From the NCBI RefSeq assembly GCF_963675165.1, contig NC_087387.1, positions 6,688,084-6,752,083 of the forward strand: a stretch of DNA of 64,000 bases, written 5' to 3'. This document shows positions 1 through 64,000 of this stretch, one piece after another. This stretch comes from Halichondria panicea. Lineage: Eukaryota; Porifera; Demospongiae; Suberitida; Halichondriidae. The translations under genes were made by a program, and so were the position numbers. Positions within the stretch are counted from its first letter, which is position 1; each line of letters starts with the position of its first letter. Under the pieces are notes generated by a model. That model searched no databases, was not told the origin of the DNA, and worked only from the letters and a program-made list of their open reading frames with translations.

Positions 1-320
1 CACTGGCATCACTGGAAACACTGTAATCACTGGCATCACTGTAATCACTGGCATCACTGCAAACACTGGCAAACACTGCGAACACTGGCATCACTACGAA
101 CACTGGCATCACTACGAACACTGGCAACACTGTAAACACTGGCAACACTGTAAACACTGGTATCACTGGGAACACTGGGATCACTGCGAACACTGGCGTC
201 ACTGTGAACACTGGGATCACTGTGAACACTGGCATCACTGCGAACACTGGCAGCACTGCGAACACTGGCATCACTGCGAACACTGGCATCACTGCGAACA
301 CTGGCATCACTGTAAACACT
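1..320. repeat. Minisatellite, left inverted arm
   Basis: Tandem array of an 18-bp unit made of two related 9-bp halves (ATCACTGCG and AACACTGGC) with point variation. It starts at or before the window edge. The reverse complement of the same array lies at 3390-3556, so the two arrays face each other across about 3 kb. The array opens short frames on both strands, which are periodic artefacts and not genes. Confidence 0.9.
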
Positions 321-396
321 GTATGTAATTATTGCGTAGGTGGGACTCTGTAATTATTCACTCTTTATGGATCCATCTTACATGAGACATCAACCA
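321..396. repeat. Unique inverted flank of the minisatellite, left
   Basis: About 75 bp next to the array are repeated in inverted orientation at 3313-3389 with a few mismatches. Both copies contain GGATCC and the phrase GTGGGACTCTGTAATTATTC or its reverse complement. With the minisatellite this makes an inverted repeat of at least 240 bp on each side. Confidence 0.85.
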
Positions 397-752
397 AATT
401 TTGGGAGATTCCACATAATACACATTATCAAGAAGCATGGAAATGAAGTTTGGGGGGGTCTTAGAAAGCTCTGTGTAAGGCCACAAACATAAAAAAGTGT
501 TTCGCGGCGTTACGGTGGGGGACAACACACGTACACATCGTTTCAGGATTAAGCCACACCCCCTGCACAAAAGTCTACGTTTTAACTTCCGTTGCCAATC
601 CCTCTCTTCTTTATCTATGTTTCAAGGCACTGTTAGTCTTATTTTCTCTCTGGCTTTTATCCACTTTCAGTTCTAATTATGAGCACTTATATACAAATGC
701 AGGTATAATAATCCATGTCTAGTTGCTGTTGTTAGAAGCTGCAAAGAGAGAC
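397..752. other. Intergenic, upstream of A0
   Basis: No gene is supported here. The last 150 bp (about 600-750) resemble the sequence upstream of the A-type relic at 6660-6775 (CTGGCTTTTATCCACTTTCAG and following), so they belong to the duplicated promoter region of A-family genes. Confidence 0.5.
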
Positions 753-1975
753 ATGCAGATCGGCAAACTGTCGTTTATTGTACTGGTAACACTCAACATT
801 TGTTTAGGGGCTCAAGGTAAGTAATTTACCTACAATGCTTGTTGAACAATAATGTATATAGGCTGTTCTCATCATGGAGATATTCGACTGGAAAGTGGTG
901 ATGCTCTACTGAATAGTAGTGGTGCTGTACAAGTTTGCTATGGCAACGTGTGGAAAAGTATGTGTAGTGCAGAAATAATAGATGGTCAAACGAAGAGGCG
1001 AATGTAGTCTGTGCTCAGCTTGGATACAGCAACCATAGTATGTGTTTAAAGTTATTATTTATTAGTTTCATGTAACCTTGAATGAAAACTGTATGTATAG
1101 GTACTAATCATTCGTATAAATGCCGCTCAAATAATACAAATGGATACTTCAGAAATGTGAACAGTCATGGCACCGAACACAAACTTCTTGAATGTGGCTA
1201 CGCGAATAACCCTAGTACATGTAACCAAGGTGGAGGTTGCAATGGTTTGAGGAGAGATGCCACTGTGAGCTGCTTACTAGGTAATTTCATAAAAAATAGG
1301 TTCCAATTGTCAATTTACACCGTGTAGCAAACTGCAGTAATGGTGAAGTGCGTCTGGTGAACTCGAGAGTGGAGTCTTGCCTCAATGGTCGGTGGGGAGG
1401 AGTATGCAGTGTAGGGTGGACAGAAGCAATGGCAGGTCTCCTTTGCTCTGAACTAGGATTCTTTAATGGTAAGAGTGGTTTGAGATTGTTATTCAGTCAA
1501 CAGTGACAAGAACTGAGAATGTTTCTCAAAGTGTCACAAGTGAAGTAGAACAACCCTCTAGCGAAATGATGGGAAGCTGTCCTATTGCCTTTTTGGGAGG
1601 AGTGATTGGTCTTCTGGTGGTTGCACTCCTAGGACTTGCTATTGGATTGACTGCATGTAACTTGCTGTGTGTTGGGGAAATGCAGGTCACAGAAACAGCA
1701 AGCTGAGTGAGTTCATTGAGTTTGTTGTAAATGTTTATAAAAAACAGCTGAATAAGTTTATTTTAAAGGTATTAATTTGGCTTTCTGGCTTTTGTCCACA
1801 AATGCTACAACAGTTCTCAAGTGCAAGAACTCTCAACAATTCAACCACAACTGAACAACCCAGTACACAATGTGAGCATGGAACCTAACAATGCATACAG
1901 CTGCAGTGGACCCATTTACGAACAAGTTGCCAATGGCAATGAGCAAGACCACACTGTGGTATCCTGACTTTACAT
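753..1975 (+). pseudogene. A0: SRCR receptor pseudogene, family A
   Basis: The exon order of a six-exon SRCR receptor is visible. Exon 1 (753-816) is a signal peptide beginning MQIGKLSFIVLV. SRCR-1 exons are at 862-about 1040 and 1101-1280, the SRCR-2 exon is at 1328-1468, then a shortened stalk/TM exon (about 1510-1700) and a T3 tail exon (about 1806-1975) ending YEQV...HTVVS. Exon 2 has a 5-nt insertion (TGCAG near 967) and a 1-nt loss that break the frame. The start of exon 5 is deleted. A CATG insertion near 1649 shifts the frame inside the TM exon and ends the protein a few residues later. Its SRCR exons match A1, A3 and A4. A non-functional copy is the best reading. The exon 5 acceptor is uncertain. 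Confidence 0.8.
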
Positions 1976-2019
1976 GTATTTTATGTGTTCAACACGAGTT
2001 GTAGGCTGAGTCCAAGGTA

Positions 2020-2893
2020 TCTATGGGATTATGATACCCAGAGGGCCTGAGGCTGTAGTGCCCCCCAGTGCAGCGAGGGGGCTACTAAGGGCCTGAGGGT
2101 CTCATAATCCCATAGTGACCGTTGAACGAGGCCTATAACTGATTTAGAATAGTACTAAGCAAGCTAGGCTATATTAACACAAAGAAGACTCTGCAACCAA
2201 GAGTTTCTACAAGCCTCAAGCAACGTTAAAGCTTTGCTCTGACTAGTCTACATAACATTGAAGTAGGGGTTGGTAGATTATGCTGGCATAGCATTTTTTG
2301 GGTGAGAATTATGCTGGCATAATAGGCACCTCTATGAGAATAATAGGCAGGTTTTGGAAATACAGGTCACTACAAATCATAGTATAAACATTTGTAGGCC
2401 TGATGGAAGTATATACTGATGGTTAATTATCTCCTTGTCATAGTGTAATAGATAGAGTCATGTGGCCATTACTTATAGTTTGATGTTACTTGTACAACGA
2501 CATGGGGTCTATGCTGTACTTTGGAGGAATAATAGGCAATTTGAAAAGAATAATAAGCTGCTAACTTGAGCATAAAAGAATAGCATATATCTCGAGCATA
2601 ATTTACCAACCCCTACATTGAAGGCCGTTTTTCCATCTCTTGAATATCATAGTAACGATGATGCACTGCATTATTAAAAATTAAGTATTTGTGTCTGCAG
2701 TGCAGCTTGCAGCTTTTGTCCTACTCTTGCAGCTACCAATAGCTAGTGCTCTAGTGTAGAGCTAACTACTAAGTAACTTTCTATTAGCAGTTTTTGCTAT
2801 GTTAATATAGCCTAGCTTGCTTAGCACTATTCTAAATCAGTTATAGGTCTCGTCCAACGGTCACTATGAGATTACGAGATCCTCAGGCCCTTA
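2020..2893. mobile_element. Non-autonomous DNA element with about 93-bp inverted repeats
   Basis: Arms 2086-2178 and 2801-2893 are reverse complements with few mismatches. The left side carries an extra imperfect hairpin (2020-2115; CTATGGGATTATGA against its complement). There is no transposase frame, so it is MITE-like. A second element (2263-2616) sits inside it. I see no clear target-site duplication for the outer element. Confidence 0.8.
2263..2616. mobile_element. Nested MITE with 21-bp TIR and 6-bp TSD
   Basis: The left end GTAGGGGTTGGTA and the right end TACCAACCCCTAC are inverted repeats, 21 bp with one mismatch. ATTGAA directly flanks both sides (2257-2262 and 2617-2622), as expected for a target-site duplication. 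The body is 354 bp with no coding frame. It lies inside the larger inverted-repeat element, so it arrived later. Confidence 0.88.
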
Positions 2894-2929
2894 ATAGCGC
2901 CCTATTAATGATGGTAGACTATATAATAT

Positions 2930-3250
2930 AATATAGAGTCTCAATAGTCAAGAATGGAAAACTGTATGCCAAAAAAGCCACAGATCGAATATCGATGAGG
3001 CTAATGTCGCATGCAGACTGCTCGGCACGAGGATAATGAGTAAATAGCTTCTATAATAATTATGCTCTGCTAGATACATATATAGAGGGCGGGGCAACTA
3101 TAAGACAACCGTGCAATTACTGAAAATTACATATGAGAACGGAAACAGAGAGCCACCAGCAAATAGTTGCACTCAATGAGCTATAGTTGATTTTGTGACG
3201 TCTTTCATAAACGACTGAATTTCGTCAGATATCGAATTTCGTCAGCTAAA
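2930..3250 (+). pseudogene. B-type SRCR exon relic
   Basis: The segment at 2950-3045 still resembles the first SRCR exon of family B (EWKTVC-like start and the ACRLLG-like end GCATGCAGACTGCTCGG), but it is interrupted and followed by degraded exon 3 sequence. The same relic type recurs at 5820-6560, 46330-46668 and 53750-54480. Nothing else is visible up to 3313. Confidence 0.55.
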
Positions 3251-3312
3251 AGTGCTTATAATGCACGTAAAAAACGAGATTGATTCTAACTAACTGCACA
3301 CACTAATAGATG

Positions 3313-3556
3313 GGTTGATGTCTCATGTAAGACGGATCCATAAAGAGTGAATAATTACAGAGTCCCACCTACGAAATAATTACATGCAGTGTTTACAGTG
3401 ATACCAGTGTTCGCAGCGATGCCAGTGTTCGCAGTGATGCCAGTGTTCGCAGTGATGCCAGTGTTTGCAGTGATGCCAGTGTTCGCAGTGATGCCAGTGT
3501 TCGCAGTGATACCAGTGTTTGCAGTGATGCCAGTGTTCGCAGTGATGCCAGTGTTT
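3313..3556. repeat. Minisatellite and flank, right inverted arm
   Basis: Reverse complement of the left arm at 1-396: the unique flank at 3313-3389, then about nine 18-bp units (GTGTTCGCAGTGATGCCA) to about 3556. The array joins directly to TTACACGCCCTTTTACC, a sequence that stands without the array at 4203, 12743 and 59211. That junction marks the right border of the insertion or rearrangement. Confidence 0.88.
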
Positions 3557-3799
3557 ACACGCCCTTTTACCTGACGCACTTTGATGTCTGACGAAGTTCG
3601 GCGACTTACTCTATATTAGCGCTTATAGCTAGAATATTGCTGACTCAGCACTTTACAACCTCACAAAGAAACAAGTGTAGCTCCTGTGAGGGATCGGGGA
3701 TTTAGAGTATTTGAGATAACATTGATTCAGTTTTCACAGTCAGTTCGATGGCACTCAACGAAGAATACAAAACTCAACACTTAAATACTAAACACCTGT

Positions 3800-3852
3800 T
3801 TCTAGAATGTTCTACTAACAAAACACATGATCTAAAATGTTCTAGAATGTTC
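3800..3852. promoter_or_regulatory. Two perfect heat-shock-element triplets
   Basis: TTCTAGAATGTTC occurs at 3800-3812 and again at 3840-3852. Each fits the three-unit HSF site TTCnnGAAnnTTC exactly, and they are 40 bp apart. Identical pairs occur at 12337/12377 and 58805/58845. They lie about 45 bp upstream of a 59-60 codon open frame and about 600 bp upstream of A-family signal exons. Whether HSF binds is unknown. Confidence 0.6.
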
Positions 3853-3897
3853 TACTAGTGATTACTATAGTACTTGTGGTTTACCACATGATTAGCA

Positions 3898-4077
3898 ATG
3901 TCCTGTGAGACCGTGTCCTCACACTTCGTTTTGCAGGGTCGCCTGATTCTGGGAATTGCTCCACTCTGTATTGCACTCTATTTAGATTGTACTCAGCTTG
4001 TGTCAGCTAGCTCTAGCTGTGTAGTTTGGCAAAAACGGGGATCGGTACGTTCTGACGAAAATCGAAAAATTCGGTAG
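3898..4077 (+). CDS. Small conserved open frame of unknown function, copy 1
   Basis: 59 codons, beginning MSCETVSSH and ending SVRSDENRKIR, with a hydrophobic middle (GRLILGIAPLCIALYL). Copies at 12435-12617 and 58903-59085 have 60 codons. The difference is one in-frame codon plus substitutions, so the frame has survived. A sequence resembling a 3' splice site (TTTGCAG) lies inside it, so it could be a relic exon. I do not recognise the protein. Coding status is doubtful. Confidence 0.3.
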   Translation: MSCETVSSHFVLQGRLILGIAPLCIALYLDCTQLVSASSSCVVWQKRGSVRSDENRKIR

Positions 4078-4448
4078 TTTTTCAAGTTATCACTGCTCGG
4101 ACTGGAAGCGACTTGGCCTATCCAAGTTTTCGCTGGATAATAGGCCCATGGCCATCTGTTAGTGTGTGTAATTAGTTTAAATCAGTCTTGTTTTGTTTGT
4201 GCATTACACACCCTTTTACCTGACGCACTTTGATGTCTGACGGAGTTCGGCGACTTATCTAGCTAAAATAATTATTGTCGTGCCATATTTACTTGCATAA
4301 AATGTATGCATCTTATTGTATTCCTGAAGTAGTTTAAATACTGAAACCTTATGATCCAGGAAGTGAATCCAGAAAATAATAATAGCTAAGTAGAGGTCTA
4401 ACTACATTTAGATTTATTTGAGTCAGTAACAAGAAGCTACAAAAATAC

Positions 4449-5674
4449 ATGGAGATCATCAATCTGTTATTTATTGTACTGGTAACACTGACAATATTTT
4501 CGGGGACTCAAAGTAAGTAGATTAATATCTATACCTATAATAGCTAGTATTAACATACTTTATAGATCTGTGCTTGTTGGACAGTCTGTAAATCTATATA
4601 ATTTATAGGCTGTTCTCATGGAGATATTCGACTGGAAAGTGGTGATGGTCCACTGAATAGTAATGGTGCTGTACAAGTTTGCCATGGCAACGTGTGGAAA
4701 AGTATCTGTAGAAATAGTGGATGGTCAAGTGAAGAGGCGAATGTAGTCTGTAGCCAGCTTGGATATAGCAACCAAGGCATGTGCTTAAATTGATGTATCT
4801 TTGAGTGAAAACTGTGCATGTTTATATATACGTTCGTATAAATGCCTTTCACCTAATGAAAATGGAATGTGGACTGTCTTGGTACCGAACACTTGAATGT
4901 GACTACGTCAATAACCCTACATGTAACCAAGGTGGAGGTTGCAGTGGTTTGAAGAGAGATGCCACTGTGAGCTGCTTGCTAGGTAATCTCTTTTAAAAAT
5001 GTTTAGGTTCCAATTGTCAATTGCACCGTGTATAGTAAACTGCAGTAACGTGTCTAAAGCAAGATTTCGTTACCCGACTAGTGAACCAAGAATGTACTAC
5101 GAACTGTGAAACAATGTCAACTAGTACAGAAGTTAGTGATGATCAGTCAACAGTGCCAACAACTGAGAACATTTCTCACGGAAGTAGTCAAAACTGTGCC
5201 ATTGCATCCAGTGCCACAAGCGAAGTAGAACAACCCTCCAGCAAAATGGTGGAAAACAATAACTGTACATGTCCAATTGCCTCCTTGGGAGGAGTGATTG
5301 GTCTTCTGGTTGGTCATGCTCCTAGGACTTGCTATTGGATTGACTGTAACTTGCTGTGTGTTGGGGAAACACAGGTCACAGAAACAGCAAGCTGAGTGAG
5401 TCTGTGAGCATATGTTTTCATTGAGTGTGTTGTTGTTTCACAATTGCTTGTTGATTGTTGATAGTAATAATTATTAAAGGCACTATTAATTTGACTTTCT
5501 GGCTTTTCTCCATGCATGCAATGCAGCAACAGTTCTCAAGTGCAAGAGCTCTCGACAATTCTAAACAACCCAGTGGACAATGTGAGCATGGAATCAAACA
5601 ATGCCTACAGCTCCAGTGGACCCATTTACGAACAAGTTGCCAATGGCAATGAGCAAGATCACACTGTGGTATCC
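4449..5674 (+). pseudogene. A1: SRCR receptor pseudogene, family A
   Basis: Exon 1 (4449-4512) is a signal peptide, MEIINLLFIVLV. Exon 2 (4609-4776) is an intact half SRCR domain from CSHGDIRLESG to VVCSQLGYSNQG, followed by a GC-type donor (GCATGT). Exon 3 (about 4826-4982) has lost its acceptor and part of its middle. A deletion near 5047 fuses the first bases of exon 4 to the middle of exon 5 out of frame. The TM segment has a frame shift giving APRTCYWID in place of the usual helix. The tail exon (about 5527-5674) is the short T3 form, YEQV...HTVVS. Five sorts of damage make it a pseudogene. A4 (52092-53614) is its close relative. Confidence 0.82.
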
Positions 5675-5689
5675 TGACTTCTCCGCATG

Positions 5690-6560
5690 TATTTTATGTG
5701 TTCAACTTTACATTATGGTTATCTTTATAATTATATATAATAATATGGATTGTTTTTGGTCACATGCATGCTTACTTATCTAGCTTGATTGTGCAGTTCA
5801 CTCCTGTTTAACCTGTCGATCCACGGCACGGGAATAATGGGATAATGAGTAAATAGCTTCTATAATTATGCTCTGCTAGACACATACACGTAGATCTACT
5901 TCACAGGGTCAACCGTAAGACGACCATGCTTGGACTCAACCGCTGAAAATTACATATGGGAACGAACTTTTTTGAGTTTGGATGGTCGCTGGAGTACTAT
6001 GTTAATTCATAACTGGTAGAATATAATTATTTACTCTACGCTGGGTTTCCCAACTGAAGGTATAAGGACAGTGAACACTCAAATCATGCAGCTAATAGTT
6101 GCCGTGTGTGTCTAATGATTATAAGGTCAGAAGCAGTTATTACTTTTGGCCATGGAACAGCCCCAATAGAATTAGTTCCTCAGGCTACACTGCGTAAACA
6201 TTGCAGACTGATCTGTTGAGAGCGAAGACATACCAAGATGGTATCGGTTCAGTTATTTATAGGACAATCGATCAAACCCTTATTCAGACGTGTCCTGAAC
6301 CAACTACCATCAGCGAGTCAGCCAACCACTAACATGCAGCCAGCAAACCACGACCAGCGGAACAAATCAACCAATCACTTACAGTGAACCACCAGCAAAA
6401 CAAGTCCACCATTATATAATGAAAATTAATGGTGAAGCTGTCCTATTGCTGCCTTGGGAAGAGTGATTGGTCTTCTGGTGATTGTTCATAGATTTGCTGT
6501 TGGATTGTGTGTTGGAGAAACGAAGGTCACAGAAACAGTGAGCTGAATGAGTCTCCATGT
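5690..6560 (+). pseudogene. Degenerate B-type SRCR gene relic
   Basis: From 5820 on, sequence resembling family B exons 2 to 5 can be followed: an exon 3-like start near 5920, CTGGGTTTCCCAACTGAAGG near 6048, GGCCATGGAACAGC near 6149, and a TM-like GTGATTGGTCTTCTGG near 6460. It has many stops and shifts. The whole block is copied at 53620-54480. The first 130 bases hold nothing recognisable. Confidence 0.65.
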
Positions 6561-6771
6561 GGAATGTATAGATCTATGTTTTCATTGAGTGTGGTTTATA
6601 TTGTTGACAAAACAGCTAGCCAGCTGATTTAAAGGCACTGTTTGGCTTATTTTCTTTCTGGCTTTTATCCACTTTCAGTTCTAATTATGAGCATTTGTTA
6701 CAAATGCAGGTAGATATATTATAATAATCCATGTCTAGTTGCTGTTTAGTATAACAAGAAGCTGCAGAAAG

Positions 6772-7165
6772 ACATGGAGATCATCAAATTGTCATTTATT
6801 GGTAACACTCGATATTTTTTTTATCTATATACCTATAGTGCTTGTTGAACAGTAAAAATAATAATTATGTGTATAATTTATAGGCTATTCTCATCATGGA
6901 GATATTCGACTGGAAAGTGGTAATGGTCTACTGAATAGCAGTGGTGCTGTAAAAGTTTGCCATGACAGAGTGTGGAAAAATATGTGTAGAAATAATAGAT
7001 GGTCAAGTGAAGAGGCGAATGTAGTCTGTGCTCAGCTTGGATAACAGCAACCATAGCATGTGTTTAAAGTTCTGTACCTTTGAGTGAAAACTGTATAGGT
7101 ATACTAATTATTCGTGTTGTGGAAACACAGGTCACAGAAACAGCAAGCTGAGTGAGTCCACTGAG
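6772..7165 (+). pseudogene. A-type SRCR gene fragment
   Basis: A signal-exon start (MEIIKLSFIG-like) at 6774 is followed by one SRCR-1 exon (6884-7052) that reads HGDIRLESG...SSEEANVVCAQLG and then shifts frame (GGATAACAGCAACC). Soon after, the start of exon 3 is fused to the end of a TM exon (CACAGGTCACAGAAACAGC). SRCR-2, stalk and tail are missing. The copy at 54708-55110 reads one exon longer in frame but ends the same way. Confidence 0.7.
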
Positions 7166-7346
7166 CGTATGTTTCCGTTGTAAATGTTTGTTGATTAATT
7201 ATGAGTATTTTTATACTTTCAGTTTATCAGTTTATAATAACAATACATACATGTCAGACAGTACAATATTTCTCGTGTCTAATAGATGTCTAAATAGATC
7301 ATCATGAATTGTTGTATAAAAATCACGGAATTGTGACTTTGAAATC

Positions 7347-7354
7347 TATAAATA
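7347..7354 (+). promoter_or_regulatory. TATA-like box of C1
   Basis: TATAAATA lies 38 bp upstream of the C1 start codon. The same box precedes C2 at 55299-55306. It is the only good TATA match between the preceding relic and this gene, so it probably sets the transcription start. Confidence 0.45.
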
Positions 7355-7391
7355 TAAGCAACTTAGAGATTCAACCTGACAGGATTACAAA

Positions 7392-8938
7392 ATGATAATT
7401 CAACTCATCACAGTATCTCTTCTGTTTTTAGGAACACAAGTGTTAACACAAGGTACTAGTAGTATTTGGATACTGCATGTAACTATAGCATGTGTCTAAT
7501 GTTTATACAGCTTGCTTTCATGGAGATGTTCAATTGGTAAACGGCGACAACATTAACAAAATTGTCGAGTTCTGTTATAAGGGAGAATGGAGAAGGATCT
7601 GTGTATCTGATACGTGGAGTAACGTTGAGGCCAACATTGTCTGCTCTCAACTTGGATACAACGATCAAGGTGATACTATAATAGCTTTTCTTAACAATGA
7701 TATAGTCACTGTAAATTGTTGCTTATATAGGTGCTACGACCAGCGATGTTAGTATTAGTGAGAATTCACCCTATATGTTTTTAAGGTTTGTCAACTGTGA
7801 TGACTCCGACGGTAATATTGATGAGTGCTACTATGAAGCTCGTGCTGGCTGTAATAAAATTAATAAACACGCAAGAGTTCAATGTTTAAGTGGTAAGCAT
7901 TTCTTTAGACATTACTTAATATATATCATAGTTGTGCGCAGCTAATTGTACTGACAGTGACATTCGATTTGTGGGTGGAGCTACTGACAACGAGGGAAAA
8001 GTTGAAATATGTAACGATAGTCGTTGGATGGCAATTTGCAGCAACGGATGGACTGATCAAGATGCTGGACAGATGTACCAAAAGTTTGGATTTGCTAGCA
8101 TTGGTAGGTTCATGATAATTGGCTCGTTTCACCTATCTCTACTCTTCTGTGCAGGAGCTGAAGTGCTTGTATTCAACCCACGAAGAGTACCAACCATCAA
8201 CTGCACTATAAGCGATTCTGGCAACCTCTCTTGCAATGAATCATGTGATGATGGTACAACGGACCTAGGGATTCGTTGTGTCAGGCAGGAAGTTCTAAAC
8301 CAAAAAATAAGTGTAGAGTCGTCATGTGGTGCTGAGTTAAGCACTACAGCACTGGGGGTATTAGTTGGTTTGTTGGTGGCTCTGCTGGTGGTCTTGTTGA
8401 TTGTTTGTGGAGCAATGTGGAATCGCGTATCACAGAAACATAAACAAATGTAAGTTCATACTCTTTTACTATATGTATGTTCTACTTATGTGTTTGTCAT
8501 TTCAGACAGAGCATTTTTGTCCTACGTCTATTGTACACAGTTAATATACGTTGTACATGCAGCTGTATCTCGTCAGAAACAAGCACACTCTCAACAATTC
8601 AACGGCAACTGAACAACCCAGTATATGATACAAGCATGGAACCACACAATGCATACAGCTCCAGTGGACCTACCTACGAACAAGTTGCCAATGGTAACGA
8701 ACAAGACCACACCTACTCAATACTTGAATGCAATCAGAACACGAATCGTCGCTCAAATCAGCTCAATCCTATAGACGAGAAACAGAACTACCATGTAGTG
8801 GAGAGTGGAAGGTGTGAGGGTGTGGAGGGGGCGGGCTGTGACGGTGTGTACAGTGAAGCTAGTAACTACGAAGTGCCAATGTCAAGCAAAACGGACAGCA
8901 AGGTGTGGCTGTGTGAAGAGGAATACACCATTCAGTAA
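7392..8938 (+). CDS. C1: SRCR transmembrane receptor, family C
   Basis: Complete six-exon model, 404 residues: 7392-7452, 7511-7669, 7731-7892, 7942-8103, 8155-8449, 8563-8938, all GT-AG, phases 1,1,1,1,2. The signal peptide is MIIQLITVSLLFLG. SRCR-1 runs from FHGDVQLVNG through NIVCSQLGY to RVQCLSG. SRCR-2 runs from CTDSDIRFVGG to GIRCVRQ. The TM helix is about residues 251-272 (ALGVLVGLLVALLVVLL). The tail is the long T3 form with YEQV and YSIL nine residues apart, then NYHVV, VYSEA and NYEVP. One oddity: the conserved cysteine of the MCQKFGF segment is tyrosine here (near 8075) but cysteine in C2. An alternative tail acceptor at 8502 is also open. Probable surface receptor; ligand unknown. 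Confidence 0.85.
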
Positions 8939-9333
8939 TAATTGTTATAGATTAGAGGCTTTGCAATTTGTGTGTGTTTGTGTGTGGGTGTGTGTACACG
9001 TGTATTTTTAATGAACTGATTCTTTCCCATTGATTATTATAGATTGCTGTTGTATTGGATGGTTTAGTTGTTATGTGTCTATTATTCTAATTATTAAGAA
9101 ATCATTTTGGTTCTAGTCCCTGTAATGGTTATATACATGCATGCAGTAGCATAATAATGTTATAATGCTTTAAAGTGGTTGCTGTGACCTGTATATTCCA
9201 TAGCGGGTTATTTTCGTGGGCCCCGTAAATATTCGTTATTTTTTATAAAAGCAACGCAACAGGAAGTTACAGAAATATATATAACAGGCAGTTAGAAAGC
9301 GCCTCAAATAAGACTAGCTAGATCTAGTGAGAT
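8939..9333. other. Intergenic, C1 3' flank to B1
   Basis: No gene is seen. A GT-rich stretch lies at 8970-9000, presumably in the 3' UTR of C1. At about 9203-9240 there is half of a TATAGCGGGTTATTTTCGTG motif, the end sequence of the MITE at 19882. The block is copied at 56886-57280. Confidence 0.5.
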
Positions 9334-10205
9334 ATGAACACTCTGCTACTATTGATTTCAATCCTCATTGCTCAAGGTAATTTAAAAGTGTATAACTTCT
9401 ATTAGACTAGGTACAAGTTTACTCCCCCTCAGGCTGCATTGATGGAAAGGTACAGAGACTAGATGATGGTAGAGTCAATGTTTGTTCTGGTCAAGTATGG
9501 AAAACTGTGTGTGAGAAAAACTACCAATGGAGTGTTTATCAAGCTAATATTGCTTGCAGACTGCTGGGCTACAATAATAATGGTACATTTCTCAGAGTAA
9601 TGTATGCTTTGCTAACATTTAATCTTTGGGTCCTACAGGGGCAAGTGTGAGACGATTATGCTTGGACTCAACCGGTATTGATGTTAGTGAGTGTCGTGGA
9701 ACTCAGAATACTTTTGAAGAATGTGGAATAACTCCAAGAGATTTTAATACTTGTAGAGGTGGCTGCAGTGGTGCCCGGAGAAGACATCCTGAAATAATGT
9801 GTCTATCAGGTAAACATTTTGCTCACAACAGTTTGAGTAAATGCCGTTATGAATTGCAGCCGACTGTGCTGATGGAGAGATAAGACTGGTGGGTGGGTCC
9901 AGCATAAGAGAGGGACGAGTGGAGGTGTGTGTGGGCGGTCGCTGGGGAACTGTGCAAACAAACAATTCCCAACTGATAGAATTTGTTTGCTCTACACTGG
10001 GTTTCCCAACTGAAGGTAGGGAAAATGATGGTTGCCATGTGCGTCTAATAAATATGTTGTAGATTCAGAAGCAGTCACTACTTTTGGCCATGGAACAGCT
10101 CTGACAAGAAGCTGTGTAATAATTAATAGTACCCTCCACTGTGTGGACATTGCAGACCAGTCTGTTGATTCCAACCCAGTATACAATACAAGCATGGAAC
10201 TATGA
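9334..10205 (+). CDS. B1: truncated, possibly secreted SRCR protein
   Basis: Exons 9334-9376, 9433-9582, 9639-9809, 9860-10015 and 10063-10205 give an open frame of 220 residues. They comprise a signal peptide (MNTLLLLISILIAQ), SRCR-1 (CIDGKVQRLDDG...IMCLSG) and most of SRCR-2 (CADGEIRLVGG...LHCVDIADQ). The last exon then jumps in frame to tail sequence (NPVYNTSMEL) and stops. A deletion removed the end of SRCR-2, stalk, TM helix and most of the tail, so the product would be soluble. A MITE end and the LINE lie directly downstream. It could be a decaying gene or a functional secreted form. The copy at 57281-58156 has a 4-nt frameshift. Confidence 0.6.
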
Positions 10206-10225
10206 TGAACAGGCAAATATATAGC

Positions 10226-10244
10226 TAGCCTCGATCCCAGGCCG
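10226..10244. repeat. Single TIR of the hairpin element at 40851
   Basis: TAGCCTCGATCCCAGGCCG matches the first 19 bases of the 102-bp hairpin element at 40851-40952. Only this end is present here and in the copy near 58177-58195. It lies four bases from the LINE poly(T) end. Confidence 0.7.
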
Positions 10245-10245
10245 C

Positions 10246-10247
<2 letters not shown>

Positions 10248-10283
<36 letters not shown>

Positions 10284-11726
10284 AAAGATTTAGCAATTAA
10301 TTGCAAGGATACACAAATAGCTACAAAGCTAGGGTGAAGTGAGTCCTATAACATACGCTTTAATAGTTACAACATGTCAACTAGATGTGAATACAGATGA
10401 GACTTAAATGAACTTATACTAGTACAGTCTACTAAAGTAAAGTCCTTGTGGCTAACCAGCCTATTCCATATTGTGATTGCATGCGGAAAAAATGAGAATT
10501 TGTAAAAGGATGTTCTACATTGGTAGGGGACCAGAGTAAAATAGTTAACAGTTCTACTACTGTACGTCATATTTCTCTTGGTTGCTGGGTTGTTTGGGAA
10601 GTCAGTTAGATTGTGTAGTATTTTGAAAAGGTGGCAAAGCACCGCAGCAAGGCGCCTCAGCTGCAGAGAAGGAAGCCTGGTCAAGGTGAGTAATTCTTCA
10701 CTTTTCAAATTCCATTTCTTCAGACAGACTCTCATAGCAAATCTCTGGACTTTTTCTAAATTGTTTATTTCACACTTGTGAAATGGGTTCCATACAGAGG
10801 ATGCGTATTCCAGATGTGGTCTCACGAACGATGTATACAACTTTAACAGTGTTGTTGGAGAAGAATTCTCAGAGAACCTGCGATGTAGGAGACCTATCAA
10901 CTTCCTTGTTTTATTACAAATCGTATTGATGTGAGTGTGCCAGCTCAAGTCAGCCGATATGGTAATTCCTAAATACTTGTAGTTAGAAACCTGCTGCAGT
11001 ACATAACCATTTAGAAGTAGAGTTGGAGCCTTCAATGAGCGCGATGTTTTCTTAGAAACGGACATAAACTTACACTTGCCAAGATTAAATTCTAATAATT
11101 TAGTGTTCAAAAAATTTGAGACTTTAGAAATGTCCTTTTGAAGATTCACGTAGTCATTAGTAGATGTGATAACTCTGTATAAGGCCATGTCATCAGCAAA
11201 CATATTTAGCTTACTGTCTTGAGAAATAACATCTGTGACTTGGTTTATGTACGTAATGAACAATAGTGGACCCAAAACCGAACCTTGGGGCACACCTGAG
11301 AGAACATGTAAGCTGTCTGAGTTACTGCCATCAATACCCACAAACTGTTTCCTCTCCAGTAAGTAGCTATGCACCCAGTTTAGTAAATATTTGTTAAAAT
11401 TAAGTGACTGTAGATGTTTCAGAAGATTGACATGGGGGACAGTATCGAATGCCTTTTTGATATCAAAGAAAACTACGCATACTTCTTGACCTTGATCCAG
11501 GGCTCTACTCCAGTCTTCTATCACCTGTATTAGGGCTGAGATAGATGAGCGTGATGACATGAAGCCCCACTGCCTTGGAGATATAGGTGCCTGGTCGCAC
11601 AGGTGTTCCTGACAAAGAGACTTAACGTGTTTCTCTAAAATTTTGCTTATTGTAGGAAGTATCGAAATTGGTCTATAGTTGCTAACATGAGCGGGGTTGC
11701 CTCCCTTCAGTACAGGAACAACTCTA
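10248..11726 (-). mobile_element. 5'-truncated LINE insertion with poly(A) tail
   Basis: A run of 33 T (10248-10280) is the poly(A) tail of a - strand retroposon. Its reverse-transcriptase frame runs up to about 11726. The second copy of this region (58195-58201) has the sequence uninterrupted, going straight from GCCGCACTT to CACCGTGAAGG, which defines the borders. No target-site duplication is evident. The endonuclease and 5' part are missing, typical of truncated LINE copies. Confidence 0.92.
10367..11560 (-). CDS. LINE reverse transcriptase, C-terminal fragment
   Basis: 397 residues from the first methionine; the frame is open upstream to about 11726 and includes NYRPISILP. Non-LTR RT motifs appear in order: FDIKKAFDTVPH (catalytic Asp), GVPQGSVLGPLLF, FADDMALY (catalytic Asp pair), NYKYLGITIS, and the C-terminal HLEYASSVWNP block usual in Jockey/CR1-type elements. 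There is no stop, so the insertion is young. It is probably not expressed as a functional enzyme because the N-terminal endonuclease and start are missing. Confidence 0.9.
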   Translation of the reverse strand: MSSRSSISALIQVIEDWSRALDQGQEVCVVFFDIKKAFDTVPHVNLLKHLQSLNFNKYLLNWVHSYLLERKQFVGIDGSNSDSLHVLSGVPQGSVLGPLLFITYINQVTDVISQDSKLNMFADDMALYRVITSTNDYVNLQKDISKVSNFLNTKLLEFNLGKCKFMSVSKKTSRSLKAPTLLLNGYVLQQVSNYKYLGITISADLSWHTHINTICNKTRKLIGLLHRRFSENSSPTTLLKLYTSFVRPHLEYASSVWNPFHKCEINNLEKVQRFAMRVCLKKWNLKSEELLTLTRLPSLQLRRLAAVLCHLFKILHNLTDFPNNPATKRNMTYSSRTVNYFTLVPYQCRTSFYKFSFFPHAITIWNRLVSHKDFTLVDCTSISSFKSHLYSHLVDML

Positions 11727-12292
11727 CACCGTGAAGGCCGGTGAAGAAGGCTAATGTATAGTCAGCTTATAGATACTAGCAGTGTGAGTTGTACAGTGAG
11801 GCTGTATTTAGGGAATAGATAGGACAGGTATAATTTAGAGTGTTTCCTTTCACCCTGCATGGTTTTACTATTACGAGTTGTGACATAGATATAGATAGAT
11901 GTTATATATACATTCTTTGAGTTGAGATACCCATCAACTCTGCATGCACGTAGTATGTGTTTATGATGCAGATTGTTTGAATAGAAATAACAAAATTAAT
12001 GTTGGTTGTGATTGCATCTACATAATTAGAAGGATCCAGGAAGTAGATCTAATCCATGCATTTATTATATGGGACTGCTGCATTTATTATAATTATGACG
12101 CTGCTGCATTTATATATATCAGGTAAATATACAAATGTACGTGCTGCATTTGTATATGCAACCACTTCATTTGCTATATGCATGCATATGCTGCATTTAC
12201 ATATGGGGCACCTGCATTTTATATATATGTATTCATTTATGATGTATACGTGCAATTTGTATTAATTTTGACACAAATGGCACCCCATCCAT
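11727..12292. other. Intergenic, AT-rich
   Basis: No gene is supported. 12040-12250 contains irregular repeats of TGCATTTATATAT and TGCATTT, which give short chance frames on both strands. Copied at 58201-58754. Confidence 0.5.
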
Positions 12293-12803
12293 ACTCAACG
12301 AATACAAAACTCAACACTTAAATACTAAACACCTGTTTCTAGAATGTTCTACTAACAAAACACATGATCTAAAATGTTCTAGAATGTTCTACTAGTGATT
12401 ACTATAGTACTTGTGGTTTACCACATGATTAGCAATGTCCTGCAGCGAGACCGTGTCCTCACACTCCGCTTTGCAGGGTCGCCTGATTCTGGGAATTGCT
12501 CCACTCTGTATTGCACTCTATCTAGATTGTACTCACCTTGTGTCAGTTTGCTCTAGCTGTGTAGTTTGGCAAAAACGGGGATCGGTACGTTCTGACGAAA
12601 ATCGAAAAATTCGGTAGTTTTTTCAAGTTATCACTGCTCGGACTGGAAGCGACTTGGCCTATCCAAGTTTTCGCTGGATAATAGGCCCATGGCCATCTGT
12701 TAGTGTGTGTAATTAGTTGAATCAGTCTTATTTTGTTTGTGCGTTACACGCCCTTTTACCTGACGCACTTTGATGTCTGACGGAGTTCGGCGACTTACTC
12801 TAG
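12293..12803. repeat. Dispersed upstream repeat, copy 2 (A3)
   Basis: Nearly identical to 3755-4262, with heat-shock-like triplets at 12337-12349 and 12377-12389 and a 60-codon open frame at 12435-12617 (MSCSETVSSH...DENRKIR). Confidence 0.85.
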
Positions 12804-12989
12804 CTAAAATAATTATTGTCGTGCCATGTTTACTTGCATAAAATGTATGCATCTTATTGTATTCCTGAAGTAGTTTAAATACTGAAACCTTATGATCCAG
12901 GAAGTGAATCCAGAAAATAATAATAGTTAAGTAGAGGTCTAACTACATTTAGATTTATTTGAGTCAGTAACAAGAAGCTACAAAAATAC

Positions 12990-15804
12990 ATGGAGATCAT
13001 CAATCTGTTATTTATTGTACTGGTAACACTGACAATATTTTCGGGGACTCAAAGTAAGTAGATTAATATCTATACCTATAATAGCACACTTTATAGATCT
13101 GTGCTTGTTGGACAGTCTGTAAATTTATATAATTTATAGGCTGTTCTCATGGAGATATTCGACTGGAAAGTAGTGATGCTCTACTGACTGATAGTAGTGG
13201 TGCTGTATAAGTTTGCTATAGAAACGTGTGGAAAAGTATCTGTAGACACAATGGATGGTCAAGTGAAGAGGTGAATGTAGTCTGTAATCAGCTTGGATAC
13301 AGCAACCATAGTATGTGCTTAAATTGATGTATCCTTGAGTGAAAACTGTGCATTTTTATTATTATATATAGGTGCTAAACATTCGTATAAATGCCTTCCA
13401 CCTAATGAAAATGGATACTTCAGAAATGTGAACTGTCTTGGCACCGAACACAACTTCTTGAATGTGGCTACGTGAATAACCCTAGTACATGTAACCAAGG
13501 TGGAGGTTGCAGTGGTTTGAGGAGAGATGCCACTGTGAGCTGCTTACTAGGTAATCTCATAAAAAATAGGTTCCAATTGTCAATTTACACCGTGTAGCAA
13601 ACTGCAGTAATGGTGAAGTGCGTCTGGTGAACTCGAGAGTGGAGTCTTGTCTCAATGATCGGTGGGGAGGAGTATGCAGTGTAGGGTGGACAGAAGCAAT
13701 GGCAGGTCTCCTTTGCTCCAAACTAGGATTCTTTAATGGTAAGAATAGTTACAATCATTATTCACATGCGCTGCATGTGTTGCATGTTTACTGCATGCAA
13801 CTTTACAGTGGCTGTGATGACAACGCTTGACCCACAAGCATCTTCACAACTGGAGTGCACAGTATCCGACAACGAGAATGTCAGCTGTACTGCTACGAGT
13901 GATTGTGACATGGAATTGGGAGTGATGTGTCTAGAGCAAGATTTTGTTACCCGACTAGCTATAGCTATAGTGGACCAAAAAGATACTACGAACTGTGAAA
14001 CAATGTCAACTAGTACGAAAGTTAGTGATCATTCGGAAAGTCAGTCAACAGTGCCGACAACTGAGAACGTTTCTCAAGGAAGTAGTCAAAACGGTACCAT
14101 TGCATCTAGTGCCACAAGCGAAGTAGAACAACCCTCTAGCGAAATGTTGGGAAGCTGTCCTATTGCCTCCTTGGGAGGAGTGATTGGTCTTCTGGTGGTT
14201 GTGCTCCTAGGACTTGCTATTGGATTGACTGTAACTTGCTGTGTGTTGTGGAAACGCAGGTCACAGAAACAGCACGCTGAGTGAGTTCATTGAGCATAAT
14301 TATGTTTCCATTGAGTGCATTGTTGTTTCATGAATGTTTGTTGACAAAAGTGCCAGAGGAATAATTTTATTTGAAAGCACTATTTAGCATGTTTTCTTTA
14401 AGGCATAATTATTGTATACATTGTCCACTTTCAGTTCTAATAATAAGTATTATTGCTTTTTAATAAGTGCTGACATCAGCGTTTTACATTCAAATTGCAC
14501 AGGAAGCGACTCATCACCAAGTGTGCAGATATTTTTCCATATCGCACACCCGGAAGTATTATTGCACACTTGTTATTGCACACTAGGAAGTGATTCTTAT
14601 TTGGAATAAAACGTTTTCAGCAAGTGAGAGAACAAGAAAAACATAGTTTACACACTTATAATCATGTTGCAATGTTTATCAGTCTCTTTTCCTGTTTTCT
14701 GATGCTCTGTATCACTTCTGTGCTCTTTTTACAGTGAAGCTGAGGGTCAGGAGGTTGTCAGTGTTCATATCTAATGCATCAAACAGGCATCAATGTTGGA
14801 AGTGGGTGCTTTGAGCAGAGTATTGCACATGTAGAAGTGTACTGCACTACCATATAAGCCTGTTCAGGCTTGTATAAAGTCGTTTTGGCTTCAAAAACGG
14901 TTGTCACACTTTTCTTCAGTTATAGCGGTGCATGTTTCCTCTTCTGCTACACTGGAGCATGATAGAAAGCAAGCACATGCTGTTTATTCTTCAGAACTAT
15001 CCATTTCAAAACGGGTTGCTGGTTGTCAACGTTTTTCTTGTCTTTTTTTCTTGTCTGCTCTCTACAAAATCTTTAAGTAGCCTTCTGCAAGCTCTCTTGG
15101 TGTTCTAGAGTCTTATTTCTTTGTCTTTCTAGCTGTTTTCTTTCTCTTAAACTCGTCTTCAACTGGGAGAACTCAATTTTGTTGCTACGCGTTCTTCTGG
15201 TTGATAAAGCAACCGCATGTTGCGCATGCGCAGATTCAACCTGCATTTTGGTTGCCAAGCAATAAATGCATTATCCCATGGATACTGATGATTATCACTC
15301 GTCCGTGCCTAGTAACTGTCACTCGTGCCTTGCAGGCACTCGTGCAGTTACTGGCACAGACTCGTGATAATCTTCAGTATCCATAGGATAATATCATATG
15401 AACACGTGGCTGTTCAATGCAGGTACAATACTTCTCAAAGACAAGAGTTCTCAACAATTCAACGACAACTGAACAACCCAGTATACGATACAAGCATGGA
15501 ACCACACAATGCATACAGCTCCAGTGGACCCACTTATGAACAAGTTGCCAATGGCAATCAACAAGACCACACCTACTCAATACTTGAGCGCGATGAGAAC
15601 ACGAATCGTCGCTCAAATCAGCTCAATCCTATAGACGAGGAGCAGAACTACTATGTGGTGGAGAGTGGAAGGTGTGAGGGTGTGGAGGGGGCGGGCTGTG
15701 ATGGTGTGTACAATGAGGCTAGTAACTATGAAGTGCCAATGTCAAGCAAAACGGACAGCAAGGTGTGGCTGTGTGAAGAGGAGTACTCCACACTCAAGCA
15801 TTGA
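12990..15804 (+). pseudogene. A3: SRCR receptor pseudogene with intact long tail
   Basis: Exons: signal 12990-13053; SRCR-1 13140-13310 and 13372-13550; SRCR-2 13598-13738; SRCR-2 end, stalk and TM 13809-14280; tail 15423-15804. Exon 2 has a stop, TAA at 13208 (CAA in the second copy). Exon 3 has lost one A near 13452 (GAACACAACTT for GAACACAAACTT), which shifts the frame in both copies. The stalk is Ser/Thr-rich, and the TM (ASLGGVIGLLVVVLLGLAIG) and the long T3 tail (YEQV, x9, YSIL, then NYYVV, VYNEA, NYEVP) are undamaged. The TM/tail intron is 1.1 kb because of an insertion at about 14450-15396. Confidence 0.8.
14450..15396. mobile_element. Unidentified 0.95-kb insertion in the A3 TM/tail intron
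   Basis: Comparison with the same intron in B5 (26411-26446) shows extra sequence here, starting after TTCTAATAATAAGTAT and ending before ATGAACACGTGG. Its right end folds into an imperfect hairpin: CCCATGGATACTGATGATTATCACTCGT (15275 on) pairs with ACTCGTGATAATCTTCAGTATCC (about 15359-15381). A 61-codon frame rich in Arg and Lys lies on the - strand at 15073-15258; I do not recognise it. Class unknown. Copied at 60918-61864. Confidence 0.55.
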
Positions 15805-16696
15805 GAAAACTGAATATTGTGTACTATATTTTATACTGCATCATGTGACTGTCTTATAGAGACCTTGCAATTCGTGTGTGTCTATTTTTTCTTATTAAAA
15901 TCAGTGTTTTAGTTAGATATTAGTGACTCAGAATTTCTATTCTCTCCTTTGATTATACTTTATTACAGTCTCAATGATGTGAGGTAACTACTAATGTGAG
16001 TTGTGGTTTGAGTGATGTAATGTGTGTCCAAATAAATCTTATTAGTTCTGATTCTCAATCAACATATAAAATGTACAGTCTAAATGGAATTCAGTTCCTA
16101 GGTACTATGAGATTAGCGCACATATACACAGTTATAATTTAGTAGCCCTGGTAGATCACCTGATTTCCTGCATGCCCTTCTCCACTCCATTAACACAGAC
16201 CTGAAACACTCCAGGCAGTTACCCAGTCCTCTGGTCCACTCTGCATATATATACGGACATCACCATGGATACAAGCCGTACCTATACAATGGTAGCAAAA
16301 TGTAATCGAGCTTTTGGATTATGTACAACAGTTTTTTGACTGAAAAAAAGCGTTTTACAATAAGTTCTTGAGTACAGTGACTGCATAGCCAATGGAGCTT
16401 ATTCTGTACACAGCAAGTGATACTAGTGTTCAGTCCCTGAAAACAAAAACATATTCTAAGAATTCTAACAGTTGCTCAATAGCCCTAGAGATAACTTTCA
16501 AGAAGACCCAGTATTCATTAATTCTTTGATTGTTTTCACCTCATGATTCAACTGTGAATTGTGATTACTGTTGTACAATCAGTGTTATGATGCATACACA
16601 AAGGTATAATTATGTATTAACTATGTAGCTACTATGATGACAGACTGCAAGTGTGTCTCTACACACTATAGCTATATATAACTGTAGTTGCAAGGC
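15805..16696. repeat. Intergenic 3' flank shared by convergent pairs
   Basis: No gene is seen. The sequence after the A3 stop resembles that after B5 (26829-27960) and parts of 51290-51850, including the phrases GTAGCCCTGGTAGATCACCTG and TTTCAAGAAGACCCAGTATTC. It therefore belongs to a repeated unit of + strand receptor tail, spacer, and - strand receptor tail. Confidence 0.6.
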
Positions 16697-18004
16697 TCAT
16701 TCTCCCCCAGCATTATTCCTTTTCTTCTTATTGACAGCTACGTACATATGAACCTCTGTATTGAAGAACTCATCTACTTCACTCTTACTGGCCTCAACCT
16801 TCACTGGTGGTGGGTTGGCTGGTTTCAGTTTCTGTTTTTTGTGATCAATGACATCATAGTCACCAATTCCTTCATCGCTTGTAGTCACAGTATTGTAGTT
16901 AGGACCTAGTGAACTGTAGCTCGGTTCTATAGGAGCTGTGTCAGTGTAGCTCTCATTCACTTGTATTAAAACTCTGCATGTTATAGCATATAATTATAGG
17001 ATGCAAAGTTAGCTTTGTTTTGTTGGAATTAAGCGCCTTTTCCTACAATCCACCCACGCAATAACTGTCCCTACTTCCAGTATAGCACCAAAAGTCCAAT
17101 CACTGATCCTAGTGCACTGGTAGCTATTGTATCACTGAACGATGGACACTCAACGGCTAAACCTCGAACACATAACCCACTGTCAGTGATGTTCCCACAG
17201 CTCAACCTATTGTTGGTATCGACGTTACAGTTAATTTGTGGGCCAGTTGTATTCATTTCCTTCGCTGCTGCTCCTACAAAAATTGTTTTAATTTGCTGTG
17301 AATAAGTTTCTTACCTTGGCTTGGAAATCCTAGCTGAGAGCAAACATGTCCAGCTAGTGCTTGGTTGTAGCATATTGTACCCCATCGCTTGTTCTGACAC
17401 ACCTCCACTTGTCCTTGTTTTATGTTGGACCCACCCACCAGTCTTAGGGCTCCATCAGCACAGTTAGCTTAGTTTATGATTAGACTAAAAATCACGTTAC
17501 CTGGAATGTATTTTACCCATCCTTGTCTGTTTTTTTCACTCAAATGACAGTGTTCCAATGTATTTGTTGGCTTACACTCTGCTAATGTATTCTCCCCACC
17601 AGCACAAGATTGGTTGAACATGAAGAACTTTCCCATAATGTCACCAAAGCCAATCATCCCTTTTATGGCTCCTGAAATAATAATTATATTACCGTATAGT
17701 GTGCTCTGTAGCATACCTTGGTCACTGTAGCCTATAGCTGTCTGCATACAACATTCGCTTCAACACGCGACCACGATCTAGTACACAGAGTCCTCCAAAT
17801 ACTATCGATGCAGTACTGAACGTAGCTTCTATTGTCCGTTGTGTTATGTGACAGTTGAACATGTCCACTATTACAGCCTGCATGCCATGTTTCTGTATAT
17901 CAGTCTCTATTATAGTGCATGTACTCACTTTGTGCTATTGCAGAGAGTTGTCCAACTAAAGCAATAGTGACTAGACCTAGTAGTGCTGAGATAATATTCG
18001 CCAT
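16697..18004 (-). pseudogene. D1: SRCR receptor pseudogene with T1 tail
   Basis: - strand. Signal exon 17929-18004 (MANIISALLGLV); SRCR-1 exon about 17715-17876; exon 3 about 17500-17670 (SCAGGENTLAEC-like); SRCR-2 exon about 17312-17466; TM exon about 17045-17270; tail exon 16697-16973. A TA insertion (CAGCTATAGGC for CAGCTAGGC) creates a stop at the end of SRCR-1. A second shift in the TM exon turns GLLVLLEVG into GLLVLYWK. The tail is T1: YSSL, YNTV and YDVI with nine residues between the last two, then MYAAV. A D-type ectodomain with a T1 tail is unusual, since D2 and D3 carry T2. Confidence 0.78.
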
Positions 18005-18227
18005 GACTAATATTCAAGCTATAATTATACTCTTGCATGTGAATGTAAGCAGTAATTTTTAAGTATAGTCTACATGTACTGTGCACAAGCTATATAATGC
18101 TGCAAGTTGTTAATTTAGTAGTAATAATTACTTTCATGTGTTGCATTTGTCCGTCTTTTGTTGTCATAGTTAACCCACAAACACAACAGTTCTCTAAACT
18201 GAGTAGGCGTTGAATGAAAGTGAATGA

Positions 18228-18241
18228 CTTGTAGACACAAG
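18228..18241 (-). promoter_or_regulatory. Palindromic upstream motif CTTGTAGACACAAG
   Basis: 14-bp palindrome about 225 bp upstream of the D1 start, followed (reading +) by GTTTCTTATT. The same motif with at most one change occurs upstream of other D/E genes at 19679, 21999, 24066, 29612, 31928, 36177, 48264 and 49390. It is likely a shared promoter element. Confidence 0.6.
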
Positions 18242-18289
18242 GTTTCTTATTCTCCATTTTAGCTGGACAGTATATACTAGGCAGTGTTC

Positions 18290-18545
18290 TATCACGCCTC
18301 GAAGAACGTACGACTCATTCCTCTGCCTGTGGAACTGCATGCACTATTATATAGTTAGCATAAAATATAGGTGGGCAATAACTGATTTACACATTAGCTG
18401 CCGTTAGTGTTTCTCCTTCTAGCAATAGCACAACCAATTAGAGTAGGACCACTAGAACACCAATAACTGCTCCCGGTGCCACTGCAAATAGTGCTATCAC
18501 AATGTTTAGTCGAGCCTGTGAATATTGTACAAATCCACTCTGAGA
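18290..18545 (-). pseudogene. F-type TM exon relic 1
   Basis: The - strand sequence resembles the stalk and TM exon of the F locus at 43880-44040 (AVIGVLVVL-type helix) but is interrupted. No ectodomain exons accompany it. A second relic lies at 24110-24420. Confidence 0.5.
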
Positions 18546-18719
18546 CACTGCTCAATAATACGAAACAATTAAAATTGCTGGTCTGGTTTCTTCTAGTTCA
18601 TTGGAACTGGGTACAAGTGCTCGGGCTGGAAGTGACTTGGCCCATCCAAGTTTTCACTGGATAGTAGTCCCATGGCCATCTGTTAGTGTGTGTAATTAGT
18701 TTTAATCAGTCTTGTTTTG

Positions 18720-19486
18720 TTTTCAGGGTGGCACCATCATCTGTCACTGTACAGTTGGCTTTTGGGTCAATAGAAGAGTTAGTACTATCCTAACATTTTG
18801 CATACAGTGCCTGCCAGCACTTCATTGTAACTGATGGATGCCCAATATCCCTGCATACAGACGTCCACTCGTCCCTCTCTGTTAGTGGAACCACCCACCA
18901 GTCTTATGTCTCCACCGTTACAGTTGGCTGTATAATTATCTCATGCAGTATTAACTTTGATTTGCAAAAGTTAATGCTCTTACCTGGTTGATATCTTACC
19001 CATCCTGCACTCTTATTACATGTGCTGGTATGAATATTGCACTCTCCTATGTTACTTTCCTCTCCAGTACATCTGCCACTAAACATAAAGTAGGCTAGTG
19101 GTTGATCAGCTGCTGTTAGCATTGTACCACCTCCTATGTTAGCTCCTGAAGATGGTGATGGACTAATTCAAGGACATGTACAACAAACAGAACAAACGTA
19201 CCTTGGTCGCTGAGTCCCAGTTAACTGCACACAACATTGGCCTCCACTCTCATCCAGCTTCCACCACCAGTACACAGCCAATGCCATTCTCCATCATGGC
19301 AGTACTGTACATACTTTTCTTTCAGAAGGAAATATCCTGCTACTGATAGCTTTACAGCTCCATTATTACACACTGCACAATCATAGAGCATAAAATTACT
19401 TTATTACTGAAGCACTTACTTTGCCCGTCCGTGACTATTTGTCCAACTAGGACAATAGTGAGTAATACCAAGCAGATACTAGCCAT
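18720..19486 (-). pseudogene. E1: truncated SRCR receptor pseudogene, family E
   Basis: Signal exon 19420-19486 (MASICLVLLTIVLVG); SRCR-1 exons 19203-about 19368 and about 18985-19145. Near the end of the first SRCR exon, CAGTTAAC replaces the usual AGACAACTG, making a TAA stop (VVCS*). A deletion joins SRCR-2 exon sequence directly to stalk exon sequence (near 18785), removing the intron and giving a stop. The gene then ends abruptly at about 18724, where the dispersed upstream repeat begins. TM and tail are lost. Confidence 0.8.
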
Positions 19487-19881
19487 GAGTATTCTGATAC
19501 ACTTGTGAATGCTAGCAGATCTATTAAGTACTGCGAAGAGGCTAACACTTGTCGACTTTATTATATAGTTACGTAGTAATACTTTCATGTGTTGCATTTG
19601 CCCGTCTTTTGTTGTCATAGTTAACTCACAAACACAACAGTTTTTTGAACTGAGTAGGCGTTGAATGAAAGTGAATGACTTGTAGATACAAGGTTTCTTA
19701 TTTCTCTTATGGTGGTGTTTACTTTATCTCATACCCCAATATATATTGTGTACTGAGGGCTATACATTGTGAGTGGTGTGTGTACTGTGTGTTACACTGC
19801 AGAGTGTTCTGAACAATTTTGCATGTGCAATAAATAATTGGTAAAAGTTCTACTCTTGGTAATGGACAACCACAATGACAA

Positions 19882-20076
19882 TTACCGTATAGCGGGTTAT
19901 TTTCATATGGTGGAAATGTTTGTATTTTTCATCTTATCAGTGGAGCACCTCCGAAAAATAAAATTGCAACATTTTTTTGGCACAATAGGTTCAACGTCAC
20001 TATCCTGAGCTGTACGAAAATGAAAAAAGGGCAGTTTGTACGAAATTTTGCACCGAAATTACCTACTATACGGTAA
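19882..20076. mobile_element. Short MITE with TTACCGTATAG ends
   Basis: The left end TTACCGTATAGCGGGT and the right end ACCTACTATACGGTAA are inverted repeats with two mismatches; the element is about 195 bp and has no frame. The same ends occur singly near 9203, 51175 and 57147. The exact TSD (TTA/TAA or TA) cannot be told. Second copy at 29815-30009. Confidence 0.8.
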
Positions 20077-20452
20077 CATTTGTACAGTTTTCAGAGTATA
20101 GGCATGATATGACTGCATGTAGTCAGTCATCACTAGATCCATTAGCCATTAAAGTGACAAACAACAGCAGTTGCAATTTCATTCTTCGTGGACATACAAT
20201 GAATCTTTGAATACAGTGACTGCATGCAGAGCCAATATGTACACATGCGGCCTGATTGTATAATGTATATACACAGCAAGCGATCTGTTTGTAGTGTTCA
20301 GTCCCTGAAAACACAATAACACATTCTAGGTATTCTAACAGTTGCTCAATAGCCCCACAGATAACTTTCAAGAAGACCCAGTATTCATTACAGTATATAT
20401 TCCTTACCTTTGTGACTCAAAGATTCATTATGATTGATTGATTATTTTCACC

Positions 20453-21241
20453 TCACGATTCAACTGTGCATTTCTGGGTTTCAAGTTGGGTCAGAATCTC
20501 TTCGTCACTATGTACCACAAACCACCACCTTTCCTTGTTACTTTTAGTTGTGTTAGATTTTCGCTTAAGTTTCATCTTAGAGGCTTCAATGCTAGTGAGT
20601 TGCACTAACGTGTTAGTGATTGATTTATTGGTAGCTGATCTCAAAGTTCCCCAGATACGTCTTGCACCTTCAACCATAACTCTATTTCTGTTTCCTTTTG
20701 ACACATTTAATTCCGTGAGTTTCAGTTCAATAGGTTTTGGAGGTATATTCTTGTTGGGTCTAAAGACTACTTTCTTTTCGATAGGGTGGGGCTGTGACAG
20801 TACAACTTCTGCGTACGAACTAGGCTGGGTTTCAACTTGTGTACAGAGGTTTTGAAGATCATTTCTGAGAGAGGCAATAGCCTCCATGGCCGGTGCAGGG
20901 TCACACAAATTCTTTTCTTCAAGCAGCAAAGCCTTGACATTTGACAATTCATTCTTGAGAGTTTCTATCTCTCCCTGGAGATTGCTTACAATGGTAGAGT
21001 GCATCTTTTGGGTGCAGGTGAGACAAACAAAGGTAGAGGAGCTTTCTATTATCCTTTTATGACAAGTGACTGTAACTCCAGCACAGTATCTGTGTAGTTG
21101 CTTCTGGCACACACCATCACAAGTTAAGCTGTTTTCCCCATCTTTGATAGCACAACAGCAAAGGTCACATGTGGCAGAGGACTTTTCCCCAGTCTTTCTT
21201 TTTGTTCTCTTTGATACACTAGCCACTGGTACACTAGCCAT
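20453..21241 (-). CDS. PHD-finger/coiled-coil protein, probable LINE ORF1 fragment, copy A
   Basis: 262 residues. The N-terminal 80 residues hold a zinc-binding pattern of PHD type (CDLCC, CDGVCQKQLHRYC, FVCLTC). About residues 85-135 look like a coiled coil (LQGEIETLKNELSNVKALLLEE), followed by a basic C-terminus. PHD-plus-coiled-coil proteins are typical first frames of CR1/L2-type LINEs, so a retroposon origin is likely. The last codons (TVES and stop) fall in flanking sequence that also occurs at 16540-16556 without this gene, so the frame is 3'-truncated and ends in host DNA. An identical copy is at 30386-31174. It interrupts pseudogene E4. Confidence 0.65.
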   Translation of the reverse strand: MASVPVASVSKRTKRKTGEKSSATCDLCCCAIKDGENSLTCDGVCQKQLHRYCAGVTVTCHKRIIESSSTFVCLTCTQKMHSTIVSNLQGEIETLKNELSNVKALLLEEKNLCDPAPAMEAIASLRNDLQNLCTQVETQPSSYAEVVLSQPHPIEKKVVFRPNKNIPPKPIELKLTELNVSKGNRNRVMVEGARRIWGTLRSATNKSITNTLVQLTSIEASKMKLKRKSNTTKSNKERWWFVVHSDEEILTQLETQKCTVES

Positions 21242-21344
21242 TGCTACACTCTACACAGCTAAGTGCTAAGTGCTAACTCCTTAGTAGCCTTCTTAGTATT
21301 CACAGAGAACCTACTTTAAAATCAGTTCTCTTAGCAGTCCACAA

Positions 21345-21823
21345 AATGCTTAGCTACTTCACTACATGTATTACTGGTATGAATTCTGCACTCTCCAATG
21401 TTACTTTCCCCTCCAGGATGTGTCACCAAACATAAAGTAGGGTGGATTAGCTGTTGGTGTTGTATCACCTCCTTTCTTGGCTCCTGGTGATTGTAATTAT
21501 AATTCAATGACATGTATAATTTATATCCCATATCTTGGCCGCTGAGTCCCAGTTGTCTACACACAACATTGGCCTCCACTCTTGACCATGTTCCACCACC
21601 AGTACACAGGGAATGCCACTCTCCATCATGGCAGAACTGTATATACTTTTCATTCGGAAATAAACCTCCTTCCTCAGATAGCTTTACAGCTCCATTATTG
21701 CACACTGCACAATCAAAAAATTATTATATACAAATCATTACTGAAGCAGCACTTACCTTGCCGGTCCGCGAGTATTTGTCCAAGCAGGACAATAGTGAGT
21801 AATACCAAGCAGATACTAGCCAT
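21345..21823 (-). pseudogene. E4: 5' part of an E-family SRCR gene, interrupted
   Basis: Signal exon 21757-21823 (MASICLVLLTIVLLG), then an SRCR-1 exon (about 21533-21705) with CHDGEWHSLC and VVCRQLGLSGQ. Its donor is mutated: CAAG is followed by ATATGG where relatives have GTATG. The next exon (about 21345-21490; SNIGECRIHTSNTC) breaks off at the ORF1-like insertion. SRCR-2, TM and tail are absent. The same state is found in E5 (31278-31756), so the damage came before the duplication. Confidence 0.8.
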
Positions 21824-22400
21824 GACTATATATTCTCGATACAAATGAATTCAAGCAGATTTATTAGGTACTGTGCAAAGGCTATATAATGCATGACGTT
21901 GACATTAATTTGTAGTATGCTTGTCTGTCTTATGTTGTCATAGTCCACCCACCCACCCACAAGCATAAACAGCGGTCTAAACTGAGTAGGTTGATAGCCT
22001 TGTAGACACAAGGTTTCTTGTTCCCTTTTATGGTAATGGTTAGCCTGCATGTTTGTTTACTTTAAGTCACATCCTCTCTCGTGCCCTGAGGGCATATAAC
22101 TCTGATAACAAAGTGTGTATAATTATTGTACTGTGTGCTGACTGTAGCTAGTAGAAAAGTGCAATATTAGTATACTGTTCTTAAAAACTTATATAAATTA
22201 TGTTAAATTGCTAATGTGCTAATGGTCCATTTGTATGAGATCTAACATCATATACTGTAGTAATCATTCTGAAACATAGTTAGGACATGGTAATGCAACC
22301 TGATTGTTATTGTATACTGCATGCTTAGTTTTGTATTCTGTAATATTATGCGTCTCTGCACACTAGCTATGACTGCATGTTACTCTGAACCTCTCTTTCC

Positions 22401-23848
22401 TTAATTACTGGCTTCTACCGTCACTGGTGGTGGATTGGATATCTGGAGTGCTCTCGGCTTGGGCTTGAAATTATCAATGACGTCATAGTCACCAACTGCT
22501 TCATCAATTGTGGTCACAGTATCGTAGTTAGGATCTTGTGAGCTGACATTCAGGAATGTCCCATTGTAACTCTCATTCACTTTTGTTAGAATTCTGTTAC
22601 TGAGCAAAAAATTATAGCACCTCCATGCATGTAATTGAGTATAATAATTATTATACCTTTGTTTTGTTGGACTTGAGTTCCTTTTCTTTGTGACAGTGCA
22701 AGCCACCCACGCAATAACTGTCCCTACTTCTAGTAGTACAAGAAGTCCAATCACTGCTCCTAGTGCACTGGTGATTGGGCTTCTTGGATGCATGGTTGTA
22801 TTCTGTGCAGCACTGGTTGAGATACTACTGCTTGGGATTGTTGGATCACTGCTGTTGGTGGTAGTTTGATCTTCGATTATGTCAGAGGGTGCCATGCATA
22901 ATGTTGATGAGTTAGGACATGTCTCACAGAACGATGGACACTCAACGGCTAAACCTCGAGCACATACATGTAACCCACTGTCAGTGATGTTCCCACAGCT
23001 CAATCTATTGTTGGTATCCATGGTGCAACTAACTTGTGGGCTTGTTGTGCTGATTACGTTTGACACTGCTGCTGTGAAACGTATAGTTTACGTATGTAAA
23101 TGTTTGCTTGACCTGATCATACTCAGTTCTTACCTTGGCTTGGAAATCCTAGCTGAGAGCAAACATGTCCAGCTAGTGCTTGGTTGTAGCACATTGTACC
23201 CCATCTCTTGTTCTGACACACCTCCACTCGTCCTTGTCTTATGTTGAATCCACCCACCAGTCGAAGAGATCCATCAGTGCAGTTGGCTAGTTTTATAGAC
23301 TTAGTTGATAAGAAAAACAACTAAAAATCACGTTACCTGGAATGCATTTTACCCATCCTTGTCTGTTGTTTTCACTCGTGCGACAGTTTTCCAATGTGTT
23401 TGTTGGTTTACACTCTGCTAATGTATTCTCCCCACCAGCACACGATGATTGACTGAACATGAAGAACTTTCCCATATGAATGTCACCAAAGGCAGTCACC
23501 CCTTTTATGGCTCCTGAAATAATAATTATATTACCGTATAGTGTGCTCTGTAGCATACCTTGGTCACTGTAGCCTAGCTGTCTGCATACAACATTCGCTT
23601 CAACACGCAACCACGATCTAGTACACAGAGTCCTCCAAATACTATCAATGCAGTACTGAACGTAGCTTCTATTGTCCGTTGTGTTATGTGATAGTTGAAC
23701 ATGTCCACTATTACAGCCTGCATGCCATGTTTCTGTATATCAGTCTCTATTATATATAGTGCATGTACTCACTTTGTGCTATTGCAGAGAGTTGTCCAAC
23801 TAAAGCAATAGTGACTACACCTAGTAGTGCTGAGATAATATTCGCCAT
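22401..23848 (-). CDS. D2: SRCR transmembrane receptor, family D, tail T2
   Basis: Intact six-exon - strand gene, 392 residues. Exons: 23773-23848, 23559-23717, 23337-23513, 23134-23286, 22657-23071, 22401-22599. The signal peptide is MANIISALLGLVTIA. SRCR-1 runs from CNSGHVQLSHN through VVCRQLGYSDQG to GWVKCIPG. SRCR-2 runs from CTDGSLRLVGG through CSQLGFPSQG to RGLAVECPSFC. The Ser/Thr-rich stalk is about residues 235-280; the TM helix is ALGAVIGLLVLLEVGTVIAWV. Tail T2 has YDTV, nine residues, YDVI, then a proline motif SNPPPVTV. A 6-nt ACATGT insertion in SRCR-2 (near 22965) adds two residues relative to D3. It is the best D-family candidate for function. Confidence 0.87.
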
Positions 23849-24109
23849 GACTAATTCAAGCTATAATGATACTCTTGTGAATGTAAGCAGTAATTTTTAA
23901 GTATAGTCTACATGTACTGTGCACAAGCTATAATAATGCTGCAAGTTGTTAATTTAGTAGTAATAATTACTTTCATGTGTTGCATTTGTCCGTCTTTTGT
24001 TGTCATAGTTCACCCACAAACATAACAGTTCTCTGAACTGATAGGCATTGAATGAAAGTGAATGACTTGTAGACACAAGGTTTCTTATTCTCCATTTTAG
24101 CTGGACAGT

Positions 24110-24420
24110 ATATACTAGGTAGTGTTTTATCACGCCTCGAAGAACGTATATACGATTCATTCCTCTGCCTGTGGAGCTGCATGATTATTATAGTTAGCAT
24201 ACAATAAACTAAAAGGTGGGCAATAACTGATTTACACATTAGCTGCCATTAGTGTTTCTCCTCCTAGCAACAATACCATGCACAACCAATCAGAGTGATT
24301 ATTTGTAGGACCACTAGAACACCAATAACTGCTCCCAATGCCACTGTAATAGTGCTGGTATGATGGTTAGTCGAGCCTGTGAATAATGTACAAATATCCA
24401 CCGTGACTCGACACTGCTCA
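24110..24420 (-). pseudogene. F-type TM/tail relic 2
   Basis: Stalk/TM-like sequence on the - strand (CCAATAACTGCTCCCAATGC, the reverse of the AVIG helix start) and a short tail start near 24140-24175 resemble the F locus at 43356-44085. No open multi-exon model is possible. Confidence 0.5.
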
Positions 24421-24748
24421 ATAATAATTATAAGGCTGCACACATTTATATCCTCACATAAATACAGTACATGTACTGAAACTGTAACATGCTCAAAAAT
24501 AACTGTCAGTCCAACACATACAATTCAAGGACTGCTTTCATTATAACATAATTACGGCAATAGAACTTGCAATAAACATAACAAGTCTACTAATACAAGC
24601 AATTCCTGGACACTCTTTTGATCTGTTAACAACTACTAGCAGTAACTTAGCTGGATTTATGTGTGGTAAGAAATTACAGTCATGATGTCTAGCTATAATT
24701 ATGAGGCAAGCTGTCTATACATACAATGCAGGTTATATCTTTATACAG

Positions 24749-24937
24749 GTTGTTCGAATGGTAATGTTCGATTCAGAGACCAACCACTTGAAATGGATGA
24801 CTCAGTAAAAGGAGTAGTGCAGTTTTGTGGCAATGGAGAGTGGAAAACTTTGTGTGCCAGTAGTAATTGGTTAACAACATTTTCATCCAATGCTGCTCCA
24901 TATGTGGTTTGTCGACAACTAGGCTATTCTGAAAGAG
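24749..24937 (+). pseudogene. Orphan SRCR exon of a distinct type
   Basis: An acceptor (TTATACAG) and a donor (AGAG then GTATAA) bound one phase-1 exon. It reads CSNGNVRFRDQPLEMDD, then VVQFCGNGEWKTLC, a loop longer than in relatives (NWLTTFSSNAAPY), and VVCRQLGYSERG. No signal exon is seen before it and no partner SRCR exon follows before B5 begins at 25045. It may be the last relic of another family, or an alternative exon. It is intact and unlike families A to E. Confidence 0.5.
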
Positions 24938-25044
24938 GTATAATTATACCTAGCATGCTAACTGTTTATGTGTGCATGCATATATACAGGAGCTACAAGG
25001 GGATTCAATCTGTTCATCTCTACCAACATCACCTCATTTCAGAT

Positions 25045-26828
25045 ATGAACACTCTAATATTGATTGCAATCCTCCTTGTTGCTTCGAAAGCTGTTCAAGG
25101 TAAATTCTTGTATATACTTCTATGAAGTTTACAAGTTTACTCCCTCAGGCTGCATCAATGGAAACGTACAGAGACTAGATGATGGTAGAGTCAATGTTTG
25201 CTTTGGTCAAGAATGGAAAACTGCATGTGTGTGAGAAAGGCTACCAATGGTGTGCTTATCAAGCTAACATTGCATGCAGACTGCTGGGCTACAATAATAA
25301 TGGTACATTTCTCAGTATAATGTATGCTTTGCTAATTCTTTGTGTCCCACAGGGGCAAGTGTGGAACGATCATGCTTTGTCTCAACCGGTTTGAATTACA
25401 TTGATGTTAGTAAGTGTAGTGGAACAGAGAATACTTTTGAAGAATGTGGAATCAACCAAAGAGATTTTGGTGATTGTAGAGATGGTGGCTGCAGTGGTAC
25501 CGAGAAAAGTCATCCTGAAATAATGTGTCTATTAGGTAAATATTTTGCTCACAAAATTAACAGTTGAGTATAATAATGCTTATGAATCGCAGCCGACTGC
25601 ACTAATGAAACCATAAGACTGGTGGGTGGGTCCAACATAAGAGAGGGACGAGTGGAGGTGTGTGTGGGCGGTCGCTGGGGAACTGTTCAAAACAATAATT
25701 CCCAACTGGTAGAATTTGTTTGCTCTACACTGGGTTTCCCAACTGAGGGTAGGGACAGTGATGGTTGCCATGTGCGTCTAATAATTAATATGTTATAGGT
25801 TCAGAAGCAGTCACTACTTTTGGCCATAGAACAGCTCTGACAAGAAGCTGTGTAATAATAAATAGTGCCCTCCACTGCGTAGACATTACAGACCAGTCTG
25901 TTGATTCCATGGATCTTGGTGTTGTGTGCAAGACATACCAAGATGTTATTGGTTCAGTTATTAATAGGACAATCGATCAAACCCTTCAGACGTGTCCTGA
26001 ACCAACTACCACCAGCGTAACAGCCAGCCAACAGCCAGCCAATCATGACCGGTGGAACAAATCACCCAACCACTAACAGCCAGCCAGCCACCACCAGTGA
26101 AGTAGACCAATCCACATTAGCTAAAGAAATGGGCGGAAGTTGTCCTGTTGCAGCCTTAGGAGGATTGATTGGTCTTCTGGTTGGTCGTGCTCCTAGGACT
26201 TGCTATTGGATTGACTGTAACTTGTTGTGTGTTGTGGAAACGCAGGTCACAGAAACAGCAAGCTGAGTGAGTTCACTGAGGGTATGTGTTCCATTGAGTG
26301 TGTTGTTGTTTCATGAGTGTTTGTTTATAAAAGAGCTGCTGAATAAGTTTATTTAATCTTCAACTTATTTTTGTTCAGGTGTATTGCGTACATTGTTCAC
26401 TTTCAGTTCTAATAATAAGTATGAACACCTGACCGTATCAATCCAGGTGCAACATTTCTCAAAGGCAAGAGCTCTCAACAATTCAACGACAACTAAACAA
26501 CCCAGTATACGATACAAGCATGAAACCACACAATGCATACAGCTCCAGTGGACCTACCTACGAACAAGTTGCCAATGGCAATAAACAAGACCACACCTAC
26601 TCAATACTTGAGCGCGATAAGAACACGAATTGTCGCTCAAATCAGCTCAATGCTATAGACGAGGAGCAGAACTACCATGTGGTGGAGAGTGGAAGGTGCG
26701 AGGGTGTGGAGGGGGCGGGCTGTGACAGTGTGTACAGTGAAGCTAGTAACTACGAAGTGCCAATGTCAAGCAAAACGGACAGCAAGGTGTGGCTGTGTGA
26801 AGAGGATTACTCCACACTCAAGCATTGA
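25045..26828 (+). pseudogene. B5: SRCR receptor pseudogene with long T3 tail
   Basis: Exons: 25045-25099 (signal MNTLILIAILLVA), 25149-25302, 25353-25535, 25593-25748, 25799-26266, 26447-26828. Exon 2 has a CATG insertion (ACTGCATGTGTGTGAG) giving a stop. The stalk of exon 5 is out of frame with its TM part. The TM has the same shift as A1 (APRTCYWID). The tail exon is undamaged and long: YEQV, nine residues, YSIL, then NYHVV, VYSEA and NYEVP. B1 and B4 are its relatives. Confidence 0.8.
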
Positions 26829-28038
26829 GAAAACTGTATATTGTGTATTATATTTTATACTGCATCATGTGACTCAAAACTTCGGTCTTATAGAGACCTT
26901 GCAATTCTTGTGCATTTTCATTTATAATTTTAGTAATCAGTTAGATTCTCTTGATCACGTGTCTCAGTGATTTAAGGTAGCTACTAATGTGAGCTGCTTG
27001 TTGTTGGAGTGATCGATGTACTGTGTGTCCAAATAAATCTTATTGGTTCTGATTCTCAATCAATGTACAAAATGTACAGTCTAAATGGTTTTCTTGGAAT
27101 TCAGTTCCTGGCACTATACGTAAGCGCACACGTACACAGGTATAATTTAGTAGCCCTGGTAGATCACCTGATCTCCTGCATGCCCTTCTCCACACTCCTC
27201 AGACCTGAAACACTCCAGGCAGTTATATACCCAGTCCTCTGGTTCACTCTACATATATACATGGACATCACCATGGATACAAGCTGTACCTATACAATAA
27301 TCAAACTTCTGAATTCTATTTCGATGTACGACTGCTGGTGGCCTACGGTACTCGTCAGTCTTCTGTTCAGCTGCAGAGATGAGCTTCTGGATCGAGGTCT
27401 AGTTGTTTCCTCTTCCTCTCTCTCTTTCTATAATTTTCTTCATCTCTTCCATCAGTCGATCGTCTGTAGTCATCCCTATAATTATTATAGCCATCAGCAG
27501 TTGTAATTTCATATTTTTTGACTGAAAAAAAGCGTTTTACAATACATTCTTGAGTACAGTGACTGCATGCATAGCCAATGGAACTTATTCTGTACACAGC
27601 AAGTGATACGTTTGTTTAGTGTCAGTCCCTGAAAACACAATAACATGTTCTAGGTATTCTAACAGTTGCTCAATAGCCCCACAGATAACTTTCAAGAAGA
27701 CCAGGTTTCATGATTGTTAGTGTCAGTCCCTGAAAACAATAACATGTTTTAACAGTTGCTCAATAGGCCTAGAGATAACTTTCAAGAAGACCCAGTATCC
27801 ATCCTTGATTATTTTTATCTCATGATGCAACTATTGAAAATATTCAACTATAAAAATATTGTGATTACTGTTGTACAATCAGTGTTATATGATGCATACA
27901 CAAAGGTTTATGTATTAACCATAATTATAGCTACTTATTTAAATTGTCTGTATGATGACTGTATCTCTACATACCATAGTTATATGAAACTGTTATACAT
28001 ATAGCTATTGCCTATAATTATAACTGTTGTTGAAAGGT
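26829..28038. other. Spacer between convergent B5 and E2
   Basis: No gene is supported. The sequence is largely homologous to 15805-16696, with internal repeats (TGCTCAATAGCC...AACTTTCAAGAAGACC occurs at 27668 and 27757). A 76-codon charged - strand frame at 27367-27597 has no recognisable domain. Confidence 0.5.
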
Positions 28039-29419
28039 TTATTCTCCTCCAACATTATTCTTTTTCTCCTTATTGACAGCTGCGTACATATGAGCCTCTG
28101 CGTTGTAGAACTCATCATCACTCTTACTGGCCTCAACCTTCACTGGTGGTGGGTTAGATGGTTTCTGCTTGTTATGATCAATGACATCATAGTCACCAAT
28201 CGCTTTATCGCTTGTGGTCACTGTACTGTAGTTAGGACCTAGTGAACTGTAGCTCGGTTCCATTAGAGCTGTGTCAGTGTAGCTCTCATTCACTTGTATT
28301 AGAACTCTGATAATTTAGGACAAAGTTAGCAACTTGTGTATAGTAAAATTGAATACCTTTGTTTTGGTGAACTTGAGTTCCTTTTCCTTGTGACAGTACA
28401 AGCCACCCACGCAATGACTGTCCCTACTTCTAGTAGTATTAGAAGTCCAATCACTGCTCCTAGTGCACTGGTTGTATTTTGTACAGCATAGTTGTGAGTT
28501 TGACATTTAATGACTAAGCTCGCCATATCACTTGTAGCTAGCATCTTCACTGTGTCTTTGCAAATCAGTTTTGTATCATCATTTGTCACTCTACAATCAA
28601 CTTTTGGAACAATAGAAGAGTTAGTACTTCGCACCATTGCTCCTATAATTATAACGTACATATACGTATAGATTTCATCTATGTAATCATGTGCATTATT
28701 ATACCTTCGATCGGAAATCCTAACATTTTACAAACAGTGCCTGCCAGCACTTCATTGTAACAGATGGATGCCCAATATCCCTGCATACAGAAGTCCACTC
28801 GTCCCTCTCTGATAGTGGAACCACCCACCAGTCTTATGTCTCCACTGTTACAGTTGGCTGTATAATTATCTCATGCAGTATTAACTTTAATTTTCAAAAG
28901 TTAATGCTCTTACCTGGTTGACATCTTACCCATCCTGCACTCTTATTACATGTACTGGTATGAATATTGCACTCTCCTATGTTACTTTCCCCTCCAGTAC
29001 ATCTGCCATTAATCATAAAGTAGGCGAGCGGTTGATCAGCTGCTGGTAGCGTTGTACCACCTCCTCTATTAGCTCCTGAAGATGATGATGGACTAATTCA
29101 AGGACATGTACAACAAACAGAACAAACGTACCATGGTCGCTGAGTCCCAGTTGTCTGCACACAACGTTGGCCTCCACTCTTGTCCAGCTTCCACCACCCG
29201 TACACAGCCAATGCCATTCTCCATCATGGCAGTACTGGACATACTTTTCTCTCGGAAGGAATTTTCCTTCAGATAGCTTTATAGCTCCATTATTACACAC
29301 TGCACAATCATAGAGCATAAAATTACTTTATTACTGAAGCACTTACTTTGCCCGTCCGTGACTATTAAATTTTGTCCAACTAGGACAATAGTGAGTAGTA
29401 CCAAGCAGATACTAACCAT
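28039..29419 (-). CDS. E2: SRCR transmembrane receptor, family E, tail T1
   Basis: Intact - strand gene, 369 residues. Exons: 29347-29419, 29132-29299, 28914-29075, 28705-28857, 28357-28642, 28039-28306. The signal peptide starts MVSICLVLLTIV. SRCR-1 runs from CNNGAIKLSEG through YVQYCHDGEWHWLC and VVCRQLGLSDHG to GWVRCQPG. SRCR-2 runs from CNSGDIRLVGG to VCKMLGFPIEG plus a short segment ending CQTHNYAV. The stalk is very short, followed directly by the TM helix (ALGAVIGLLILLEVGTVIAWV). Tail T1 carries YSSL, YSTV, nine residues, YDVI, SNPPPVKV and MYAAV. An AAATTT insertion in the signal exon adds Asn-Leu compared with E1. It converges with B5. Confidence 0.86.
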
Positions 29420-29814
29420 GAGTATTCTGATACACTTGTGAATGCTAGCAGATCTATTAAGTACTGCGAAGAGGCTAACACTTGTCGACTTTATTATATA
29501 GTTACGTAGTAATACTTTCATGTGTTGCATTTGCCCGTCTTTTGTTGTCATAGTTAACTCACAAACACAACAGTTTTTTGAACTGAGTAGGCGTTGAATG
29601 AAAGTGAATGACTTGTAGATACAAGGTTTCTTATTTCTCTTATGGTGGTGTTTACTTTATCTCATACCCCAATATATATTGTGTACTGAGGGCTATACAT
29701 TGTGAGTGGTGTGTGTACTGTGTGTTACACTGCAGAGTGTTCTGAACAATTTTGCATGTGCAATAAATAATTGGTAAAAGTTCTACTCTTGGTAATGGAC
29801 AACCACAATGACAA

Positions 29815-30009
29815 TTACCGTATAGCGGGTTATTTTCATATGGTGGAAATGTTTGTATTTTTCATCTTATCAGTGGAGCACCTCCGAAAAATAAAATTGC
29901 AACATTTTTTTGGCACAATAGGTTCAACGTCACTATCCTGAGCTGTACGAAAATGAAAAAAGGGCAGTTTGTACGAAATTTTGCACCGAAATTACCTACT
30001 ATACGGTAA
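29815..30009. mobile_element. Short MITE, copy B
   Basis: Same element as 19882-20076, carried along in the duplication. Confidence 0.8.
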
Positions 30010-30385
30010 CATTTGTACAGTTTTCAGAGTATAGGCATGATATGACTGCATGTAGTCAGTCATCACTAGATCCATTAGCCATTAAAGTGACAAACAACAG
30101 CAGTTGCAATTTCATTCTTCGTGGACATACAATGAATCTTTGAATACAGTGACTGCATGCAGAGCCAATATGTACACATGCGGCCTGATTGTATAATGTA
30201 TATACACAGCAAGCGATCTGTTTGTAGTGTTCAGTCCCTGAAAACACAATAACACATTCTAGGTATTCTAACAGTTGCTCAATAGCCCCACAGATAACTT
30301 TCAAGAAGACCCAGTATTCATTACAGTATATATTCCTTACCTTTGTGACTCAAAGATTCATTATGATTGATTGATTATTTTCACC

Positions 30386-31174
30386 TCACGATTCAACTGT
30401 GCATTTCTGGGTTTCAAGTTGGGTCAGAATCTCTTCGTCACTATGTACCACAAACCACCACCTTTCCTTGTTACTTTTAGTTGTGTTAGATTTTCGCTTA
30501 AGTTTCATCTTAGAGGCTTCAATGCTAGTGAGTTGCACTAACGTGTTAGTGATTGATTTATTGGTAGCTGATCTCAAAGTTCCCCAGATACGTCTTGCAC
30601 CTTCAACCATAACTCTATTTCTGTTTCCTTTTGACACATTTAATTCCGTGAGTTTCAGTTCAATAGGTTTTGGAGGTATATTCTTGTTGGGTCTAAAGAC
30701 TACTTTCTTTTCGATAGGGTGGGGCTGTGACAGTACAACTTCTGCGTACGAACTAGGCTGGGTTTCAACTTGTGTACAGAGGTTTTGAAGATCATTTCTG
30801 AGAGAGGCAATAGCCTCCATGGCCGGTGCAGGGTCACACAAATTCTTTTCTTCAAGCAGCAAAGCCTTGACATTTGACAATTCATTCTTGAGAGTTTCTA
30901 TCTCTCCCTGGAGATTGCTTACAATGGTAGAGTGCATCTTTTGGGTGCAGGTGAGACAAACAAAGGTAGAGGAGCTTTCTATTATCCTTTTATGACAAGT
31001 GACTGTAACTCCAGCACAGTATCTGTGTAGTTGCTTCTGGCACACACCATCACAAGTTAAGCTGTTTTCCCCATCTTTGATAGCACAACAGCAAAGGTCA
31101 CATGTGGCAGAGGACTTTTCCCCAGTCTTTCTTTTTGTTCTCTTTGATACACTAGCCACTGGTACACTAGCCAT
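30386..31174 (-). CDS. PHD-finger/coiled-coil protein, probable LINE ORF1 fragment, copy B
   Basis: Identical in translation to the 262-residue protein at 20453-21241, with the same PHD-type Cys/His pattern, coiled coil and host-derived stop. It interrupts E5 at the same place, so the insertion predates the segmental duplication. Confidence 0.65.
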   Translation of the reverse strand: MASVPVASVSKRTKRKTGEKSSATCDLCCCAIKDGENSLTCDGVCQKQLHRYCAGVTVTCHKRIIESSSTFVCLTCTQKMHSTIVSNLQGEIETLKNELSNVKALLLEEKNLCDPAPAMEAIASLRNDLQNLCTQVETQPSSYAEVVLSQPHPIEKKVVFRPNKNIPPKPIELKLTELNVSKGNRNRVMVEGARRIWGTLRSATNKSITNTLVQLTSIEASKMKLKRKSNTTKSNKERWWFVVHSDEEILTQLETQKCTVES

Positions 31175-31277
31175 TGCTACACTCTACACAGCTAAGTGCT
31201 AAGTGCTAACTCCTTAGTAGCCTTCTTAGTATTCACAGAGAACCTACTTTAAAATCAGTTCTCTTAGCAGTCCACAA

Positions 31278-31756
31278 AATGCTTAGCTACTTCACTACAT
31301 GTATTACTGGTATGAATTCTGCACTCTCCAATGTTACTTTCCCCTCCAGGATGTGTCACCAAACATAAAGTAGGGTGGATTAGCTGTTGGTGTTGTATCA
31401 CCTCCTTTCTTGGCTCCTGGTGATTGTAATTATAATTCAATGACATGTACAATTTATATCCCATATCTTGGCCGCTGAGTCCCAGTTGTCTACACACAAC
31501 ATTGGCCTCCACTCTTGACCATGTTCCACCACCAGTACACAGGGAATGCCACTCTCCATCATGGCAGAACTGTATATACTTTTCATTCGGAAATAAACCT
31601 CCTTCCTCAGATAGCTTTACAGCTCCATTATTGCACACTGCACAATCATATTATATACAAATCATTACTGAAGCAGCACTTACCTTGCCGGTCGGCGAGT
31701 ATTTGTCCAAGCAGGACAATAGTGAGTAATACCAAGCAGATACTAGCCATGACTAT
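31278..31756 (-). pseudogene. E5: interrupted E-family SRCR gene, copy of E4
   Basis: Signal exon about 31690-31756 and SRCR-1 exons with the same lost donor and the same truncation as E4. It differs from E4 by a few substitutions and a short indel in intron 1. Confidence 0.8.
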
Positions 31757-31949
31757 ATATTCTCGATACAAATGAATTCAAGCAGATTTATTATAGGTAC
31801 TGTGCAAAGGCTATATAATGCATGACGTTGACATTAATTTGTAGTATGCTTGTCTGTCTTATGTTGTCATAGTCCACCCACCCACCCACAAGCATAAACA
31901 GCGGTCTAAACTGAGTAGGTTGATAGCCTTGTAGACACAAGGTTTCTTA

Positions 31950-32477
31950 TTCCCTTTTACGGTGATGGTTAGCCTGCATGTTTGTTTACTTTAAGTCACA
32001 TCCTCTCTCGTGCCCTGAGGGCATATAACTCTGATAACAAAGTGTGTATAATTATTGTACTGTGTGCTGACTGTAGCTAGTAGAAAAGTGCAATATTAGT
32101 ATACAGTTCTCAAAAACTTATATAAATTGCTAATTTGCTAATGGTCCATTTGTATGAGATCTAACATCATATACTGTAGTAATCATTCTGAAACATAGTT
32201 AGGACATGGTAATGCAACCTGATTGTTGTTATAATTTATGTATACTGCATGCATGTTTACACAATTCTTTACTTTCTTGAAGGGATATGATTCACCGATG
32301 GCCTATAAACAACCATAGTATAGGAGCTAGTGCATGCACTCCTGATTATAGTATTCAGCATGCCGGAATTCTGTACATAATTATTCCACACATAGGTTGT
32401 AATAATTAGTTACGTATTCTGTAATATTATGCGTCTCTGCACACTAGCTATGACTGTTTCTCCTAACCTCTCTTTCC
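31950..32477. other. Intergenic between E5 and D3
   Basis: No gene is seen. 32235-32400 is an extra segment absent from the corresponding spacer upstream of the D2 tail at 22305-22340. It contains GAAGGGATATGATTCACCGATGGCC-like sequence similar to 36490-36545. Confidence 0.45.
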
Positions 32478-33925
32478 TTAATTACTGGCTTCCACAGTCA
32501 CTGGTGGTGGGTTGGATATCTGGAGTGCTCTCGGCTTGGGTTTGAAATTGTCAATGACATCATAGTCACTAACTGCTTCATTGCTTGTAGTCACAGTATC
32601 GTAGTTAGGATCTTGTGAGCTGACGTTCGGTTGTTTTAGGAATGTCCCATTGTAACTCTCATTCACTTTTGTTAGAATTCTGTTACTGAGCCAAACAATT
32701 ATAGCACCTCCATACATGTAATTAATTATTATACCTTTGTTTTGTTGGACTTGAGTTCCTTTTCCTTGTGACAGTGCAAGCCACCCACGCAATAACTGTC
32801 CCTACTTCTAGTAGTGCAAGAAGCCCAATCACTACTCCTAGTACACTGGTGATTGGGCTTCTTGGATGCATGGTTGTATTCTGTACAGCACTGGTTGAGA
32901 TACTACTGCTTGGGATTGGTGGATCACTGCTGTTGGCGGTAGTTTGATCTTCGATTATGTCAGAGGGTGCCATGCATAATGTCGATGAGTTAGGACATGT
33001 CTCACAGAACGATGGACACTCAACGGCTAAACCTCGAGCACATAACCCACTGTCAGTGATGTTCCCACAGCTCAACCTATTGTTGGTATCCATGGTGCAA
33101 CTAACTTGTGGGCTTGTCGTGCTGATTACGTTTGACACTGCTGCTGTGAAACGTATAGTTTACGTATGTAAATGTTTGCTTGACCTGATCATACTCGGTT
33201 CTTACCTTGGCTTGGAAATCCTAGCTGAGAGCAAACATGTCCAGCTAGTACTTGGTTGTAGCACATTGTACCCCATCGCTGGTTCTGACACACCTCCACT
33301 CGTCCTTGTCTTATGGTGGATCCGCCCACCAGTCGTACGGCTCCATCAGGGCAATCAACTAAAAATTATTATAGATAGCTACCACTAGAATGCATTTATT
33401 TAGAGATAATAGCCGACCTGGATTGCATTTTACCCATCCTTGTTGATTACTGTTGCAATTAGATAAAGCTTCAATTCTTTCACATTCTGCTAATGCATTC
33501 TCCCTGCCAGAACATGAGCCGAAATTGAACCTGAAGAAACCGCCACTGATAGACATCGATGCTAGATTCCTATTAAACCCTTTTGTGGCTCCTGCACGTA
33601 AGTAGTAGTATTGTATAGAGCAATGCTAACAGTCACTGACCTTGGTCACTGTAACCGTGCTGTCTACACACTACGTTGGCTTCTACTCGGGAAAATGGTT
33701 TGCCACACAGCCAACACCATTCTCCATCAAGGCAGTACTGGACGTAGCTTTTAGTCACTTGATCATCAAGACGTACTAGACGTAGAATTCCATTATTGCA
33801 CGCTGCATGTGCAAAGTATCACAGAGGATTAAGTTACAGTATATATATACATATTTACCGAGCTTGTCCGCCGATAGTTGTCCAACCAAAGCAAGCGTGA
33901 CAAGCAGCGAGCTGATATTTGCCAT
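32478..33925 (-). CDS. D3: SRCR transmembrane receptor, family D, tail T2
   Basis: Intact - strand gene, 390 residues. Exons: 33859-33925, 33641-33802, 33418-33591, 33206-33358, 32735-33143, 32478-32685. The signal peptide is MANISSLLVTLALVG. SRCR-1 has CNNGILRLVRLDD, YVQYCLDGEWCWLC, VVCRQHGYSDQG and GWVKCNPG. SRCR-2 has CPDGAVRLVGG and CSQLGFPSQG. A Ser/Thr stalk, TM helix (VLGVVIGLLALLEVGTVIAWV) and tail T2 with YDTV, nine residues, YDVI follow. Its SRCR-2 and tail are near-identical to D2 but its SRCR-1 is clearly different, so only part of the gene took part in the recent duplication or conversion. The exon 3 donor is GTCGGC. Confidence 0.86.
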
Positions 33926-34556
33926 GACTATTCTTGTGAATGCAAACAGATCTATACATGTAAATAATTATACCTATGATCGTGCAGTGTTAAGTAGGTT
34001 CAAGGTATAATGGAGTTGATGATAGTTTTTAGGTGTTGCATTTGTCTGTTTGGCTGGTATAGTTCAATGCATGCAAACATAGTAAATTAGACAGAGGTGC
34101 TTTCCATGTATGGTAACGCTTTTACCACTTGTACTATTTGCTATTATATTCCCCTATAGGTCATTGCTGCATGCATACACATTGTATGTAGTATATATAT
34201 AATGTGTCTGTATATAGAAGACAATCAGTATTTTAAAAAATGCACTTACTGTTTTTTGTTGCCTTCATTTCTTTGCCTTCTTTTTAGATGTGCATGTTTG
34301 GCTGTAAAACTGTAGTAGTATTATAGCATGAATACGTACATACTGAGACATTCTGTTTGGTGCACTATACATAGAGTATTCATATTCTCTATAATTAATT
34401 GATTATTCAACAGCTTATTTTATACCTTCACATTATTCCGTTAAACGGTTTTATCGTACGATCAGTGTTATGATGCATATGCACACTATATATTATGTTC
34501 AAGTTTTCTATAATGCATCTGTATGCACACTATAGCTATGACTGTTGTTGCAAGGT
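33926..34556. other. Intergenic upstream of D3
   Basis: No gene is supported. Around 34020-34080 there is a weak relative of the D/E upstream region (GCATTTGTCTGTTTGGCTGGTATAG), without a clear CTTGT-ACAAG palindrome. Confidence 0.4.
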
Positions 34557-36012
34557 TCATTCTCCTCCGACCATTGTTGCATGCTTCTTATTAATAGCTG
34601 CGTACATATGCTCCTCTGCATTGAAGAACTCATGTTCACTCTTACTGGCCTCAACCTTCACTGGTGGTGGGTTGGCTGGTTTTGGTCTGGGCCTGTTATG
34701 ATCAATGACATCATAGTCACCAATTCCTTCATCGCTTGTGGTCACAGTATTGTAGTTAGGACCTAGTGAACTGTAGCTCGGTTCTATAGGAGCTGTGTCA
34801 GTGTAGCTCTCATTCACTTGTGTTAGAATTCTGTTATAGCAAATAATAGGACACATTTTTTTAACAATTTGAAATTTAATACCTTTGTTTTGGTGGACTT
34901 GAGTTCCTTTTCGTTGTGACAGTACAAGCCACCCACGCAATAACTGTCCCTACTTCTAGTAGTACAAGAAGTCCAATCACTGCTCCTAGTGCACTGGTAA
35001 TCGGGTTTGCTGGATTGCAGCTGCTGGCTGATGTTGTCATAGAAGTGGTTGTGTGTTTTGTTCCGTTGATTGCTGGAGTATGTACAGCAGAGTTGAAAGT
35101 TTGGCATGTGATGACTAAGCTTGCCATATCACATATGCGTGACTGTATAGTGTCTCCACAGTTCAGGGTGGTGCCATCATCTGTCATTGTACAGTCGACT
35201 TTTGGGTCAATAGAGGAGGTAGTACTATTCGCCATTGCCCCTGTATACATTTAAACTTCATCTTGAATATAGTGTTGTACATTTTACTACCCTGCATTGG
35301 AAATCCTAACATTTTGCAAACGGTGTCTGCCAACTCTAGATCTTCATTGTAACAGACGGATGCCCAATGTCCCTGTGTACAGACGTCCACTCGTCCCTCT
35401 CTGATAGTGGTACCACCCACCAGTCTCACTGTTCCATTAGTGCAATCAGCTGTATAGCACTCAGCAGTAACTTTGAAATGCAAAAGTTAATGCTCTTACC
35501 TGGTTGACAGTCTACCCATCCATCATTGGTAATACATTCACTGGGATAACTAATGCCCGTGCACTCTCCTATGTTACTTTCCCCTCCAGCACAGGATGTG
35601 TCACCAAACATAAAGTAGGATGGACTAGCTCTTTGTGTTCTACTACTTCCTCCTCTCTTGGCTCCTGAGGATTGTGATGATTGTAAGGACATGTATGATA
35701 ATATCATCAAAACTAGCATACCTTGGCCGCTGAGTCCCAGTTGTCTGCACACAACATTGGCCTCCACTCTTGACCATGTTCCACCAGTACACAGGGAATG
35801 CCACTTTCCATCATGGCAGTACTGGACATACTCTTCATTGGAATTTTCGTATAACATTACTAGCTGTACAAATCCATTATTACACACTGCACCTATAGAG
35901 CATTAAAATCATCGATAAGTATTACTGTAAAGCACTTACCGTCAGCTTGCCCGTCCGCGAGTATTTGTCCAACTATGACAACAGTGAGTAATACCAAGCA
36001 GATACTAGCCAT
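34557..36012 (-). CDS. E6: SRCR transmembrane receptor, family E, tail T1
   Basis: Intact - strand gene, 397 residues. Exons: 35940-36012, 35722-35886, 35500-35664, 35291-35449, 34883-35240, 34557-34830. The signal peptide is MASICLVLLTVVIVG. SRCR-1 has CNNGFVQLVML, CHDGKWHSLC, VVCRQLGLSGQG, SNIGECTG and WVDCQPG. SRCR-2 has CTNGTVRLVGG, VCYNEDLE, VCKMLGFPMQG and DTIQSRICD. A Thr/Ser stalk of about 35 residues precedes the TM helix (ALGAVIGLLVLLEVGTVIAWV). Tail T1 has YSSL, YNTV, nine residues, YDVI, ANPPPVKV and MYAAI. The palindrome CTTGTAGACACAAG lies about 165 bp upstream. Confidence 0.87.
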
Positions 36013-36700
36013 GACTATTCTTGATACAAATTGTGAATGCAAGCAGATCTTGTTAAATACTGTCACTAGCAAATGCATGCATGGGTGATTGACATTATTA
36101 GTTTTATGTGTACGATTGCCTGTCTTTTGTTGTCATAGTCCAGCCAAACATAACAGCATTGAATAAAAGCGAAAGCCTTGTAGACACAAGGTTTCTTTTT
36201 TTCCCTTTATGGTAATGGTTGTGTTTCTTTGTGTGATGTGTGTGCAAATGTACCGTGTGTTGACTGACTGTAGCTAATAGCGGAGTGTTCTTAGTGTACA
36301 GTTCTCAAAGTACGCTGGATATCACTAGCCATCATGCATTAATAGCCATTAGAGTGAAGAACAGCAGTTGTTGTAATTTCAGACAGATAAACAAGTATTT
36401 TTTAGCTAGATAATAAATCTGTGAATACAGTGACTTTAGGAATGTGTACACAAAATCCAGTCTGGTTGTATGTTTAGGCATTTGCTTAGTTCCTTGAAGG
36501 GACATTTTTTATTGTTTTGATTTAATGGCTCGGTCCACAGATGGCCTAAAGAGCATTATAGTAAGTTGAACAAATTTATGTTATTGTGCATTTACATGCA
36601 ATCAGTTTTATATAATGCATACACATGCAAATGTCGTATACTAGTTGTTTTCATTATGTGTCTCTGCAGCTATAGCTATGACTGTTACTCCTTTTCTTCT
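36013..36700. other. Intergenic between E6 and the E7 tail
   Basis: It holds the E6 upstream region (palindrome at 36177) and otherwise no recognisable gene. GAAGGGACATTTTTTATTG (36497) is repeated inverted near 49060, where it follows the E9 tail, so it is 3' flank of T2-tailed genes. Confidence 0.45.
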
Positions 36701-38068
36701 TTAATTACTGGCTTCCACCGTCACTGGTGTGGGTTGGATATCTGGAGTGTTCTCGGCTTGGGCTTGAAATTATTAATGACATCATAGTCACCAACTGCTT
36801 CATCGCTTGTGGTCACGGTATCGTAGTTAGGATCTTGTGAACTGACGTTCGGTTGTTTTTAGGAATGTCCCATTGTAACTCTCATTCACTTTTGTTAGAA
36901 TTCTGTAACAGAGGAAACAATTATAGCACCTTCATGCATGTAATTGAATACCTTTGTTTTGGTGAACTTGAGTTCCTTTTCCTTGTGACAGTACAAGCCA
37001 CCCACGCAATAACTGTCCCTACTTCTAGTAGTACAAGAAGTCCAATCACTGCTCCTAGTGCACTGGTGATTGGGCTTGTTGCCTCCATGGAAGTGGTTGT
37101 GGGTGTGGCTGTGGCTGAAATCTGTACAGCAGAGTTGTGAGTTTGGCATTCGATGACTAAGCTTCCTGCACCACATACGTGCGACTGTATAGTGTCTCCA
37201 CAGTTCAGGGTGGTGCCATCATCTGTCACTGTACAGTCAACTTTTGGATCAATAGAAGAAGTAGTACTATTCGCCATTGCCCCTATATAAACATTCGTAC
37301 ATTTAAACTTCATCTTTTATATAGTGTTGTACATTTTATTACCCTGCATTGGAAATCCTAACATTTTGCAAATGGTGCCTGCCAGCTCTAGGTCTTCATT
37401 GTAACAGATGGATGCCCAATGTCCCTGTGTACAGACGTCCACTCGTCCCTCTCTGTTAGTGGAACCACCCACCAACCTCACTGTTCCATCAGTGCAATTA
37501 GCTGTATAATTATCTCATGCATGCAGTATCAACTTTAACAAACTCTTACCTGGTTGGCAGTCTACCCATCCTTTTCTACTAGTACCACATGTACTGGGAT
37601 AACTAATGCCCTTACACTCTCCTATGTTATACTCCCTTCCAGTACATGTGCCACTAATTATAAAGTAGGATTGATTAGCTGGTACTGTTGAACCTCCTCC
37701 TTTATTGGCTCCTGATATAGGATTGTGATAGACCAATTCAAAGACATGTATAACAATTAAGCAAAACTAACTGACCATGGCCGCTGAGTCCCAGTTGTCT
37801 GCACACAACATTGGCCTCTACTCTTGACCATGTTCCACCACCAGCACACAGGGAATGCCATTCTCCATCATGGCAGAACTGTATATACTCTTCATTGAAA
37901 CTACCATATCTTACTAGCTGTACAGCTCCATTATTACACACTGCACAATCACATGCAGAGCATTAAATTACTTTATCTATGATTATTACTGAAAAACTTA
38001 CCTTGCCCGTCCGCGAGTATTTGTCCAACTATGACAACAGTGAGTAATACCAAGCAGATACTAGCCAT
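36700..38068 (-). CDS. E7: SRCR receptor, family E, with frameshifted T2 tail
   Basis: Exons: 38002-38068, 37776-37940, 37550-37711, 37343-37501, 36952-37282 and the tail from 36902. Signal peptide, both SRCR domains (CNNGAVQLVRYG...WVDCQPG; CTDGTVRLVGG...CKMLGFPMQG), stalk and TM helix are all open. In the tail, a run of five A (TTTTT on +, near 36857) replaces four in relatives, so after NGTFL the frame shifts and stops at 36827. The YDTV and YDVI module is still encoded out of frame further on. The product would be a receptor with a tail of about 20 residues and no tyrosine module. A homopolymer sequencing error is an alternative. Confidence 0.72.
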
Positions 38069-38756
38069 GACTATTCTGACACACTAGCTTGTGAATGCAA
38101 GCAGATCTAATGGTGTTTGCACAGGCTAATGCATGGGCGGTTGACATTCAGTTATTATCTATTCATGTGTTGGATTTGTGTCTGTCTTTTGTTGGCATTT
38201 CACTCCAAAACATAACAGCTAGCTTTCTAACTGAGTAGGCATTGTAGACGAAAGGTTTCTTTTATTTCCCTTTATGGTAATGGTTGGCCTACATTTATTT
38301 GCTTTACTGTAATGAAGATGCAGTTTCATCGTTATTGATTGAGTGCAGTGATTACAGGAAAGCGATAATCGTAAAAAAATTGCTCAGTTCCTGGCATGGA
38401 AATTATAATGGACCTATATCTTAATAGTCCCACAAATAATTCGAAGACCCAGTATTAACTGCAGTCAGTACATTCTTTGACTGTTTTAACCTTAATTCAT
38501 GATTGCTGTACTTGTGTTATGATGCATGCACAAGGTTATAATGATGTGTTTCTACACACTGTAGCTATATTGCTATAGCTGTTATTGTATACAAGCCTTC
38601 CAATAAAAGTAACAGTGTGCAGTATTCATTGTGCAGTATATACATTCTGATTGTTTTGGTGTACATTCATGCAACACTGTTGTATGAACATTTATCAAAG
38701 TGTAAGCTCCACTGTCTCATAGTTGAAGACTCTAATAAGACTCTTGAGATATAAGT
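38069..38756. other. Shared upstream region of divergent E7 and B2
   Basis: No gene. Upstream of E7 there is a degenerate version of the D/E motif (TTGTAGACGAAAGG near 38245). The last 60 bp before B2 (TCATAGTTGAAGACTCTAATAAGACTC) are shared with the B3 upstream region at 41208-41248. Confidence 0.5.
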
Positions 38757-40263
38757 ATGAATACTCTACCACTATTGATTGTAATTCTTGTTGCCAGTTC
38801 TGAAACTATTCAAGGTATGAACTTGTGTTTAATTTGTTGACTAACAGAGCAACAAGTTTACTCCCTCAGGCTGCATTGATGGAAAGGTACAGAGACTAGA
38901 TGATGGTAGAATCAATATTTGCTCTGATCAAGAATGGAAAACTGTGTGTGAGAAAAACCCTGATGGAAGATGGAATGTCCGTAAGACTAATGTCGTCTGC
39001 AGACTGCTCGGCTACGAAGATAATGGTAATAATTATAGCACAATTATTCATAGCTTTAATGTATACACTATCTGGTGAACTACAACATTAACAGGGGCAA
39101 CTGTGAATCGAATGTGCTCAAATAAAACTGCTCAGACTGATTACGTTGAAGTTCTAAAGTGCAGTGGAACTGAGAATTTTCTCGAAGAATGTGGAATAGC
39201 CTCAACTGATTTTGAGGATTGTCGAAGTAATAATTGCAATAATAGTCAGCAAAGAATTCCTCTAATAACTTGTCTACCAGGTTTGTAGTTAGTTTATTGC
39301 TTATGTATTAGGAGATAACAAACTACAGTGAACTGTACTAACGGGACCATAAGACTGGTGGGTGGATCCACTGACAGAGAGGGACGAGTGGAGGTGTGTG
39401 TGGGTGGTCGCTGGGGAACTGTTCAAACAAACAATTTGCAAATGGTTGAGTTTGTTTGCTCTACACTGGGTTTCCCAACTGAAGGTAGAGAAGAGACAGT
39501 GAGCATTTAAATTGAACCAATGCATGTATGTATGTCTAATAATACAGATTCAAAAGCAGTAACTACTCTTGGCCATGGAACAGCTCCAATAAGAAGCTGT
39601 GTAATAAATAACAGCACCCTCCACTGTGTGGACATTGCGGATGAAGATTCCTTTGAACTTGGAGTTGTATGCAAAACACACATTGGTGACTCATGTAATG
39701 AAAGCTGTGCCTTGAGAAGATTGATTACGTATACTGTGATTGGTCTTCTGGTGATTGCACTCATGGGACTTGCTATTGTAACTTGCTGTGTGTTGGGGAA
39801 ACAGTACAGGTCACAGAAACAGCAACAAACAGAGTAAATGTTTCAACATAATTATTAGCTTCACTTTCAATGATCGTCTGCATGCATGTACACATACATG
39901 TACAGGTACAACATTTCTCATGTGCAAGAGCTCTCGACAATTCAACCACAACTGAACAACCCAGTGGACAATGTGAGCATGGAACCAAATAATGCATACA
40001 GCTCCAGTGGACCCATTTACGAACAAGTTGCCAATGGCAATGAACAAGAGCACACCAACTCAATGCTTGAACGCGACAACAGCCCAGATTATTGCTCAAC
40101 TCAGCTCAATGCTATAGATGAGGAGGAGAACTACCATGTAGTGGAGAGTGAAGGGTGTGAGGGTGTGGAGGGGGCGGGCTGTGATGGTGTGTACAGTGAG
40201 GTTAATAGCGACGAGGTACCAAACGATGTCGAGGGAAATGGACAGCAAGGTGTGGCTGTGTGA
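38757..40263 (+). CDS. B2: SRCR transmembrane receptor, family B, T3 tail lacking one Tyr
   Basis: Intact, 399 residues. Exons: 38757-38814, 38870-39025, 39095-39280, 39329-39484, 39548-39833, 39906-40263. The signal peptide is MNTLPLLIVILVASS. SRCR-1 has CIDGKVQRLDDG, EWKTVCEKNPDG, VVCRLLGYEDNG and LITCLPG. SRCR-2 has CTNGTIRLVGG, RVEVCVGGRWGTVQ, CSTLGFPTEG and LGVVCKTHIGD. The stalk is short; the TM helix is YTVIGLLVIALMGLAIV. The tail keeps YEQV, but the second position of the module reads NSML instead of YSIL, so the paired motif is lost, while NYHVV and VYSEV remain. Tandem copy B3 lies 2.5 kb downstream. Confidence 0.88.
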
Positions 40264-41248
40264 ATTATGAGGAGTACTCCATACTCAAGCATTGAGAAAC
40301 TGAACATTAACGTAAACTTGCATTATTGTGATCAAAAGTTTATAGAGGTCTTACAATTCGTGTGAGTGAGTGATGTGAGGTAGTTACTATAGAGTTGTGA
40401 TTGGAGTGAACTTTAAAGTGGTTCTGATATACATGTGATTTTATGATGTAGTCCAAGTGGAATTCAGTTCCTATATGCGATATATGAGTTACATGCATAC
40501 ACGTCACGTACACAGACATACTGTGGCCCTTCAAGTAATGCTAGCATATTGCTAGATAATAGTAATAATAACGTTACAGCAAGAGCCACATAAATGGGCT
40601 TGAATAAAATAGCTCAGTTCCTTGCTATCATGGACCCATGCTAATAGCCCCACAAATAATTCAAATACCCAGTATTCATTGCAGTACATTCTTTGATTGT
40701 TTTGCTCACTGTGCATGCATGGTAATGTACATTGTGATTACTGTTTAACTAGTGTTAACTTATGGTGCACATGGTTATATTACGAAGCTATAAAATATAG
40801 GTATTTAGGTTGTCTGGATGTGTGTGGTGTGTTTCTACACACTTAGTTATTAGCCTCGATCCCAGGCCGAGTTTTCGCTTTTATAACGGTTAGGCGAACA
40901 GTTGTTTGCCTAACCGTTATAAAAGCGAAAACTAGGCCTGGGATCGAGGCTAACTTAGTTATAGGCTTTTTCTCCTCACAACGTTTGTTGCCTTCATTCT
41001 CTTGTTGATGATTGGTTTAGAACCCTACAAGCTTGTATTTATTGACAGCTCTCTCTGTTGTGTTGAAACCTGACAATTTTAAGAAACTGGCTGAGTTTCA
41101 ATGTTGTGACAATTTAACGTGGATTTCATGCAACAATTGTATATTATATGTCAGTAGCTTGAAAAGCAAACACATTCAACAATAACATTACAAGTATAAG
41201 CTCCACTGTCATAGTTGAAGACTCTAATAAGACTCTTGAGATATAAGT
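40264..41248. other. Intergenic between B2 and B3
   Basis: No gene. It contains the 102-bp hairpin element at 40851-40952 and, at the right end, the B-family upstream segment. The rest shows weak similarity to other 3' flanks. Confidence 0.5.
40851..40952. mobile_element. Hairpin MITE with 10-bp target duplication
   Basis: A near-perfect palindrome: the left arm TAGCCTCGATCCCAGGCC...TAACGGTTAGGC pairs with the right arm over about 49 bp with two mismatches, and the loop is only a few bases. ACTTAGTTAT flanks both sides (40841-40850 and 40953-40962), an exact 10-bp target-site duplication. That length suggests a Mutator-like (MULE) element, by inference. Part of the same end is found at 10226 and 58177. 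Confidence 0.92.
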
Positions 41249-42735
41249 ATGAATACTCTACCACTATTGATTGTAATTCTTGTTGCCAGTTCTGAAACTG
41301 TTCAAGGTATGAACTTGTATTTAACTCTGTTTTATTAATTATAACTTCAGGCTGCATTGATGGAAAGGTACAGAGACTAGATGATGGTAGAATCAATATT
41401 TGCTCTGGTCAAGAATGGAAAACTGTGTGTGAGAAAAACCCTGATGGAAGATGGAATGTCCGTAAGACTAATGTCGCCTGCAGACTGCTCGGCTACGAAG
41501 ATAATGGTAATAATTATAGCACAATTATTCATAGCTTTAATGTAATGTGACTATCTGATGAACTACAACATTAACAGGGGCAACTGTGAATCGAATGTGC
41601 TCAAATAAAACTGCTCAGACTGATTACGTTGAAGTTCAAAAGTGCAGTGGAACTGAGAATTTTCTCGAAGAATGTGGAATAGCCTCAACTGATTTTGAGG
41701 ATTGTCGAAGTAATAATTGCAATAATGGTCAGCAAAGAATTCCTCTAATAACTTGTCTACCAGGTTTGTAGTTAGTTTATTGCTTATGTGTTAGGAGATT
41801 ACAAATTACAGTGAACTGCTCTAACGGGACCCTAAGACTTGTGGGTGGATCTACTGACAGAGAGGGACGAGTGGAGGTGTGTGTGGGCGGTCGCTGGGGA
41901 ACTGTTCAAACAAACAATTTGCAAATGGTTGAATTTGTTTGCTCTACACTGGGTTTCCCAACTGAAGGTAGGGACAGTGAGGATTTTAATTTAACCTATT
42001 TGGTTGCATGTATGCCTATTATATACTACTAATAATACAGGTTCAAAAGCAGTCACTACTTTTGGCCATGGAACTGCCCCAATAAGAAGCTGTGTAATAA
42101 TAAACAGAATCATTCACTGTGTAGACATTACAGATGACGATTCCTTTGAGCTTGGAGTTGTATGCAAGACACACATTGGTGATTCGATATCTGCAGTCTT
42201 GGGAGGAGTGATTGGTCTTCTGGTGGTTGTACTCATGGGACTTGCTATTGGATTGACTGTAACTTGCTGTGCGTTGGGGAAACGCAGGTCACAGAAACAG
42301 GAACAAACAGAGTAAGTGTTTTCCCCATAATTATTTGCTTCACTTTCAAGTATACATGCATACATGACGATGTACAGGTACAGCATTTCTCAAAAGCAAG
42401 AACTCCCAAGAATTCTACAACAATCGAACAACTCAGTACACAATGTGAGCACGGAAACATGCGATGAACACAGCTCCAGTGGACCGATCTACGAACAAAT
42501 TGACAATGGCAATCAACAAGACCACACCTACTCAATACTCGAACGCGATGAAAGCCCAGATTGTTGCTCAACACAGCTCAATGATATAGACAAAGAGCAG
42601 AGCTACCATGTAGTGGAGAGCGAAGGGTGTGAGGGGGTGGAGGGGGAGGGCTGTGACAGTGTGTATAGTGAGGCTAGTAGCGGCGAGGTAACGAATAATG
42701 TCAAGCAAAACAGACAACAAGGTGTGGCTGTGTGA
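41249..42735 (+). CDS. B3: SRCR transmembrane receptor with a consensus ITAM-like tail
   Basis: Intact, 394 residues. Exons: 41249-41306, 41351-41506, 41578-41763, 41812-41967, 42041-42311, 42378-42735. The ectodomain is nearly that of B2 (CIDGKVQRLDDG, CRLLGYEDNG, LITCLPG; CSNGTLRLVGG, RVEVCVGGRWG, CSTLGFPTEG, LGVVCKTHIGD). The TM helix is AVLGGVIGLLVVVLMGLAIGLTV. The tail reads YEQI, nine residues, YSIL, so both half-motifs have Ile or Leu at +3 as in the classical ITAM definition; SYHVV and VYSEA follow. The serine- and glutamate-rich C-terminus ends QQGVAV, as in B2. The clearest candidate signalling receptor in the window. Confidence 0.9.
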
Positions 42736-43355
42736 AGAGGAGTACTCCACACTCAAGCATTGAGAAAACTAAACATTCATGCTCCTAGTAATTATAGGGT
42801 TTGTATGAGTTATTTTTTACCTTTATGTTTATAGTGTTTCCTGTATCAGCCAATGGAATTTTATTTTGTAAAATGAGCAAGCATCAGTTTGTTTATAGTG
42901 TCAGGTCCCTGATAACAATAACATATTTTAAGAATCCTAACAGTTGCGTACCTTTCATGGAGATTATCATGTACCTGTACTTTAACTATATAGTGAGCAA
43001 CACCAAACAGTTACTAGCTAACCGTGACTATTATTCTCGATACATTATTTGTAAAAATAAGTACTGTGCACAGGTTAATGTATGCATGATATAGTACTGT
43101 TTTCATGTTTTAGTCCACTCAAAGCATGATAGTCTTGTCGACAAAAGGTTTCTTATTCCCCTGTATGTTGGCCTGCATGTTTACTTTAAGTTATCCTCTC
43201 TGGTGCCCTGAGGGCATAACTCTGATAACAAAGTGTGCGTGTGTATATACACACATGTGTATTGTACTGTGTGTTGACTCTCGCTAATAGCAGAGGGTTC
43301 TGAACAATGTTAGTATATAGTTCCCAAAATGAGGATGTTAAATTGTTACTCAATC
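42736..43355. other. Intergenic between B3 and F
   Basis: No gene is supported. 43130-43160 holds a degraded D/E upstream motif (CTTGTCGACAAAAGG), and 43190-43330 resembles the spacer at 32000-32100. These look like remnants of an E-type promoter without its gene. Confidence 0.45.
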
Positions 43356-44085
43356 TCAGCCGGTAAGATTTGGTCCATTTGTGTCTGGTTCAATGTTTGA
43401 GATCAGAGCCTCGTTGCTGCTTGATACAGCAGCTGTACGTTGTTCAACCAATAGCTCATCGTGATTGGTTTCTGTTTCAGTATCACTTCTAGTGCCTTCA
43501 TTGTTCTGAGACTTCCTTACCTTTATTTTCTTTGATTTATCCACCACTGTGTAGGTGTGATCCTCGGCAATAAAGAATTTCTCTTCTCTCTTACTGGCTT
43601 TTTCCCTCACTGGTGGAGACAGATAAGCTTTGGCTGTGTTTGTGGGTGCTTGGCTGTATGTAGTAATGATATCATAGTTGTCAATTGCCGCATCATTTGC
43701 GATAATAACATTTGCATAGTTATTAGCAGTGTTCCATCAAGCATCCTGGGTATTTGAGGAACGTATGTTTCATTCTTCTCATTCGTGCCTGTGGAACTGC
43801 ATGCATATAGTTAGCATACAATAAACAATAAACTAATAATATTATTGTTGGGAGATAACTGAGTTACACACACTTGATAGTTGCATGGAGTTAGTGTTTT
43901 TCCTCCTAGCAACAACACCACAACTAATTAGAGTGATTATTTGTAGGACCACTAGAACACCAATAACTGCTCCCAATGCCACTGTAATGGCGCTGTCATG
44001 GTTAGTCAGTTCTGTAATCGGACATGTACTCGAGCCTGTAGTCGAGGTCACTCGAGTAGATAGGACATTTGAAACAATTGGGTAA
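43356..44085 (-). pseudogene. F: receptor stalk/TM/tail fragment, family F
   Basis: - strand. Stalk and TM are in about 43845-44060, with ALGAVIGVLVVLQIITLISCGVV. A tail exon from about 43790 to 43356 has, in one frame, YANV, ten residues, YDII, then a long charged C-terminus containing TYTVV and ending EPDTNGPNLTG. The start of the tail exon and the YANV part lie in different frames (an in-frame TGA precedes WNTANNY), and no SRCR exons are found upstream. It is best read as the surviving 3' part of a sixth family; relics are at 18290 and 24110. Confidence 0.55.
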
Positions 44086-44601
44086 GTACTTGCATGGTTG
44101 ATTTGGTGATGGTCAGCGATCCATCTAATGGTTTCTTCCCGGCATGTGCTAGGGGCCTATGAGTGTGATGATAAAAACCAAACCATATCCATACGTATGT
44201 ACGTTGCTACGTACATAGAATACAAATAATAATATAGTATTGTGATGTTGTTATAATAAGATGCTGCGTCAAATTAGGCCTCTTTCTGATGCACATAATT
44301 ATTATAATAATTGGACATTGATAATCATGAGCATTATATTCATGGCTAACAGCTATTAATACGTGTATAATTATGATGCATGTTATTGCTGCACTTGGTC
44401 GAATTTCAATAGAAATGTACAACAAAAAATTACATGCTGTCAACAACATTCAGGAACTGAGTTTCAATGTTGTCCATTGTGTCATGCAACACCTGATATT
44501 TTTGTCAACTTGAAAAGCGAACGACGCAACTTACCTTAAAAGGAAGCTACAGAAATGACAGGCAGTTAGAAAGCGCCTCAAATAAGACTAACTAGTGAGA
44601 T
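44086..44601. other. Intergenic upstream of B4
   Basis: No gene is seen. The last 80 bp (GAAAGCGCCTCAAATAAGAC) match the segment upstream of B1 (9295-9320), so this is the B-type promoter region. Confidence 0.45.
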
Positions 44602-46025
44602 ATGAACACTCTGCTATTGATTGCAATCCTCTTTGTTGCTTTTAAAGCTGTTCAAGGTAAATTTCTTGTATTACTTGTTAGACTGTTAGTTACGAGTTTA
44701 CTCCCTCAGGCTGCATTGATGGAAAGGTACAGAGACTAGATGATGGTAGAGTCAATGTTTGCTCTGATCAAAAATGGAAAACTGTATGTGAGAAAAACTA
44801 CCAATGGAGTGTTTATCAAGCTAATATTGCTTGCAGACTGCTGGGCTACAATAATAATGGTACATTCTTCAGTATAATGACTGTATGCTTTGCTAGTCTT
44901 TGGGTCCCACAGGGGGAAGTGTGAGACAATCATGCTTTCCCTCAACTCGTCTGAATTACATTGATGTTAGTGAGTGTAGTGGAACAGAGAATACTTTTGA
45001 AGAATGTGGAATCAACCAAAGAGATTTGGTGATTGTTTAGATTGCAGTGGTGGCAAAAGACATCCTGGAGTAGTGTGTCTACGAGGTAAATATTTTGCTC
45101 ACAAGAGTTTGAGTATAATAATTTATGTATTACAGCCGACTGTGCTAATGGAGAGATAAGACTGGTGGGTGGGTCCAGCGTGAGAGAGGGACGAGTGGAG
45201 GTGTGTGTGGGCGGTCGCTGGGGAACTGTTCAAAACAATAATTCCCAACTGGTTGAATTTGTTTGCTCTACACTGGGTTTCCCAACTGAAGGTAGGAACA
45301 GTGAACTTAATATAGTTGCCGTGAGTGCATACTATTTTGTAGGTTCAAAATCAGTCACTACTTTTGGCAATGGAACAGCTCCAATAAGAAGCTGTGTAAT
45401 AATAAACAGCATCATTCACTGTGTGGACATTGCAGACCAGTCTGTTGATAATTCCATGGATCTTGGTGTTGTGTGCAAGACACACCAAGATGTTATCAGT
45501 TCAGTTATTAATAGGACAATCAATCAAACCCTTCAGACGTGTCTTGAACAAACCATGACCAGCGGAACAAATCAGCCAGCCACCACCAGCAGTGAAGTAG
45601 ACCAATTCATTACATTAGCTAATAATGAAATGGTCGGAAGCTGTCCTACTGTCGTCTTGGGAGGAGTGATTGGACTTCTGGTGGTTGCACTCCTAGGACT
45701 TGCTATTGGATTGACTGTAACTTGTTGTGTGTTGTGGAAACGCAGGTCACAGAAACAGCAAGCTGAGTGAGTTCACTGAGCGTATGTTTTCATTGAGTGT
45801 GTTGCAGTTTCATATGCTTTTGGCAAAACAGCCAGTTGACTTTCTGGCTTTTGTCCAATGTACAAATGCAGGTATTCTCAAGTGCAAGAACTCTCAACAA
45901 TTCAACCACTGAATAACCCAGTGAACAATGTGAGCATGGAACCAAATAATGCATACAGCTCCAGTGGACCCATTTACGAACAAGTTGCCAATGGTAATGA
46001 ACAAGATCACACTGTGGTATCCTGA
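44602..46025 (+). pseudogene. B4: SRCR receptor with one 1-nt deletion, short T3 tail
   Basis: Exons: 44602-44656, 44710-44859, 44913-45085, 45136-45291, 45343-45766, 45872-46025. Exon 3 has AGAGATTTGG where B5 has AGAGATTTTGG (near 45025); this missing T causes a stop a few codons later. Everything else is open: signal MNTLLLIAILFVA, SRCR-2 (CANGEIRLVGG, CSTLGFPTEG, LGVVCKTHQD), a 70-residue Thr/Ser stalk, the TM (VLGGVIGLLVVALLGLAIGLTV) and the short tail YEQV...HTVVS. It lies tail to tail with E8. A single-base assembly error would make it a tenth intact gene. Confidence 0.7.
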
Positions 46026-46329
46026 CTTCACACATATTTTATGTGTTCAACTTGTCATATTATGGTAATCCTTATAAATTATAGTTATGTATAATCCAGA
46101 GAATGTTCTGGATTGTTTTTGGCCTCATGCTTACTGATATCTAGCTTGATTATGCAGTTCACTCCTGTTTAACTGTCCACGTGTCTGTGTTTCTTATTCA
46201 GTCAGTCATTTCGCCAGGGTGCAGCTTATCTGCACATCTGGGCAGAGACAGCGAACAATAGTAGCTAAAGTTATATTCCTTTTTCTCACTGATTCTCACT
46301 TTTTTTTACTTGCTTGAAATACTCTAAAA

Positions 46330-46668
46330 GAACAGGATATTAAGTCTAAATGGTAAAATTCACGTTAGCTGAGTGGCTGTCCAATAGAAAACTGTATGCT
46401 AAAAAAACTACAGACTGAGATGGAGTATCCATGAGGCTAATGTCGCATGCAGACTGCTCGCCCACGAAGATAATGATATTATATCATGAGTAATAACTTC
46501 TATATGCTCTGCTAGATACATACTTCACAGGGGCAACGTACAGTAAGATGCGGCCATGCTTGGACTCAACCACTGAGAATTACATTGCAGTTCTGAGTTC
46601 AACGAAAAATTTGAACAATTTGGATTTGAACAATGTGGAATAACTTCAACAACTTTTGTGGATTGTGG
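46330..46668 (+). pseudogene. B-type exon relic fused to the E8 tail
   Basis: Degenerate exon 2 (near 46378-46480, ending GCATGCAGACTGCTCG) and exon 3 (46530-46665, with AACAATGTGGAATAACTTC) of family B. At 46668 it joins the last codons of the - strand E8 tail with no spacer, so a rearrangement joined two opposite genes. Confidence 0.6.
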
Positions 46669-46669
46669 T

Positions 46670-48059
46670 TTATTCTCCTTCAGCATTAGTCTTTTTCTCC
46701 TTATTGACAGCTGCGTACATATGCTCCTCTGTATTGTAGAACTCATCCTCACTTTTACTGGCCTCAACCTTCACTGGTGGTGGGTTGGATGGTTTCGGTT
46801 TCTGTTTGTTATGATCAATGACATCATAGTCACCAATTCCTTCATCGCTTGTGGTCACAGTATTGTAGTTAGGACCTAGTGAACTGTAGCTTGGTTCTAT
46901 TAGAGCTGTGTCAGTGTAGCTCTCATTTACTTTTAATAGAGCTGTACATGTTATGGCATAATTATTAATTATAGAACAAAGTTAGCAAATTATACCTTTG
47001 TTTTGGTGGACTTGAGTGCCTTTTCCTTGTGACAGTACAAGCCACCCACGCAATAACTGTCCCTATTTCCAGTAATACAAGAGTCCCAATCACTGCTCCT
47101 AGTGCACTGGTTGAATTACTTCCAGTGGTTTTATTCCGTAAAGCATAGTTGTGAGTTTGGCATGTGATGACTAAGCTTGCCATATCACATATGTGCGGCT
47201 GTATAGTGTCTCCACAGTTCAGGGTGGTGCCATCATCTGTCACTGTACAGTCGACTTTTGGATCAATAGAAGAGTTAGTACTATTTGCCATTGCTCCTGT
47301 AACATACATAGATTTAACGTAAATAATCTTGTGCATTATTAACCTTCGATTGGAAATCCTAACATTTTGCATACAGTGCCTGTCAGCACTTCATTGTAAC
47401 AGATGGATGCCCAATATCCCTGCATACAGACGTCCACTCGTCCCTCTCTATTAGTGATACCACCCACCAGTCTTATGTCTCCACCGTTACAGTTGGCTGT
47501 ATAATTACCTCATGCAGTATTAACTTTGATTTGCAAAAGTTAAATAAATGCTCTTACCTGGTTGACATCTTACCCATCCTGCACTCTTACTACATGTACT
47601 GGTATGAATTATTGCACTCTCCTATGTTACTTTCCTCTCCAGTACATCTGCCACCAAACATAAAGTAGGCTAGTGATTGATCAGCTGCTGTTAGCGTTAT
47701 ACCATGGCACCTCCTATGTTAGCTCCTGAAGATGGTGATGGACTAATTCAAGGACATGTACAACAAACAGAACAAACGTACCTTGGTCGCTGAGTCCCAG
47801 TTGTCTACACACAACATTGGCCTCCACTCTCGTCCAGCTTTCACCACCAGTACACAGCCAATGCCATTCTCCATCATGGCAGTACTGGACATACTTTTCA
47901 TTCGAAAGGAAATTTCCTTCAGATAGCTTTACAGCTCCATTATTACACACTGCACAATAGAGCATAAAATACTTTATTACTGAAGCACTTACTTTGCCCG
48001 TCCGTGACTATTTGTCCAACTAGGACAATAGTGAGTAATACCAAGCAGATACTAGCCAT
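46670..48059 (-). pseudogene. E8: SRCR receptor pseudogene, family E, tail T1
   Basis: Exons: 47993-48059 (MASICLVLLTIVLVG), 47782-47949 (intact SRCR-1 half, VVCRQLGLSDQG), 47558-47725, 47344-47496, 46996-47296, 46670-about 46945. Exon 3 has an extra segment (GCCATGGTATAA) that brings a stop, and an extra base further on. The first bases of the tail exon are shifted relative to E2 and E6. SRCR-2 and TM are open. The T1 module (YNTV-x9-YDVI) is still readable. A pseudogene by at least two hits. Confidence 0.8.
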
Positions 48060-48394
48060 GACTATTCTGATACACTTGTGAATGCTGTGATGCTAGCAGA
48101 TCTATTTAATAAGTACTGTGAAGAGGCTAACACTTGTCGACTTTATTATATACTTACGTAGTAATACTTTCATGTGTTGCATTTGCCCGTCTTTTGTTGT
48201 CATAGTTAACCCACAAACACAACAGTTTTTTGAACTGAGTAGGCGTTGAATGAAAGTGAATGACTTGTAGATACAAGGTTTCTTATTTCTCTTTATGGTG
48301 GTGTTTACTTTATCTCATACCCCAATATATATTGTGTACTGAGGGCTATACATTGTGTGTGGTGTGTGTACTACATGTAGAGTGTTTTGAACAA

Positions 48395-48895
48395 TTTCTG
48401 AACAATACTCTAGCAATCATTGGAACATGCCCTAGTCCACCTAACAATACACCAGACTGCAACTGCAATCCAGCTATCCCTAGCAGTCCCACCCAGTACC
48501 ACAACACCAGTGTGCACTGACACTCACAGTAATCCACTAGGAGTAGTCATTGGACTTCTCGTACTACTAGAAGTAGGGACAGTTATTGTGTGGGTGGCTT
48601 GCACTGTCACAAAGAAAAGGCACTCAAGTCCACCAAAACAAAGGTATTCAATTACATGCATGGAGGTGCTATAATTTTTTCCCTTAGTAACAAAATTCTA
48701 ACAAAAGTGAATGAGAGTTACAATGGGACATTCCTAAAACAACCGAACGTCAGCTCACAAGATCCTAACTACGATACTGTAACCACAAGCAATAAAGCAG
48801 TTGGTGACTATGATGTCATTGATAATTTCAAGCCCAAGCGGAGAGCACTCCAGATATCCAACCCACCACCAGTGATGGTGGAAGCCAGTACTTAA
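48395..48895 (+). pseudogene. E9: 3' fragment (stalk, TM, T2 tail) on the + strand
   Basis: From about 48405 the + strand reads like the stalk and TM exon of E10 (CPSPPNNT, CNCNPAIPS), with one shift before the TM. It then has GVVIGLLVLLEVGTVIVWV, a donor (AAAG then GTATTC), and a T2 tail exon at about 48690-48895 with YDTV, nine residues, YDVI. No ectodomain exons precede it; instead the sequence joins the upstream region of - strand E8. A truncated copy at an inversion-like breakpoint. Confidence 0.75.
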
Positions 48896-49540
48896 AGAAG
48901 AAAAGGAGTTAACAGTCATGACTATAGTTGCAGAGACGCATAATACAAGCAACTTGTATACGAAACTAAAACATTTGTGTATGATTAATTATTATATAAA
49001 ACTGATTGCATGTAAATGCACGATAACATTAATTAGTTCAATTTACTATTAAATCAAACAATAAAAAATGTCCCTTTAAGGAACTACGCAAAATAATGCC
49101 TAAACATACAAACTAAACAACCAGACTGGATTGTGTGTACACATTCTTAAAGTTACTGTATTCACAGATTTATCTAGCTAAAAAATACTTGTTTGTCTGT
49201 TTGAAATTACAACAACTGTTGTTCTTCACTCTATGGCTATTAATGCATGATGACTAGTGATATCCAGCGTACTTTGAGAAGTGTATACACTAACACTGTT
49301 CAGCTATTAGTTATAGTCAGTCAACACACGGTATACACACACATCACACAAAGTAACACAACCATTACCATAAAAGGAAAAAAAGAAACCTTGTGTCTAC
49401 AAGGCTTTCGCTGTTTCAATGCTGTTATGTTTGGGAAATCGTAACACATAAAACTACCACCCATGCATACATTTGCTATAGTACACAGTACTTAACAAAC
49501 GATTAGATCTGCTTGCATTCACAAGTGTATCAGAATAGTC
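48896..49540. other. Intergenic upstream of E10
   Basis: No gene. It contains the reverse orientation of the E6/E7 spacer (48900-49250) and the E-type upstream palindrome at 49390-49403, about 140 bp before the E10 start. Confidence 0.5.
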
Positions 49541-50926
49541 ATGGCTAGTATCTGCTTGGTATTACTCACTATTGTCCTAGTTGGACAAATATTCGCGGAC
49601 GGGCAAGGTAAGTTTTTCTGTGCAATAAATCATTCATCATTATGACTATATGATATGATTGCAGTGTGTAATAATGGAACTGTAAAGCTATCTGAACGTA
49701 ATGATAATTTGGCTAGAAGATATGTCCAGTACTGCCATGATGAAGAGTGGCATTGGCTGTGTGCTGGTGGTGGAAGCTGGACAAGAGTGGAGGCCAATGT
49801 TGTGTGTAGACAACTGGGACTCAGCGGCCAAGGTATGTTATAGTTCCTATACTCATGCCGTTAATTATATGATTTCATCATGATTAGGAGCAATTAAGAA
49901 TAATAGTACACTCACAGTAAATGGACTATATTTTATGTTTGCTGAGTCATCTTGTGATGGAGGAGAAAGTAACATACGGGAATGCAGGGAGAGTATATAT
50001 TCACCTACATGTGCAAATGATAATATAGGATGGGTTGTATGTCAATCAGGTAAGGGCGACTGGCAATCATTTCGATACTATTATGGCATGGCATAATACT
50101 ATACAGCTAGTTGCACTGATGGAACAGTGAGACTGGTGGGTGGTTCCACTATCAGAGAGGGACGAGTCGACTTCTGTACACAGGGACATTGGGCATCCAT
50201 CTGTTACAATAAAGTGCTGGCAGACACCGTTTGCAATATGTTAGGATTTCCAATGCAGGGTAATGATGCACAAGATTATTTAAGAAATCTACGAATGTTT
50301 ATACAGGGGCAATGGCGAAGAGTACTACCTCCTCTATTGACCCAAAAGTCAACTGTACAGTGACAGATGATGGCACCACCCTGAACTGTGTAGACACTAT
50401 ACAGTCGCACATATGTGATATGGCAAGCTTAGTCATCAAATGCCAAACTCACAACTCTGCTGTACCTACTCTAGCAATCAACGGAACATGCCCTAGTCCA
50501 CCTAACAATACACTAGACTGCCCTAGTCCACCTAACAATACACTAGACTGCCCTAGTCCACCTAACAATACACTAGACTGCAACTGCAATCCAGCTATCC
50601 CTAGCAGTAGCCCACCCAGTATCACAACACCAGCGTGCACTGACACTCAAAGTAATCCACTAGGAGCAGTGATTGGACTTCTTGTACTACTAGAAGTAGG
50701 GACAGTTATTGTGTGGGTGGCTTGTACTGTCACAAGGAAAAGGAACTCAAGTTACATGTACAGGTACAATACTTCTCAAGTGCAAGAGCTCTCAACAATT
50801 CAACAACAACTGAACAACCCAGTGGACAATGTAAGCATGGAACCAAATAATGCCTACAGCTCCAGTGGACCCTTATACGAACAAATTGTCAATGGCAATG
50901 AGCAAGACCACACTGCGGTATCCTGA
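49541..50926 (+). CDS. E10: chimeric SRCR receptor (E ectodomain/TM with T3 tail)
   Basis: Intact, 389 residues, five exons: 49541-49607, 49665-49832, 49888-50049, 50107-50259, 50307-50926. Signal MASICLVLLTIVLVG; SRCR-1 with CNNGTVKLSER, CHDEEWHWLC, VVCRQLGLSGQG; SRCR-2 with CTDGTVRLVGG, VCNMLGFPMQG. The stalk has three perfect tandem copies of a 10-residue repeat (PSPPNNTLDC) with an N-glycosylation sequon each. The TM is ALGAVIGLLVLLEVGTVIVWV (start given as PLGAVIG). After KRNSS the reading frame runs without an intron into YMYRYNTSQVQELS, the family A/B tail, and ends YEQI...HTAVS. What is intron end in B2 (TACATGTACAG) is coding here. A recombination has swapped the tail. Confidence 0.88.
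50491..50580 (+). repeat. Three tandem 30-bp repeats in the E10 stalk
   Basis: Units 50491-50520, 50521-50550 and 50551-50580 are identical and in frame. E9 has a single copy of the corresponding segment (near 48430), so the array arose by recent expansion. Confidence 0.95.
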
Positions 50927-52091
50927 CTTCTTCACATGTATTTATGTATTCCTCTATTCATTGGTATCCTTATAATAATTATGTAGAATTTTCTTCATAG
51001 ATTGTGTGTTTGGTCTCATGCTTACTTATCTAGCTGCAGTTAACTCCTGTTCAACTTGTTTTTTCTGTTCATGTGTCTGTGTTTCTTATTCAGTCAGTCA
51101 TTTCGCCAGGGTGCAGCTTATTCGCAATGACATCATTTGTTATGCAGAATCTGGGCAGATACAGAAGCTAAAGTTACCGTATAGAGGGTAATATTCGTGG
51201 TTTTCGTTGTTGAAGGTCTGACCACGAATATTTCACCCACAAATGAAGCGACCTTGCCTACCTACTTGCGCTAAATGTAGTTAGACCTTCGGTCTTATAG
51301 AGACCTTGCAATTCTTGTGTGTCTATTTGTGTATTTATAATTTTTAGTTAAGTTAGTTAAGTATAGTGACTCAGAACTCTCTTCTCTCCTTTGAATACTT
51401 TATCACAGTCTCAATGATGTGAGGTAGCTACTAATGTGAGTTATGATTCCAGTGATGTAATGTGTGTCTAAATAATTATGGTTCTGATTCTCCAAGCTTT
51501 ACCTATACAATAATCGAACTTTAGGATTCTATTTCGATGTACGACTGCTGGTGGGGCCTACGGTACCCGTCAGCACTGAGTTGTAATTTTATCTTTTTTG
51601 ACTGATAGAAAGCATTTTACAATAAGTTCTTGAGTACAGTGACTGCATGCATAGCCAATGGAACTTATTCTGTACACAGCAAGTGATACGTTTGTTTAGT
51701 GTCAGTCCCTGAAAACACAATAACATGTTTTAGTAATTCTAACAGTTGCATGCTCAATAGCCCTAGAGATAACTTTCAAGAAGACCCAGTATTCGATTAT
51801 TTTTACCTCATGATTCAACTGTGTGCATTGCGATTACTGTTGTACAATCAGTGTTATGATGTGGTTGAGATATACCCATCAACTCTGCATGTTTGTTTAC
51901 TATAAATTATGTACGAGCTCAAAGTGTGTTTATGTGTTGCACTTGGATTGGATAATAGAAATAACACAATAATGTTTGCATACATAATTAAATAGATTGC
52001 ATAGTTGAGTAAAGAAATCCAAAGATCCAGGAAGTAATCCATACTCAGGAACTGTTTTCTGTTGTTCAGTAACATGAAGCTGCAAAAAGAC
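50927..52091. other. Intergenic between E10 and A4
   Basis: No gene is supported. 51175-51200 has a MITE end (TTACCGTATAGAGGG). 51290-51850 is a shortened copy of the 3' flank found after A3 and B5. 51950-52090 is A-type upstream sequence (GATCCAGGAAGTAATCC, AACATGAAGCTGCAAAAAGAC). Confidence 0.5.
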
Positions 52092-53614
52092 ATGGAATTC
52101 ATCAAACAGGCCTTCATTCTGCTGGTAGTGCTAACAGTATTTCCAAGAACTCAAAGTAAGTAACATAATTATACCCGATGAGTCAAGTCAGTGTCAATTG
52201 TGCATGCACTCACAATGGATCTATAGGCTGTTCTCATGGAGATATTTAACTGGAGAACAGTGGTGCTATACAAGTTTGCTATAGCAACGTGTGGAAAAGT
52301 ATCTGTAGAAATGGTGCATGGTCAAGTGAAGAGGCAAATGTAGTCTGTAGCCAGCTTGGATACAGCAACCAAGGTACGTGCTTTAATATAGAGTTATAAC
52401 TTTGAGTGAAACTCTGCAAATTGTATATAGGTGCTAGTGCTTCGCATGAGTGCCGCTTGGCTGATACCAATGGATACCTCAGAAATATTAATTGTCGTGG
52501 TAGCGAAAACAAATTATTCGAGTGTGGCTTCACACTTAATTCTGAATGTAATCAAGATGACAATTGCAAAAACGAAGATAAGAGGTCTGCCACTGTAATA
52601 TGCTCACCAGGTACAATGCTAATTATACACTATATATAACTCTCATGTAAGTTTTCACTTCATGTAGCAAACTGCAGTAATGGTGAAGTGCGTCTGGTGA
52701 ACTCGAGAGTGCATGGAGTGTTGTCTCAATAGTCGGTGGGGAGGAGTATGCAGTGTAGGGTGGTCAGAAGCAATGGCGGGTCTCCTTTGCTACAAACTAG
52801 GATTCTCTAATGGTAAGAATAGTTTGAGATCATACCTGATTTGTGTTGAACTTAATGCAACTTTACAGTGGCTGTGATGACAATCCTTAACCCACAAGCT
52901 TCTTCACAACTCGAGTGCACAATATCCGACAACGGGAATGTCAGCTGTACTGCTACCAGTGATTGTGACATGGAATTGGGAGTGATGTGTCTAGAGCAAG
53001 ATTTTGTTACCCGACTAGTGAACCAAGAATGTACTACGAACTGTGAAACAATGTCAACTAGCACGGAAGTTAGTGATGATCAGTCAACAGTGCCAACAAC
53101 TGAGAACGTTTCTCAGGGAAATAATCAAAACTGTTCCATTGCATCTAGTGCCACAAGCAAAGTAGAACAACCCTCTAGCAAAATGGTGGAAAACAATAAC
53201 TGTACATGTCCTATTGCTGCCTTGGGAGGAGTGATTGGTCTTCTGGTGGTTGCACTCGTGGGACTTGCTATTGGATTGACTGTAACTTGCTGTGTGTTGG
53301 GGAAACGCAGGTCACAGAAACAGCAAGCTGAGTGAGTTCATTGAGCATATATTTTCATTGAGTGTGTTGTTGTTTCACAATTGCTTGTTGATTGTTGATA
53401 ATAATTATTATTAAAGGCACTATTAATTTGGCTTTCTGGCTTTTGTCCATGCATGCAATGCAGCAACAGTTCTCAAGTGCAAGAGCTCTCGACAATTCTA
53501 AACAACCCAGTGGACAATGTGAAAATGGAATCAAACAATGCCTACAGCTCCAGTGGACCCATTTATGAACAAGTTGCCAATGGCAATGAGCAAGATCATA
53601 CTGTGGTATCCTGA
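52092..53614 (+). pseudogene. A4: SRCR receptor pseudogene, family A
   Basis: Exons: 52092-52155 (signal MEFIKQAFILLVV), 52227-52373, 52431-52610, 52668-52812, 52869-53331, 53464-53614. Exon 2 has a stop (TAA at 52247, where relatives have CGA) and an in-frame shortening. Exon 4 has a CATG insertion (GAGAGTGCATGGAG) that shifts the frame. Exon 3 is intact and divergent (HECRLADTNGYLRN...VICSPG). Stalk, TM (ALGGVIGLLVVALVGLAIGLTV) and the short T3 tail (YEQV...HTVVS) are open. The nearest relative is A1. Confidence 0.82.
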
Positions 53615-53749
53615 CTTCTCCGCATGTATTTTATGTGTTCAACTTTACATTATGGTTATCTTTATATTTATAATAATATGGATTGTTTTTGGTCACATGC
53701 ATGCTTACTTATCTAGCTTGATTGTGCAGTTCACTCCTGTTTAACCTGT

Positions 53750-55110
53750 CGATCCACGGCACGGGAATAATGGGATAATGAGTAAATAGCTTCTATAATT
53801 ATGCTCTGCTAGACACATATACGTAGATCTATTTCACAGGGTCAACCGTAAGACGACCATGCTTGGACTCAACCGCTGAAAATTACATATGGGAACGAAC
53901 TTTTTTGAGTGTGGATGGTCGCTGGAGTACTATGTTAATTCATAACTGGTAGAATATAATTATTTACTCTACGCTGGATTTCCTAACTGAAGGTATAAGG
54001 ACAGTGAACACTCAAATCATGCAGCTAATAGTTGCCGTGTGTGTCTAATGATTATAAGGTCAGAAGCAGTTATTACTTTTGGCCATGGAACAGCCCCAAT
54101 AGAATTAGCTCCTCAGGCCACTGCATAGACATTGCAGACCGGTCTGTTGAGAGCGAAGACATACCAAGATGGTATCGGTTCAGTTATTTATAGGACAATC
54201 GATCAAACCCTTTATTCAGACGTGTCCTGAACCAACTACTATCAGCGAGTCAGCCAACCACTAACATGCAGCCAGCAAACCATGACCAGCGGAACAAATC
54301 AACCAATCACTTACAGTGAACCACCAGCAAAACAAGTCCACGATTATACAATGAAAATTAATGGTGAAGCTGTCCTATTGCTGCCTTGGGAAGAGTGATT
54401 GGTCTTCTGGTGGTTGTTCATAGATTTGCTGTTGGATTGTGTGTTGGAGAAACGAAGGTCACAGAAACAGTGAGCTGAATGAGTCTCCATGTGGAACGTA
54501 TAGATCTATGTTTTCATTGAGTGTGTTTTATATTGTTGACAAAACAGCCAGCTGATTTAAAGGCACTGTTTGGCTTATTTTCTTTCTGGCTTTTATCCAC
54601 TTTCAGTTCTAATTATGAGCATTTGTTACAAATGCAGGTAGATATATATAATATTATAATAATCCATGTCTAGTTGCTGTTTAGTATAACAAGAAGCTGC
54701 AGAAAGACATGGAGATCATCAAATTGTCATTTATTGGTAACGCTCAATATTTTTTTTATCTATAGATCTACCTAGTGCTTGTTGAACAGTAAAAATAATA
54801 ATTATGTGTATAATTATAGGCTGTTCTCATCATGGAGATATTCGACTGGAAAGTGGTGATGGTCTACTGAATAGTAGTGGTGCTGTACAAGTTTGCCATG
54901 ACAGAGTGTGGAAAAATATCTGTAGAAATAATAGATGGTCAAGTGAAGAGGCGAATGTAGTCAGTGCTCAGCTTGGATATAACAGCAACCATAGCATGTG
55001 TTTAAAGTTCTGTACCTTTGAGTGAAAACTGTATAATTATGTATACTAGGTACTAATCATTCGTGTTGTTGTGGAAACACAGGTCACAGAAACAGCAAGC
55101 TGAGTGAGTC
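53750..55110 (+). pseudogene. B and A relics, second copy
   Basis: Same relics as 5820-6560 and 6772-7165. The A relic exon at 54804-55025 reads in frame from HGDIRLESG to NSNHSM but has serine in place of the SRCR cysteine (VVSAQLG for VVCAQLG) and lacks downstream exons. Confidence 0.65.
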
Positions 55111-55343
55111 CACTGAGCGTATGTTACCGTTGTAAATGTTTGTTGATTAATTATGAGTATTTTTATACTTTCAGTTTATCAGTTTATAATAACAATACAT
55201 ACATGTCAGACAGTACAATATTTCTCGTGTCTAATAGATTTCTAAATAGATCATCATGAATTGTTGTATAAAAATCACGGAATTGTGACTTTGAAATCTA
55301 TAAATATAAGCAACTTAGAGATTCAACCTGACAGGATTACAAA

Positions 55344-56885
55344 ATGATGATTCAACTCATCACAGTATCTCTTCTGTTTTTAGGAACACAAGTGTTAACA
55401 CAAGGTACTAGTAGTATTTGGATACTGCATGTAACTATAGCATGTGTCTAATGTTTATACAGCTTGCTTTCATGGAGATGTTCAATTGGTAAACGTTAAC
55501 AAAATTGTTGAGTTCTGTTATAAGGGAGAATGGAGAAGGATCTGTGTGTCTGATACATGGGGTAATGTTGAGGCCAACATTGTCTGCTCTCAACTTGGAT
55601 ACAGAAATCAAGGTGTTACTATAATAGCTTTTCTTAAGAGTGATATAGTCACTGTAAATTGTTGCTTATATAGGTGCTACGACCAGCGATGTTAGTATTA
55701 GTGAGAATTCATCCTATACGTTTTTAAGGTTTGTCAACTGTGATGACTCCGACGCTAATATTGATGAGTGCTACTATGAAGCTCGTGCTGGCTGTAATAA
55801 AATTAATAAACACGCAAGAGTTCAATGTTTAAGTGGTAAGCATTTCTTTATACATTACTTAATATATATCATAGTTGTGCGCAGCTAATTGTACTGACAG
55901 TGACATTCAATTTGTGGGTGGAGCTACTGACAACGAGGGAAAAGTTGAAATATGTAACGATAGTCGTTGGATGGCAATTTGCAGCAACGGATGGACTGAG
56001 CAAGACGCTGGACAGATGTGCCAAAAGTTTGGATTTGCTAGCATTGGTAGGTTCATGATAATTGGCTGGTTTCACCTATCTCTACTCTTCTGTGCAGGAG
56101 CTGAAGTGCTTGTATTCAACCCTCGAAGAGTACCAACCATCAACTGCACTATAGGCGATTCTGGCAACCTCTCTTGCAATGAATCATGTGATGATGGTAC
56201 AACGGACCTAGGGATTCGTTGTGTCAGGCAGGAAGTTCTAAACCAAAAAATAAGTGTAGAGTCGTCATGTGGTGCTGAGTTAAGCACTACAGCACTGGGG
56301 GTATTAGTTGGTTTGTTGGTGGCTCTGCTGGTGGTCTTGTTGATTGTTTGTGGAGCAATGTGGAATCGCGTATCACAGAAACATAAACAAATGTAAGTTC
56401 ATACTCTTTTACTATAATTATGTATGTTCTACTTATGTGTTTGTCATTTCAGACAGAGCATTTTTGTCCTACGTCTATTGTACACAGTTAATATACGTTG
56501 TACATGCAGCTGTATCTCGTCAGAAACAAGCACACTCTCAACAATTCAACGGCAACTGAACAACCCAGTATATGATACAAGCATGGAACCACACAATGCA
56601 TACAGCTCCAGTGGACCTACCTACGAACAAGTTGCCAATGGTAACGAACAAGACCACACCTACTCAATACTTGAATGCAATCAGAACACGAATCGTCGCT
56701 CAAATCAGCTCAATCCTATAGACGAGAAACAGAACTACCATGTAGTGGAGAGTGGAAGGTGTGAGGGTGTGGAGGGGGCGGGCTGTGACGGTGTGTACAG
56801 TGAAGCTAGTAACTACGAAGTGCCAATGTCAAGCAAAACGGACAGCAAGGTGTGGCTGTGTGAAGAGGAATACACCATTCAGTAA
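55344..56885 (+). CDS. C2: SRCR transmembrane receptor, family C
   Basis: Intact, 401 residues. Exons: 55344-55404, 55463-55612, 55674-55835, 55885-56046, 56098-56392, 56510-56885. It is nearly the same as C1 but three residues shorter in SRCR-1 (a 9-nt deletion removes Gly-Asp-Asn). It has GYRNQG for GYNDQG, and keeps the cysteine MCQKFGF that C1 lost. TM and long T3 tail (YEQV, nine residues, YSIL, NYHVV, VYSEA, NYEVP) match C1 exactly in the key residues. The TATA-like box is at 55299. Of the two copies this is the more likely to fold normally. Confidence 0.88.
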
Positions 56886-57280
56886 TAATTGTTATAGATT
56901 AGAGGCTTTGCAATTTGTGTGTGTTTGTGTGTGGGTGTGTGTACACGTGTATTTTTAATGAACTGATTCTTTCCCATTGATTATTATAGATTGCTGTTGT
57001 ATTGGATGGTTTAGTTGTTATGTGTCTATTATTCTAATTATTAAGAAATCATTTTGGTTCTAGTCCCTGTAATGGTTATATACATGCATGCAGTAGCATA
57101 ATAATGTTATAATGCTTTAAAGTGGTTGCTGTGACCTGTATATTCCATAGCGGGTTATTTTCGTGGGCCCCGTAAATATTCGTTATTTTTTATAAAAGCA
57201 ACGCAACAGGAAGTTACAGAAATATATATAACAGGCAGTTAGAAAGCGCCTCAAATAAGACTAGCTAGATCTAGTGAGAT

Positions 57281-58156
57281 ATGAACACTCTGCTACTATT
57301 GATTTCAATCCTCATTGCTCAAGGTAATTTAAAAGTGTATAACTTCTATTAGACTAGGTACAAGTTTACTCCCCCTCAGGCTGCATTGATGGAAAGGTAC
57401 AGAGACTAGATGATGGTAGAGTCAATGTTTGTTCTGGTCAAGTATGGAAAACTGTGTGTGAGAAAAACTACCAATTAATGGAGTGTTTATCAAGCTAATA
57501 TTGCTTGCAGACTGCTGGGCTACAATAATAATGGTACATTTCTCAGAGTAATGTATGCTTTGCTAACATTTAATCTTTGGGTCCTACAGGGGCAAGTGTG
57601 AGACGATTATGCTTGGACTCAACCGGTATTGATGTTAGTGAGTGTCGTGGAACTCAGAATACTTTTGAAGAATGTGGAATAACTCCAAGAGATTTTAATA
57701 CTTGTAGAGGTGGCTGCAGTGGTGCCCGGAGAAGACATCCTGAAATAATGTGTCTATCAGGTAAACATTTTGCTCACAACAGTTTGAGTAAATGCCGTTA
57801 TGAATTGCAGCCGACTGTGCTGATGGAGAGATAAGACTGGTGGGTGGGTCCAGCATAAGAGAGGGACGAGTGGAGGTGTGTGTGGGCGGTCGCTGGGGAA
57901 TTGTGCAAACAAACAATTCCCAACTGATAGAATTTGTTTGCTCTACACTGGGTTTCCCAACTGAAGGTAGGGAAAATGATGGTTGCCATGTGCGTCTAAT
58001 AAATATGTTGTAGATTCAGAAGCAGTCACTACTTTTGGCCATGGAACAGCTCTGACAAGAAGCTGTGTAATAATTAATAGTACCCTCCACTGTGTGGACA
58101 TTGCAGACCAGTCTGTTGATTCCAACCCAGTATACAATACAAGCATGGAACTATGA
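57281..58156 (+). pseudogene. B1': second copy of the truncated B gene, frameshifted
   Basis: Same exon layout as B1, but exon 2 has four extra bases (CCAATTAATGG for CCAATGG, near 57475), shifting the frame in SRCR-1. The SRCR-2 exon (57809-about 57967) and the in-frame jump into tail residues (NPVYNTSMEL) are the same. The LINE is absent downstream. Confidence 0.8.
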
Positions 58157-58754
58157 TGAACAGGCAAATATATAGCTAGCCTCGATCCCAGGCCGCACTT
58201 CACCGTGAAGGCCGGTGAAGAAGGCTAATGTATAGTCAGCTTATAGATACTAGCAGTGTGAGTTGTACAGTGAGGCTGTATTTAGGGAATAGATAGGACA
58301 GGTATAATTTAGAGTGTTTCCTTTCACCCTGCATGGTTTTACTATTACGAGTTGTGACATAGATATAGATAGATGTTATATATACATTCTTTGAGTTGAG
58401 ATACCCATCAACTCTGCATGCACGTAGTATGTGTTTATGATGCAGATTGTTTGAATAGAAATAACAAAATTAATGTTGGTTGTGATTGCATCTACAATTA
58501 GAAGGATCCAGGAAGTAGATCTAATCCATGCATTTATTATATGGGACTGCTGCATTTATTATAATTATGACGCTGCTGCATTTATATATATCAGGTAAAT
58601 ATACAAATGTACGTGCTGCATTTGTATATGCAACCACTTCATTTGCTATATGCATGCATATGCTGCATTTACATATGGGGCACCTGCATTTTATATATAT
58701 GTATTCATTTATGATGTATACGTGCAATTTGTATTAATTTTGACACAAATGGCA

Positions 58755-59271
58755 CCCCATACTCAACGAATACAAAACTCAACACTTAAATACTAAACAC
58801 CTGTTTCTAGAATGTTCTACTAACAAAACACATGATCTAAAATGTTCTAGAATGTTCTACTAGTGATTACTATAGTACTTGTGGTTTACCACATGATTAG
58901 CAATGTCCTGCAGCGAGACCGTGTCCTCACACTCCGCTTTGCAGGGTCGCCTGATTCTGGGAATTGCTCCACTCTGTATTGCACTCTATCTAGATTGTAC
59001 TCACCTTGTGTCAGTTTGCTCTAGCTGTGTAGTTTGGCAAAAACGGGGATCGGTACGTTCTGACGAAAATCGAAAAATTCGGTAGTTTTTTCAAGTTATC
59101 ACTGCTCGGACTGGAAGCGACTTGGCCTATCCAAGTTTTCGCTGGATAATAGGCCCATGGCCATCTGTTAGTGTGTGTAATTAGTTGAATCAGTCTTATT
59201 TTGTTTGTGCGTTACACGCCCTTTTACCTGACGCACTTTGATGTCTGACGGAGTTCGGCGACTTACTCTAG
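58755..59271. repeat. Dispersed upstream repeat, copy 3 (A3')
   Basis: As 12293-12803, with heat-shock-like triplets at 58805-58817 and 58845-58857 and the 60-codon frame at 58903-59085. It lacks a CCAT present near 12288. Confidence 0.85.
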
Positions 59272-59457
59272 CTAAAATAATTATTGTCGTGCCATGTTTA
59301 CTTGCATAAAATGTATGCATCTTATTGTATTCCTGAAGTAGTTTAAATACTGAAACCTTATGATCCAGGAAGTGAATCCAGAAAATAATAATAGTTAAGT
59401 AGAGGTCTAACTACATTTAGATTTATTTGAGTCAGTAACAAGAAGCTACAAAAATAC

Positions 59458-62272
59458 ATGGAGATCATCAATCTGTTATTTATTGTACTGGTAACACTGA
59501 CAATATTTTCGGGGACTCAAAGTAAGTAGATTAATATCTATACCTATAATAGCACACTTTATAGATCTGTGCTTGTTGGACAGTCTGTAAATTTATATAA
59601 TTTATAGGCTGTTCTCATGGAGATATTCGACTGGAAAGTAGTGATGCTCTACTGACTGATAGTAGTGGTGCTGTACAAGTTTGCTATAGAAACGTGTGGA
59701 AAAGTATCTGTAGACACAATGGATGGTCAAGTGAAGAGGTGAATGTAGTCTGTAATCAGCTTGGATACAGCAACCATAGTATGTGCTTAAATTGATGTAT
59801 CCTTGAGTGAAAACTGTGCATTTTTATTATTATATATAGGTGCTAAACATTCGTATAAATGCCTTCCACCTAATGAAAATGGATACTTCAGAAATGTGAA
59901 CTGTCTTGGCACCGAACACAACTTCTTGAATGTGGCTACGTGAATAACCCTAGTACATGTAACCAAGGTGGAGGTTGCAGTGGTTTGAGGAGAGATGCCA
60001 CTGTGAGCTGCTTACTAGGTAATCTCATAAAAAATAGGTTCCAATTGTCAATTTACACCGTGTAGCAAACTGCAGTAATGGTGAAGTGCGTCTGGTGAAC
60101 TCGAGAGTGGAGTCTTGTCTCAATGATCGGTGGGGAGGAGTATGCAGTGTAGGGTGGACAGAAGCAATGGCAGGTCTCCTTTGCTCCAAACTAGGATTCT
60201 TTAATGGTAAGAATAGTTACAATCATTATTCACATGCGCTGCATGTGTTGCATGTTTACTGCATGCAACTTTACAGTGGCTGTGATGACAACGCTTGACC
60301 CACAAGCATCTTCACAACTGGAGTGCACAGTATCCGACAACGAGAATGTCAGCTGTACTGCTACGAGTGATTGTGACATGGAATTGGGAGTGATGTGTCT
60401 AGAGCAAGATTTTGTTACCCGACTAGCTATAGCTATAGTGGACCAAAAAGATACTACGAACTGTGAAACAATGTCAACTAGTACGAAAGTTAGTGATCAT
60501 TCGGAAAGTCAGTCAACAGTGCCGACAACTGAGAACGTTTCTCAAGGAAGTAGTCAAAACGGTACCATTGCATCTAGTGCCACAAGCGAAGTAGAACAAC
60601 CCTCTAGCGAAATGTTGGGAAGCTGTCCTATTGCCTCCTTGGGAGGAGTGATTGGTCTTCTGGTGGTTGTGCTCCTAGGACTTGCTATTGGATTGACTGT
60701 AACTTGCTGTGTGTTGTGGAAACGCAGGTCACAGAAACAGCACGCTGAGTGAGTTCATTGAGCATAATTATGTTTCCATTGAGTGCATTGTTGTTTCATG
60801 AATGTTTGTTGACAAAAGTGCCAGAGGAATAATTTTATTTGAAAGCACTATTTAGCATGTTTTCTTTAAGGCATAATTATTGTATACATTGTCCACTTTC
60901 AGTTCTAATAATAAGTATTATTGCTTTTTAATAAGTGCTGACATCAGCGTTTTACATTCAAATTGCACAGGAAGCGACTCATCACCAAGTGTGCAGATAT
61001 TTTTCCATATCGCACACCCGGAAGTATTATTGCACACTTGTTATTGCACACTAGGAAGTGATTCTTATTTGGAATAAAACGTTTTCAGCAAGTGAGAGAA
61101 CAAGAAAAACATAGTTTACACACTTATAATCATGTTGCAATGTTTATCAGTCTCTTTTCCTGTTTTCTGATGCTCTGTATCACTTCTGTGCTCTTTTTAC
61201 AGTGAAGCTGAGGGTCAGGAGGTTGTCAGTGTTCATATCTAATGCATCAAACAGGCATCAATGTTGGAAGTGGGTGCTTTGAGCAGAGTATTGCACATGT
61301 AGAAGTGTACTGCACTACCATATAAGCCTGTTCAGGCTTGTATAAAGTCGTTTTGGCTTCAAAAACGGTTGTCACACTTTTCTTCAGTTATAGCGGTGCA
61401 TGTTTCCTCTTCTGCTACACTGGAGCATGATAGAAAGCAAGCACATGCTGTTTATTCTTCAGAACTATCCATTTCAAAACGGGTTGCTGGTTGTCAACGT
61501 TTTTCTTGTCTTTTTTTCTTGTCTGCTCTCTACAAAATCTTTAAGTAGCCTTCTGCAAGCTCTCTTGGTGTTCTAGAGTCTTATTTCTTTGTCTTTCTAG
61601 CTGTTTTCTTTCTCTTAAACTCGTCTTCAACTGGGAGAACTCAATTTTGTTGCTACGCGTTCTTCTGGTTGATAAAGCAACCGCATGTTGCGCATGCGCA
61701 GATTCAACCTGCATTTTGGTTGCCAAGCAATAAATGCATTATCCCATGGATACTGATGATTATCACTCGTCCGTGCCTAGTAACTGTCACTCGTGCCTTG
61801 CAGGCACTCGTGCAGTTACTGGCACAGACTCGTGATAATCTTCAGTATCCATAGGATAATATCATATGAACACGTGGCTGTTCAATGCAGGTACAATACT
61901 TCTCAAAGACAAGAGTTCTCAACAATTCAACGACAACTGAACAACCCAGTATACGATACAAGCATGGAACCACACAATGCATACAGCTCCAGTGGACCCA
62001 CTTATGAACAAGTTGCCAATGGCAATCAACAAGACCACACCTACTCAATACTTGAGCGCGATGAGAACACGAATCGTCGCTCAAATCAGCTCAATCCTAT
62101 AGACGAGGAGCAGAACTACTATGTGGTGGAGAGTGGAAGGTGTGAGGGTGTGGAGGGGGCGGGCTGTGATGGTGTGTACAATGAGGCTAGTAACTATGAA
62201 GTGCCAATGTCAAGCAAAACGGACAGCAAGGTGTGGCTGTGTGAAGAGGAGTACTCCACACTCAAGCATTGA
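59458..62272 (+). pseudogene. A3': second copy of A3
   Basis: Same exons as A3. The exon 2 stop of A3 is absent (CAA at 59676), but the missing A in exon 3 near 59920 remains, so the ectodomain frame is still broken. The stalk/TM exon (to 60748) and the long T3 tail (61891-62272) are intact. The 0.95-kb insertion in the last intron is also present. Confidence 0.8.
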
Positions 62273-63164
62273 GAAAACTGAATATTGTGTACTATATTTT
62301 ATACTGCATCATGTGACTGTCTTATAGAGACCTTGCAATTCGTGTGTGTCTATTTTTTCTTATTAAAATCAGTGTTTTAGTTAGATATTAGTGACTCAGA
62401 ATTTCTATTCTCTCCTTTGATTATACTTTATTACAGTCTCAATGATGTGAGGTAACTACTAATGTGAGTTGTGGTTTGAGTGATGTAATGTGTGTCCAAA
62501 TAAATCTTATTAGTTCTGATTCTCAATCAACATATAAAATGTACAGTCTAAATGGAATTCAGTTCCTAGGTACTATGAGATTAGCGCACATATACACAGT
62601 TATAATTTAGTAGCCCTGGTAGATCACCTGATTTCCTGCATGCCCTTCTCCACTCCATTAACACAGACCTGAAACACTCCAGGCAGTTACCCAGTCCTCT
62701 GGTCCACTCTGCATATATATACGGACATCACCATGGATACAAGCCGTACCTATACAATGGTAGCAAAATGTAATCGAGCTTTTGGATTATGTACAACAGT
62801 TTTTTGACTGAAAAAAAGCGTTTTACAATAAGTTCTTGAGTACAGTGACTGCATAGCCAATGGAGCTTATTCTGTACACAGCAAGTGATACTAGTGTTCA
62901 GTCCCTGAAAACAAAAACATATTCTAAGAATTCTAACAGTTGCTCAATAGCCCTAGAGATAACTTTCAAGAAGACCCAGTATTCATTAATTCTTTGATTG
63001 TTTTCACCTCATGATTCAACTGTGAATTGTGATTACTGTTGTACAATCAGTGTTATGATGCATACACAAAGGTATAATTATGTATTAACTATGTAGCTAC
63101 TATGATGACAGACTGCAAGTGTGTCTCTACACACTATAGCTATATATAACTGTAGTTGCAAGGC
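62273..63164. other. Spacer between A3' and D1'
   Basis: Second copy of 15805-16696. No gene. Confidence 0.5.
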
Positions 63165-64000
63165 TCATTCTCCCCCAGCATTATTCCTTTTCTTCTTATT
63201 GACAGCTACGTACATATGAACCTCTGTATTGAAGAACTCATCTACTTCACTCTTACTGGCCTCAACCTTCACTGGTGGTGGGTTGGCTGGTTTCAGTTTC
63301 TGTTTTTTGTGATCAATGACATCATAGTCACCAATTCCTTCATCGCTTGTAGTCACAGTATTGTAGTTAGGACCTAGTGAACTGTAGCTCGGTTCTATAG
63401 GAGCTGTGTCAGTGTAGCTCTCATTCACTTGTATTAAAACTCTGCATGTTATAGCATATAATTATAGGATGCAAAGTTAGCTTTGTTTTGTTGGAATTAA
63501 GCGCCTTTTCCTACAATCCACCCACGCAATAACTGTCCCTACTTCCAGTATAGCACCAAAAGTCCAATCACTGATCCTAGTGCACTGGTAGCTATTGTAT
63601 CACTGAACGATGGACACTCAACGGCTAAACCTCGAACACATAACCCACTGTCAGTGATGTTCCCACAGCTCAACCTATTGTTGGTATCGACGTTACAGTT
63701 AATTTGTGGGCCAGTTGTATTCATTTCCTTCGCTGCTGCTCCTACAAAAATTGTTTTAATTTGCTGTGAATAAGTTTCTTACCTTGGCTTGGAAATCCTA
63801 GCTGAGAGCAAACATGTCCAGCTAGTGCTTGGTTGTAGCATATTGTACCCCATCGCTTGTTCTGACACACCTCCACTCGTCCTTGTTTTATGTTGGACCC
63901 ACCCACTAGTCTTAGGGCTCCATCAGCACAGTTAGCTTAGTTTATGATTAGACTAAAAATCACGTTACCTGGAATGTATTTTACCCATCCTTGTCTGTTT
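63165..64000 (-). pseudogene. D1': second copy of D1, cut by the window end
   Basis: Tail T1 exon 63165-63441, TM exon with the same GLLVLYWK frameshift as D1, SRCR-2 exon about 63780-63935, and the start of the SRCR-1 second exon at the window edge. The signal exon lies outside, so it cannot be told whether the SRCR-1 stop of D1 is shared. Confidence 0.75.

Follow-up and report, generated by a model that had tools for sequence, protein, structure and literature searches.

Paired, ITAM-like tyrosine motifs in the tails of a tandem family of SRCR receptors from the sponge Halichondria panicea

Introduction

The locus examined here raises two connected questions: why do the cytoplasmic tails of its receptors carry the same pair of tyrosine motifs, and what would read that pair inside the cell? 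The window, by which we mean the whole 64,000-nucleotide stretch of Halichondria panicea DNA that was analyzed (C11:6688084-6752083), stops ∼57 kb short of an end of contig C11 (6,808,682 bases) in a genome of 131 Mb. A preliminary description of the window had proposed a cluster of SRCR receptors whose tails, of types T1, T2, T3, and F, resemble one another mainly in an ITAM-like module. The ITAM is defined by two YxxL/I motifs in a cytoplasmic tail, 6–12 residues apart, and the ITIM by [I/V/L/S]-x-Y-x-x-[L/V/I].

Results

SRCR receptors in the window

A local SRCR profile based on 20 of this genome's own SRCR domains identified SRCR exons on both strands across most of the window. Pfam PF00530 exceeded its cut-off of 26.1 bits at 7489–7749 (29.3) and 45090–45767 (27.9), scored 24.6 bits, under that cut-off, for 7932–8450, and found no match in the other 7 of the ten window frames submitted to Pfam. 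The ten window frames scanned contained no EMI or EGF domain; the window ectodomain exons match SRCR. A hydropathy scan placed a transmembrane (TM) segment 0.2–0.4 kb before the module in 11 of the 16 tails that carry it, including T3c, in which the frame is broken. Those of T3b and T1d were added by eye, and the scan gave no TM segment for T1e (a copy of the broken T1a) or T3f. Profile, Pfam, hydropathy, and frame reading thus agree on the SRCR–TM–tail layout that had been proposed. At two larger loci (L086 and L088), SRCR exons and a TM segment also lie ahead of the tail; the short locus L087 has a TM segment, with SRCR matches that are marginal only.

The TM segments of T1 and T2 contain a conserved Glu (LLEVGTVIAW). 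Acidic TM residues are found in the vertebrate ITAM adaptors. F has Gln at this position, and T3 and the other TM segments seen are without the Glu, so it may mean nothing.

The 16 window tails with the module comprise six T3, five T1, four T2, and one F. Positions below are those of the window.

7555–8240, plus strand: T3a SRCR exons (local SRCR HMM, Pfam PF00530, three-frame view)
8349–8408, plus strand: T3a predicted TM segment, mean hydropathy 3.27
8540–8935, plus strand: T3a cytoplasmic tail frame, LNNPVYDTS...YSSSGPTYEQV-x9-YSIL...; module 8675–8725
15400–15801, plus strand: T3b tail; module 15535–15585; TM in ORF 13727–14281, which ends ∼1.1 kb upstream of the tail frame
26433–26825, plus strand: T3c tail; module 26559–26609; TM frame broken, probable pseudogene
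42355–42732, plus strand: T3d tail, divergent; module 42490–42540; TM ∼42196–42255
56487–56882, plus strand: T3e tail; module 56622–56672; TM ∼56292–56351; T3a copy, identical over the compared stretch
61868–62269, plus strand: T3f tail; module 62003–62053; T3b copy, identical over the compared stretch
16700–16987, minus strand: T1a tail; module 16847–16897; TM and first SRCR frames broken, probable pseudogene
28042–28314, minus strand: T1b tail; module 28180–28230; TM ∼28398–28457
34560–34844, minus strand: T1c tail; module 34704–34754; TM ∼34924–34983
46673–46957, minus strand: T1d tail; module 46817–46867; TM in ORF 46968–47390, by eye, missed by the hydropathy scan
63168–63455, minus strand: T1e tail; module 63315–63365; T1a copy, identical over the compared stretch; no TM in the hydropathy scan
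22404–22616, minus strand: T2a tail, T1-like, shorter; module 22476–22526; TM ∼22698–22757
32481–32693, minus strand: T2b tail; module 32553–32603; TM ∼32776–32835
36724–36858, minus strand: T2c tail; module 36775–36825; TM ∼36993–37052
48680–48892, plus strand: T2d tail; module 48770–48820; TM ∼48543–48602
43359–43736, minus strand: F tail, YANV-x10-YDII; module 43665–43718; TM ∼43908–43967

Three pairs of these tails are exact copies (those starting at 8540 and 56487, 15400 and 61868, and 16700 and 63168). The last two pairs lie in a repeat that is 99.8% identical over 5.8 kb and the first in a repeat that is 97.2% identical over 5.2 kb; one duplication is inverted, and its copies showed no difference over the 2,001 bases tested. 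Not every window copy looks intact: breaks interrupt the TM frame of two of them, T1 at 16.9 kb and T3 at 26.5 kb.

The paired motif and its spacing

In the window, the layout YxxV/I-x9-YxxI/L was borne out, with exactly nine residues between the motifs in 15 of the 16 tails and ten in F, which has one extra spacer residue relative to T1 and T2. The YSSxGPxY shared by T1 and T3 was also described correctly. The first +3 residue is Val in every window tail other than T3d, which is the only one there to have a strict YxxL/I pair. T3d has lost the NPVY tyrosine, two others, and the last tyrosine of the tail and has retained YEQI-x9-YSIL.

A bare regular expression is weak evidence for such a module, as it has many further six-frame matches in the window outside these tails. 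Within 11 representative tails, 14 paired motifs were counted, versus a mean of 0.44 and a maximum of 5 in shuffled tails (n = 5000); these tails are relatives, so the excess does not amount to 11 independent events.

The tails belong to a large set of related receptors, as had been anticipated. Single-protein searches returned at least 85 matches for T1, at least 52 for T3, and at least 74 for a 5.83-Mb-type tail, in overlapping sets. All matches lie on C11 except a weak one on C13 (5.83-Mb-type query, E = 0.88), where the frame (L108) is tyrosine-rich. On the outcome of that query, carriage of this tail by other receptors was rejected. On C11, they cluster at 5.44–5.47, 5.53–5.59, 5.83–5.96, 5.97–6.02, and 6.63–6.80 Mb, with outliers at 1.83 and 2.76–2.82 Mb. 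We read 79 further loci, a part of the matches, which together with the 16 window tails make 95 tails, 91 of them distinct.

Across this sample, the spacing varies. G tails, mostly from 5.83–5.93 Mb, begin LNNPVYDG...YSSHGPSYEVI-x9-YDVI and continue ...EEYSTL-x7-YHTL-x8-YSMV...DYEVP...EEYSTLKH. G2 tails (the 5.93–5.96 Mb set) have YEQV-x7-YDVI and YSTL-x8-YHVL, G3 tails have YELV-x6-YDII and YSTL-x8-YQIL, and G4 tails end early, after YEVV-x9-YDVI. The 5.53–5.59 Mb set has YSRL-x12-YDYA, without a second YxxI/L, and those residues are invariant nonetheless. The spacing, measurable in 80 of the 91 tails, is 6 (3 tails), 7 (7), 9 (51), 10 (4), 12 (14), or 15 (1), so the fixed distance seen in the window does not extend to the genome. 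The range of 6–12 holds 79 of the 80 measured tails, Ala and other +3 variants counted; since the census pattern included variants seen beforehand (Ala, Gly, and other +3 residues), this is a description and not a test. Differences in spacing arise through insertion or deletion between the motifs. The remaining 11 tails did not show the pair: some are cut short, and in others a tyrosine has been replaced (Y to S or H) or the spacer is gone.

Of the 91 tails, 27 have the strict YxxL/I pair (16/16 G, 6/8 G2, 3/3 G3, 1/5 from 5.44–5.47 Mb, 1/10 T3, and 0/49 others), and 21 have an ITAM of the form YSTL-x-YxxL. NPVY is found in 32 (11/16 G and 5/8 G2 among them) and is present in T3 and absent from T1 and T2. 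Many 5.83–5.96 Mb tails combine NPxY with an ITAM; T3 has NPVY with mostly Val at +3. The ITIM was rejected as a family feature: its −2 residue (I/V/L/S) is present in only 5 of 160 module motifs, and 12 ITIM-pattern matches are scattered over the 91 tails.

Common descent of the tails

The preliminary description had treated the tails as sequences that differ in most residues yet share the motif. T1, T2, and F are mutually alignable (37–90% identity to the first row), and three T2 tails are 61–68% identical to the first T1 row, contrary to the statement that T1 and T2 differ in most residues. T2 tails resemble T1 tails that stop early, ahead of T1's third YxxV.

Profile comparisons of tail groups took in 77 of the 91 tails. 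They relate T3 to the 5.83–5.93 Mb tails (T3 versus G: probability 97.8, E = 7e-13) and T1/T2 to those at 5.44–5.59 Mb (probability 97.4–99.9 with the 5.44–5.59 and 5.97–6.01 Mb tails). Comparisons between these two branches were uneven. T1/T2 gave 92 with G2 and 76 with G; T3 versus T1/T2 directly gave 2.6 and 30 in two comparisons; several other cross-branch pairs failed, with values near zero, among them G versus the 5.53–5.59 Mb set (0.8) and T3 versus the 5.97–6.01 Mb set (0.5). The link between the branches therefore rests on T1/T2 versus G2 together with T3 versus G. Judged from these alignments and profiles, T1, T2, and F form a single family to which T3 is more distantly related, and inheritance largely accounts for the layout they share. 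Most of the likeness within the window is inherited, firmly so for T1, T2, and F and with moderate support for T1 versus T3. Motifs carried by otherwise unrelated tails were accordingly rejected within branches; between branches, the evidence is mixed.

Constraint on the tyrosines

We estimated dN/dS for 78 of the 91 distinct tails, in nine groups, from parsimony counts on FastTree trees with a pooled synonymous rate; nine broken, partial, or odd tails, three G3 tails, and F were left out. The module tyrosines gave ∼0.14 (4 nonsynonymous changes in 18 columns), compared with 0.26 at the +3 positions and 0.43 at tyrosines outside the module; the spacer gave 0.54 and the remainder of the tail 0.51. 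Random column pairs were equally conserved in 0.36% of draws (P = 0.0036), or in 0.085% with the +3 columns included (P = 0.0009), and P stayed at 0.0009–0.008 when groups were omitted. Whole-tail dN/dS is 0.29–0.53 in eight of nine groups and 0.89 in the ninth. Thus, the expected constraint on the paired tyrosines and +3 residues holds relative to the rest of the tail. Relative to the other tail tyrosines, the difference was not significant (P = 0.095, or 0.16 without fast-changing columns); the data favor constraint on tail tyrosines in general.

The pooled pN/pS of the SRCR exons was 0.63 (74 pairs of 43 exons). Amino-acid change is thus not in excess in these exons, and neither diversifying selection nor the suggested self-recognition finds support in them.

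Signaling partners in the same genome

A search for Syk and SHP homologs, recommended in the preliminary description, was productive: Syk, Shark, SHP-2, and Src genes are all present in this genome, which has 71 SH2 matches to PF00017. In the Syk gene (L082 and L112), two sets of SH2 exons are accompanied by kinase exons that contain HRDLAARN and DFG. Its second SH2 domain matches SYK best (2e-39), then ZAP-70, the next family being GRB7 (5e-18); its short kinase exon was not diagnostic against the PDB, with EGFR and IGF1R level with SYK. Shark (L081) has the Shark layout of SH2, ankyrin repeats, SH2, and kinase on one strand. SHP-2 (L084) has SH2, SH2, and phosphatase domains and matches PTPN11 best (4e-58). 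Src (L115), one of three SH2-kinase genes at C2:7.249–7.256 Mb, matches SRC best (8e-160; ABL1, 3e-120). A PLC-gamma-like gene in L083 was read by eye. No GULP/CED-6 ortholog was identified among the nine PTB matches in the genome, two of which were read, neither being shown as GULP/CED-6.

Discussion

On balance, we lean toward reading these proteins as SRCR engulfment or immune receptors that signal via Src and then Syk or Shark. The SRCR domains would bind a particle, microbe, or cell, and the receptors would cluster; a Src kinase would phosphorylate the paired YxxV/I/L tyrosines; and the tandem SH2 domains of Syk, Shark, or both would dock on the doubly phosphorylated pair, leading to engulfment or activation. 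SHP-2 could reverse the signal, and the NPVY of one branch may recruit a clathrin adaptor or a PTB one. Proposed here, from gene and protein sequence, are the phosphorylation, the docking of SH2 domains, the ligand, the cell type, and the outcome. Several points run contrary to this explanation: the limited number of tails with a strict pair (27 of 91), the prevalence of Val at the first +3 position in the window, the lack of a significant difference between module and other tail tyrosines, the missing second YxxI/L of the 5.53–5.59 Mb set, the 11 tails that did not show the pair, the endocytic role of YxxPhi and NPxY, and the failure to identify a GULP/CED-6 ortholog.

The main rival is endocytic sorting, for which YxxPhi and NPxY serve as signals too. 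The tails would then be those of scavenger receptors, with YxxPhi binding AP-2 and NPVY binding clathrin or PTB adaptors, and would serve cargo uptake without phosphotyrosine signaling; several motifs would raise avidity. SRCR proteins are frequently scavenger receptors. YxxPhi is abundant (40 in 11 representative tails versus a mean of 10.5 in shuffles), NPVY is as frequent as reported above, and constraint may extend to all tail tyrosines beyond the pair. However, one YxxPhi is sufficient for AP-2, so the retention of pairs goes unexplained, and the acidic residues beside the tyrosines (YEVI, YDVI, and YEQV) fit SH2 sites, as SH2 domains prefer acidic residues adjoining the tyrosine. We regard endocytosis as a rather unlikely sole account of the tails; signaling and endocytic sorting may both be true of one tail.

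A phosphotyrosine tail might instead be read mainly by SHP-2, PLC-gamma, or single-SH2 adaptors and act in an inhibitory or costimulatory manner, as in CD5, CD6, and WC1. ITIM-type sites often have Val at +3, and the scattered ITIM-pattern matches, the 3 to 9 tyrosines per representative tail, and the SHP-2 and PLC-gamma-like genes would all suit such readers. CD5 itself has an ITAM-like motif (PMC8158487, partial text). But the scarcity of the ITIM −2 residue in the module motifs and the strict ITAM pairs of other branches make this reading, in our view, improbable. It is very improbable that the layout reflects mere shared ancestry in a tandem family that is young, partly degenerate, and now of little function: recent duplications, broken copies, and motif tyrosine losses would fit, but tail dN/dS is 0.29–0.53 in eight of nine groups and lowest at the tyrosines.

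Syk-family kinases have been reported in sponges (PMC9486129 and PMC9601881, as excerpted). In the open-license literature, outside which most subscription journals fall, we did not find what sponge Syk reads, and the portions of that literature available to us held no description of ITAM-like tails on sponge SRCR receptors. Signaling through Src, Syk, and Shark, our preferred reading, would place expanded SRCR receptors with in-chain ITAMs, coupled to the animal's own Syk and Shark, at the sponge grade of organization. We put forward such a system, in which a non-Ig receptor with an ITAM would serve engulfment or immunity, tentatively, as a possibility somewhat short of probable. If true, it would provide the receptors so far missing for sponge Syk and a non-Ig ITAM system at the base of animals. 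With a paired-YxxPhi family and Syk, Shark, Src, and SHP-2 in one genome, the target of sponge Syk becomes directly testable, and such a family might reveal how microbe recognition is tied to engulfment in a filter feeder.

It is useful to set this family beside known systems. The sponge Amphimedon queenslandica also has an expanded tandem SRCR family, described in the accessible portion of its report as a massive expansion of 296 genes; the words "ITAM" and "tyrosine" are absent from the main text of that paper (PMC10855680).

CD5, CD6, and WC1 share with the present receptors SRCR ectodomains, one TM segment, and a tyrosine tail, a likeness of layout. Their setting differs in that, to our knowledge, sponges have no lymphocytes. 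Bovine WC1 is a multigene family with several tail types (PMC3511184, in part). In the oyster, the membrane receptor CgIgIT2 recognizes bacteria and has a classic ITAM of its own (PMC11999971, excerpt). Unlike the SRCR family here, it has five Ig domains and is, in that excerpt, a single named gene of a mollusc.

The likeness to the allorecognition systems of Hydractinia and Botryllus is one of ITAM-type receptors; polymorphism and allorecognition are without evidence in the sponge family. The allorecognition receptors of Hydractinia have Ig-type ectodomains. The loci of both animals encode receptors with ITAM-type or ITIM motifs and point to a Syk-type pathway, and the Botryllus receptors are Ig-type, whereas the sponge family is SRCR (PMC12065747, partial text).

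NPxY plus an ITAM is the combination of Draper and MEGF10, and Draper works with Src42a, Shark, and the SHP-2 ortholog Corkscrew; once Src has acted, Shark or Syk reads Draper and MEGF10, and the SHP-2 ortholog reverses Draper signaling (PMC8092387, as far as its excerpt goes). The single-pass Draper, MEGF10, and CED-1 have EMI/EGF ectodomains, whereas the sponge receptors have SRCR ectodomains, form a large tandem family, and in T1 and T2 have no NPVY. Like Draper, MEGF10, and CED-1, however, they are single-pass proteins with NPxY, ITAM-type tyrosines, or both, and the genes for such partners, within the limits of the excerpted source, are present in the sponge genome.

Duplications within the window and a possible one around it

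Sequence is repeated at high identity inside the window, where recent direct duplications pair the following intervals:

5044-10249 and 52981-58200, recent direct duplication, 97.2% identity
11724-17532 and 58198-64000, recent direct duplication, 99.8% identity
18787-22308 and 28717-32227, recent direct duplication, 98.0% identity

Gene counts for the window overstate the number of independent genes. The window also holds a predicted fragment or copy of a retrotransposon:

10367-11761, minus strand, open reading frame matching reverse transcriptase (PF00078, E = 1e-36)

Tail searches of the genome returned mirrored matches on either side of the window:

G000:C11 6.636-6.67 Mb and 6.76-6.797 Mb, mirrored tail matches

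Many tail matches form such pairs, with a constant coordinate sum of 13432128, and the one 2,001-base stretch compared is identical to its mirror counterpart. The mirrored flanks represent either an inverted duplication of very young age or an artefact of assembly.

Tail and transmembrane variants

A mid-transmembrane glutamate is conserved across T1/T2 genes (LLEVGTVIAW; e.g., 28398-28457, minus strand); F has Gln in its place, and T3 segments lack a glutamate of this type. Tails at G000:C11:5.53-5.59 Mb carry YSRL-x12-YDYA, with the second YxxI/L absent; even so, the 15 tails used from this set show no variation at either tyrosine, at the Leu or at the Ala. Outside C11, the tail query gave a weak match (E = 0.88) at locus L108:

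C13:695000-695700, frame of >190 residues

This frame contains many tyrosine motifs (YETV, YDIL, YSQL, YSLI, and YDVP) and perhaps encodes an adaptor or a further receptor tail.

Kinase and phosphatase loci

Among the matches listed, most Y_phosphatase matches lie in tandem at G000:C4, about 0.3-2.6 Mb, a predicted phosphatase gene expansion on a single contig. At least 26 full-length, single-frame kinase-like matches occupy both strands at G000:C1, about 15.5-17.4 Mb. Kinase exons with an SH2 domain occur at locus L085:

C7:578500-586500, SH2-kinase exons followed directly by long Roco-type GTPase-like frames

These exons and frames belong either to a single gene or to two neighbours; judged by eye, the SH2-kinase exons are Csk- or Src-like.
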